The translations under genes and the position numbers were made by a program. 64,000 nucleotides of DNA from Odiellus spinosus (lineage: Eukaryota > Arthropoda > Arachnida > Opiliones > Phalangiidae), in the NCBI GenBank assembly GCA_963920705.1, contig OY987227.1:23399434-23463433 (forward strand). The letters are read 5' to 3'. Positions within the stretch are counted from its first letter, which is position 1, and every line of letters begins with the position of its first letter. Under the pieces are notes generated by a model. That model searched no databases. It was not told where the DNA came from and saw only the letters and a list, made by a program, of their open reading frames with translations. Below, one piece after another: positions 1-64,000 of the stretch.

Positions 1-1458
1 AAATAGGCCTAATCGACCAGTTAAAAAAATATCCATGAGATCTCCAATAAAATTCGAATGGTCACCGACCCATCAATGCGAATAAATTCAGGATATTAAT
101 GAATCCAGCTAAGCCTATTTTTTGGATAAGTTTTAAATTTATTTCTAGTAATTGTTTGTAAGCTATTAAAACGATAAAGAATCGATAAAAAAATTTATGA
201 TAAGTAGATTTCCATAAATATACCTGATTATCCTAATTTATACCAAACGTTTAAGAGTTTCCCTGATATTTGCAGGTTGATGTTTTGTTTGAACACTGAT
301 AATTTAAAATTTAAGTTTAGTTAACGCTAACAAATCATAGCTTGTTAGCGCAAATCATGATCAATTAGTAGATAAATTTAACAGCTGTCAAAATGTATTT
401 AAAGCGCGTGAAAGAGGTGCCTTCAAAAAAGTTCTTGAACTAAATTACTATAAGAACGATTAACTTTAAAGAGAAGAAGCAGCTGCGGTACTGTTGTTGA
501 AAATTATCGCGCACATTTTGAACATTTTTTTAAACAAAACTAAAAAATATTGTCAATTTTCTTCTTTCAAAACCTTTTTAAATTTTTTTTTTTTTCTTTC
601 TTTTTACAAATGATTTTGGTGGGTACCTCGTCGAGTCTTTCGTTAGAGCTCTAGGTTTCCGAAATAACTTCACGTAAGAGCAATCGAGGTTACAGCTGCG
701 CGCCATTTATCAAAAGACGTTGGCTTCTTTTCGAGACCCTCCCCTCCCCCCTCCCGAGGCAAAAACAACAAAAACACACTTTTTTCTCTAGATCTAGTCT
801 TCAAGATGATTTGGCAACGACTAGTTTTTATCCTTAAGGGGTTTAACATAGCGTATCAATCAGCGCCAGCTTTATCTTCTATCGCAAACTCCTTTTGGAC
901 AAAAATATAGAGTGGTTTCTACGAATTCTAAATGAATACAGGACGGGGCCAAGGAACGACCATTAGGGCGCTGTACAAATATCTACTAAAGGCGAAACAT
1001 ATTTTTAACCCTTTTCGATCAACAGATTTAAAAACATTAAGAGGAAACCGAGACAACTAATCAAAATAAACAACAGCTGTTCAGTTGTAAATTGACTTGA
1101 AAAATCTTATTTTAAAACTAATTGAAACAAAACAAAAAAAATGCGCTTTGCTTGGCAAGGTTATAAATTATCACCCGAAATTCCGGCACTATAATTTCCC
1201 AGAATTGCTCTTGGATAGCTTTCTCGTTTGAAAAGAATATAATTCTCAATAAATAGAGTAAAGCAGTTAAAGGGAGAATGCAACCTAATAACAAGTTGTT
1301 TTTTTATCGATTAATTATCATTTAAATAGGCCTAATCCACTGGTAAAGCTTGGAGGTCGAGGAGGAAGTGGTATGTAGGCCAGTTGTTACCACGTGCGAC
1401 ACTAATTGGCACCAAAATCCGCTAAGTTCGTACTATATTAGGCAAACTTACACATTTA
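1..1458. other. Gene-free AT-rich DNA
   Basis: No coding signal. AAGCCTATTTTTTGGATAAG...TTTTAAATTTATTTCTAGT (about 110-150) recurs diverged at 13820-13860, and TTAAAGGGAGAATGCAACC at 1268 matches the ends of the TTAA palindrome, so parts are old element remnants. Confidence 0.5.
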
Positions 1459-2130
1459 CAGGGTTGCCACAGTTTTTTCAGATTCAAATTAACTGACTTT
1501 TTCTAGGTTTGACCCTGACCTTTTCCAACGATTTTCCCTGCCCGTTTCAGCTAATACTACCCAATTTTTAACCTTTTATTTTTTATATAATCGCGTTCGA
1601 CAAACTTTTTGCACGCGTATCTTTGTTCTAATCTATACAACCAAGAATTCATTCGGGTTCCATAAGAATATGGGAGGGCCGCGATTCAATAACCATCCTC
1701 CCAAACTTTGTAGCAAAAGTTCGTCCGCTTCGAATCGATTTTTCAAGTAAATCGCTCCTGACATCTATTATTAACCCGCGCCACTAACGACCTTGACATA
1801 ATATTTTGAGTAATAAAAATGGAGCCGACAGAAAAAAGAAGCAGCGTACAAATTGCAGACGAACTTTTGTTGCAAAGTTTGGGAGGATGGTACCAGAGGC
1901 TAAAGCTATGCTCCCATATTCTTATGGAACCTGAATGGATTCTTGATACAATTAACTGACACGGTCAGCTTCTAATCTTTTCCGCAGATAATGATTGTAA
2001 TTTCCTGGCTTCTTGAAAGATCTTTAAATTCACTGACTTTTTAAAATATCTTAAAATTCTCGGAGTTTTCCCTGATTTTTTTGGTTCATTTTCAAATTCC
2101 CTGACTTTTCCCTGACCTGTAGCGACCCTG
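1459..2130. repeat. TTCCCTGAC-family element, first copy
   Basis: Starts CAGGGTTGCCAC and ends GTAGCGACCCTG (inverted), with CCCTGACTTTTCCCTGACC-type motifs next to both ends. Split by the nested element 1642-1945. The same motifs build 29216-30025 and 41257-41510. Confidence 0.6.
1642..1945. mobile_element. Inverted-repeat element with CA...TG ends and 7-bp flanking duplication
   Basis: Ends CAAGAATTCATTCGGGTTCC and the complement of CAAGAATCCATTCAGGTTCC; the inverted match continues through TAAGAATATGGGAG and a block AAACTTTG(T/C)A(G/A)CAAAAGTTCGTC. Flanks ATACAAC and ATACAAT agree in 6 of 7 bases. It sits inside another repeat (1459-2130). Confidence 0.8.
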
Positions 2131-2212
2131 ATTCAGATCTTTCTGAAAATTCTAGTCAAGTTTCGTAAGAAATCGTTAACATGGTTGCTTGAAATGAAAA
2201 TCAACTACTTGT

Positions 2213-2498
2213 ATAGTCCTGGTCGATTTGCCGGAAATGGACCCTTGTCTCATAGCCGCGCCGCCATCTTTTTGTAGTAACAGGTTGCCAGACTATTTAT
2301 AATTTTATTTTCCACAAACCAAATTCAAGTTGTTAGTCCAACGCTTCCTATATGATAAAGTATAGGAGGCGTTGGTTAGTCTGTAGCTATTTTCACACTA
2401 CAAAAAGATGGCGGACGATCACGTGACAAAAAGTTTTCCCCGCCAAAATTTTCGCGAAGTTCTCTAGACTTCCGGTTTTGGAAATCGACCAGGACTAT
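2213..2498. mobile_element. Fold-back element of about 286 bp
   Basis: Ends ATAGTCCTGGTCGATTT and its complement; inner pairs CCGCCATCTTTTTGTAGT with its complement and AACGCTTCCTATA with TATAGGAGGCGTT make most of it a hairpin. No target duplication recognised. Confidence 0.75.
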
Positions 2499-3118
2499 TC
2501 AGAAAAAATATATAGATACTAGGAATCCATCAAGAAAATATGATAATAATCATTTTTAGAATATTCTTATCGCTTACATCGTAAATGTTTCAAGTTATTT
2601 CTCAAAATCTTTCCTCAGACCCCAAATTTCAAGGACTTCTAAGTTATACAGGAAATATTAAGAAAAATTTAAACAGTTGGTATATCATTTCCAAGTAAAA
2701 CCACTATAATATTTGGGTTATTTTCAGTCTCAGTATTTCACACACACACGTACAGACTTGAAATATCTAAGTCAAGGTCTCTCGGGACGATCGATCTACT
2801 TAACATTCAATACATAGGAAGTAGATTGGAAATGGTAAAACGGCGTCTGTATTACCATTTTCGCAACCCCGCCGAAATTTCCGATCCGGTTAACCCAACA
2901 ACTCGATCGGGGTTCAAGACTTCAAGTCTAAATGGAAGAAGGGGGATACCAGGGGAAGGAATAAAAAGACCCAGGCATGCGGGTAAAAACCCTCTACCAT
3001 TTCCTCATGGTTTCCTTCTCTATAGATCGCTGCGTAAGATTGCGCAAAATGTTTAGACATAAAGACAGGTATCAAAGGGAGGATGAAAAACATTTTCTGC
3101 AACTTGGAAAATAGATTA

Positions 3119-3560
3119 ATTTTACGGCAAATAAATTATTTTGCTTTTACGGTAAATTATTCTGGTTTTTACGGCAAATTATTTCGATTTTTACGGCAAA
3201 TTATATCGGTTTTTACGATGTAAAGTAAATTAGGTTAGTTTTACGGTGGTGTAAAGTAAATTAGGTTAGTTTTACGGTGGTGTAAAGTAAATTAGGTTAG
3301 TTTTACGGTGGTGTAAAGTATATTAGGTTAGTTTTACGGTGGTGTAAAGTATATTAGGTTAGTTTTACGGTGGTGTAAAGTATATTAGGTTAGTTTTCCT
3401 GTGGTGTAAAGTAAATTAGGTTAGTTTTACGGTGGTGTAAAGTATATTAGTTTAGTTTTACGGTGGTGTAAAGTATATTAGTTTAGTTTTACGATGTTAA
3501 ATAAATTAGTTTAGTTTTACGATGTAAAGAAAATTATCTTTACGTTGTAAAGAAAATTAT
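3119..3560. repeat. 31-bp minisatellite
   Basis: First a shorter motif TTTTACGGCAAATTAT repeats about four times (3119-3212), then about nine units of 31 bp containing TTTTACGGTGGTGTAAAGTA and AATTAGGTTAG, decaying at the right end. Confidence 0.9.
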
Positions 3561-4836
3561 CTTGTGCATTATTTGTCTCAATCTAGTTATTTTTCTTTAA
3601 CCCTTGGCCACAACTAGCCGTTAAAATTTGAGATTACGGCTGATCTATAGAACTCGAGGAAGTAAAGAAGTTATTGATGACTGACGTCGATGACGTTTAA
3701 AATCTTTTGCAAGCCACTCCCACATTATTTCAAAGTTGAACGCGTCCAAATCGCGTTCTTTAAAAATTCACAGTGTATCTTCTATCCTTTCTCGATGTCA
3801 TTCAGATTGAATCTGATCATCATACGCCATCAATGTATTTAAAAACCAACAATTAAACGAATTAAAATATTCCTTTAACCAGCCCTTTAATTTAAATCCA
3901 ACTAAGAAAAATCTGAAAAATAATTTCTTTCTATAACTCCTAAAAAAAACTTCAAAAAGCTGGCATCACGCACGCTCACGAAACAAAATATATAGACAAC
4001 TCCCGGCAAGTTCAATACAAAACCATCAGAAAAAATAACTTTTGAGAGGGTTAATCGCGTTGTAATGGGCGAGCAACGAATTCCTCGTATCTTCGTCCTA
4101 CGACATGGCCAAAAAAAAAATGCCAACCGAAAATTTTGATCAATATTAGAGAAAGCCGGATCCTTCGTTCTTCGCGTAACTAAGAATTTCATTAATAGAA
4201 CTTTTTGGAAAACATTCTCGTAGCGTAGGCGCTCTCTCGCGTGGCACTCCCCCATTGCCAAAATGAAGGTTGCCTCCCTGATGGCCCGGGGAATGACCTT
4301 GTTGACCCAGTAGGGTCAACTACAACGACGCCCAAACGAAGCGTAGAGGTCGACTTTCACTAGCATTCTCTACCTCCCATTTTGGTATTAAACATTTTTT
4401 TCGATAGATTTAAAAAAATCAACCCCGTAATTACCATCTGACAGAATTTTTGAGATTTTTTTTCGTTAGTTGTCGAATTTGGTATTTTATGGGTGTCGTA
4501 CGTAAATGTAATAATTTATTCCTCGAGAGGAATATAGGAATTTAACCGAAGATAGAACCTGATGAGTATGTGACTCATATAATTTTAAAATTAAAACCTG
4601 TATTTCTTTCAAATTGATTTTAATAAAAACTCCGATCGTTGAATCTTAAATAAAATATGAAAAAAGGAACCGCATATTCCAAAAAAGAATTTTAACATAC
4701 TGGTATGTTTGGTATGTTAATTTTTTTTATCGAATATGAGACCTCGCGACACTTGCATTGCTTGGACACAAAGGATATAATTACAGAAGGTTGTAGAGGT
4801 TCGAAAATTGAAACCCACCCCTTTGGTAAGGCCTTG

Positions 4837-5001
4837 CCAAGGGGGCTGACACTCGCGAACTCTGGTGTACAAAATTTTTGAACACTTTGCACTATCAAAG
4901 CTGAACTCAAGAGGTAGAGTTCAAACTCAATGCACTGTCAAAGCTGAACTAAGTTATCTCAGGTGTACAGCGAATTCAAGAGTGCCGGACCTCTCGGGCC
5001 T
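4837..5001 (+). repeat. GTACACCTGA-family repeat, left member of an inverted pair
   Basis: Begins AAGGGGGCTGACACTCGCGA and contains GTGTACAAAATTTTTGAAC plus two copies of GCACT(A/G)TCAAAGCTGAACT. The segment 8248-8400 is the same sequence in reverse orientation. Confidence 0.75.
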
Positions 5002-5265
5002 TGCTACCATGGTCCATGGTATAAGGGCTCCTCGTGACCTTGACTCCTTGAGGCTATTACGGCGTTCGTCCTACAAGTGTATAACTAAACCTTTCAAACT
5101 ATAAAACCAAGTGACCTGGTCTGTGTGTCGACTCTATATGGTAAAATTGAACTAAACCTTTCAAATTATCTTTATGACCACAGATATGGTTTTTCGCTTT
5201 GACTCAAGTACCGTATGGTAAAATTGAATCTTTATAATTATAACAGCTTCTCATATAACTTGAAC

Positions 5266-5466
5266 TGATGGCACTGTTGTTAATTAGTTACCATGGGTTG
5301 TTTCTTAATTACTGGTCAACCCCCCGACGAAACGTAACTTTTCTTTTTTCCTCTGGCTATTCAAAGCTGATAGCACTGTTGTTAATGGGTCACCCGAAGT
5401 GGGTTGTTTCTTAATTACTGGCCAACCCCTTACTAAACTTAACTTTATCTTTTCTCAGGCTACTCA
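5266..5466. repeat. Tandem duplication with a unit of about 100 bp
   Basis: Two copies of a segment with GCACTGTTGTTAAT, GGGTTGTTTCTTAATTACTG and CAACCCC; they differ by small changes. Confidence 0.7.
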
Positions 5467-5802
5467 AAATAAATTAACCCTTGTTACTGGCGTTTATAGT
5501 AGCTTGCTCGAAGTTGAAGCATGCTAGAGCCGTTGTAACACCTTTCCCCCTACTGAAACGACAAGGATAACTTAATAATCATCTAGGAGATTCGGGAAAT
5601 TTCAAATTAGGTTATTAAGAAGTCCTAATAGTCAAATTATTTATAATCTCTGACGACTAGTTCATTAAAACAAAATGTAGCCCGATATCACCTCAATAGT
5701 TTCAAATGCCGCGTATATAGAATAGCGTGTTAATTTTATAGAACTTAACGATCAAATTCACGGTTACGGCCATATCATCGTAAAAAGAGACTGGTTGTTA
5801 GC

Positions 5803-5817
5803 GGGGGGGGGGGGGGG
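5803..5817. repeat. Poly(G) run of 15
   Basis: Precedes a GC-richer stretch (5870-6310) with overlapping short open frames on both strands and no recognisable protein. A second G run of 12 is at 16828-16839. Confidence 0.9.
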
Positions 5818-6811
5818 AGAGGAGACGATGGAATTTTAATATTGATATTTTTTTCCATATGGATATAAGGCCATCAAAGATAGTGTAGCGGTCGTACGAG
5901 GGGATCTCGACTTCTCACTCTCCGTGGGCAGGTGATTCTCGGAATCAAAATCTCTATCTCGCTCTTTCTCTCCTTGGATCCGAACATCTGCGCGTTTCTG
6001 ATGGTAAAAAGCTAAAGCGTCGGCCGGCACTCTCGAACGGGCCCAATGAAATAAGCGAAAGAACGGAGCGACCGTTTTACGTTGGCTGTGCCGTGGTGGC
6101 ATCGCGGTTTTCTATACCTTGTGAACGCAGCTGCCCTAACTTTCCCACACAAAAATCTTCTAGGGTCGCTTCTCGCCTCTCGCGGGCCCAGAAAAAGACA
6201 GACTTTCGTTCGTCGTCTTCGCACCTGTTGCCGAATCTCGCTATAAGCTGGCCCAAACGCGCCCGCCGCGAGTTAACGCGTCCCAAGCTCGTTCAAGTAC
6301 TCGGTTTTTTTATATTAAAGAAAAAAAAAAATCGACCGTAAAAAAGATAGGAATCAAGCTAGCACCACCCGCTTCTAAAGTGACTATTAAATCAACCAGC
6401 AATCATCATTTAAATAAGTAGAGATAATTACATATCGTTTCGTGCCAAGCTCTTAATAATTTAAATTAAATTTAAAAAAATTATGAAAATTTTCGCTACT
6501 TGTTAAAATGGGGGTTTGACACGCTCTCTCTGACCGGCGGCCATTTTTTCGCACTACCTAAGTACTTCTAGCGCAGCGATTCCTCCACCCCTAAACCGGT
6601 TTTTTTGGTCTTCCATTTCTATCTCGCGGAATGTTGAGGGCATTTTGCAAAAGGAGTTGACGAAATCAGAAAAACAAGTAGTCTTTCAAACACCTCGTGA
6701 GAAGAACGAGGGGTTATAATTACATCCCCCTAAAATCTGTACACCAGCTTCGAGATTACGTAACTGACTACAGCGGTCTTTGGTAATGCTAAATACGTAC
6801 ACCAACTATAC

Positions 6812-7148
6812 CAGAAGCCGATGAAACCCTCCTTTGAAGTCTACTACTCCAATGTTCGATATAGCGCTCCTCTCTGTACGGGTAAAATTCCCAATTTTAC
6901 GAGTTAGAAGGGGTCCTACTTCATCCCCCCTGTCTACGGAAAATTGGAAATTCTCTCTCTCCACAAACGACGACGTTTTTTGGACGAACTCCAAGGCTGC
7001 TAGAGATATTAGCTCGACGAGCTCCCGCTCCGAAAACATCTACCGTTAGGAGGCGTACGAATCGCGCCTTTTGAGAATAACCCATACAGAGAGGGGTAGA
7101 CAAGACCCGGGAGTAATAGACTTCAAAGGAGGGTTTCATCGGCTTCTG
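6812..7148 (+). mobile_element. 337-bp non-autonomous DNA element, copy 1
   Basis: Ends CAGAAGCCGATGAAACCCTC and its complement form a terminal inverted repeat of about 38 bp; a second inverted motif CCTCTCTGTATGGGT lies inside each end. Target duplication ACTATAC at 6805-6811 and 7149-7155 is perfect. Small open frames on both strands are by-products of the element; no transposase is encoded. Confidence 0.95.
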
Positions 7149-8247
7149 ACTATACGTAGAGCAAGAATAGATTTATTCTTGGTGGAGTAAGGTGCAGTTC
7201 AGTGGCGAGTTCTTCCTCAAGAGTACCTGGCACTCTTCCTACTTGAATTCCCATAGCTTTCCGCCAATTATAATTTTGCACCGACAACTTGCTCATATTT
7301 CAGTTTGTACATATGCCAGACGAACTACTCGGAGTGTAAAATAGAATGAAATCTATATGATAAAATCTATAACAGTTTCATTACGCCTACCAATTAGGCT
7401 TAGACTTTCTTTGAATTTAAAATCCTACACTTGTTAACAGCCATTGAATGGTTGAAATCTAAAATTTTTGGGGCTCCTAAAGATGGAACTTCATTTTGTC
7501 TAACGCAATCGAAATCTTTAACATATCATTTACATATATTTTGAATATGATTTTAGTATCCCTTCGAAGGGAGTCAATAGTGATTCAAAGAATAGACCAT
7601 AGTCGAGATTAAACTCGGGGAAAAGAAATTCCACGTAACCCTCCCAAAACAAAATTTGAGATTCCGAGGGTATTTTTTTCATAGTATTATATTAAAGATA
7701 GCAAATGTCACGTTTAACTCGCCCCGTGAGCGAACCCCGTGAGCGCGGGAGCTGAGCCACTTAATTGAAGAGAGAGAGAGAGAGATGTATTCGTGAGATA
7801 TTTATCGATCTTCGATTACAATCGCGGTTACCGCTCTGGCGCTGTATAGAGTTAAATAGCCACGATTCGACACCCTCCCCCCTTTTAAAATCACGCCGAC
7901 AACGTACGTACAGGAGCTCTTTTACAAATAAGGTAAAATCGAGGCTAAAATGGTCTTTTCTAGCCGCCCAGTCATTATAATAATACCGAGTATATTATTT
8001 CCCCCAATTCTCATCGTCAATAATTATGGTAATTTGTAGGCCTAAGTCAGTTAACAGTGCTGGAGGGAATAGGAATTAAGCTAATGTTGTTTTAAGTTAA
8101 CCCTCGGGTTAACCTAATTTTATTTAAACAATATTAATTGGTGAGACTGATACTTCATGGTTCGAACTTCAAAATACCTGAAACCTCTTTTTGGGGGAGC
8201 CTTTTGAACATACACACTCGGTTTCTTTAATTCCGTTAACTACGTGT

Positions 8248-8400
8248 CGAGGGGTCCGACACTCTTGAATTCGCTGTACAACTGAGTTCAGCTTTGACAG
8301 TGCATTATTTCGAACTCTTATGAACTCTGAGTTCAGCTTTGATAGTGCAAAGAGTTCAAAAATTTTGTACACCTGAGTTCGCGAGTGTCAGCCCCCTTGC
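8248..8400 (-). repeat. GTACACCTGA-family repeat, right member of an inverted pair
   Basis: Reverse complement of 4837-5001 with substitutions, ending GCGAGTGTCAGCCCCCTT. A further fragment with GTACACCTGAGTTCGCGAGT stands at about 28438-28470. Confidence 0.75.
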
Positions 8401-10010
8401 TACGTGTTTATTACCAGCATTTGGTAACATGGGCGACCTCAGGGGATGGAAATCAGATCCCCACCCACTCCTGGGCTGGATATGATATGCCTACCGTTGC
8501 ATCAGAGATTGCCCCACTTAACTCGACATTTTTACCTCCCCGACTGAACTTTAGTTCAGGGGGAGGTGTTACACTGGTCGTGTCTGTGTGTCTGTCTGTG
8601 TGTCTGTCTGTGTGTCTGTCTGTGTGTGTAAGCGGATATCCTGTGTAAACGGAAGTCACGTGACCTAGCTCGTGGAGCCAAAAGTCTAGAGACGTATCGT
8701 TCAATTCCGGGGAATTACCTCCTTTAAGCGTGGCTGCCACATTGAGTTTCAAGTGTCGTGCAAAGACATACAACAGGACGTCTCCCATTGCACATCATCG
8801 CATTCCACCATCCACTTTACGGTCGAACCTTGATGCTGAACAGCCGAAGGCGATTATAAGCAATGGGACGTCTCCCACTGTCATAATCACCTCCGACCAT
8901 CCCCGCACCAAGGTCCAACCTCCAGTTTCCGATCTCAGCGTTCCATACTAGCGAGGCGTCCCCCACTAGTACAGTTCACATCAACCTTCCACTGACTCCA
9001 AACATCGCCCCACCAATGGGTAAATTGCGTCGCCAAGCGCCTAGAGATCAAGAATCAGCAAGACATTGAAAGGGGGGGGGTTTCCCCCTAACTTCATGGC
9101 CATCACGCACGGTTACTTCGATTAATATAGCCCTTCGAAAGGTTTATATAGTATCTTTTTGGAACGAATGCAAATTAGCCTCATGGGGTGATTTTGTTTG
9201 ATATTGAAACGCAATATTAATTTATATTATAATTAAAAATATTAAAATGGTTCATCTTAATCTAATTAATTAGAAAGTCGAAAAATTAATTTAAAATTCG
9301 AGATAGTTTAGAAGTTATTTGAGAATTTATGCAAAAATTTAAAGAAATTTGACCGATTAATGGCAGTTTTAGTTGGCAGCATGCGCCTAAGCTATTTTCC
9401 ATATATATCATTTACTCGAAAAAGCAAAGGTATAACGGGCAGTATAGGCTTATCTCTGGTGCAAACTTGGGGTGGATTGAAGAACTTAAATAAAGGTGCG
9501 TTTACACGGGTATGGAAGATTGAAACAACATAATTTAGATAAGAGATAAGACAATAATAACTTCGATTATACTCGGTGAATTTTTAACCAGTTCAATGGG
9601 AATTGGTGTATAAGATTTGAAGCTGAGGCGGATTTATGCATAATGTTAAACCACTTAAGAAAAATGATAGTCGTGAAAACTCTCCTCGAACAGAAGTAGA
9701 GTAGGTTTCCAGTGTATTTGTGACACGTGTAAAATCGAGTTCGCCAGCACGCGAGTATGTGTAGACCACTAAATTTGAAGTCGGAAACCTCTTTACGCAT
9801 GGAAAATATCAATGTGATTTTTTTTTGATATTCTTGGGAGAATCAGCTTCATGTATGGGGAAATATCGTAATCTTCTGGCAAACTTGCAAACAGTGGCGT
9901 ATTTGGTTTTAATTACTGGCACGGATTTTCAAATTAATTTTTTTATAATTTTCGCGCGTTTCGCAAATTTATTTCGTGCGAAATTGTGTACATGCGCAGA
10001 GCGAACCAGG
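8401..10010. other. Gene-free stretch
   Basis: Apart from the TGTC microsatellite I see no gene or repeat with clear ends. The short open frames are not supported by codon pattern, splice sites or family motifs. Confidence 0.5.
8578..8632. repeat. Microsatellite of TGTC/TGTG units
   Basis: CTGTGTGTCTGTCTGTGTGT repeated as a 12-bp higher-order unit. Confidence 0.9.
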
Positions 10011-10517
10011 TTAACGCGGATACACACAGACCTGTTTTTACGCGTTTCACGCTCGTGAACTCATAGAAGTACCATTAGCACGCGCGAGCGAGGTGCAAAC
10101 CACTCTAGAAAAATTTTGTACACCTGATTCCAGATTCATTTGATTGTCAGAATAAATTCGCGTGATTCCGAATTGATTCGTGATTCGCGTGATTCCGAAT
10201 CGATTCGCGTGATTCCGAATCGATTCGCGTGATTCCGTATCGATTCGCGTGATTCCGAATCGATTCGCGTGATTCCGAATCGATTCGCGTGATTCCGTAT
10301 CGATTCTCCTGATTCCGAATCGATTCGCGTGATTCCGAATCGATTCGCGTGATTCCGAATCGATTCGCGTGATTCCGTATCGATTCTCCTGATTCCGAAT
10401 CGATTCGCGTGATTCCATTTAGTTTGTACACCTGATTCCAAGAGTGGTTTGCCCATTGCCCCTCGCGCGTGACCGTGAAAAGCGTGAAAATAGGTCTGTG
10501 TGAATCCGGCTTTAGTC
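10011..10517. mobile_element. Fold-back element with a 20-bp minisatellite core
   Basis: Arms about 100 bp long pair across the core: GGATACACACAGACCTG with its counterpart CAGGTCTGTGTGAATCC style end, and GCAAACCACTCT with AGAGTGGTTTGC. Inside both arms stands TTGTACACCTGATTCC. The core (about 10155-10420) is about 13 units of GATTCGCGTGATTCCGAATC. The units are 20 bp, so all three minus frames stay open for over 90 codons; I do not regard these as genes. Confidence 0.75.
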
Positions 10518-10744
10518 ATGCCACAATTAACAATTGACGAACTTTCTTAAACCGGATTGACATTGAAATTTCTCGTGTTTTAATAGTCATGTATGATATG
10601 GTTGACCCAAGAGTGAAATGTAGACAGAGTGAGGAAAAGAATCACGTGATTGGATCTCGTGATGACTGCTAGTTTTAGTTTCACACTTTTTCATACATGA
10701 ATTTAATGTTAATCCCAATTAAGTATAATAGAACCAGGCTTTTA

Positions 10745-12300
10745 ATGCCTACTGTCGTGTATTTCCGGTAACATTTTAGCTAGTGTGGAGTCACGTAAAA
10801 TGACGTTTGTTTCACAACTTGGTATATTTTTACTCAGGCCTGCCCTGTCAGAAAAAAAAAAATATAAAAAATTTATGGTAGGGCCAAAAGAGAAACATCT
10901 ATTCTTTACTCACAGCATTATCACCAAAAAACGTGTTTTTAGACGTAGGCTTATAAGGTATCTGTAGGTCGTGTAGCACCAAAAAGCGAAATTGTACGTC
11001 ACAGTTCGTAGTTTAGCGTGTTATGCGGAAAGCTTATTCGTTAATTGTTTATTGAATATGTTTATTTACGGTTATATGACGATACCGAGGTCATAACTTG
11101 ATTTTGATGAAATATTTTGCCTAATGACGTTACTTGGTCTACAAATACTCTAGTTTTCTTAACGCCGATATGATTTTACTGAGGGACCTTGACCTTGCTT
11201 ATCTAAATTTTAATTTATTGAACGTAAAATCGTTTCATTTCTTTTGAAATCTTCGACGAAGTTTGTTCTCTAGAGATTTGACTCGTTGAAATTTTAAATT
11301 AAGTTTCATTCGTTTGAATACAATTTATTGGTAAGGAAGTAATTTTGAATTTGAATCATTTATTTGATGCGTTTATTATTTGTTTGGACATTTTTGGTAT
11401 ATTTTCATTGACCTGAACTCTAATTTTTATTACTGAGTTGTGACTGAAATATTAGTTTGGAAATCAAAAGGTTTTTTTTTTTCTGACTCATTTTTCTCTG
11501 TAGTAATTTTTTGTTTTCGTAAAAGAGTTATTAATGCCTACTGTCGTTTATTTTCGGTGATGTTTTAGCTAGTGTGTAGTCACGTAAAATAACGTTTGTT
11601 TCACAACTTGTGTTGTATACTGAAGCCATGTATAGGTTCAATTTGATATAACATTTTGGCTTTTCACGTTACTTGGTCTACAAATACTCTACAACCGTCA
11701 AAATTCTGATATGGTTTTAAAAGAAGAACCTTGACCTTGTGTATTTAATCTCATATCGAGATTAAATGTTTTTCGCATCTAATTTTAATTGGTTTATCAA
11801 TATGTTATTTGTATAGATATTTTTTTTAAGATTTTATATTTTTTAGATTAAAATAAATTTATTATTCCAGAAGATTTTGTAGAATCTAGTTCTCAGGATT
11901 ACCGGTGTTGAAAATTTATTTTGCTAATGTTATCTTGATGTCTGTGTTTTCTGCCCGCTATTTGGTAGTGGTAAGATTAATATTTTTAATTTTAATTAAT
12001 TGACTTATTTGGCGTTTATTTGATAATTTGCTTTACTTAAATTGTTCGTGTAAGGGCTATTTTACATATTACCAAAGATTGCTAATTTCAGTTGTCTTAA
12101 TTCTGATTTTTTTGTTTTAATACTGAATTATGGACTGGATTATTTATCTTGAAATCTATGTGGTTATATCTTATTTATTTTCCTTTTTTTCTCTAGTTAG
12201 GTTTGGTTTTAAGTAGAGAATTATTTAGGGTTGTGTTGGTATACTGAAGAAATGCATATAGGTTCAATGTGATATAATATTTTGCCTATTTCGCTGTTTC
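10745..12300. repeat. Diverged tandem duplication, units of roughly 0.6-0.8 kb
   Basis: AATGCCTACTGTCGT...TAGTCACGTAAAAT...GTTTGTTTCACAACTTG occurs at 10745-10820 and 11533-11610; ACTTGGTCTACAAATACTCT at about 11131 and 11672; TATACTGAAG...ATAGGTTCAAT at 11618 and 12240. T-rich spacers between; no coding signal. Confidence 0.7.
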
Positions 12301-13100
12301 TTCTACTCATCCAATACTCTACATTTCTTTTCATCTTTTATTTTAGGTAGGGTTAGGTTAGGTTAGATTACCTTAACGTCGGGGTCGGGGAGGTTATATT
12401 TTGGTTTCCCAACTTGTTGAAAATAAAGTAAAGATGTAGCCCAATTATTAAAGAATATTTGGCTGGCTCCAAAGCCGAGTTATAAAAAAACTAACCTACT
12501 TAATGTACTACAAAAGCTCAACTCAGTGAAATCAGGTGTATAACGAATTCTAGAATGTAGATATCTCAATATCTATAATATCTTTCAAATTGATAAAAAA
12601 ATGGTTGTTCTAATGGTGACACGTTGTCTTTATCGATACCGAGGTCGCGACGACAGATAAATAAAATTTGTATATTTCCCACCCTTGACGAAATGAAAAT
12701 CATTCGCGCCAAAAATAATTGGCGGTTGTAAAACAAATCTAGTTATACGGAAATTTAAATATAGGCGGGGTAATAACATATAATAAAGCTATACAAGAAA
12801 AATATATGGAGAATTCTAGACTCCAAGGTCTCCATTGAATGAATTCGTAAACACAATTTACCATATAGCCGCCAAAGTCAAATTATACAAATATAAATTA
12901 ATTATAATATTTAAAAGTACTTACCGGCTGGTCCAAAAAATAAGACGGCCATCATTTGAAGAATTATTCGATGTAGTAATTGTTTCCTCATGACCATTTC
13001 AACAAAATCTAAGAGAAATTAAAAGACAAACATATATCAATAAACCGGCTCCATGATCTTCAAAGAATAAATTTTAAAATCCAGGGTAAGTAAAGATCGA

Positions 13101-13420
13101 GTAGCGAATTACCTCGCCATTTAACTTTGCAAGGCACCAAACAAACCCCATGGTTGCCAAACAAACAACTTCACAAAAAGGCGAAATTATCTGACATTAC
13201 AACCGCTAGGGGTTTTCAATGAATCCGCTTCCGATATGGGCTACCTATGGCGCGATCGTTCAAAAAATGGAAATTCATATTTTAGCGCCAAAAATATTAT
13301 ATATCCATAGAAAACGCAATGCGGAAGTAGAGTTCTACAGTAAACCATCTTGTGCTTCTGAAATAATTATTTGTTTTCGGGGTTTTGGCCGCGTAGCGTC
13401 ATGGGCGAGTAATTCGCTAC
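13101..13420. mobile_element. Candidate inverted-repeat element of about 320 bp
   Basis: GTAGCGAATTACCTCGCCAT at the left pairs with ATGGGCGAGTAATTCGCTAC at the right. No target duplication seen; a 101-codon open frame across it has no recognisable protein family. Confidence 0.55.
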
Positions 13421-14847
13421 ACAATAACGTTCAATGTTATGGGCCCATCACCATCTCTAATGCAATTTCAATTTTCTTAAAGAATTCAGTCATTATCCAA
13501 TCAAAACACTCCATTTTTCCATAGAAATAACTTTAAAATCGACTTTTTCGAGGACATGTCTATTCCGGGACATAAACTTATCGAGATAATCATTTGTTAT
13601 TGTTGCAACCAATTTTAAATGAAAGGCCAAAGTTCAAACGTGTGTGCCTTTTTCCAGGTTTCATTAAAAATATTAAGTCTAAGTATTTTAAAATTAATTT
13701 TGAAGTTGACCCTTAGTTTGGTACTTAGCTAGTTTCGCTCATGGCCAAATTCTTTGGGATTTGGTTTTTTCAGAAAATAGAGAAAATGGAGGAGAAAATT
13801 GAGGAGAAAATTAATCCAGATAAGCCTATTTTCCGGGCGAGTTTTAAATTTATTTATAGTTTATAATATTTATTTGTAAAATTTTTTTTACTGGTGGTAC
13901 TCGGTAGGTTACATCACGGATTAAATAACCATATTTATTTAATCCATGATTGCATTCTCCCTTTATGGGTTGCGGCTGATGTGCATTTATCTTTAATGTC
14001 ATATTTAACCCGGTGCGTCTCATATAGACCAGGCACCAGGGGTTAATTGATAAGGCAGTGAAAAGAGAGGAGAAATAGGGATGGCATGTTTTATTTCTGT
14101 TTCTCTTTTTTATCTAGCAAAACATATTTAGAGCGATAAAGGTTCACGGTTTACGCGGTGGCTGTGGCGATAAAGGGAAAGAGGGGGGTTCAATAATTAC
14201 GCGTGAGTGTTCAACGCGTGTAGCGCGAGAGCAGAAGCTAGAGAGCTGTGGGAATCCATCTGCCGCGTATGCTCCGGAAATTTGGATCTCGAGTTTCTCC
14301 TTTGGTAAACAGCGGGATTCGGAGCAGAGTCCCGTCCGGGCGGGTCGGTTCGACCATCGGGTCCGCGAAGCCTTCGTCTCGTATACGTATATAGACGACT
14401 AAACAAAAAATTGCTGCCGACAAATTTATTATACGCCAACGGTTACGGACCCAAATGAGAGAGACCACCTTCTCCTAATCATCTGCTTATAAATGTGCAG
14501 AGGGGCTAAAAATATATATCAAAGTCCGTGGGAAAGGAATCTCGATCGACTCGAGAGAAAGAGAGAGGGTCTGGATGGGGGAAATAATGGCGGGGGCGTT
14601 GACAGCTGCATATATTAAACTATAAAGGCGGAGGGAATTAGGGGGGACTGTAAAAACAATGTATATACTTAGAACATAAACGAACACTAATACTGCTGAT
14701 AAGAAATTATTAAGCATTAATGCATAGAATTTTGCAATGCTAAAGAGCCATTTTTACTTCTGCTCCAATACGTATATGACTAACAAAATTGTAATAATAC
14801 ACTGCAAGTTCTAATAGTTACCATAATTGTCATACATTGTTAAAACA

Positions 14848-15013
14848 CCCCTTACCAAAAAAAGTCTTCCGGGTGTCTTTTGTAGTCTTAAGAGGTCTTG
14901 GGGAAGTCTTCCAATACGTCAAGAAGTCTTGGGGAGGTCTTTAAGACTTCACCAAGACTTTAGTAGAGTTCTTGAAGACCTCTTCAGATCAGACTAACTT
15001 TTTTCCGTAAGGG
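14848..15013. mobile_element. Short inverted-repeat element rich in AGTCTT motifs
   Basis: Ends CCCTTACCAAAAAAAGTCT and the complement of CCCTTACGGAAAAAAGTTAG. The body is a set of imperfect GAAGTCTT/AAGACTTC repeats in both orientations. Confidence 0.65.
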
Positions 15014-18000
15014 ATGTAATAATATTCATTATAATTGTCCTACACATCGATCCAATCAAAATATTCACAATTTTATCTAGAAACTAGACAATGCTATGAC
15101 GTCACGACCATAATATCGTAAAGTGCTTAAACTTTAATAAAAAAAACTGCGAAAATCTCTGTTCTGATTTTATGGAAAGTGACAATTCTCCATGGTTTAT
15201 TTGCGAAACAAATTAACCAGGGATATTAATTAATTGAGAATTAATATATTTGCAAACACGCTTTTACTATTAAATTATTTTTAAATTATAGATAAATATT
15301 TTGATTAAATTCGAAGATAATTAATAAGACAACAATTAGTTTAAACACCCTCGAAAGTGTCTTCTCTTATTAATCTCATACCACGAACGTTAAAAACGAT
15401 CCATACATCAGTTAAAATGTTTGTCAGCCGCCGAGTAAAAAAAAAAGCGGTTCCGGCTAATAAAACACGTGGTGGTGAAGAGGGAACGAACATGCAGCGT
15501 GGTAAAAAAGCGAGAGAGAGCAAATTAAACAAATCTGGCGGACAACATATGCTTCTTTTCATTTTGACAACGCTGTCGGACTCCGTGTACTAATCCCCCA
15601 ATGCGTGCTTACTGCGGAGGCTCAGAGATATCACCGGGCCACGAAAGGGGGGATAAAATGTCCCACTATATGGATAATGATCAGCCATGAAGGAAGCTGG
15701 AGCACCCTGCTTACATCCACGACACAGGGAGATTTTTTTTATCCGGGAAGAGAGATGAAGAGGGAGAGAGAGAGAGGCGGGGAAGGACCGAATAACGGAC
15801 ATTTAACACGCGTCAAAGCAGCCAACAACGGATGATGGACATTTTAACCCGAGACCTTAACATACCTAGGATTATTTAAATGTTATTTCAATGGCAAAAT
15901 GAGAAATGTTAAGTGTAAATGACACAAGTTAAAATTAATTCACCCTCAAAAAAATGAGGAACCCAAAAAAATTATAATTTCCCATAAAATAAATAAGTCG
16001 TATTTAATAATTTAACTATACTATCCATCCATTTCTTTTAAGAAACAGGATATGCCCGGTTCTAGAGAGTCCACCTACATTCCAAAATGACATAACCTTG
16101 AATATCAAAAGCGAATTTATTCATTTTTCTATCATTTTTCTTTTATGGAACTACTAATTAATTTATTAATAGTCAATGCCACCCCTGAGACAAAAAGATG
16201 GCCAATTACCTAAAGATGGATTCGAACCATCCTAATTAATGTCCACATGCACTGAGGCGGCTGGGGATTATTAATAAGTTACTTAACTAATTTTTAAGAC
16301 CTGAATCTTGACTATAAAAATTGGCCATAGTTTTAATTGGTTGATTTAATGGGAAAACGCAATTATAAACCTCATTAAGAAGAAACTATTTTGAACCATG
16401 TTCCCTTGTAGTCATAGTAACATAAGTTTGACACTTAAATATGTATCAATGCTTATGAACTCAAAGTTAATCCGCCCTTTCCTTATCACCATGACCCATG
16501 GTCCTTTTATTATGGCAATGTCTTCTTACTAGCTCGGTTCGTCTTCTAATATGCTAATAATTATAATAATTAATGTAACTAAGTGTCAGAAGTCAATATT
16601 TCTATTTTATACTTAAATACAATAACCGAATGTGGGCCGAGTTCATGTAATTTTAACCGTCTGGTTAATATTAATCCCAGGGTGGAGAGGGGTGCGTAGG
16701 GATCACGAGGGCTATATAATTACACAGCGCAAACCTCTATTAAAAGAGAGAAATAAGAGGGGGGCTAGTTATTGGGTGAATGAGAGGGTCTATACGCGTG
16801 CGGTATTATTCCTACTACGTTTTAGGAGGGGGGGGGGGGACCATGGTCGCCCTTGCCCGATTAAAAACGGTTACGATGGGGTCACAAAGGAAACGTAGAA
16901 GCGAGGCGCGTGCCAATGTCTGAATAATGGAGAGACAGAGTGTGGGAGCCGGCCGCCGCATGCATGCCAGGGTCAAAAATCGTCCTGCTTTTCATTCCAT
17001 GGATTGATTCAGCGGCCGTCTCGTATCGCGCGCGTATTGTTCGAGGGTTTGGAGTTGCCATTTGAATAGCCATTGGCGTACGCGCACGCAACTGACTGCA
17101 CGCGTGACCCCGGTGGGAGTATATTTAGAATATTGAGTAGCTCCAAGCTGCAACGTCATAGAGGACGGATCACGTGTATGGTTTAAGATACGGTCCCGTG
17201 GGAATCGAGTGTGGAAATGGACGAGTACCATATTGCCACGTTTTGAGGGCGTTTTGTACAAAAATCCACAGTTAACTACAGATTGATGTAATATATTATA
17301 TTTCGCTAGGTCTATTTATTATATTTAATTGCCATGGGAAAGTTTCAGTATAGATTTTACGAGATTAAAAATTGTTTTTACCCTGGAGCTTATTTAGCTT
17401 ATATACACGGTTAATTAACATTAAGTACTGTACTATTTTTCTCTGGTTATTAACCAAAATGAAGACATTATTCTAATTACTATCCACTTACTCAAATGTA
17501 GGTAAAAAATACTTTGCAAAAACAAATCTCAAATAAAATATCCGAAACCAAAATATAAAAATTAAAGTAAAAATCCAAAGGTAAAACAAAACCTCCAATT
17601 ATAACCTTCTATTAGTATTCGTCAGGATTATTAAAATATTCCATTTTAATTACAAATTAACGGCCATGGGAATTGCGTAACATTAGATAAATGTCGAATT
17701 TAACTGACATATTTTCTTCGCGGTCGATATAATAAAATTAATCAACCAGCAAGATCAATCTACACGTTCTTGGTCGACCCTATACGTACAAGTGCACCTG
17801 AGAAAGATAATATTAAAACCAGTTTCATAGATGGCTAGCTCTCCTTCACGATGATGTCAACTCAATTCGGGGGTGATCTCATCTTTCGCGACATAAAAGA
17901 GGAAAAGAACATTATATTCGAACTTCAAACTTCTCCACAACTAGAATGAATTGAAGATCCTAACCCTAGCACGTCTCCCGTACATAAGAATCCATTACCC

Positions 18001-19425
18001 CGAGAACTATTAGCTTCGTACAAGCTGTCAATTGCAACTGAGACCGGAATATGTATGTTACAACCTCGCGTGGAATGGGCATAGATTTTAATAATAAAAC
18101 AGGTTTTCCCATGAATATATAGACCCATTCCTACGTTGTAGCGGAGTATATAAAGTGAAACTTGTCTATGATGGGGGAGATGGCGTCTGAAAGGAAAGTC
18201 CAAGTTATAAAAAAAATTGTGTATTTTTAAATATAAACTCTGCAGTATTCCCCCTTCTTCAATAAAATGGTCTGGGATCTCTCTGGTCTGCCCTCTCTTT
18301 TCAGGTGTTAGATTATCGAATTTATAAGACCCGTCGCGCATGCACTCGACAGTTCCAAAAAAAGGTAGAGCATCATTCATATTCGATACACTCGAGGACA
18401 TCTCAAAGTTTTTGTTGAAACTAGCTAATTAAAAAGAGTGGTTAACTGTCAATGTTTTTGCCAGTATTGATAGAAACGCCTGGATTGAACCAAGATGGAT
18501 AAAACACGAGGATAAATAATCCCCCTTCTTCGCACATGCGCTGTAGTTTATCTTGAATAATCCCTCTTCCCATGTCCAACACTAAAGATTGTCTACCAAC
18601 CTTTTTACATCGAAGACACTTATTTGGGTAGATATCTTTCGAAAAAAATGGAGAAGTTTATCCCGTAAGGGGGTGGAGGAGAGAGAAAGAACACTAGAGG
18701 AGTTGAATAACAACCCCCACTATAATGGGACCCTCGACTATCTTCACTCGCCATTGAAAACAAATGACAAGTTTTACAATATTGGGATTTCATGATTTAC
18801 AATATTTCTATGGTGCGCGACTGCGTTGACTAAATCACCCATCTCTATCCGCCCCCCTCCCTTGATAGTCTCCCGTTCCACGTTGGATGAATTATATCAA
18901 AATCTTATTTGGCTTTTCACATGACCCCATAAAGCGGACGCCGCTGACCAACAATTGGCAAGACGGAGCTTGGTTCGCGGCGTCTTGTTAGCCTAAATAC
19001 AGAAAAGGCGGATAAATCGCGTCCAACAACGGTTATTTATACGAAGACCACTGCATCAGGCTACGTTTAACAATATGATACGCGTGACTGAACTCCAAGA
19101 AGGAACGCGATGGAATATAAGTCGGTGCGCGTCCCAAAATGTTCCAAATACTCTTATTATTATGATATTACATTATATTAAAAGGGATCGACGTCTGCCG
19201 CAGAACAAGTTTGGCTAACTTTTGGGGATTTCTTTGCCTCGTATCCTACAGAATATAAGTTAGGTATTGATCCTAAAGAGACGAAACTCGCGGGAGATTT
19301 CAATATTAAGGATACAGTTCGACACTAGAATTAACCCATACCGTTGGATACGCCCTCAAATAAAGAAACGCTATTAGACTTATTGTTGCACCTATATTGT
19401 CACCAACTGGACAGTCTGGACTAAC
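15014..19425. other. Gene-free stretch with GC-richer islands
   Basis: Islands at about 15.35-15.85 and 16.63-17.26 kb hold GA-rich tracts. The longest frame, 158 codons on the minus strand (17925-18401), shows no family motif or membrane pattern and I treat it as unsupported. Confidence 0.5.
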
Positions 19426-19432
19426 CTATAAC

Positions 19433-19768
19433 CAGAAGCCGATGAAACCCTCCTTTGAAGTCTACTACTCCAATGTTCCATATAGCGCTCCTCTCTGTAT
19501 GGGTAAAATTCACAATTTTACGAGTTAGAAGGGGTCCGACTTCTTCCCCCTGTCTACGGAAAATTGGAAATTCTCTCTCTCCACAAACGACGACGTTTTT
19601 TGGACGAACTCCAAGGCTGCTAGAGATATTCGCTCGACGAGCTCCCGCTCCGAAATCATCTACCGTTAGGAGGCGTACGGATCGCGCCTTTTGAGAATAA
19701 CCCATACAGAGAGGGGTAGACAAGACCCGGGAGTAATAGACTTCAAAGGAGGGTTTCATCGGCTTCTG
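19433..19768 (+). mobile_element. 337-bp element, copy 2
   Basis: Same ends and body as copy 1. Perfect 7-bp target duplication CTATAAC at 19426-19432 and 19769-19775. Confidence 0.95.
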
Positions 19769-19849
19769 CTATAACCCATAAGGTTGTTAAAAATCTGGTT
19801 TGGCCTGTGCCCAAATTATATGAAAAAAACCTGACTGTGTTCTATTTCA

Positions 19850-20143
19850 TTTAAAGGCCAAGGATTACTTCTGTCTGTCACCCTGGAAACAAACTCGCCC
19901 TCCAGGCTTTCTCTCGCTGTTGCCATCGTTGTATTAGATCTTGTATATAATGATTTTATTGTTTTAAATATTTAACCATTAACTTGTGAGCTATGCTCCT
20001 CCCTGATACAAAAGGAATTCCTCAGGGAAAAGTAAATAAACCATTCATTCATTCATTCATTCGCCTTGCTACCTAGCTCAGAAGGTGAGCCCACTTCCAG
20101 TGAAACAGGCATTAGACAGGCAGAAGAAATCCTAGGCCTTTAA
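19850..20143 (-). mobile_element. Inverted-repeat element with CTTCTGCCTGTC ends, carrying a nested insertion
   Basis: Left TTTAAAGGCC...CTTCTGTCTGTCACC and right GACAGGCAGAAGAAATCCTAGGCC are inverted. It is the reverse-orientation relative of 61128-61300 but is interrupted between TTTCTCTCG and CCTTGCTACC by about 140 bp not present in the other copy. Confidence 0.75.
19925..20063 (+). mobile_element. Probable 3' fragment of a non-LTR retroelement
   Basis: An AT-rich segment ending in GTAAATAAACCATTCATTCA with further CATT units, like the simple-repeat tail of a LINE or SINE. It is inserted in the element at 19850-20143; the second copy of that element lacks it. Boundaries approximate. Confidence 0.45.
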
Positions 20144-21646
20144 GTTCCCTTTAATTAGAATTTTTTTTAGGCGAATCGAGTTTTTGGCTTCAAAACAAAC
20201 GTGAAGTCCAAATCAAGCTTTAAGCTTAACCAAAGTTAAACGGGCTTTAATAGAGAAGTAGATTATTATCAAAATTAATTTATTTTCTTGATAACACGAA
20301 AGCAAAAGCTTTAAAACGTCGATTGAAACCGAAACCCGTGGTTACAAGAAAATTAGTTAATTGTAACGAGAGAAAGAAAGGTCATTTATAAATTTGATAA
20401 ATTAGCAATGGCTTAGTCACGACAAAGAGGTATTACGCGTTGTACAATTATTTTCATGTAATATTGGTCTTAATAATAGACCAAGCTATTTCGGTTATTT
20501 CACCTTCAATGAGTAGCGAGTAACAAAGCTATATACCCTTATAATTTGTTTATTTGGAGATATAGAGAGGCTATAAATTTTTTTTATCCGCGCTACTAAC
20601 ACAAGATGGAATGACTTGAAACGCGTGTCTTTTATAGCTTGGGGCTGCTACGCTACCAATACGAGATTTCCCACAAAATTAAAAAAAGATTAAAAAAATC
20701 GTGATCAAAAAAGCCCCATAAAAAGAGAAATTTCCGAAAATTAGGAAAGTAAGCCAGTAATTTAAAAATGTCTTTATTACCGGCCGGTGTCGCTGATTCG
20801 TTTCGGAGACAATAATATATTTTTCTCGTATTATATGCCAATAGTTATTACTGTTAAATTGGCAACTCATAACCATTAGAGAAATGCTATAATCCAACGT
20901 TTTACTAATTATTATATCATAAAAGCAAGGATAAAAGGCATATAAAAGATAATTGTTTTGTACAAAAGGTGCGGTATTTGTCATAAAATGTTGGTGGTCT
21001 TGCAATAAAGAACAACAGCAACTCCCCATAAGAGTCTGGGTCCACGTAATGTTAAAAATTTTCGTCTCTTTTATGATAAATTCGTATTATATTATTAAAA
21101 TAGGGTAGTTGGGGGATAATTTAAAGCTAAAATTCGAGCTCACAACTGTAAATTTTGGGAATTACAACGAATGGAAGGTTTCTTCCATAATGTAAAGAAT
21201 AGGAAGAATCTATGACTTCCGTGCCGGATATGAAAGCCTTCCCCCACACGAAAATCTTGAACGGTTATTATTTTAGATTCATAATTATGTTAGGAAAATA
21301 TTAGGAAAGAATTATTTTGTAACTGCCACGGGTATAGTGCTGGCCGAAAAATGAAATTCGTATATTTTTGGTCTACTATGCCTCGAAATCCTCGAAAACG
21401 CCTGTAGAAGTGTTCCACTTGTCAAGCATTCATGCAGTAGGCTTTTGCTAGCTTTACAGGGGCCGTGCAAAGACTATATAGCTTACTTGAATAGTCTTTG
21501 GTGTATAAGAAACTCGAAAAATAAATAGAGAAATCATACCAATTAGAAGATACTGGAGTAGTATCTTTAATTTTTATTTCATATTAAACAAAACACACTT
21601 GTATAAAACGGACAAATTATTCATTTAACGCTAAGGTTTTCTACGT

Positions 21647-23050
21647 TTAACGTATGTCTGGTAGTTCAAGCTCAGTGGCATCTTCACACACTACACGCAA
21701 TTTTGACTGGTACCAACTGCCTCGATCTTCATGGCGACGATAACCAAGATACCAGATTACGCTGCTAACGTGAACACAAGTACCTATCGTCAAACTACCA
21801 CCTTTGCAATTGCAATACCAGCCTTTAATGGCATTTGCACCTGTCCCGTTCGGTACATAACGAATTAGAGCTTGGTGAACAGCTGAGGTGGAAAATTGAC
21901 CAGGCACGCGTATACGAATTAAGTCATGTTCAACTTTGGACACTTCGACGCTGAAAGAGCCGGATTTCTCTATAGTCAACGCCACATAAGATTCAGCGCG
22001 TTTCGTTTTAAAGTCGCTCATTACCACCTCACGTACATCACTTTCACGAAGTACAGGGAAGTCTTGAAATTCACTATTCTCAATTCGTTGCCATTGAGGA
22101 TTTTCTTTCGTAGAGACTGCCAGCATTTTTTCGACGGAGTCTTCCCAGGAACCTTTAAGATGTAACTCCGGGTGGTAGGCGTTCAACAGCGCAGCAGCAA
22201 TTTGAAGAAGTTCTGGAACTAATGGTAACATATGCACAGGTATACGGTTTTGAAAAAAACGATACACCGTCTGCAAATGCCCATTCCTAACTTCAACCGG
22301 CCACCTGAAGTACGTTACTTGTCGGGAACGATTAACTTCTTGCGTGTTTACTTGCTTCTCGCCTTTAGACAAGAACGAAGGCATTTGTAAATCCACACCC
22401 AGTTCAGTCAGTACGCTGTTGGAGTCTCGAAAACCGCGGTCTGCCAGTACAACGTCACCAACTTGAAAGAAAGACTGGAGTTCTTCTCTCTTTTTGATAG
22501 AATGGTTTAAAATGCGCGCGTCGTTATTGCGGCCATTAGCAAAGTAGGGTCCGATTATATCTATTATGTAACCCGTAGTTGTTACCATTAACATTGGCTT
22601 GAGGATATGCTGGCCTTTGTGCACACAGAAGGATTTGTGAAGAACGGTATAGTCCTTGGATCTTCCAACCTTGATATAGGTGCCATCTACAATGGTAATA
22701 AGACTATTAGGCTTGTTGTTAGCAAAGAGTTTTACTGCTGCTCCAGATTGATGGTTTGTTATCAGATTGTCACGTGATAAGTGTTGCAGGCCAAAATGAT
22801 GTGGCACGAAATGCTCCGATAAAGCCATAATAACCGCTTTTACCGTGTTTGATACCGATCTTTCAGTTAAATGAAATAAAGTTGATAAAGACGTCTTTAA
22901 TATTTTTTGCCAGCCAGGTTGGCGAAAAATATTAAAGACGTCTTTAATATTTTTTGCCAGCCAGGTTGGCGAAAAATAATTAAACCTGTTTTTATAAACA
23001 TTAAAAAAATTGTAATATCTGGTTTGAACCATGATCTTAAGAAGATCCAA
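21647..23050 (-). CDS. DDE transposase with SWIM zinc finger, left-arm copy, probably truncated at the N terminus
   Basis: A 467-codon open frame (first codon TTG; first ATG is codon 7). Motifs: DGTYIKV with D122, ADRGF with D204, and the WPVEVRNGH block with E253, forming the DDE triad of the DDE_Tnp_4 type (PIF/Harbinger, closest in feel to the ISL2EU branch). A helix-turn-helix-like stretch LSTLFHLTERSVSNTV precedes the catalytic part. The C-terminal part has WYCNCKGGSLTIGTCVH, a CxC...CxH SWIM zinc finger (C413, C415, C425, H427), for nucleic-acid or protein binding. It would cut and move its parent element in the nucleus. The first 50 or so residues come from the repeated spacer and do not look like the family, and the other arm begins right there, so the true 5' end is probably lost. 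Compared with the right arm it lacks 15 codons near residue 318, in frame. Confidence 0.8.
   Translation of the reverse strand: MDLLKIMVQTRYYNFFNVYKNRFNYFSPTWLAKNIKDVFNIFRQPGWQKILKTSLSTLFHLTERSVSNTVKAVIMALSEHFVPHHFGLQHLSRDNLITNHQSGAAVKLFANNKPNSLITIVDGTYIKVGRSKDYTVLHKSFCVHKGQHILKPMLMVTTTGYIIDIIGPYFANGRNNDARILNHSIKKREELQSFFQVGDVVLADRGFRDSNSVLTELGVDLQMPSFLSKGEKQVNTQEVNRSRQVTYFRWPVEVRNGHLQTVYRFFQNRIPVHMLPLVPELLQIAAALLNAYHPELHLKGSWEDSVEKMLAVSTKENPQWQRIENSEFQDFPVLRESDVREVVMSDFKTKRAESYVALTIEKSGSFSVEVSKVEHDLIRIRVPGQFSTSAVHQALIRYVPNGTGANAIKGWYCNCKGGSLTIGTCVHVSSVIWYLGYRRHEDRGSWYQSKLRVVCEDATELELPDIR
22890..22978. repeat. Two 47-bp tandem units made of nested palindromes
   Basis: Period 47 bp (22890-22936 and 22937-22978). 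Each unit contains the perfect palindrome ATTAAAGACGTCTTTAAT around its junction and a near-palindrome with arms TTTTTTGCC and GGCGAAAAA. It sits at the centre of the transposon inverted duplication and is read as part of the left transposase frame. Confidence 0.8.
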
Positions 23051-24105
23051 GGACTATACCGTTCTTCACAAATCCTTCTGTGTGCACAAAGGCCAGCATA
23101 TCCTCAAGCCAATGTTAATGGTAACAACTACGGGTTACATAATAGATATAATCGGACCCTACTTTGCTAATGGCCGCAATAACGACGCGCGCATTTTAAA
23201 CCATTCTATCAAAAAGAGAGAAGAACTCCAGTCTTTCTTTCAAGTTGGTGACGTTGTACTGGCAGACCGCGGTTTTCGAGACTCCAACAGCGTACTGACT
23301 GAACTGGGTGTGGATTTACAAATGCCTTCGTTCTTGTCTAAAGGCGAGAAGCAAGTAAACACGCAAGAAGTTAATCGTTCCCGACAAGTAACGTACCTCA
23401 GGTGGCCGGTTGAAGTTAGGAATGGGCATTTGCAGACGGTGTATCGTTTTTTTTCAAAATCGTATACCTGTGCATATGTTACCATTAGTTCCGGAACTTC
23501 TTCAAATTGCTGCTGCGCTGTTGAACGCCTACCACCCGGAGTTACATCTTAAAGGTTCCTGGGAAGACTCCGTCGAAAAAATGCTGGCAGTCTCTACGAA
23601 AGAAAATCCTCTTAAGGAAGTAGTTGAGCGCGATAATCTGCTTCGCAAACCGCCTAAATGGCAACGAATTGAGGATAGTGAATTTCAAGACTTCCCTGTA
23701 CTTCGTGAAAGTGATGTACGTGAGGTGGTAATGAGCGACTTTAAAACGAAACGCGCTGAATCTTATGTGGCGTTGACTATAGAGAAATCCGGCTCTTTCA
23801 GCGTCGAAGTGTCCAAAGTTGAACATGACTTAATTCGTATACGCGTGCCTGGTCAATTTTCCACCTCAGCTGTTCACCAAGCTCTAATTCGTTATGTACC
23901 GAACGGGACAGGTGCAAATGCCATTAAAGGCTGGTATTGCAATTGCAAAGGTGGTAGTTTGACGATAGGTACTTGTGTTCACGTTAGCAGCGTAATCTAG
24001 TATCTTGGTTATCGTCGCCATGAAGATCGAGGCAGTTGGTACCAGTCAAAATTGCGTGTAGTGTGTGAAGATGCCACTGAGCTTGAACTACCAGACATAC
24101 GTTAA
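23041..24105 (+). pseudogene. DDE/SWIM transposase, right-arm copy, broken
   Basis: Mirror copy of the left-arm transposase starting at the equivalent of residue 130 (RSKDYTVLHKSF), so it lacks the first catalytic aspartate. It keeps ADRGF and the VEVRNGH block. A run of eight T (23447-23454) instead of seven shifts the frame, and a TGG codon has become TAG at 23998-24000, just after the SWIM CxH. It keeps 15 codons that the left copy lacks (about 23610-23656). The frame closes with TAA at 24103-24105. It is decayed and cannot make a full enzyme. Confidence 0.85.
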
Positions 24106-25079
24106 ACGTAGAAAACCTTAGCGTTAAATGAATAATTTGTCCGTTTTATACAAGTGTGTTTTGTTTAATATGAAATAAAAATTAAAGATACTACTCCAGT
24201 ATCTTCTAATTGGTATGATTTCTCTATTTATTTTTCGAGTTTCTTATACACCAAAGACTATTCAAGTAAGCTATATAGTCTTTGCACGGCCCCTGTAAAG
24301 CTAGCAAAAGCCTACTGCATGAATGCTTGACAAGTGGAACATTTCTACAGGCGTTTTCGAGGATTTCGAGGCATATATAGTAGACCAAAAATATACGAAT
24401 TTCATTTTGCCGCCAGCACTATACCCGTGGCAGTTACAAAATAATTATTTCCTAATATTTTCCTAACATAATTATGAATCTAAAATAATAACCGTTCAAG
24501 ATTTTCGTGTGGGGGAAGGCTTTCATATCCGGCACGGAAGTCATAGATTCTTCCTATTCTTTACATTATGGAAGAAACCTTCCATTCGTTGTAATTCCCA
24601 AAATTTACAGTTGTGAGCTCGAATTTTAGCTTTAAATTATCCCCCAACTACCCTATTTTAATAATATAATACGAATTTATCATAAAAGAGACGAAAATTT
24701 TTAACATTACGTGGACCCAGACTCTTATGGGGAGTTGCTGTTGTTCTTTCAATTTAATTTTAAAAAATTGACAAGTTTTATCTAGGTATCAGATAAAGAT
24801 TCTTATTTTGCTTATGGTTTGGGTTTTTCTTTAGATTATTTCAAGGTCTTGAACAAAGAAAGCACCTTTTATAGTATTTCGTCTTTCTAACCCAAAAAAA
24901 AAAAATTATCGACTCCTACGTAATTATGTTTATATTAACAAAATTAATTAGATAAAAATTTCCTAGCTAATATACGAGGAGGACGTTTTACGATATATAC
25001 TTTGAATTCCGGTGAACTCAGGAGTTTCCCGAGTTCAACAGTGCTCAGACTTTAGCCATGGTAGTGCACAGTTAATTCT

Positions 25080-25210
25080 CATGCGTTCTGGCACGTGACA
25101 TGGTTACTTTTGCGCGTTTTGACACGTTATATGGTTACATTCGCGTGTTCTAGCACGTGATATGGTTACTTTCGCGCGTTCTAGCACGTGATATAGCTAC
25201 TTTCGCGCAG
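25080..25210. repeat. Minisatellite of about 31 bp, four units
   Basis: Units contain GCGTTCTGGCACGTGACATG and GTTACTTT(T/C)GCGC. A single related unit with GCGCGTTCTGGCACGTGATA and the following CGCGAAAGT tail occurs at about 37590-37690. Confidence 0.75.
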
Positions 25211-27399
25211 TCCTTTTCGTGAAAGTCCTGGATTTTATTTTAAACTTAACGTTAATCAAGTATTTCCCAAGACAATTCATAACAATAAAATACTATCCAC
25301 ACAATTTATGCCGCGCATTACACGATCAGAATGGGCTATCGAAGGATTCAGAGCGGAACAAGCGCATTTCTTTTAAATACGATGTAGAACAAGGTTCGTT
25401 TCTAGATAGAGCTTTAGACACCGGGTCAAGGTACATCATATAGGAGAAAGATAAAAATAATACCCTTGACACTAAAAGGGCGGATCATTTATCAAACACA
25501 TCTGATATCATATACAAGAACGTCTGCAAAAAATCTAAAATGGCATTACACCTATTATTGGGGTATTCAAATTCAATAAGCAGACGAAAAAGGCTCAAAA
25601 TCCTTTTCAATTTATAGATTTATCGGAATTTTAAGAAACATATCCGGGTCAAGGGCTCGACGTTCTTATAGGCGTGTTTCTAAAACCCGGCTGTATGACC
25701 CTAATTTAACCCCTAGGTGAAGTTCGCAACCCTTGCCGAAACGGAGTCAGGGTTAAAGCCTCCCAAAAAATATCATCTTCAATCGTCCGAATCGTATTTG
25801 AAATAGGGTATCCATAAATAAGCAATGGTATATCGCTATTCTTTGGTATTTCCTAACCCCGACACGAATACGACCAATAAAAAAGGCACCTCAAATTTAA
25901 AAGCCCTATAATAAAGAGATCTTATAATAGAGAAAGAGCTAGAGAGAGAGAGAGAGATGGAACCGGGTGTTCGAAGGCGGAAAAAAAAAGGAAGTGGCGT
26001 TTAGCCGCTGAGCCGAGAATCAAATTCCTAACGTCGAACCGTTTTTGTTTCCGTTGTGCCGAGAAGCGAAAAAAAAAAAAGAAAATATAACAAGATGGCT
26101 AGCAAAGAATAATAAGAGTCACACATCAAATGAGAGAGACATCTTAGTTCTAAGGAACGCGTACGTGTACGGAAACAGGGACAAAGACAAGGGCATTTTA
26201 GGCCCCCCTCAACATTTCCCAGAGTTCGAGAGTTCAACATGCACGAGTTGGCAAGCAGTATACAATTCCAACGTGCGCATGTCCGCGTTCGGAGCGCCGT
26301 TCTACATGCAAAAATAACTACTTTATATTGGCGATGGAGGGGGCAGACATTTTTTCCAAAATATATTAGGTTAAAATCTGCGCTAGCATTATCCTATCCG
26401 GCCTTTTTTCAGCCAAAAACGGCCACTATTACCCCGTATAGGTAATACTAAAGTGGTGTGTTGACAAAATGTAGGCTCTCCCCCTTCAATTGACACTCCT
26501 TCACGTAGGCTCCAGTACGGAAACACTTACAATGAATTGGTCACTTGAAAAGATTTTACTCTATTAAAGAATGATTTTATGATTGTAACTGGTCCTAGCT
26601 TTTCACGCATTATTTTGATATTTAAAATTTGAAAATGGTGTCAAAAGCACAAGAAAAAGCCAATGAATTAACGCGGAAAAGGGTTCAATAAATCATAAGC
26701 AAGAGTATGAAAAGTGAAAACCCTATCCCAAGAGTATCGACATCTAATGATAGCTATATATGTACATGGACCCGCATCCGTTAGAGATCAACGCGGCCAG
26801 TGGGGCTGAGTGGGAGAAATTTCTCGGGAATTGGAGAGTAAGTTACTTGGGTCTATGGAAAATGCCAAGCTCGAATTTCTATCGCTAGTTTCCCAAGGTA
26901 AGATTCCTTCTTTATTATATTCATTGTTCTTCATGCTCCACATAAATTTAAAAGATTCAGGAAATCATTTTGGCAAGATACCATTAATCCAAGAAAATTT
27001 CTCCTCTAACGGCAACGGGGGCTAAAGTAAGAACTAACAAAAATTTATTCGTTCTAGCAGAGCAGTGCACGCACGAGGTTTTGTTAGTTGCTACTTTTGA
27101 AGAATACACTGTTTACCGTTAGAGGACGCTTATTAATGCCAGATTTTGTTATTCATCATTATCTATTAAGATAGGTGTCCATTATTAAGTCCTAGATAAT
27201 GCTACCCCATGTGGAAGAAGGCGAAAAAATGTTAGATGGAATTAAGCTTTAACTACAACAGTAACGGCAGTACTTAGGAACTAATATCAGAACTCTCTGA
27301 TAATTCTTTCGGGTTGGGAAACAAAAAAAAATCGGTGTCCCTGACTGCGGCGGCGGGATGCGGAAGATTCGACACAAGGACGCGACAAACATTTTTTTT

Positions 27400-27645
27400 T
27401 TTTTTATTATTGAAAGAGAGGGAGAGAGAGTATGAAAACGGATTATTTAAAGATGGCGAAAACGAAATCGATAATATAAATAACTAGGTGGAAAGAGAGA
27501 GACGGCAGCGCGCTCTCTCAATCTCCGCGTCAGCTTTTACAATGTCACAGCTGCTCGTTATAGCTCGCTAATAATATAAAAAAAGAAGCGAGAATTCGAG
27601 CGGGGAGACGTAGCTCGAGACACCGCCGAGCGAGGGGATCAAAAG
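27400..27645 (+). promoter_or_regulatory. Candidate promoter and non-coding first exon
   Basis: A GC-richer stretch with GAGAGAGGGAGAGAGAG, AGAGAGAGACGGCAGCGCGC and AGACACCGCCGAGCGAGGGG, ending at a strong donor CAAAAG|GTAAGA (27646). GAGA tracts and a consensus donor fit an arthropod 5' untranslated exon, but no coding exon can be linked to it. Confidence 0.2.
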
Positions 27646-28068
27646 GTAAGAACACCTCAAACAAACCCCCGAAACACTTTTCCCACGGTTTTTATCAAAA
27701 CGTTTTGCCTTTTTAAAGGGACTCCCCGCTTCTTATACCTCTGGTTTATTATAATGCTTTAGCCCGAGAGCGTATTAGAGGGTTTTTATTAAATACGTAA
27801 CACGGGAGGGGGAAATTATTGGTACACATTCCTTTAGCGCGGCGGCGGCGGCGGTGACAGATGCCCGGGCCAGATCTCGATCCAGCTTCTTCTTTAAGGC
27901 GATTCCAGGTGGATGCCAGATCTCGCTCTCTTGTCCTTCATCCCGGACCCGCGTTTTTGGTCCTTTTCGTCTTTTAAACGAACTTCTCTCTCACGCTTTT
28001 AATTTCGTAACCAGAAATATATAAATCTGGTCCATTTTTTTATATACCGTCGTCTGTCAAAGTGTCAA

Positions 28069-28406
28069 CAGAAGCCGATGAAACCCTCCTTTGAAGTCTA
28101 TTACTCCCGGGTCTTGTCTACCCCTCTCTGTATGGGTTATTCTCAAAAGGCGCGATCCGTACGCCTCCTAACGGTAGATGTTTTCGGGGCGGGAGCTCGT
28201 CGAGCGAATATCTCTAGCAGCCTTGGAGTTCGTCCAAAAAACGTCGTCGTTTGTGGAGAGAGAGAATTTCCAATTTTCCGTAGACAGGGGGGATGAAGTA
28301 GGACCCCTTCTAACTCGTAAAAATTCGGAATTTTACCCATACAGAGAGGAGCGCTATATGGAACATTGGAGTAGTAGACTTCAAAGGAGGGTTTCATCTA
28401 CTTCTG
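28069..28406 (-). mobile_element. 337-bp element, copy 3 (reverse orientation)
   Basis: Body reversed relative to copy 1; perfect target duplication GTGTCAA at 28062-28068 and 28407-28413. Right end reads CATCTACTTCTG instead of CATCGGCTTCTG. Confidence 0.95.
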
Positions 28407-29215
28407 GTGTCAATTATCTTCCCGTATCCGTACACGTGTACACCTGAGTTCGCGAGTGTCTGCCCCCTCGTGTTCAAATCAACTTTTCGAGATTAAAATT
28501 ATAGTTGACCTCAAAATTTTAAAATTTGACCTTTCTATAACAGTTAGAAACGGTTTCTAAGTCCCTAGTGTGAACAAGGCTATTGAGACTAGCTAGCTAT
28601 TGGCGTAAATATATATTAAACCACACCGTTCAAATTAGTTTCATTTAATAGGTGAGAGAAGACAGCGAGAGCGAAAATAAAGATACTTTTTTATACATTT
28701 TTAGATTGTGGGAAAATTTGCGAATGACAAAGCCGCGAGCGAAGTATATAAAGAAAGCCATTTACCTATCGTCGTTACTTTCAATTTTTTTTTTTATTAT
28801 TTTTTTCCATTTTTTAATCGCCAAGCGCTGTCGTAATCGTATAATATTAATTATAAAGAGACTATGTTTCACTCTCCGGGGCTTATTTTTATAGTCTTGT
28901 CGAAACTATTATTACAACTGAAATTAATGCGCCCGAAGAAGAGGGCTGGCCAAATTGCGCATGGAAGGAAAGTCGAGGCGCGCGGCCACGACCATTTTAA
29001 TTAGCCCCACCCCCTTCCCCTCCGTCATTATTTCCATTTTAATTAAATGGATAATGAAGATGATGAACGAATTATTTTCAATCGATAAAAAAAATAATCG
29101 TGAAGTGGCGGTTAATTAACAAAATTGCGATTGGAGATAGCCTTATTTTAATTTAAAAAAAAATGGTAGAAAATCTCACTCTAATCCCTAGAACTCTCAC
29201 GTGCTTTAGCTCGAG

Positions 29216-30025
29216 AAGGGTTCGTACCAAATTTTGGAGATTAATTTCCCTGACTTTTCCAGGTATTCCCTGACAATTTCTAAATAATTTCCCTGATAAA
29301 TTTTAATCTTCTTTTTACGTATTTATTCTTACGAGTGAGCTCTTGGTAATTTCCACTTTTTATTTGACATAGTTAATCAATCAGGGTCGATATTTTACTC
29401 AGAATAAGAATATTTTCAGTTTAAAATAATTATGGTACAATTAATTAGGTCTAGTAATCATAAACAGTTCTTTGACACGTGCAGAGCTATTTAATTTCTC
29501 TGACCATTTGGGCTCATTTTCAAATGCCCCGACTTTCCCCTGACTAGCTTTTAGGCTCAATTTCAAATGCCTCCTTGACTTTTCCCTGACATTTTCGGCT
29601 CATTTTCAAATTCCCTGACAATTTGGGCTCATTTTCAAATTCCCTGACTTTTCCCTGACATTTTGGGCTCATTTTCAAATTCCCTGACATTTTGGGCTCA
29701 TTTTCAAATTCCCTGACATTTTGGGCTCATTTTCAAATTCCCTGACATTTTGGGCTCATTTTCAAATTCCCTGACATTTTGGGCTCATTTTCAAATTCCC
29801 TGACATTTTGGGCTCATTTTCAAATTCCCTGACATTTTGGGCTCATTTTCAAATTCCCTGACATTTTGGGCTCATTTTCAAATTCCCTGACTTTTCCCTG
29901 ACATTTTGGGCTCATTTTCAAATTCCCTGACTTTTCCCTGCCATTTTGGGGCCATTTTCAAATTCCCTGACGTTTTGGTACAATTTACAAATTCCCTGAA
30001 TTTTCCAGGTCGAGTACGAACCCTG
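29216..30025. repeat. TTCCCTGAC-family element with an expanded 29-bp minisatellite
   Basis: AGGGTTCGTACC at the left and GAGTACGAACCCTG at the right are inverted ends. Positions about 29500-29995 are roughly 15 copies of a 29-bp unit (TTCCCTGACATTTTGGGCTC plus ATTTTCAAA), some replaced by a longer unit with CTTTTCCCTGAC. Confidence 0.8.
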
Positions 30026-31189
30026 TTTAGGGTTCAGCAAGTGCGCGTGAATTATTTTAAACAGAGTCTGAATGAAATATGGTCGAGGAGAGAGTTATAT
30101 TTTAGCCAATGAAATCTCATCTTCTTAGGCAGTCTATAAACACAGTATATTTTTGGGATAATCTTGGATTAATTAATAGTTCTATTGGCTCCGTTTAAGA
30201 CTATTTTTGATTTGCTACAGAATTTATAAAAATTAAGTACTTTTTTTTTTTTTTTTTTTGGCGGATTGAAAATAGAAATTTAATTTTATTTAAATTAAAT
30301 TAAACTTGTACCTCGATCGTCTTCATTATCCCTTTAATGACATCAAGTAAGAGAGATCATCGCTCCGAAACGACAAAAACTCAAACTGAAGCCAAACTAT
30401 GGTAATCAACGTTTAATTTAATTGGAAAGAAAAAAATAAAACATTTACGAAGCAAATTTCCACAAAAATAATTCAATTTTTACAAAACTCTCCTAGCAAA
30501 TTAAGAATAATTACTAATAGCAAAATACTATATAATAATAGGTATATATATACTGAATAAAGAACGCTTTCTTTTGTGGCAATCTTATAAAAAAAACACC
30601 CTAGCTGTTTATTGTATTTGAGCGAAACATTAATTTTATCCATCTTGTTTCGAACGAACGAAAAACGAATAGAAACGACCGAATTATTTTGAAAATATTT
30701 GGCGAGAAATTTTATGGGCGCAATAACAATAAAATAAAATTGTTTTACCGCGAGCGGAGCATGCGCGGTGTCGAAGAGAATCGGGTTTTTGACAAGTAAC
30801 TAGACCTGTAAGTGATTAAAAGAACGTAACACCTCACAAACGACCATTTTATACATGATCTAAGATATCTGCGGTACTCAGAATCCGGTTGAAATTTCAG
30901 AGTGTATACTTCATTAAGTTGGGGCCTACATCATCACTAGAAGTAGCTTTTGTAAACTACTGAAGATTATAGTTGAAAAGCGAGTGTCTAAAATAAAGGT
31001 GCTTGTGATCCGGTTGCGGTAATGAAAGAAATAAAGGAAACAAGATGATTCGATGGGGGCACAGTAGTTTCGCGATGTGCAGACTACTTGTTATGGGGGC
31101 CCGAAGTTAGGTTGTTAATTAAAACCGTGACCAAAGTTACAAGTTGCAAAACGTTGCACTGCATGATTACGTTTGGCTCTCCCTCTATT

Positions 31190-31700
31190 ATCCCTGACCC
31201 GTCTGGATCTCCCTTTATTATCCCTTATCTATGGCTCTCGCTTTATTAATACTCCACGATTTTACGTCAGGTTCTTCATAATTACTCCGTGATTTTACGT
31301 CAGGATCTCTCTTTATAATTACTCAATGATTCTTTCATTATTACTCCAATTTATGTATGGTTCTTCCTTCATAACTCCATGATTTTACGTCTGGTACTCC
31401 CTTTATTATCCCTAATCCATGATTTTACGTCTGGCTCTCACTTTATTATATCCCTAATCCATGATTTTACGTCTAGCTCTCCCTTTATTATCCCTAATCC
31501 ATGATATTACGTCTAGCTCTCACTTTATTATCCCCAATCCATTATTTTACGTATAGCTCTCCCTTTATTATCCCTAATCCATGATTTTATGTCTAGCTCT
31601 CCCTATATTATCCCTAATCCAGGAGTTTACGTTTGGCTCTCCCTTTATTATCCCTAATCCACGATTTTACGTCTGGCTTTCCCATTATTATCCCTAATCC
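31190..31700. repeat. Minisatellite of about 41 bp, roughly twelve units
   Basis: Units contain TCTCCCTTTATTATCCCTAA and TCCATGATTTTACGTCTGG; they are more divergent toward the left. Confidence 0.85.
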
Positions 31701-32245
31701 ATGAAACCTCTGATAGTTCTCTATAGGAAACTAACAATAAAAATCTCACAATTAGTCCCAAAAACAGCTTTAAAATCTCAAAAATCATTTCAAAATTCGA
31801 ATAAAGCTGATGACATAAGTGACTCAAGTTTTCGCGTAACTAAAATGGTGCCAGAGTTCCAATTATTTTCTCGTTACTTAATAACAGGGTCTAAATTTCC
31901 CGCGAATTTCGTCGACACGTGTTTTACTACACACCGAGCATTAATTTCGATAAAGGGAGGCCGAAAGGCTAAACCAGTTACATTATAATTCAATCCAGTC
32001 TAAATGAAGAATTAAATGAAGAAAACAACCAGAAATATTATTAACTATAGATATTAAATACGTAATTAACGTCTAATAATTATCCAGCTTCTGATATATT
32101 TTGAAGGTGAAATGAAACAAGTTTTGGAGTCTGTTTTGAAAATCCAAAAAAAAATATATATATATATATTTCATTTCAATCCTAAGTTTTTAAATTAATG
32201 TTTTGATTATTTCGTTATCTAAATTAAACACTCCTCCAACATTAA

Positions 32246-32728
32246 AGGGAGAATGAAAGGCCGAAACAACCTATTTTTAATCGATTAAGAATGCTAAAAT
32301 AATGAGAAAAACAATAATATAACTCACCAAAAATATTTCGTTATTTTTTAATCAATTCCCAAAGTTCCGAAACTTGCGGATGCTAAGCCTTGGCTGCCTA
32401 GCTCGGCGAACTAGGCGAGCACGAGCCGTATTTTTTTTAATATTCCCGTCTGATCTAGTCGCCAATCACGAGCGAGTACCCGTATTTATAAAATACGCGT
32501 ACTCGCTCGTGATTGGCGACAACAACAGCCGCGAATATTAAAAAAAATAATAATACAGGTCGTGCTAGCCTAGTTCACCGAGCTAGGCAGCCTAGGCTTA
32601 GCATCGGAACTTTGGAAATTGATTATAAAATAACGAAATATTTTTGGTGAGTTATATTATTGTTTTTCTCATTGTTTTAGCATTCTTAATTGATTAAAAA
32701 TAGGTTGTTTCGGCCTTTCATTCTCCCT
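32246..32728. mobile_element. TTAA-flanked palindromic element, 483 bp
   Basis: AGGGAGAATGAAAGGCCGAA and its complement are the ends, each bordered by TTAA. Nearly the whole element is one hairpin: arms of roughly 235 bp meet at TATTTATAAAATA near 32490. TTAA targets fit piggyBac- or Kolobok-type elements. The motif TTAAAGGGAGAATGCAACC also occurs alone at about 1268. Confidence 0.85.
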
Positions 32729-33708
32729 TTAACAAGTTACAAAAATGTATATTTTTTTAAAGTGCACGAGGGTTTGTAGGAAAAAATATCTAAAAATCCA
32801 TCCTTATTACATTTCACTTTATCTTTTTAGACGTTTCATCGAATCGAGCAAAAGTTTTATCTAAATTATAGTTTTTTATTTTTTAACTGAAATATTTGGC
32901 AATTCTCACTGAGGCCTATATTGGGTTTATAACTGGCAGCTGCCGTATATTTTGATTAAATCTAAAAAGTGGGGATTTAAATAAACTCAATAATACATTT
33001 AACAAACGTTGGCGATAGAGGAGCGCGGGGCTGTAGAGCGCGAGAAACGTAAATTATGGAAACTTTTTTTTTAATTCTTCTTTTAGCAATTAGTATTTTA
33101 AAAATAACAAAATTGCATGTATTAGCGAGAGGCCAGTCCGAAAAAAAAAAATGGAGGCAGCTGCTTGAATCGAGACTTAATTAAGAAACATTTTAAAGAC
33201 AAAAATAAAATAAAACCCTCAGTATCAAAAATTAGAATTAGTATTTTATAGAAAATAAGCGATAGAAACACGAAGACGAGAGCCGCCACATGCATGCAAT
33301 ATTTATTTATATTTGATTAAAGTGATATGCTGACAAGGATTTTTAATGAGCAATTTGAGTAGCATTTTCCTAAAGATTTATATGCCATAAAAACGGTATC
33401 AGTAAAAATTAATATTTCAGAATCCCCATCTTCAAATGTTTTCTAACAAAAATGCCTCGCAATACTACGTCATCCCGACAAAAAATTACCGTAACGTTCC
33501 ATAGGAATTTGTTAAGTTCTCACCAGATTAATAGTTTGTAAGGTCAATTTTTGTGAAATCGACTTTGGTCAAACGACATATTTATTTTTAGCCAACCCTT
33601 GGAGGTGTGTAGCTATTGCATTCGCCGTGGCTGATGGAGATGAAGTGGAAAACATTATCGTCCTTCATGGGGGAAGTGACCTAGAGATACTGTCTATACA
33701 GAATCATG

Positions 33709-34017
33709 CATGGAGTAATCAACCTCACAGGGATAATTCACTCTGGTACGATTTGCTATAGTAGTAGTTGAAGATGTTTGTTTCAAACATGGCTGCCAGA
33801 CATTTTATCCGTCCCCTCAATTTTACTCCCTTACCGATACAAATCCGGAAGTAATCTATGAGAGCATCGTCTGCTTTAGAGTTTTTTCCCCTTCAATATT
33901 TCACCCCGTGTATCGGTAGCTAGAATCTTCCGGTGTAGACAATTTTTGTCACCAGGGTGCGATTCGAATAATCATTTTACCAGAGTGAATTATCCCCGTG
34001 AGGTTGATTAATCCATG
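33709..34017. mobile_element. Inverted-repeat element of about 309 bp
   Basis: Ends CATGGAGTAATCAACCTCAC and the complement of CATGGATTAATCAACCTCAC, continuing as GGGATAATTCACTCTGGTA. No clear target duplication; ends approximate. Confidence 0.75.
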
Positions 34018-34240
34018 ACAGAATCTTGTACTAAGACGAGGCATTACGAGACCTCATCATGGAGATGGAATAAAGGTTGAGGTGGGGTAAAGGAAGACCC
34101 AGAAGGGTGAACTCGGAAACGGGGTGTGTCTTCTCATGTATTTTACCCATCTTGTTATAATTAGCTTGGCCAAATTCCTTTGGAACGTTTAAGGTGGACA
34201 TTTAAGACAGTTACAGTCTAATAACCATTCTTGGTATAAT

Positions 34241-34578
34241 CAGAAGCCGATGAAACCCTCCTTTGAAGTCTACTACTCTAATGTTCCATATAGCGCTCCT
34301 CTCTGTATGGGTAAAATTCACAATTTTACGAGATCGGAGGGGTCCTACTTCATACCCCCCTGTCTACGGAAAATTGGAAATTCTCTCTCTCCACAAACTA
34401 CGACGTTTTTTTGACGAACTCCAAGGCGGCTGGAGATATTCGCTCGACGAACTCCCGCTCCGACAATATCTACCGTTAGGAGGCGTACGAATCGCGCTTT
34501 TTGAAACTAACCCATACAGAGAGGGGTAAACAAGACCAGGGAGTAATAGACTTCAAAGGAGGGTTTCATCGGCTTCTG
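34241..34578 (+). mobile_element. 337-bp element, copy 4
   Basis: Both ends intact, but the flanks do not match (GTATAAT on the left, ATAGAAG on the right), so it is the only copy without a target duplication. Belongs to the subfamily with GATCGGAGGGG in the body. Confidence 0.9.
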
Positions 34579-35524
34579 ATAGAAGCAATTTAGTCCATCG
34601 TGAGTTCTCAACAAGTTGAATTATTTTAACCCCAAGGCGAAACGAAACATTTCTTAACATGATATTGCCCAATTTATGAAGTTCGCTCGAGTTACAACGC
34701 CAAGTACCCTTCACTGGATCGTTATTCGCGATTAAACTCAAAAACGTACGTACAATCTAAGCAATCTCGTAAGACATTGATACTATCAAGTCTATACAAC
34801 GCTTAAGCGAATCCAAAAAGGATTAAAATTCGTGTAAGATACGAGATCCTAAATTGAGACACGAATTGTTGGGGAATCCTCGAGCGAATGCGGGGAGTGA
34901 AATTAAATTCGTTCCGGCTAGCACTCTTTTATTACTGAAATTTGAATTTTTTTTCTTTCGCTTTTGCCCCTTTTGAACTCGTAGGACACGGGAGCGAAAT
35001 CCGAGAAGGGGAAAATCAAAAACGCATCATGATATTAAGCTAAACAAAAACGAAGATAGAACAGCGGCGGCGAGATCAAAGTCATATCGTGAACACTAAA
35101 TTATAGCTTTCAAGCTCGCTCGTGGTATCGAGCTCGAAATATATATATATTCGCGTCATTCGAGCCGAACCGAGAAGGGAAGGATGAAGAAAACATCGTG
35201 CAACAACTATATATAAGAGGGAGATTTGGCGTTAATATCTTTTACGGGTATCAGTATGTCGCGCGCATATCTTTCACGCTTATTAAAAAATCTTCTCAGA
35301 ATCAAAATAGGTAAATTGAAGAGATAGCCTATAAGAATTTTGAGAGAAAGTTACGAGCGGTCATATACGATATTACCAGAAGTTAATGAAAGGTTCCTTG
35401 AAGTTAAGTATTCCCGAATCAATAGATAGATTCCCAAAAGAGAAAAACTTCCAAGGAGTGTGTCGTGAGAGGTATAAGAGCCAAGAGTAAACAAAACACC
35501 GCTCCTCTTCCTTCAATCCTCTAC

Positions 35525-35816
35525 CAAGAAGGATCAGATAAGGAGAGGAAAAGTGGGAACGGCGCGGCTCCTACTGCGTCGGCCTAAACTCCCACTCTGG
35601 GAGAACGGGGGACAGACGGGGGTAGAGATGCTTCGTGGTAAATTGTTGTCACGTGGGTAAAACGAATCCTTTATGAGACGCGCTAGCTAGCGACCACGTG
35701 ACAACAGTTTACATCGAGAATTTCCTATCCCCCCTTTCCACCCGAGTGGGAGGTTGGCTCTTCTCTCTCTAACTCAACGCAGCCCCACTTTTCCTCTCCT
35801 TATCTGATCCTTCTTG
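35525..35816. mobile_element. Inverted-repeat element, 292 bp, 7-bp target duplication
   Basis: Ends CAAGAAGGATCAGATAAGGA and its complement, inverted match about 33 bp to GAGGAAAAGTGGG. Flanks CCTCTAC at 35518-35524 and 35817-35823 are identical. Inner parts also pair (TTGTCACGTG with CACGTGACAA). No coding content. Confidence 0.9.
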
Positions 35817-35823
35817 CCTCTAC

Positions 35824-38800
35824 GAACCCCTTCGAAGACCGCTGTCTCCCTCAAGGATTAGTTTCGACTAAAATTCATCCTCTGATGGCTGCGTCCCTGT
35901 AAAAGGTTCTTCGCCTATCTCAATAAAAGAGTCCGTCTACAAAATCATTCTCCAATGACGGGATATTTGCGAATCTTAGCGTGAGATGAAGCACGACTGT
36001 CACGTCGAATTGTCAGAGTCAGACACTAACATATCAGCTAGATACGTTCACAATTGACACTTTGAAGGTGTTAATCTCAAACCTTTTCGAATGTTCAAAT
36101 AGAATTTTCGAGCTATTAATTCTGTACGGCGGACTATAAAATTTTATAATTTGACCTTTCCAAAACGGTTCAAAGTCTTTAGTGTGAACGCATCTATCAG
36201 CCCACAGTCGACAGTAGAATTCATTGAGAGTAAATCTTCGACCAATGGTTGTAGGCATCTCGTATACAAAAGGGTTAGATAATTTGATTTTTTCCCTTAA
36301 TATTGGGGTTTGAATTAAAGAAGCGTGAAAATTATCCCACGAGGTACACAAAATGGGACATACAATATTAAACTTCAAATAACCTTGCATTAACTTCTGA
36401 TATTCGGTAGGAGGCATCTTCTCCTCCTACCTCTATCACTCTCTCTCTCTCGCTGATGGAGGAGCAGGTGCTCGGTGGTATTGTAACCGCAAAAATATCC
36501 TTAAATATATGGTGTAGTGAATCAAGAGACTTATATAAATATATCTTACTACCCTATACTCTCACCGCGTTTATTAAGAAATTTGGTGTAATTTGGCTAT
36601 AAGGACCCACAGCGACGCTTTCAAACTATAAATAACGTCTCGCGTGTAATTACGTACATTTACAATTCATCTAAAATGATTTTTTTTTTTTTTCAGAAAG
36701 ATACGTCAATGGTAACAACGTATCGAGGCGTCTGATATTAAATTTTATAGCCAGGTTTTACTTCGAAACGTTGTCACCTTGATCTGAAATTTAGGCGAAG
36801 CAAAGTCCATTGAATGTCTAGGTCCTGGGGAAAAAAAAACTGCTATACAGGAGTCGATGACAAGCTCGATTCAATGTGTAGAAGGGTAATTACCGTGATT
36901 TTTGAGCAAAATAATAAGCGGCTGTTGAAAGCTATGACTTCTCGTGAATTCATTTTTTACATATATTAAGTATCATTTTTGGGAACGCATTTACTATAGA
37001 GACGATTGGTTGGTGGTCATTTATAATCAAAAGCAGAAGCCGATGAAACCCTCCTTTGAAGTCTACTACTCCAATGTTCCAAATAGCGCTCCTCTCTGTA
37101 TGGGTAAAATTCACAATTTTACGAGTTAGAAGGGGTCCTACTTCATCCCCCCTGTCTACGGAAAATTGGAAATTCTCTCTCTCCACAAACGACGACGTTT
37201 TTTGGACGAACTCCAAGGCTGCTAGAGATATTCGCTCGACGAGCTCCCGCTCCGAAAACATCTACCGTTAGGAGGCGTACGGATCGCGCCTTTTGAGAAT
37301 AACCCATACAGAGAGGGGTAGACAAGACCCGGGAGTAATAGACTTCAAAGGAGGGTTTCATCGGCTTCTGTCAAAAGGTAGAAGATAGATCGAGAGAGAT
37401 TTAGAAAAAGAGAACTTGAGAAGCGTATACGATTACGTCAAGTTGCTTGCTTCCTCAGCTTATAAATTGTAAAAATAAATGAACAGATATTTAAATGAAC
37501 AGATATTTAAAACAATAATTTCCCGAATTCTATAGGTAATCAGTATCACTATAGTGTTACGAGGCTATTATAAGACCTATATCTGATTCTCGCGCGTTCT
37601 GGCACGTGATAAAGCGGCTTTCACGCGGTCTTTTTCGCGAAAGTACTTGATCCAGAAAGTCTCACTTTTCATTCGAAAATTATCGTTAGTCAAGTTCCAG
37701 AAACAAAACTACGTGAAAAAAAAAAATTATAAAAAATGAAAAATAATATCCCTAGATGTTCGGAAAACACTTTCATTGTGGAACTGGGGACACTTTATAG
37801 ATAAAATAAGAAGATAATAATTGGTTGACCCTAGATATTCGATAACTTTTCCTACAAAACAACTGCAAAATATTGAGAAATTTACGATATAACGTCAAGA
37901 GCTTATCAAAAAATACTAAAACTTAGCACGTTTTTTTATGAATACTTTCTCACAGTATAATGTCTAAAAGAACACCTATTTTTGGAGAGAGGTGATTCAC
38001 ACAAGGAAGAGCTCCCACGCCAATCTCTAGCATCCTTGGAGTACTACTAATTTAAACCTTTAAATTGGTCAGGGAAAACATGGAAAAGTCTGGGAATTTT
38101 GTTATGAAAAATCTGTGGCAAACCCTGCAGCGTGTCTCTTTGATTACCAGCATATTCCTGGCATATACTAACTACAGCAATTGCTGTTACTTTTACAGCA
38201 GCTGTTTGTTTCTGGTGTGTATGACGTCTCGCTATAATCGTCTAACTTAATTACTTCGAGATATCACGGAGAAGAGCGTCTGATTAAAAATTACATGTCG
38301 TTTTAGTGTAAAATACCAGAGTGAAAAATGGGTGGGGTTGTCATCGTCCAGACAGGGCGCAACGCGAACATTTTATCTATCGTATTTATAGAGAACCTCG
38401 ATCTCACTAGTGATCAATCGAATAGCGCAAACACGGCGGATTGATAAGGAAAATATTAATTGTGGGGTTAAGAATTGGGCGCTCAACCGAAACGAAAAAA
38501 CGCCGCCTAATTTTAATTAAACTATGTTTTAAGTATAAGCAGAAACACATTGTAAGCAAGAAATCAGACAGCTGAGCCGCCCCTACCGAACCGATCTGAT
38601 AGGGATAAAAGCGTCTAAAATGGGAACTAATACAGGTTTGAGACTTTTTTCCGTGGTATAGAATGGAGGACGCCATTTACAGAAGGGTAATCAGCCAAAG
38701 ACACCACCTACGAAATTGGAACTTTCCTATCGATATAGTCTGTTTCACTTTATTGTATTGAGAAAGATAATGGTAATTTTTGGTAGCGGGCGAATGAAAA

Positions 38801-40408
38801 TAAAATAACCTTTTTGAATGAAAGATCCTAAATCACCTCCCAGTCATAATAGGACGCGAGTCTAAATGGAGGGCAATGTCGTCCTAGTACATTTTAGTCT
38901 TCGGAGCTAAAGCTATAGGTCCACTGCTATGGAACAAACCGATAGCGTCTCTCTTACGTCTATGAGTCCCTACAAGAACCTACTAATGGAACCCGAGAAC
39001 TTCAGTGCAGAGATGTCCGGTTTTTCCCTTATTGCTCTCTTATCTCCTCACTAGATAAAAAGTATTTAACCCGTTCTTGGCTATATTTAACTAGCAAAAC
39101 GCTTAAATGGGGTGGAATGACGTCAGACAGCCACTCTCTACTCACCCTGCCTCGGGTACGCATTCCGCCTACAATAGTGGTGTTTACAACACGTGACTAG
39201 CCGTCCCAAGTCCCTTCCCCCATTAACTCTTGTTAAAAACGCTTCCAGACAGAGGACAAAACAGGGTAAAGCAGGTGCTTAACAAAACCCCACACATGCC
39301 CATTCTAAACGCCATTACTCTGGGTTAATTCAAAAGCGCGCAGAGGGTGGGTTTTGGTACTCAAATAACCATAACGTATCCGTTGTGTAAGACAACTTTC
39401 CTTCTGAACTGATTTTTAGTTCACTGTTACTTTCTGGTACAGTTATTTGAATTCCCGAAACATTCCTTGATAATTAAACCTCTCTAAATGGTCATGCGCC
39501 GTAGAGGTATAAATGTTTAAGATTCGTGGGAGCAATCACGTGCTGAGTGTCAATTTTAGTCACGTTAGAAGACAGTATATACCGTTTTGATGTCGGAGCT
39601 CGCCCATGACGATCAGGGGAAATCAAGACGAGGTGGAGGGGGAACCCGCGCGGCTGATCTCTCAGAGTTTGGGTTAGTATTAAGAAGGGCGCGTTGCCTC
39701 GCGGCAGGTGCGAGCGCCATTTTCTTATAAAATTGACAGCTGGCACTTGGCTGGGAACGCCAAGGAATTAAAAAATCCGCCCATCCGCGAATGAAAAAGC
39801 TCAAGATTATCGGTCGGTTTTTGGGCGAATACCGCGATGAGCGATACGACTTGGGAGTCCGCGAATCGAACCTCGAACATACATAGGCGTCCACCGCCGC
39901 CCTCCCCCTAAAATCATTATTATACTTAGGGAGACGAGTGATGAAATATTCTAACCATGACCCAGCCGCCAAGGAGAGGGGACAAACCATTCCCGGACAA
40001 CTAAATTCCAAAAAGATAAACCTTTTTCATTTTCTTTTGACGAAACAATTTGAAATGAGTGGGAGGAAAAAGTAATCCTAAGAAATTGCCAGAAACCACC
40101 TACATTTTTCAAGGTGTTTTTGCGGCGCTGGCTGTACCGAATTTAAGAGTATTAGAAGGTATTACAGCGAATAATATGGTTCACACGACCACATTTTTCA
40201 GTGAAACTGAAGGAAAAGTCTCACGAAATATCCGAGATATCTAAATGTGAGAAATACCGAAATTTATAAACCTCTTTCTACAGAAATTAATAATATTTTA
40301 ACTCGTCACTAAAGTAGATACTGACGATTCAAAATCAGACCTATTGCAACCAAACAAGACATAACGCCTAACAAAAACATGGACATAAGTTTTAAAAAAT
40401 TTCAGAAA
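35824..40408. other. Gene-free stretch apart from one 337-bp element
   Basis: A 127-codon minus-strand frame (36034-36417) has no recognisable domain. The motif TTTGACCTTTCCAAAACGG followed by AGTGTGAACGCA near 36150-36190 recurs diverged at 28520-28575, so it overlaps a dispersed repeat. Nothing else has clear ends. Confidence 0.5.
37034..37370 (+). mobile_element. 337-bp element, copy 5
   Basis: Perfect target duplication TCAAAAG at 37027-37033 and 37371-37377. Subfamily with GTTAGAAGGGG. Confidence 0.95.
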
Positions 40409-41240
40409 TAAATTTTAATTTCTAATAAATTTTGTGATTTTAATTTTAATTTCTAATAAATTTTGTGATTTTAATTTTAATTCCTAATAAATTTTGTGAT
40501 TTTAATTTTAATTCCTAATAAATTTTGTGATTTTAATTTTAATTCCTAATAAATTTTGTGATTTTAATTTTAATTTCTAATAAATTTTGTGATTTTAATT
40601 TTAATTTCTAATAAATTTTGTGATTTTAATTTTAATTTCTAATAAATTTTGTGATTTTAATTTTAATTTCTAATAAATTTTGTGATTTTAATTTTAATTC
40701 CTAATAAATTTTGTGATTTTAATTTTAATTTCTAATAAATTTTGTGATTTTAATTTTAATTTCTAATAAATTTTGTGATTTTAATTTTAATTTCTAATAA
40801 ATTTTGTGATTTTAATTTTAATTTCTAATAAATTTTGTGATTTTAATTTTAATTTTTAATAAATTTTGTGATTTTAATTTTAATTTCTAATAAATTTTGT
40901 GATTTTAATTTTGATTTCTAATAAATTTTGTGATTTTAATTTTGATTTCTAATAAATTTTGTGATTTTAATTTTGATTTCTAATAAATTTTGTGATTTTA
41001 ATTTTAATTTCTAATAAATTTTGCAAATTTAATGTTTATTTCTAATAAATTTTGCAAATTTAATGTTTATTTCTAATAGATTTTGCAAATTTGATGTTTA
41101 TTTCTAATAGATTTTGCAAATTTGATGTTTATTTCTAATAGATTTTGCAAATTTAATGTTAATTTCTAAACAATTTGTGAATCTAAAGTTTCATTCTAAT
41201 AAATTGTGATTATAACGATTATTTCTAATAGATGTTGTGA
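40409..41240. repeat. 31-bp minisatellite, about 26 units
   Basis: Unit built from AATTTTAATTTCTAATAAAT and TTTGTGATTTT; the last units change to TTTTGCAAATTTAATGTTTA. Very regular in the centre, decaying to the right. Confidence 0.93.
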
Positions 41241-41256
41241 TTTTAATGAGCTAGTT

Positions 41257-41510
41257 CAGGGTTTCGGTTTTTTCAAATTCAAATTCCTTGATTTTTCCAG
41301 GTTTTTCCCTAACCTTTTCCAACGATTTTCCCTGACCGTTTCCGCCAAAACTATACATTTTCAAATATTTATGTAGATAAGGATTGCAATTTCCTGGCTT
41401 CTCGAAATTCCCTGACTTTTTAAAATATCTTAAAATGCCCCGAGTTTTTGGCTCATTATCAAATTCCCTGACTTTTCCCTTTCCTTTGGGTTTGCCAATC
41501 TTGTTTTCCT
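41257..41510. repeat. TTCCCTGAC-family fragment
   Basis: Begins CAGGGTTTCGG and contains TTTTCCAGGTTTTTCCCTAA, CCAACGATTTTCCCTGACCG and AAATTCCCTGACTTTTCCC, closely matching 1500-1560 and 2030-2115. It abuts the 31-bp minisatellite on its left. Confidence 0.6.
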
Positions 41511-42035
41511 TAAAATTCACTCGAAACACTGTCTCACCTCCAAAAATTTAATTTATGGAAAAACATTTTGGGGAAATGTTTCAACCGTAAAAATAACTTT
41601 TCAAATAAAGAAAATTCCCGGGACGCGAATAACTATTACGAAATATTCGTATAAAAGCCCGCGTCAATAAATTCCCGGGCACGTAACTCGTTTTTCGTTG
41701 AACGTTTACTTCACCACTAAAACTAGTATTAATAATCTACGAAGAAATAAAAACACAAGTTTTCCCACCAACAAAAAAAAAAAAAAAAAAAAAAGCGGAT
41801 AGCATTGGTTGTTCATTCGTTGAATGAATAAAATTGAATATAACAACTTTAGCGTGTATGCAAAATTAAATATTAAAATAACTATAGTAAAAACAAACTG
41901 CATGGCACGCGTTTTTGAAATATTAGTAAAGGAAAACAAGTAGTTAAAAGGAAACTTGGAGATAAAAATGGAAAAGCTTTTTTTGGGTTCAATATTATAG
42001 GACAACGGTACTTTTAACCAAATTTACTAGAAATA

Positions 42036-42775
42036 TGGTGATTTAGGGACCAAAATCACAATTTTATGGTGATTTAGGGACCAAATTATGATTTTATGGT
42101 GATTTAGGGACCAAATTATGATTTTATGGTGATTTAGGGACCAAATTATGATTTTATGGTGATTTAGGGACCAAAATCACAATTTTATTGTGATTTAGGG
42201 ACCAATTTATGATTTTATGGTGATTTAGGGACCAAATTATGATTTTATGGTGATTTAGGGACCAAATTATGATTTTATGGTGATTTAGGGACCAAATTAT
42301 GATTTTATGGTGATTTAGGGACCAAATTATGATTTTATGGTGATTTAGGGACCAAAATCACAATTTTATGGTGATTTAGGGACCAAAATCACAATTTTAT
42401 GGTGATTTAGGGACCAAATTATGATTTTATGGTGATTTAAGGACCAAATTATGATTTTATGGTGATTTAGGGACCAAATTATGATTTTATGGTGATTTAG
42501 GGACCAAATTATGATTTTATGGTGATTTAGGGACCAAATTATGATTTTATGGTGATTTAGGGACCAAATTATGATTTTATGGTGATTTAGGGACCAAATT
42601 ATGATTTTATGGTGATTTAGGGACCAAATTATGATTTTATGGTGATTTAGGGACCAAATTATGATTTTATGGTGATTTAGGGACCAAATTATGATTTTAT
42701 GGTGATTTAGGGACCAAATTATGATTTTATGGGAGGTTTAGGGACCAAATTATGATTTTATGGAAGGTTTAGGTA
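42036..42775. repeat. 30-bp minisatellite, about 24 units
   Basis: Unit ATGGTGATTTAGGGACCAAA plus TTATGATTTT, with a 31-bp variant ACCAAAATCACAATTTT at positions about 42047, 42171, 42351 and 42382. The right flank reads GGTTGGAGCCCTG. Confidence 0.93.
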
Positions 42776-44305
42776 TTTTAGGGACCTGGTTGGAGCCCTG
42801 CTGTTTAATTATTGGATAATATTCATCCGTTGTGCGCGAACTAAATCTAAATTATGGCGGGGCGTCATGTCACCGTGACATAAAACAGCAAAATATTGGA
42901 GAAACTGAATTAAATCGTTGTATTTGAACTATCTATTGAAATGTGACCTGTTATAAGTTCAAATTAAATTTATCATTAATGCATTCTTATCTTAAAAAAA
43001 TTAAAATAAAAAGATGTAGTGTGGTTGGGCGGCGTTTCCCTTTTCAACTCTTATATCAAAGAAAATAGTATTAGTGGCATGCACGGCGTGATAAGATATG
43101 CTTGGCATTAACATGAACGCCAAGACGGGTTTTTCCTGTATATATTAAGGTTTTCTTATTTACGTGATAATTTTAAAGTTAGTTTTTATCCAGCTATACT
43201 CGAGGAACGAGCATTGTTTGAGTACAATGAAACGAGGACAAAAAACGCCATAAAACTTCGTTTTTAATCTCGTGCGGGGGTGTCTAATGTCAAATAAGAT
43301 TTAAAACTCCAGTAAGCCAGGACTAAGATACCTCAACAGCCTTGGGTTTTTTGTTCTCTTACATCGTTAGAAAATTATGATATTCCAACTAAAGAACGTA
43401 TATAATCTTAATACTGAGACGAACTGAAAGTTAGAACATTATTTTTCGGATATGGTTACCGCCTAAGTTTTTTTTTTGAAAGAATAAAGGCATAAAAAAC
43501 TCTTTCTTTACAAAATCCTGGTTGGGGACAAGACGTTATTACCGAGATAAAAACGCACGACTTAGTTGAAACAAGCCGTCTCGTTTGGATTTAAAATGAG
43601 TACATATCATTATTGATGAGCGCTTCTACCGAGTGACATTATCAATACGACAGGGATTACACAAGGGGATAAAACCCACATTGAGGGATTAAGGGATTAC
43701 GCGAATAAGTGATAGTACTATTTATTTCACGTATATTAAGTTATTTAGATTATTTTATATTGAAAGATATACAAGGCCGTAACCACCTGGTTATGATGAG
43801 TAGTAAGAAACTATTACTATATGGGCAAACTTTTGAATTTTTTCGTATCTGTGGCTAGAAATTAAAATTGGCCGAAATTCTATACTCTACCCCAAAAGAT
43901 AATGATTATGATTTCTTAGTTAAGTTTAGGTTTGGTTAGATTTGCTTATTTATATTTGTTTTCGGTTGTAAAACTAAAAAATATAATTTTTCTATTTTAT
44001 AATTTTGGGTTTATTTTTTTATACATTATAGCTGATTTCCCCACGCTCGAATCGAGTGTTTTTTAGTTTCCCGAAACTAGAGACAAGGGTTAAAAATTAA
44101 CTGCAAATAATTGGTTCAAATGATCAACAATTAAGGGGTCCATTTGATCGTGTATTTATACTTTAAAATTGCCCTGGTTATTTACCGTAATGGGCTAGGA
44201 CTCATCCTGGCTAGGGTAAATATTTCACTATCTTAAAATTAAAGAGGAAAGTCTGGGATACAAAATAAAATTGGCCTAATTACTAGCCTTTTCCAAAGAA
44301 ACCGG

Positions 44306-45180
44306 GTAAAAGGGCCTTTTGTTAGGCCTAATTGTCAACATACCGAAAAAAATGGACAAAATCAGCCGGTTTATCTTATACTTAAATGAAAATTAACACT
44401 TACATTTAATCCCTCGAGTGTAGTAATCCATTAGACAACTCTCGCACTAATTTGTCTTTTAAACACGATTTAAACACGCTTTAATTAATAAGTAACCGGC
44501 ACAGATACGGCCGACCCCGTAGAAGCGACCTCTCGCTCACCGCGGTTCCGCCTACAACTCATCGTCCTCTACATCAAATAAAAGCGCGTAAAATGGCCTT
44601 TCGTTAGGCCTAATTTTCCACACAATGAAAAACGGCGAAAATCAGCCCGCGTATATCTTAATCTTAAATGAAACTTAACACGTGAAGTCCAACGTGTAGT
44701 AATCCATTCAGCATACTTTTAGTCAACTCGCGCGCCTTTAATTGGTCTTTTAAACACGCTCAAATTAAGAATTATAACCGGCAAAGACACGGGCGACCCC
44801 GTAGCCGCGACCTCTTGCTCACCGCAGCTCCGCCTAAAACTCATCGTCCGCTACATCAAATAAAAGCGCGTAAAATGGCCTTTCGTTAGGCCTAATTTTC
44901 AACACAATGAAAATTGGCGAAAATCCGCGCTAGCATCTTAATCTTAAATGAAACTTAACACGTGAAGTCCCGCAAGTGTAGTAATCCATTCAGCATACTT
45001 TTAGTCAACTCGCGCGCCCTTAATTGGTCTTTTAAACACGATTTAAACACCATTTCATTAATAATTAACCGCGACGTTTTTCGGTCGACCCACGATGCAG
45101 ACGGTCGACCCCGAAGGCGCTGCCGCGACCTCTCGCGCTCAGCAGTTCCGCCTAGACCTCATCGTCTTCCGGTCGCGCGA
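44306..45180. repeat. 282-bp satellite, three tandem units
   Basis: Units begin at 44306, 44588 and 44870 with GTAAAATGGCCTTTCGTTAG (first copy diverged). Each holds AGTGTAGTAATCCATT, TTAATTGGTCTTTTAAACAC and a GC-rich end with CGACCCCG and CTCATCGTC. Period between starts is 282 both times. Confidence 0.85.
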
Positions 45181-45362
45181 ACCCGCCAGTTTTAAATTAG
45201 GTAAAAAATATATATAATGATTTAAAATGATATGGCTCTCGAATAAGATTGGAAATTAATGATATTTAAGGGCGTAATTAAAATAATCAGTTTTAAGCGT
45301 TATTTGGCCTATTTTACTTTATTTAAATACGTGTTTTTTTTGGTACAACAAACATTGTTGTT

Positions 45363-45640
45363 TTGCCAAAAGGTTGGATTTTTTGCAAATGGTTGGAATT
45401 TTTTTGCAAATGGTTGGCAATTTTTTTACAAATGGTTAGAATTTTTTTGCAAATGATTGGAATGTTTTTGGCAAATGGTTGGAATGTTTTGACAAATGGT
45501 TGGAATTTTTTTGCAAATTGTTGGATTTATTTTCAAATGGTTGGAATATTTTTGCAAATGGTTGGAAATTGTTTATAAATGGTTGCAATATTTTGCAAAT
45601 GGTGAGAGTTTTTTCAAATGGTTGGAAATGTTTTTCGAAG
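45363..45640. repeat. Degenerate repeat of about 22 bp (TTTTTTGCAAATGGTTGGAA)
   Basis: About 13 units of GCAAATGGTTGGAATTTTTT with length variation. Open frames on both strands come from the repeat. Confidence 0.85.
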
Positions 45641-45997
45641 AAGTGTAATTGGGAAAATGGTGGGAAAAGTTTGGAAAAATTAGAATCTCTGCTGGTGTCC
45701 AGCCTGTTACTAATTCTCTCCATATATGTAAAATATTATAGGTCCATTATAAAACGCGGCACGCGCCAAATATGTCAATTACGTATACATATGTATTTAT
45801 AATATTTCAGACATTTGAAACACACTCGTAAACTATGTGAAAATAAGCTTGGTACATTTGTCGAGAAAACACCCTTTAAACGGCATTAACCCTTGACTTT
45901 CGTTCGAGATGCGAACCATCCCACAAGTCCGCTCGTGATTACTTAAAGTAAATTCTGGCCAGCTAAAAAGAGACTCGAGGAACTATACTGATAGAAT

Positions 45998-46334
45998 CAG
46001 AAGCCGATGAAACCCTCCTTTGAAGTCTATTACTCCCGGGTCTTGTCTACCCCTCTCTGTATGGGTTAGTTTCAAAAAGCGCGATTCGTACGCCTCCTAA
46101 CGGTAGATATTTTCGGAGCGGGAGTTCGTCGAGCGAATATCTCTAGCAGCCTTGGAGTTCGTCAAAAAAACGTCGTCGTTTGTGGAGAGAGAGAATTTCC
46201 AATTTTCCGTAGACAGGGGATATGAAGTAGGACCCCTCCGATCTCGTAAAATTGGGAATTTTACCCATACAGAGAGGAGCGCTATATGGAACATTAGAGT
46301 AGTAGACTTCAAAGGAGGGTTTCATCGGCTTCTG
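45998..46334 (-). mobile_element. 337-bp element, copy 6 (reverse orientation)
   Basis: Perfect target duplication ATAGAAT at 45991-45997 and 46335-46341. Subfamily with GATCGGAGGGG when read on the element's forward strand. Confidence 0.95.
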
Positions 46335-46341
46335 ATAGAAT

Positions 46342-48479
46342 TAAAATTACGAAACGTGTACCAAAAGGGGTGTATATTGTATACCACATGCACTGATGGG
46401 TTTCGTCCGGTTTTACCCAAAAAATAATTTTGCTCGTAATCGCACATAGGGAGGTTTCGTTTCTTCGAAAACGCTATAGTTTCAGTCGCAGCGGGGGCAT
46501 CTATATCGTTTTTATAAAAACCAAAGCAAACCCTTTTGGCAAAAACGTTTTTTGAAATAATATCTATAGCGATATTATGGTTTTTTTAAAGAAAAACGCC
46601 CCAAAAACTCCTATTAAACGGACAAGTACTCCCACCCAATTATAGACGCCCAATTTTCGACCCTTTCCATCAAATTATTCTCAACTAGAATACCAAAAAA
46701 TTAAAGGGTTTGTTTTTATGACTAGGAGTAACTAAGTGTAATAAGATCCAGCACCAAGAGTTCATAGTTTTAATTAAAAAGGTGCAGACATTTTCTATTA
46801 GCTATTTTAATAGATAGATCTATTTATGAAATAGATAAAGAACTTTTTACAGGGACGCACACATCGTAGGTTGAATTTTAGACGAAATTGGTAAACTTAG
46901 AGAGAGACAGAGGTCGGCGCAGGGGTGTGAGAGCATTCAGAGAAGAAATATGTGGAGGAGCACCATCTACAGTTTTTATTTCGTGATGTAATTCGCGTTG
47001 CCTGTTCGTCTGTTACGATTACTTGGAATGGTTCGATTATCCGATTACTTTTTTATGGTTAATTTCAAGATTAATACCGCTGCTAAAGACAGTCAAAAGT
47101 AAAGGTAAAAGTCACATGATTGCACGAGTAATCGTTGAAAATAATCGTCAATGAACTTGGTAGACCGATTACCGAATTTGGTGATTACTTTTAAAAGAAA
47201 TCCGGGTTTGATTACCAGCCGAGTCAGTTGTAAATTAAAACGTAATATATGCATATATTTAAGTAGATTCATTTTTTTCTGGTGGCTATAATTCTTAAAT
47301 TAAGCTAGAACTAATTATTTCATGGTAATAGTTATTCAATTTACTCTTAATTTATTTCACAAAAGATATTTACGAAACTGTATTAAGTATGAGAGGATGA
47401 ATTTTGAATATCTTTGTCTGTAAATGTTCTTAGGTACATAAATCAGTTCTTGGTATAAAATTTTTAAAGAACCATATCTGATTTTCATTATACTCCAAGG
47501 GTTAGTAAATTTTATAAATATTCCTTTCCCGCATGAAACTAAAGTGAGAGGAGTTTAAATTTAAAAAACATATGCAACAAACCCTTGAAATTTAAAATTT
47601 CAATCCGTGCTCGTTCCTCTCGTAATAATAATGAAAATTGGCTATTTAAAATGATTACGTACATTAAAACGTTTTAAAATTGAGATTATACTTAGGCAAA
47701 ATGATCGGTAATTGAAAAGATATGGTCGCGACCATTATGTAGCCGGAATATTACTCCTGAATTTTAAATTAAATACGCGTTTAGAATATTGCGCGCTTCG
47801 TCTATGCGAGATAAGACGCCCACTCGAAAAATAAAATACGTTCTATAATAACGTTATTTAATTTAATAGCGAACGCGAGCAATTTCGGTTGGTTTTTGAT
47901 CGAGCTTACAGACTTATTTTCTTTTAATTTGGGCCTTGGGGGTGAGGTATAGAGTGAAATAGAGGCAGGGAGAGCTGAATTAAACACAGCCCCTCTTTCT
48001 ATTAAATTGGTTCGTCGTTAATCTTTTAACATTTTTGGATTTTTATGTTTTGACCCTACGGGACCAATTTAGGCTAAAATTACAATTTTACTTTGGACGT
48101 TGCGCCTCGAACGTGATTTGGATACTTTCAGCGGACACGTCTCCTTTACCGAGGCTTTGTGGGGTAGGGGGGGAATTGATTGACTTTTAAGAATACATTT
48201 AATTAATTTAAGAGAGAATTATTATATTTAGACAGCTTTTAATCTTATTTCTATTCCATCCCTGTAGTCCATGCAATTTTTCCGCCTCTAAACGTCACAA
48301 CATATACAGGTGTGCGCAAGGTTTGGGCGGCAAAGGCCGTATCAAGGGGTTAAATGAATACAGCCTTTGGTAGGAGAGGGATCCCCCCACTTTTGACTTG
48401 GCCCTTGTAAACAAGGCCCAAAATAGTCACAACCTGTTCGTTGTTAAAAACATTATTGGAAAACAATACCTCTTGCACA
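46342..48479. other. Gene-free stretch
   Basis: AT-rich with no reading frame, tRNA or element ends that I can support. Confidence 0.5.
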
Positions 48480-49040
48480 GTTGATTTGGGTCCACTTGAT
48501 CGACTCCCAAATGATCGACAAGAGGTCCACTTGATCGACACCCAAATGATCGACTCACAATTGATCGACTCCCAAATGATCGACAAGAGGTCCACTTGAT
48601 CGACTCCCAAACGATCGACAAAGGGATCAAATGATTGATGCCTAATCCCAAATTACCGACAACAAAGGGTGCATTTGATCGTTTCCCAATTGGTCAACTT
48701 CGTAATAACGATTATAAATAGATTAACCAACCTAACCTAACCTAAACCTAACCTAACCTAACCTAACCCAACCGACAAACGAGTACTCTGACCCCATTTT
48801 CACGGAATAATTATTATTTGAATTAGTTCTTATTTATATACCATAATTTAACCTTTAATAGTTTCTTGCAAAAAAACTTTGACCTATACTCGTTACTCGC
48901 TAAAAAACTGGGCTGTCGATCAATTGGAATGGCTTGTCGATCAAATGGGAGTCGATTAAATGGAAGTCGATCAAACGGGAGTCGATCAAACGGTAGTCGA
49001 TCAAACGGACTCCTTGTCGATCAATTGGAAGTCGAGCAAA
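48480..49040. repeat. Inverted GATCGA arrays flanking a telomere-like array
   Basis: Left (48486-48625): units TTGATCGACTCCCAAATGAT and GATCGACAAGAGGTCCACTT. Right (48913-49035): the opposite strand of similar units (GTCGATCAAACGGGAGTCGA). Between them lies the CCTAA array at 48729-48772. Confidence 0.8.
48729..48772 (-). repeat. Interstitial TTAGG-type telomere repeat
   Basis: About nine CCTAA units (TTAGG on the minus strand) with one extra A and a final CCCAACC. TTAGG is the ancestral arthropod telomere repeat. A short GGGTTAGGTTAGGTTAG stands at about 12352-12368 as well. Confidence 0.8.
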
Positions 49041-52000
49041 TGAACCTAAGCCGCACAGTTAATCAGTTAAATAAACTGATTAAACCTCGGTTAATTACAT
49101 GCCTCGTCTGACGAGAGTATAACTCATTTTGATTTATAGAACACGTCCCTAAATTTATGCCAGCAGACTTATCAAAAACACCCTGTATGTAGAATTTCAA
49201 ATATTTTGGCCAGACATCTTTCAAAGACTGTCCCGCCACATTCAATTCCCCCTTAGGATTTAGATTCTGTACGTGTCATTTCGCTCAACAATTGGGTAAC
49301 CAAAGACGCTAAGCCGCAAATAATAAAAAAAAAAAAAAAATCCAAAGCGTACGGTGTATATCAATCCATAATCAAAGCTATACTATCTTTTACACCGGCT
49401 TAGAAGAGACTAAAATATTATAGTACAAACGCGTTAAAATATCCTTCTCTAGCGTGTCCCATCCAAGAGTGTAATAAGAAAATAATATGAAAGATTTCAT
49501 AAAAAATTGTTAGCTCGGCTTATCTGGATTCCGCGGGATAATACGGAAGAAAAAAAACCTTATCGAAGGTAACCTCCAGATGGCAATAGCGCGGCCAATC
49601 AACAACGCCAGCACTAACTTAATAATAATAATGATAATAAAGGGGGGTCGTGGTCGGGGATGATAAGAAAAAGGTGGCCATACATAGGAGGAAAGGAGCT
49701 TTGAGGAGGTGGACCCCAAATGCCATTCTACAGGAAAATATATAGTGTGTGTGTATTTATACTCTATAGTGTTGCGGCCACGCAATAGTTGACGCGGCGC
49801 TATCATTCCACACCCGCATTATGAACCGGACCCCCATGATTAAAGGAATACTACAACTAAATAAGAGTTTTTTGAATAAAGTAAATCAGAAACCCAAATT
49901 GTCATCAAGAACCTATGGAGAGGGTCCGTGACCCGTACTTAACTTTCCTGTAATATTAACCCCTTTCTTGGGTCGTCATCTTGTGGTGGTGAGGTCCTAG
50001 AGGGGCTCTTCTGATCCCTCATGGAACCCAAACTAACCACGACCTATACCCTGTTTCCGCGGTCACCATGTCTAGAGGTCGGGGTTTGAACAAGATTATC
50101 CATAAATAATTGGTTAATCAGTTAATCATAAAAATAATCGGTTAATTATTCGCGATTACATTGCATTTATCATAGACTTCCCGTGGATAATTTCAAAATA
50201 TGAATAAAGATAAAACAAACAGAAATTATCTTATCCAAACCCTGACCTCTAACCATGTCCTTATGGACCTCCGTCTTCGGTGTTGCCTGTAATGAAGTTC
50301 TGAACATCTCATAGAGTTGGGAAAGACTAATGGCGGCTTGCTTTTAGCACAAGGAAAGGCGCGTTATACTCTCTTCAGACGAGACGTTATTGGTCGGTTT
50401 AATCAGTTTTAACATTGGTTTATTTAACCGAAAAGGCTATGTAAACATTGGTTAAATCTAATTAAACCGGCTAATTACGCCAAGCGAATTAAACCAATCA
50501 GAGCGTTGAAAAAAATCGTGATAGAATGCCGACAGACAGACAAACCATCCTCAACCTTAATTAGGAACGTACACGCAGTTCGTCAACAATCGAGACATAT
50601 CCTAGCTCCTCTAAAATAATTCGAACCAGGGCAGCGAGCTTTGTAAGTGGTGTTTGCGTTTAGAATTAGATATCACTGACACATTTCTAGCCATCGAGGT
50701 CTAAAAATAATTTCGAGGTTGTAGTTTTCCTTTGATCTTCTAGCTAAGATGTATGGGAGAACGCCTTGGGGTCATTTTTGTGGCGCTTATAAGCTCGCTA
50801 TCGGGAAGACTTTGTTGAAGATTATTTTATTATTGCTATGGATAAATGATCAAGGCGAGTCCCCCATCAGCCAACTTCCCCCGAGATATTTTTCAGGTGT
50901 TGCGATCATTCAACATAGTCATATATTTATTCGCGAGTTATTCGAGACAACGCTTACGAAGGTGAACTGCCTGGTATTTAACTCCCATTTTATAGCATCT
51001 CTTCCGCATTTACGCTTCATTGACTGAAACAACTCGAACAGTACATTTTCACCCTGAGATTTTCGTATAGGATGCTTGGTTGGCTGGCCCGGGGTGGCTT
51101 CGTTCAATGGTATTCATTCTTTGTCGACCCTTAGATTTTTTAAATCATACATATACTATTTGTTGCGTGTAGCCGCTTCAACAAGTACCCTTAGGCGACG
51201 TTTCCCCCGAAATATGTTTACTAAATACCGTCAGTAACACGCGGAAGAAATTATCCAATATAATGATTATCCACTAATACAATTTTAAGTCCCTAGTAAG
51301 CTGTAAATTACTACGCGGAGTAACACGAGGGTGCGGGAAGAATTATTGCAGTATATACATCCTGGTTTACGATAAAATTACTAATTACATCACAGGGTAT
51401 ATTATTAAACGTCAATGGCTGATTGTAAAATAGCTATGGCTCAAGAAAAGTTTCAAAATATTAGAAAAAAAAAATATATTGTACGACGAAGCCTATTACA
51501 AAATTTTATAGGGATAATGAACACGAGTACCGTAACCCGTTATTTTTAAATCATTATAGAAGCGTTAAAATATGCACAAAAAGATTATTAAAACGTATCA
51601 AACTTTTCACTTGCAGTTAATTAACAAACGTTGCTACTTGAAGCAGCTAAGCCTATCCTAATTTACAAAATTTAAGAGCCCCCAAAACACGCGCTTTTAT
51701 TACCGTGTAATCGCTGTACACTCTGGTTGAAATGATTACGTAATAACTCTAATTATTTATACGAAGCGTAGTCAGGCGTAATCATCGAGGTCATTTTGTA
51801 ATCACTGTAAACGCGTAATAATTCCATAATCACACCGTAATCGCTACCAAATCTCATAGTAATTGCGTAGTCGCTCCGTAATCGATGGTTAATCAGAGTA
51901 CTCAATTACGTACCGTAATCACTCGCGTAATCAGCGTAATCACAGTAATCGGTGTACAGAAAATGTTAAGTGATCAATCCGCGATAGAGTTAAGCACGCT

Positions 52001-53270
52001 CATGTTATAATTAATAGCAAACTAACGAGTTAAACCTTTGATGAGTTTTAGTAATTTTTTTATTCATATTTTAACTCTTCCAATCGATTAAAAATAACAC
52101 GTTACTTGACTTCATTATCTGATCTCATTCCGCTTTGTTTACATTTAGCACACGTGTCAAAATTCATTATTTTAGCGAATGTAACGAAAATAGGTTCATT
52201 TCAAATTGTAAAAATATAGCCCTTGGTCCTTGATATGAAACCCGAATTCCTACTTTAATACTTTTGGTGTTGAGGGTTAAAAGGTTTAAAAATCTATATA
52301 AAGAAGCTAAAGAGGTGGCAACGGGCGAATTTCGCCGTCAATGAAACGACGTTATCAATAGAACTTTCAACCAACCATCCGTTTTCCACAAATTTCTGTT
52401 TATTTACGCCAAGTTCGTTCGATTTTTCTCTAAAAGTCTTAAAAAGCCGAGTTAGAAATTCGAATCCGATGACCGTAAATAAATTTCTCCTCTATATCGA
52501 TGTCCATTGATAGAAAATTTTGAAACGAATAGGGGGTTTCGATCGGCAGCGGCGGGTTAATCTCGTGGCCCAGTTCGAAACACCTTTCCTACTTAAAGGG
52601 TCAAAATCTGTGTGGTTCTTTTCAAGAAGTTGGCTCTCCTAACTAAATCATAACCAAAGAGGTAGCCTCGCGAGCAATGAAACCTTAAACTGAATCTGAC
52701 TTTAATAGCGTATAGCTTCCGATGTGATAAAGTGGCCATATCCATTGAAATGTTCGTGTTTACACTAGGAATGCCTTCGCGTAAGGCCCCGTCGAACCAA
52801 TGATCGGATATATTTACAAATTTGGGGAAAAGGGGCTATACGAGGTAAACGGGAAGTCACCATCCGATACAAAAAAAGAAATGTTGCCTTTATATTCCAC
52901 TCTTCGCGGCGGAACTAAAAGGTGTTATTAGATTTTACCAGGAAGCCATATATAAATAGAGAAGGGATATTTGACAATAAATTGCCCAAGTAAGAGCGTT
53001 GGCTCTCTTGAATTTACGTTTTGATGACGTTGCTGAAAGACATACAGAGCTACAGATAAGAAGACTGCAGCCTCCAATTCCGAAGTTAAATATGATTTTG
53101 GTGAGGGATTTTAACTTGTTCAAATGGTTATTATATATATTTAAAGGTTGGTGACGTAGGCTTTAACATCTAAGAAACAAGTGAAGATAGGAAGTCAATT
53201 AAAAATAAAAACTCCCAAAAAACGAATTGTCAACAAATGTCCTGCAAGTGTGAAACGCATGTCGATATAA
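49041..53270. other. Gene-free stretch
   Basis: Low-complexity CGTAATCAC/GTAATCGC motifs cluster at 51690-51960 and TTAATCGG-like motifs at 50100-50480. No gene recognised. Confidence 0.5.
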
Positions 53271-53277
53271 ATCAGAG

Positions 53278-53613
53278 CAGAAGCCGATGAAACCCTCCTT
53301 TGAAGTCTACTACTCCAATGTTCCATATAGCGCTCCTCTCTGTATGGGTAAAATTCCCAATTTTACGAGATCGGAGGGGTCCTACTTCATACCCCCTGTC
53401 TACGGAAAATTGGAAATTCTCTCTCTCCACAAACGACGACGTTTTTGGACGAACTCCAAGGCTGCTAGAGATAATAGCTCGACAAACTTCCGCTTCGAAA
53501 ACATCTACCGTTAGGAGGCGTACGAATCGCGGTTTTTGAAACTAACCCATACAGAGAGGGGTAGACAAGACCAGGGAGTAATAGACTTCAAAGGAGGGTT
53601 TCATCGGCTTCTG
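53278..53613 (+). mobile_element. 337-bp element, copy 7
   Basis: Perfect target duplication ATCAGAG at 53271-53277 and 53614-53620. Subfamily with GATCGGAGGGG. Confidence 0.95.
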
Positions 53614-54215
53614 ATCAGAGCTATAGAGCGGGAAAAGTGGCTTTTTTCCTATGGGAAATTAACGAGTCACTGACCAATAATCATGTTGGAAACTAATCGG
53701 GATAGAATGACGACGCGTTCAAGTACCATTTCTTAATATATATTTTAATCGCGGCCAGATGTTAAGTAACATCGTCTGTACGTATAGCTAACACAGCCAA
53801 AAATAATTTCTTATTCGTCTTCGAGGGAATTTTTATTCAATCGAACAGCACCTGCGCTCAAATTTGAAACAAAACGTCATCTAAGCTTACAGATTGGAAA
53901 CATTTTAAAAATTCAGGCTATATCATTAATATAAATTGATTGACAGTAGCCCACCTTGCGTAGTCGGGACCCCGCCCCTCGATTTAATTTAAGTTTAAAT
54001 GAATATGAGAAGTACGTGAAAAAATGCTCATCAACGAGGTATACGTGAGCAACTTCAATCTACTCAATCTCAAATTGCTTATCTTGCTCTTTTCAAAAAA
54101 TATGTCATTAATAATTACACGTTATCGACCTGCATCGGCTAAACTAAAATTACTTTAGTATATATATAATAAATTCTCTATGAATAATTTTATAAATTTT
54201 GATTTCTCGTTAAAA

Positions 54216-54706
54216 CAGGGTGACCACTGAAAATTTAAAAATCCCATATAGGAAATATAGGAAATTTCTTTGCGAAATATAGGAAAATATAGGAAGAATT
54301 TTATGTAAAATATTGGATAAAATAGGAAGAAATAAGTGTAAAATATATGATAAAATAGGAAAATAATTAATTAAAAGTAGGAACCATTAATTAATTAAAA
54401 GTAGGAACCATGTTTATTATTGCGTCACAACTCTCGCCACCGGTTTAAATATGGATATTAATATGATCCAATTGCTTAAATAATATGGAATTTTACAGAC
54501 TATTTTAACTGGAAAATGTACAGTTAAGCTAAAATAATCTTATACAGCCACAGCTGACAGTATGATTTGTAACTTTATACCCTTAACTAGAGATTTTGAG
54601 TAGAAATATAGGAGATTATAGAAATTGCCATTAAATTATAGGAGAAAATAGGAAGGAGGTGAAAATATAGGATAAAATAGGAAATATAGGAAAAGTGGTC
54701 ACTCTG
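54216..54706. mobile_element. hAT-like non-autonomous element, 491 bp
   Basis: Ends CAGGGTGACCACT and AGTGGTCACTCTG are inverted. Flanks CGTTAAAA and CGTTAATA agree in 7 of 8 bases, and an 8-bp duplication with CAGGG-type ends is the hAT pattern. Clusters of ATATAGGAAA motifs lie just inside both ends, which are typical sites for subterminal transposase binding (inference). Confidence 0.75.
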
Positions 54707-55330
54707 CGTTAATAACACCCTTCAGTCAACCTTTTAAAATTATTTTAAACACCAAAAACGTATTAAATAATTGTCAATAAATTCTGAGACTAAAGGTTTT
54801 CAAGAAAGCTAAACCTCCCCTTTTACAGGGGGTGGTTATGAACGCGAGTTTCGGTTGCATAACCGCTATTTAAAATTATCAATTCATGCAGATGCCTCTG
54901 CTATTCCCGACCCCTTGACGCCTAAAATTCGATCTTAGTATTCGATTTGGCGAGGCGTCGAGAAATTTCGTATAAGCAATGAAATTGACATTCAAACATT
55001 TTCGAGTAAACTTAATTATTCATTGGGCCTTGGCGGCAAAATGTGTACGAATAACTAATATTTCACGCCAATTCGCTAATATATTCTAAGTTGTCTAAAA
55101 TACATCGTTTTACTCTAAGAAATTCAGTAACACCCTCCTAGCCAAAGTTGAAAGTAAGGCGAACCAGACGCCGCCGCGTGAAAGCACGCGATATTTTGGC
55201 GGCAACGACAAACGAAAGTCAATATGCAAATGAGATGCCTTTCCGAGGCGCGAAAAAAAAAAGACGGAAAGGAAAAATACCCGGATAAAGTTTTCTTATT
55301 TACCAAAATGCCATTTGATTATAATATTAG

Positions 55331-55756
55331 CAGAGGTATATAATAGCCCCCTTCGGGGGGAAGTATGAAAGCCCCTATACTACCAATGCTAAAAATCGCG
55401 AACAACAAGAGCCCGATGCTGACTATCTAGGCCACTGGCTCGCGCTGGACTTCTCAATGTCGCTACTCTAGTAAATGGTCTTTGTATAAACAAGACGGCT
55501 CGATTTGTGTTTAGAACTTCCTGTCTCAGGAGCCAGGCTGTCTGTTAAATTGGAGTCGAAGCCTCGAAGGTTGACTTCAGCTCGCAAGTTCCGGAAGTGT
55601 GCGTAGGGAAAATGTAGTGAGGTTCAAAATGGTGTAACTATTTTTTGGGAGTAAAGCGGTGTGTCGACCCGCCGCGATTTACGCCGGGCACTAGTTGTTC
55701 GTCGATTTTGCCTACCTTTCATACTTCCCCCCGAAGGGGGTTATTATATACCTCTG
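55331..55756. mobile_element. Inverted-repeat element, 426 bp, 7-bp target duplication
   Basis: Ends CAGAGGTATATAATAGCCCC and its near-perfect complement, followed by an inner CCCCTTCGGGGGG hairpin and AAGTATGAAAG on both sides. Flanks ATATTAG at 55324-55330 and 55757-55763 are identical. Confidence 0.9.
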
Positions 55757-56820
55757 ATATTAGTTATAATCTTGAAAGGAATCTAAATTTGCATAATTCC
55801 TATTGTAATACCGATTTTTGTAATGGGAAAAGTTTCTTTTAACGTGTCGGGTTTTTCCAAGCGCCCCCGACAAAAACATGGTGAAAAAAAAGGTTCTACT
55901 TGAGAATCAAAATGAAATAACTCACCAATTAACGGCATCATCCATAACCTTGGAACCAGCATTTATCTTTTAGTAAAAGCCGCCTTGCACAGAGAGTTTA
56001 TCAAATAAGTTCATCAAGCATCGAGTCCTGTACTTATGTATATGATAATGAACGGAATTTGACCTTTGACCAGATGACAGAATATGCAGGTCCTGTTAAA
56101 AGAATCAATGTATAACAACTTAATTCACTTTATAAAAATAACAAAATAACTTAAAAATTCTTATTACAATTTATTAATATTGTAATTTTTGTAAAAATTA
56201 GTTCAATATTAAATGAGTAATTCGGAAAAGATGGGATTATTTGATATTTTGTTTGCAAATTGTCAACTTTCGAGATATTATATTTTTGCGTTACTCGGTA
56301 AACTTCAACTTCGCCCTCTTTCTTTTGAGTTTTTCTTGGAAAGTAAAAAAAAAAAAGGGCGATTAGTTTATTACTTTCGAGAAGTAAAATAAGGTATATA
56401 ATTATTTTCTTTTTATTCGTGTCAGAAATATCTAACGAGAAAGGGGTACAGGAGGGCAGGGATGACGTAACCGCCCTTTACCTAGATCACCATCTATCCC
56501 TTTCGCTCGTTACGCTATCACCTCTATTTTGGTAAAAGTTACTCTCGCGTCATTCATTCCGGCACGCGGCTATATATAAAGATTTTTCAAATATTGGACG
56601 AAGAAAAATTGAGCGCCCGAAAACTCATTAATCATGGTGAGAAGTCTAGCACCCGAATTTTTTTCTGACTATTGGGCGATAGTTTTTCGTCATCAATATA
56701 TAGGGAATAAGATGGTTACACTCGTATCATAGCCACACTTCTTATTGAAGATGGTAGCGCAAGCAAGTATATCATACCTCAAGTTTACAACAAACCATAT
56801 TATGATTGATACGTCGTTCA

Positions 56821-57422
56821 GAGCTTTCGCCCGAGGGGCTAACCACTGTGTAAAAATTTGTACACCTGACTTCAGACTTCACCGAGATTCTCGGGACGTC
56901 GCACGAGATTCTCAGGACGTCGCACGAGATTCTCGGGACGTCGCACGAGATTCTCGGGACGTCGCACGAGATTCTCATGCAGGACGTCGCACGAGATTCT
57001 TAGGACGTCGCACGAGATTCTTAGGACGTCGCACGAGATTCTCATGCAGGACGTCGCACGAGATTCTCAGGATGTCGCACAAGATTCTCATGCAGGACGT
57101 CGCACGAGATTCTCATGCAGGACGTCGCACGAGATTCTCATGCAGGACGTCGCACGAGATTCTCATGCAGGACGTCGCACGAGATTCTCATGCAGGACGT
57201 CGCACGAGATTCTCATGCAGGACGTCGCACGAGATTCTCATGCAGGACGTCGCACGAGATTCTCATGCAGGACGTCGCACGAGATTCTCATGCAGGACGT
57301 CGCACGAGATTCTCAGGATGTCGCACAAGATTTCGAAAGACTTCACCTGTTTACAGATGACATTTTGCGACTTCACTTGGGACTTCAAAAATTTTGTTAG
57401 CCCCTCGCTTTCGCCCGAGGAG
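56821..57422. mobile_element. Fold-back element with a 21/25-bp minisatellite core
   Basis: CGAGGGGCTAACCACT at the left pairs with GTTAGCCCCTCGCTTTCGCC at the right; AAATTTGTACACCTGACTTC follows the left arm. The core (56886-57330) alternates 21-bp units GACGTCGCACGAGATTCTCGG-like and 25-bp units with an added ATGCAG. Open frames of up to 239 codons run through it because the unit has no stop in any plus frame; translation is a cyclic RTRFSCRTSHEILMQDVARD pattern with no known domain. Confidence 0.7.
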
Positions 57423-58224
57423 AGAGGAACCTTCGATTATCGTTATAACCTTTATCGCTATTAACTTTCGATTAATGCTTTTCATCTTCAAATCGATTTA
57501 CACAATATAAGAGCCGCAGCTCATGCTGGGGGTGTGGCTAAAAAGGGGAGTCACCTTGATGGGAAACCAGGGAGTGATGCCGCGGGTTAAACATTCAAAA
57601 GCGTAGGTGAACGCTAATAATTTAGAAGGTAGACCACCTTAGACTACAACTATAGTTTAATTGTAGAAACGCACGCGCTCTATTTCGTTAATCGTTATTT
57701 ATAAACGAAAATAATTGTCGAGTTTATTAGAAATCGCAGCTGTTGCAATTCAGCGTGGATTATGGCGCCATATACGCTATCATGGATTTCTTATTGCTAC
57801 CGGTTATTCATAGTTTTGTGTGCAGACTCTGAAATTAAAATCAAAAGCTCTTCCATTTTTAGGTCCTTCAAAAAACATGTTTAGCCTCAAATATATTACC
57901 CAAATATGATGGAAAAAATTACCTAGAAACACTTAAAAGGTAAAATGTACGGGGTTCTTTCAAAGCAAAACAGAATACTAACTTCAATTTTATGTAAGCT
58001 GATTTTTATAAGTGACAAGTAAATGTATCGGCTGGGCTTGAATCGAAGCTAACACGAAAACACACTTTACGAGCTTCCATCAGACCTTTGGTTGTTTACG
58101 CATTTTTGTTAAAGAGTAAAGCGACGAAATAAAGCTTTGCCAGTCGCTTGTCAAGACGTAAAATTAAAATATCAGTACGCCTAATATTATTAGTAAAAAT
58201 ATTATTAAATATTAATTATATTAG

Positions 58225-61200
58225 ATGGAAACTTGCAAAAATCAAACATTGAAGGTCGCCGCTTTGGATGTAACTATTTTTTGGTTAAAGTGATCTTGTC
58301 ACCATTTTTTTTCGATCGAAAATTATAGCTGTTTTATACTCTATAGGTACGGTCACACTAGCGTTTCTTAATCGATTTGAAAGGGTAAAATCAAACCGAT
58401 ATTCAAATCGCCAGGAATCGTTTTAAGCGTCACGTGTTCACGCATTATCTTTATAAATCGATTTATTGTAGTTTCAACTATCGGTTGTTGAGACCGAATC
58501 GGTACGAAACTGGTTCTCGAAGCAGTTTCGAGATATTGAATCAAATCGATTCGAGAAAAGACGGTTTCCCATTCACACGACTCTAGCGAAACATTTTGAA
58601 ACGGTTTAAATCCATTTCAAGGCCTAGTATGAACGCAGCTTTTATGAATCGTCTTTTGAGTTAGCATAAAAACAGAAGCCGATGAAACCCTCCTTTGAAG
58701 TCTATTACTCCCGGGTCTTGTCTACCCCTCTCTGTATGGGTTAGTTTCAAAAAGCGCGATTCGTACGCCTCCTAACGGTAGGTATTTTCGGAGCGGGAGT
58801 TCGTCGAGCGAATATCTCTAGCAGCCTTGGAGTTCGCCCAAAAAACGTCGTCATTTGTGGAGAGAGAGAATTTCCAATTTTCCGTATACAGGGGGTATGA
58901 AGTAGGACCCCTCCGATCTCGTAAAATTGGGAATTTTACCCATACAGAGAGGAGCGCTATATGGAACATTAGAGTAGTAGACTTCAAAGGAGGGTTTCAT
59001 TGGCATAAAAACTAGATTGACAATTGCGAAAATGTGGCGTGTACGAATAACTTATGGCGTCAGTCTTTATTGGGGTCAGATTGAGATTATATATACCCAT
59101 GGCACAAGAATCAACTGTTGCTGGGACCACAACTGATGACGTTGAAACCCAGTTATTTTTTGGTTTATAAAAATATATATATTTTTTATCGGTTAATGGT
59201 AATTATTTAGGTCATATGTATATAGTTAAAATCCATTCGGAACGCGTAAGAAATTGGTGATATCGTCTAAGAAATATTAGATAATCACGAGCTCGTTAAT
59301 TGTTAGCACTCGGGATTTCATTTAAAGAAAATTGGTGATAATAAATGGATGGGTGTCGATGGAAGAGACTTCGAGATACTTCGAGTTCTATCGGACAAAA
59401 TGGTCTTTCGGTAATTAAACATATTGTAAGTGCACTTAAAATACCCGAAATATCATCAATTATCATTTATATATTAGATACGAATTGGTTTCTCCTACCG
59501 ACAAACAATGGGGTTCTTGCGACAATCGTGGAAACTGTACCGGAATTATCGGAATGCTAGCTAGACGGGTACACTATCGCGCGACCTTTAACCCTTAATT
59601 ATTCTAAAGAATAGTTTAATAACACGAAACATTAACCAATCAATACAGGAAGCGGATATGGGCATCTCTTCACTGAGTCCCACAGCAGCCAGAGCAAAAT
59701 ACGTGGATTTCTCGACCTCTTATTGTCAAGACGAAGTAACCTTCGTCACCAGGAAACCAGAAACGCGTCTCCTCAAAAGCGTATTCTTCACTAAGCCCTT
59801 CGAATCTCAAGTAACAACTCGATGATCAGTCATAATTTTTAATCCATAATATTGCCTCGAGATTATTTATAACAGGTGTGGATCTCAGTCGTCTATTTCC
59901 TGACTGTTTTCATGGCGATGACCAAAATACTAGAATTTTTGAATATTTTGCAACCAAAGTTGTTCAGAGTGAAACATCTAATTGCCATATTACTGCGACA
60001 AGGTAAAGAATAATTTCAGAATACGTAAAACAAAGCTAAAATTTGATAAGTGTTGTTGTTAAAACGCAGACGCTTCGTTGAAAATGGCGACTAGAGAATC
60101 GCGAAGCCTAATCATCGTAGCGTCGTTGGTACTTTTGGTCGGTTGCGCTGACAAAATGTACGAGTGTGTCTTAACTTCCGAGACAAGTTTGACCTCAACC
60201 TCTCGACCATTGGATAAATTGGAAGACATACTAGACGCCATTAAAAAACAAGGTTACAACATAGGGGCCATCCATGGAAGCTCTACTTATTACCAAGTTA
60301 TGGTCAGTTAGACAGGCTCAACAAAGCTATTCATTTTTTCACCTTTTGAATATTTGCAATCAGTAGAATTCGGACCTGGAATATTTGAAAATATTCGCCA
60401 ACTCCATTAGGAAGAAAGGTTCCGAGACGCATGGAACTGCCAAGGAAGGGTTGATCAAGACCTTAAACGAAAAGTACGCTACCATCGGATCCAAGACGGG
60501 TCTACGGAAACACGCCTTGGCCGCGGGCATGGATCTATCCAAATTACATTTCGCCAGCGATTACCTATTCTTGGATCAATTCGCGATGGCTTACGGAAGA
60601 GACTTTCGCTTCAAAGACGCTCTCAACAAATGGTAAAGTATTTACAGCGTAATTAACTTTAAATACGATGAATGATTAGCGTGCTCTTCCGCAAATATGG
60701 TAGAAATGACCATAAGTAAATTATAAGCACTAAGTAGCCAGATTTGAATGGGATCAAAAAGGAACGTGAATGTCCGGTAAAAACAGTACTCTTGTATCAT
60801 TTAAACTCGATAGTAAAACTATTACTCCTGCCCAGAATACACTTCCCATAATAAAGACAGCCCATCTAACGAACCAAACGAAAATTAAGAAACTTTCTCT
60901 AGCTCCACACATGGGCAAAGAAACGATAAATCTTCTCTGTTTGAGGGAATAAAATTCTTGGTCCACCAAACAAACAGCCTTTGTACATATGACGTCACTT
61001 TGCTCCCAAAACGCCATAGCTTTGTGTGTACAAAATAGTAGACTCTAGAGTCATGTCCTGGATTCATCGTTTTTTGGCCCATGCGTGATGGCGGTTGTTC
61101 GTCCGGCTATCCCCCTTCCATCTGTTTTTCCCTTAAATGCCTAGGATTTCTTCTGCCTGTCACATGTTTGTTTCACTGGAAGTGCACTTCCATGGGCTCA

Positions 61201-61653
61201 CCTTCTGAGCTCCCCCTTTGGGTAGCAAGGCAAGAGAAAGCCTGGAGGGTGAGTTTGTTTCCAGGGTGACAGGCAGAAGTAAACCTAGGCTTTTAAAGGG
61301 TGAATGCAACCTAGCCTATGCAAGAAAAATTGGAGATCACGCCTCATTTGGCTACTTTTTAAAATCTACTCACAAAATAACCAATTTTTATAATGATATC
61401 TTTTTTGAATAATAGTTTGGTAGTGTTGGCTGGTTTGGATCTGATGACCAAATGGGAGATGAAAATCAATTGGCGGATGAACAAAGAGATTGTGTCGGAC
61501 AGACCCAATGAGAAATATATCGATTTTAACGATTTGAAACTGGTCCTATTTGGTTTCGTCATTGGATACGCCATTGCATCGACAGTTTTAATTGTCGAAA
61601 TAACCATTTGGCGGGTTTCTAAAATGTATTTCATGATCCGTGAAGCGAAATAA
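58225..61653 (+). CDS. Ionotropic receptor (iGluR/IR-type ligand-gated channel), gene A, eight exons
   Basis: Seen: exons 58225-58269, 59307-59410, 59478-59568, 59649-59810, 59876-60002, 60070-60302, 60367-60632 and 61416-61653 all have GT-AG borders and compatible phases, giving 421 residues ending in TAA. Order: S1 start LKVAALD (residues 9-15), GRDFEIL, DKQWG, then EADMGISSLSPTAAR and VDFS (81-102); M1 about 135-156; short pore stretch; M3 about 189-211; S2 with GSST (246-249); M4 about 383-407. Known: this is the glutamate-receptor channel layout. R95 and T249 match the residues that hold the ligand carboxyl and S2 contact; the usual acidic residue after the YA(F) strand is serine (S296), so glutamate is probably not the ligand. 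The SYTANLAAF gate motif is not kept. No amino-terminal domain and no signal peptide are seen; the ATG directly follows a possible acceptor AG, so an upstream exon may exist. Likely a plasma-membrane chemosensory subunit (inference). Gene B lies 1.9 kb downstream. Confidence 0.9.
58346..58639. mobile_element. Candidate inverted-repeat element in intron 1 of gene A
   Basis: GGTACGGTCACACTAGCG at the left and CCTAGTATGAACGCAGC at the right are roughly inverted, with GAAACGGTTTAAA near the right end. Related GTGTGAACGCA motifs occur at about 36180 and 28565. No target duplication resolved. Confidence 0.5.
58673..59004 (-). mobile_element. 337-bp element, copy 8, missing its last five bases, in intron 1 of gene A
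   Basis: Left end intact; the right end stops before the final TTCTG and runs straight into the target duplication ATAAAAA (58666-58672 and 59005-59011). It lies in reverse orientation inside the first intron of the receptor gene. Confidence 0.93.
60633..61415 (+). other. Intron 7 of gene A, containing an inverted-repeat element
   Basis: Donor GTAAAG at 60633 and acceptor AATAG at 61411-61415. The exon borders join a split TG|T codon. Positions 61128-61300 are a short inverted-repeat element related to the one at 19850-20143. Other gene A introns are only 64-80 bp. Confidence 0.75.
61128..61300 (+). mobile_element. Inverted-repeat element with CTTCTGCCTGTC ends, in intron 7 of gene A
   Basis: CCCTTAAATGCCTAGGATTT...CTTCTGCCTGTCAC at the left pairs with GTGACAGGCAGAAG...CCTAGGCTTTTAAAGGG at the right. 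Body shared with 19850-20143 in the other orientation. Confidence 0.75.
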
Positions 61654-62829
61654 ACTCGATCGATATGGATTTCTAACCTTTCAACATAAAATGCCGTACT
61701 TATTATTATTCAGAGAATGCGCCAGCGAATGTGGGTCTTTTCCAAGTTTCGGGCATGGCCAATTGGCAACTGGATTTGGTTTTTTGAAAATGGCTTACTT
61801 TTCAGATTTATTTTCTAATACTTTCAGATATTTTTCAAACTTGGATTTTCATTAAGTTCCAAGCTTTATTTTAAGACTAACTTCATAATTTTACACCGAT
61901 TAGTTGGCCCACAATATATTATATAAAAAATGTCTTTTCTTTAATTATAATCGCAATCTGACAGTATTCAGAGTTTCTTATTTCAAAACAGCTGATTTTA
62001 TTCACTCCCAAATATTTAAGAAAAAACATAACAGAGGATTTTCTCCCATTGACCCTTAACATTAAATTTGGCTTAATTATTTTTCAGGTAAAACGTGTAT
62101 TGAACTGTTTATATTAGTATAATGGAATTAACTTTTTGTTTTCTTAAAGCCCGAATTGTCACGACTCGTACTACAACAGATCGTTAAAAATACTCGCCGG
62201 TTTATCAGAATGGAGATATTAAAGGGGCTATCTGCGTTTTTTGGAAGCCCCTTTACAGTCGCCTTGTTTTCTAGCTTATTACATGACGTTGACCGTAACA
62301 AATTGAAGTCAAAGATAGGTTGGGCGCAAAAGGGATGAGGACTTTAAAGGGGCAAAAGAGCAGATAGGGCTTTTATTCGTAGTACTTTTTTTTAAGGAAA
62401 ACCTTATAATTTTATTGATGATTCCCTTAAGAGACCACTTGTTAGTGCTAAAACTCTTAAATACATAAGGGTTGGTTTCGGCCATTCGCAACCTAAATTA
62501 GGATTAAATACGGATAATTTTTAATCCGTATTATCTCCTTATTTCAGCATGCATAATCTAAAAAGAACGAATTGCCTCGACTAAAGTCGAGGTGTTATAA
62601 TAAAACATTATTTAAAAATTGTTTTATCAGGTTTTAAAGGTTGGTATTCGAGTATTCGTCAATTATAAATTTAATAAAATTAATTATCCAGACTTAGCGT
62701 CATTGCCCTTCGATACAACCTTTGGCTAAATGAAGATTGCCAAAACAATCTCATATTTTCAGTAACCGAAATTATCATATCTCGGGCTTTATTCAAACGA
62801 AAGTTATTTGTGAAAAGTTTTCGGAGTTG

Positions 62830-62867
<38 letters not shown>

Positions 62868-63514
62868 CCCTTTAAAGATTGTAATGGTATATCTACGAGC
62901 AAGACATACATTTATGTTAAATATAAACCTTTGGAAAACCTTCCTGAACACGCGATAATAATTGGAAATAATATTATACTTAATATTAGTATAATTAAAG
63001 TGACTCTGTCACCCGAGTTTTATTTTTTTTTCTCTGAAATTTTAAGCAAAAATGGTAAGGTTACGATGACGTAACGCCTACTGTGTCCTTTCCTTTACAT
63101 CTTTAGACTAACTCGCGTCGAAAACCAACGGGATAAAACATACTCTCGCCTTTAACAAACGATAAACACGCCATTATTGGTCATTTTAATTATATTGGAG
63201 CTCGAGTCACGTGATTGACAACGATACCCAAAACTACAAAAAGTTTGAGAACGACGATTTTCTTATTATCTAGAACAGGAAATGCTACTCAATTTCCATA
63301 CGGTTTTCGTGAGAAATCTGTGGCAAGATCACTTCAAAATTGATTTCTAACAGAATGAGACAGTTCGTGAAAATAGTTTGGTCGTTTTGTTTGAAGAAGT
63401 AATGACTAACGATTGTACTAGCGGTTTCTAGAAAGTCTTACACAAATGGCGTGACTTCCAGACATTGAAGTCGTGGACGTAGAATAGAATGTCAGTGTTA
63501 TAAGAAAGAATCCG
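61654..63514. other. Spacer between receptor genes A and B
   Basis: Holds the 3' region of gene A, a poly(T) run and the 5' region of gene B. A bare AATAAA overlaps the gene A stop codon. Upstream of B, AAAGTGACTCTGTCACC (62998-63014) resembles AAAGTGATCTTGTCACC in intron 1 of gene A (58290-58306). No extra receptor exon was found here. Confidence 0.5.
62833..62862. repeat. Poly(T) run of 30
   Basis: Uninterrupted T run between genes A and B; on the minus strand it could be the poly(A) tail of a retroposed copy, but no body is recognised. Confidence 0.9.
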
Positions 63515-63941
63515 ATGGAAAATTGCAAAAACCAAACATTAAAGGTGGCCGCCGTGGAGGTAAGATATTAACTATTAAATATGTCAAATTTTACGACGAA
63601 CGAATGAGAAATGTATCGTAGCAATTAAGGTCAAGAAATTGTACAATGAACGCGTATTGCTCCGTTAAGCCTTTGCTAATTTGGATTTACTGGCCTATAA
63701 TAAACTTATTCTTAATGTAAAATGGGATTTAGGGTGATGTAACTAATTCATTTTGAAATTTTAGATCGGTAACCAAATGACATTAGAGGTTAGAGGTTTA
63801 TACAAAACACACATTTTACGAGAGTTAATTCGTATTACAGCACTCAGAATTTCATTTGAAGACAATTGGTAATGCATATTTTGGTGTGGGTGGAAGGGAC
63901 TTCGAGATACTAACCGTTCTATCGGACAAAATGGATTTCCG
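63515..63941 (+). CDS. Ionotropic receptor gene B, first two exons, cut by the window end
   Basis: Exon 1 (63515-63559) encodes MENCKNQTLKVAAVE and exon 2 (63841-63941) continues with HSEFHLK, then GRDFEIL and SDKMDF, ending in a split codon before GTAATA. Both match the first two exons of gene A in sequence, length (45 and 101 versus 45 and 104 nt), phase and splice sites, so this is a tandem paralogue encoding the start of the S1 ligand-binding half. The donor of exon 1 is GTAAGA and the acceptor of exon 2 is TTACAG. Intron 1 is 281 bp against 1037 bp in gene A and carries neither of the two elements found there. An in-frame TAG lies 21 bases before the ATG, so the ATG is the start unless a short exon splices in after it. 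The remaining exons lie beyond base 64000. Confidence 0.85.
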
Positions 63942-64000
63942 GTAATAAAAATATCTCAATCAAAACTCGGATAATGATCGTAATTGTCGTAACTAATATT

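Follow-up and report, generated by a model that had tools for sequence, protein, structure and literature searches.

Unrelated miniature elements of Odiellus spinosus that share CA...TG ends and 7-bp duplications are probably members of the P superfamily

The window, that is, the whole 64,000-nt stretch of DNA analyzed here (Odiellus spinosus GCA_963920705.1, OY987227.1, positions 23,399,434 to 23,463,433, forward strand), carries four families of miniature elements (MITEs). A 337-bp family was designated E337, and the elements at positions 1642-1945, 35525-35816, and 55331-55756, none of them assigned to a strand, were designated E1, E2, and E3, respectively. E1 (304 bp) has the ends CAAGAA...TTCTTG, a terminal inverted repeat (TIR) of 35 bp with 2 mismatches, and a subterminal inverted repeat. 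E2 (292 bp) is bounded by CAAGAAGG and CCTTCTTG, with a perfect TIR of 33 bp and the exact duplication CCTCTAC, and E3 (426 bp) has the ends CAGAGG...CCTCTG, a TIR of 41 bp with 1 mismatch, and the exact duplication ATATTAG. The sequence-only reading had claimed that unrelated elements share CA...TG ends and 7-bp duplications. This holds with exact duplications for E337, E2, and E3; the evidence for E1 is a single copy whose flanks, ATACAAC and ATACAAT, match at 6 of 7 bases. The four bodies are unrelated, and the ends also diverge past CA(A/G)(A/G). By eye, all four have the same build, consisting of a TIR of 32 to 41 bp with 0 to 2 mismatches, a spacer, and a second, subterminal inverted repeat. 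When the window was subjected to order-1 shuffling (n = 20), none of the 139 inverted-repeat pairs obtained, in all registers, had a 7-bp duplication; a chance 7-bp match at the composition of the window is expected at approximately 1e-4 per pair.

Eight copies of E337 were found in the window, six of which have exact 7-bp duplications. These are located at 6812-7148 (337 bp, ACTATAC), 19433-19768 (CTATAAC), 37034-37370 (TCAAAAG), and 53278-53613 (ATCAGAG) on the plus strand, and at 28069-28406 (GTGTCAA) and 45998-46334 (ATAGAAT) on the minus strand. The copy at 34241-34578 (plus strand) has no matching duplication. The copy at 58673-59004 (minus strand) is short of approximately 5 terminal bases at one end, and can be read as flanked on both sides by ATAAAAA if these bases were lost. 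In the host genome, the first look gave 1771 candidates for E337 and 893 for E3, 40 of each of which were scored; P-type MITEs may, going by these candidates, be present in many copies. Exact 7-bp duplications were observed in 27 of 33 end pairs of E337 and in all 12 end pairs of E3. The duplications of the two families look alike. A palindromic target motif, TNN[RTWWWAY]NNA, surrounds the duplication of E337 (30 sites); these sites had 3.93 complementary pairs out of 10, compared with a mean of 2.65 and a maximum of 3.53 in 1000 draws from a null that was not matched for local A+T.

A search of the genome for the P-type RNase H domain (PF21787) gave at least 150 matches, this being all 150 scored out of 386 candidates; all were above the cut-off, and the open frames were up to 929 aa. 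THAP, RNase H, and GTP-binding domains were found among 7 proteins scanned, and a PDB search with a P-type protein retrieved 6p5a, the P element transposase (E 5e-19). No P-like sequence was detected in the window by tblastn with 30 P frames. The ends were examined in 11 P families, a minority of the 150 matches, and were clear in six. Two of them have CA...TG ends with 7-bp duplications, L054 (4140 bp, CACTACC, duplication ATCCGAC) and L050 (4609 bp, CATCGAC, duplication GTTAAAC); two have CG...CG ends with 7-bp duplications, L059 (3777 bp, CGGTGCC) and L046 (4581 bp, CGTTGCC); and two have CA...TG ends with 8-bp duplications, L037 (5207 bp, CATAGA) and L032/L033 (CATAGA, duplications GTTATAAC and AATGGAAC). 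When copies were compared, the ends of L032/L033 and L059/L060 were clear and those of L047/L051, L040/L044, and L035/L036 were not; clear ends were not obtained for five of the 11 families (L041, L047, L035, L040, and L053). The lengths of the inverted repeats are similar to those of E337, E1, E2, and E3. Among the six families with resolved ends, none supplied an autonomous element whose termini match those of E337, E1, E2, or E3. A search of 3.4-kb P loci for the known inverted repeats yielded the E3-like sequence CATAGGTATAAAATAAC in L032/L033; this was read as lying internally, beside THAP-like coding sequence, rather than terminally, and was therefore attributed to chance.

We consider all four families likely to be miniature transposons of the P superfamily, non-autonomous and dependent on P-superfamily transposases for movement. 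The ends and duplications of the MITEs and the target motif of E337 agree with this, as do the scar-like palindromes of E337 described below, and the same genome contains P elements with ends of this kind and open transposase frames. A P-type transposase, with a THAP domain and an RNase H domain carrying a GTP-binding insertion, would be supplied from elsewhere in the genome and would mobilize each of the four families by binding their terminal and subterminal inverted repeats. Cleavage would fall at the end of the element on one strand and well within the inverted repeat on the other, and insertion would be at AT-rich palindromic sites, with a stagger of 7 bp. After the empty donor was rejoined, both duplications would remain, separated by 14 to 24 nt from either inverted repeat.

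Palindromes of this form, in which the two inverted repeats, each represented by 14 to 24 nt, meet head to head, were found for E337 at 13 places and at none in the control. Exact 7-bp duplications flank 8 of the 13, and 5 lack them. In five of the 13 places, 24 nt were retained on one side, as against 17 nt in the Drosophila P element, which is cleaved 17 nt inside its inverted repeats according to the available part of the published account (PMC7776569). These palindromes may be excision scars, and the retained lengths would then point to the cut position of the transposase. In Drosophila P, this position is known by biochemistry, as far as the partial account extends; that of a P-type transposase could be read from sequence, provided that the palindromes seen in a high-copy MITE family are scars. 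A full description of P excision scar sequences was not found in the literature searched. A 36-bp CA...TG near-palindrome in the window (2339-2374, without strand), with exact GTTAGTC duplications at 2332-2338 and 2375-2381, may have been left by the excision of a P-type element from a different family; a 38-bp match with a 5-bp duplication in the same scan is the same place. A CG match with an 8-bp duplication (window 10169) falls in a tandem array, and the filter for tandem repeats dropped two palindromes (31 bp) belonging to the L041 family. With looser scanning, the window gave many more matches, mostly within tandem arrays or E337 copies. In a survey of 301,980 bases, most 5- and 9-bp "duplications" came from the same elements in a shifted register and received no separate count; the other matches were JL035/L036 (AAATCAAAATAGG) and those at 8784, 42053, and 50073 of the window.

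The junctions of the E337 palindromes recur. L097 to L099 are identical and share one right flank, L105 and L108 are identical, and L102 and L107 are the reverse complements of L100 and L101, respectively. Such recurrence makes tiny mobile elements possible, and a less probable reading is that the palindromes of 31 to 41 bp are minimal elements that themselves transposed. In its favor, several identical junctions occur at separate sites, each with its own 7-bp duplication (L100/L102 and L105/L108). However, the 13 places comprise 8 distinct junctions, of which some contain filler or come near 17 + 17 nt (L106, 16 + 17; L101/L107, 17 + 14), as expected of end joining, and the repeats among them could arise by preferred joining at short shared T runs. 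This reading would alter the scar evidence but not necessarily the assignment to the superfamily.

Within the P superfamily, one family acting on the common CARR ends is unlikely to mobilize all four sets of MITEs. The CA(A/G)(A/G) ends and the duplication length are indeed common to all four, and the E337 and E3 duplications look similar, but the four inverted repeats diverge after the first bases and the resolved P families have different ends, only the two CATAGA families being alike at the tip. Because the ends are particular to each of the P families found, the MITEs are probably driven by several P families.

The ends of hAT elements often begin with CA. A hAT lineage with 7-bp duplications in place of 8-bp ones would share the terminal dinucleotides and the AT-rich target, yet it appears quite improbable, because the duplications are exactly 7 bp in 27 of 33 (E337) and 12 of 12 (E3) pairs, and the P elements of the same genome show CA...TG ends with 7 bp. 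In addition, the scar-like palindromes of E337 retain 14 to 24 nt of each inverted repeat, whereas hAT excision forms hairpins on the flanking DNA and leaves a random footprint, according to the available part of a review. A DDE_Tnp_4 transposase encoded at 21647-23053 is the only transposase among 7 frames of the window scanned, but it is very improbable as the driver and was set aside: its palindrome, 3.7 kb long, terminates in AAAGAACAAC and is flanked on either side, by eye, by no more than a 4-bp CAAT, and no ends in common with the four families were seen. A PDB search with DDE_Tnp_4 was weak (best E 0.46). Dada elements, whose duplications of 6 to 7 bp fit in length, are very improbable here, since Dada-U6 and Dada-U1 lack TIRs and insert in RNA genes, as far as the partial sources describe them, whereas the four families have long TIRs and the sites looked at were AT-rich, with no Rfam match in the window and no tRNA gene in 35 loci scanned under bacterial settings.

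The sequence-only reading had placed P-like and Dada elements nearest and had considered one transposase family to be the probable driver of all four. The P-like half of this is supported by the P transposases whose elements have CA...TG termini and duplications of 7 bp, and by the P-like scars that E337 seems to leave, and the Dada half is disfavored by the long TIRs and the AT-rich sites. The six P families differ in their terminal sequences, so several families within one superfamily are more probable than a single family. Partners from differing superfamilies, which would have spoken against the sequence-only reading, were not encountered, no partner having been found for any of the four. 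Duplication length, ends, and scar-like palindromes suffice to place short elements with unrelated bodies in a superfamily. We tentatively suggest, as a possibility rather than an expectation, that the genome holds a radiation of P-superfamily lineages with a 7-bp stagger, cuts deeper than those of Drosophila P (at most approximately 24 nt kept per side), and some CG...CG ends, and that these lineages gave rise to MITE families with young copies in the many hundreds and with scars that record the cut position.

Among known systems, 1360/Hoppel belongs to the P superfamily and makes 7-bp duplications. According to the portions of the literature available, the P element of Drosophila and zebrafish Pdre2/THAP9, the latter with the ends CATACCTGTCAAC, have inverted repeats of 31 and 13 bp together with subterminal ones, and in this they resemble the four families. 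Both make 8-bp duplications, in contrast to the 7 bp of the four families, and L037 and L032/L033 match them in this respect. Galileo of Drosophila has a P-superfamily transposase and, like the four families, shows 7-bp duplications and many non-autonomous copies. Its inverted repeats are long and internally repetitive, whereas those found here are 32 to 41 bp, and its duplication consensus is the palindromic GTANTAC in the available part of the report (PMC4168063), compared with RTWWWAY and an outer T/A pair in E337.

Exact 7-bp duplications flank E2 (35525-35816), E3 (55331-55756), and six of the eight copies of the 337-bp MITE family (E337) in the window, the copy at 34241 having none and that at 58673 a damaged end, and the flanks of E1 (1642-1945) agree at 6 of 7 bases. 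The duplications claimed in the sequence-only reading were upheld. No 7-bp duplication was detected among 139 inverted-repeat pairs from 20 shuffles of the window. By eye, all four families have a common build: a terminal inverted repeat of 32-41 bp and, separated from it by a spacer, a subterminal one at most approximately 130 bp from the end. A first look at the genome (443 Mb, 286 contigs) turned up 1771 E337 candidates and 893 E3 candidates, and 40 of each family were scored. In 30 fetched E337 loci, one of which (L001) is the window's own copy, 27 of 33 end pairs had an exact 7-bp duplication; the other six included one cross-pairing between neighbouring copies, and no perfect-end pair was found in L007, L008, and L023. 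All 12 E3 end pairs from 12 loci (the window's own copy, L085, included; no pair in L090, two in L091) showed the exact duplication. A further E3 element was seen in L013, and three elements with E2-like tips and 7-bp duplications were encountered by chance in L014, L017, and L023 (ATCAGAG, CTAGCAG, and ATTTTAC, respectively).

The P-type RNase H profile PF21787 gave at least 150 matches in this genome (150 scored of 386 candidates), all over the cut-off and some of them adjacent fragments, so that the number is not a gene count; none was obtained in 14 control genomes. P-type domains were seen in seven representative transposase proteins, and the L041 protein matched the P element transposase structure 6p5a. 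When 11 P families, separated at 60% identity, were checked for their ends, inverted repeats with exact duplications were resolved in six and not found in the remaining five. L054 and L050 have CA...TG ends with a 7-bp duplication, L059 and L046 have CG...CG ends with a 7-bp duplication, and L037 and L032/L033 have CA...TG ends with an 8-bp duplication. The perfect repeats are approximately 22-35 bp, and the L032 repeat contains mismatches. Among P elements of this genome, CA...TG ends thus do occur with 7-bp duplications, besides 8-bp ones. The L059 and L060 elements (CG...CG ends, 801-aa open frames) are identical across 3300 bp to the element end, and this family has probably been moving recently.

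According to a passage of PMC7776569, P transposase cuts 17 nt inside the element ends, and a passage of PMC3878927 describes the overhang sequence as staying between the duplications after end joining. Among the first scar-like palindromes spotted in P loci was a 37-bp one in L040/L044, with TTCCGAC on either side. Two tandem 31-bp CATAGACTAAG palindromes with 7-bp duplications are present in L041 (C2:30620728, joined positions 4805-4874), whose 5' side also has this sequence, and in the nearly identical L042, L043, and L045. In the window, a 36-bp CA...TG near-palindrome at 2339-2374 has an exact 7-bp duplication; the whole site (2332-2381) is perhaps the excision scar of a P-type family otherwise unseen there. 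A scan of 353,071 bases with tandem arrays filtered listed four hits, and three shuffles gave none. Two of the four are distinct CA...TG palindromes with 7-bp duplications, another is a register shift, and the last lies within a tandem array.

Two 14-nt E337 ends head to head, 0-20 bases apart, occur at 13 places genome-wide versus none for the reversed control, with exact 7-bp duplications at eight. These palindromes are 31, 33, 37, 38, 40, or 41 bp long and retain 14-24 nt of the ends. The flanks of L101 agree at 5 of 7 bases by our own count, and L109 has no duplication. L097, L098, and L099 (two on C1, 7.4 kb apart, and one on C2) also have none; with one sequence and one right flank common to all three, they are probably copies of one, either a duplicated scar or a piece of a larger repeat. 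Counting recurrences, these three included, there are eight distinct junctions. L100 and L102 have the same palindrome in opposite orientation at different sites, as do L101 and L107, and L105 and L108 have identical palindromes at different sites. Such recurrence speaks against reading the palindromes as excision scars, because tiny elements transposing in this form could produce it, although end joining that favours brief stretches of shared sequence could do so as well. Also against this reading, the 24 nt kept on one side in five of them disagree with a strict 17-nt cut, but could be explained by a deeper cut or repair synthesis. No precedent for assigning MITEs by P-type genomic scars was found in a limited literature search not aimed at exactly that.

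The window also contains a 3.7-kb near-perfect palindrome at 21007-24749 (arms 99%; possible 4-bp CAAT flanks), in which a second, broken copy lies head to head with the first. It includes a DDE_Tnp_4 transposase frame (21647-23053, minus strand) whose cysteine/histidine-rich tail has no Pfam hit and appears SWIM-like. A 179-bp inverted-repeat element at 50073-50251, with TAGAGGTC ends and an exact 8-bp duplication (ACCATGTC), is a MITE of a different kind, perhaps hAT-like. Tandem arrays with units of approximately 20-40 bp lie at 3157-3559, 10122-10481, 29524-30049, 31327-31768, 40272-41284, 41932-42806, and 57018-57365.

A P-type transposase very probably moves E337 and probably moves E3 and E2, and E1 may be assigned to it by likeness of build. 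The sequence-only reading had proposed one unseen transposase family, with P-like or Dada elements nearest, behind all four. Its P-like part was borne out to this extent, but its single family was not, and it is likelier that several P families serve them. None of the six end-resolved P families carries the inverted repeat of E1, E2, E3, or E337. As far as the duplication length and the palindromes go, a hAT origin is disfavoured. A Dada origin is disfavoured because of the inverted repeats of the elements and their target.

The symmetrised target motif of 30 E337 sites was TNN[RTWWWAY]NNA. Complementary pairs across the centre numbered 3.93 of 10. For positions picked at random in the window 1000 times, irrespective of local A+T, this value averaged 2.65 and reached at most 3.53. 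Published descriptions include internally deleted P-like copies in zebrafish and, in Galileo, P-superfamily elements with 7-bp duplications. The E337 target motif resembles the palindromic GTANTAC consensus described for Galileo.
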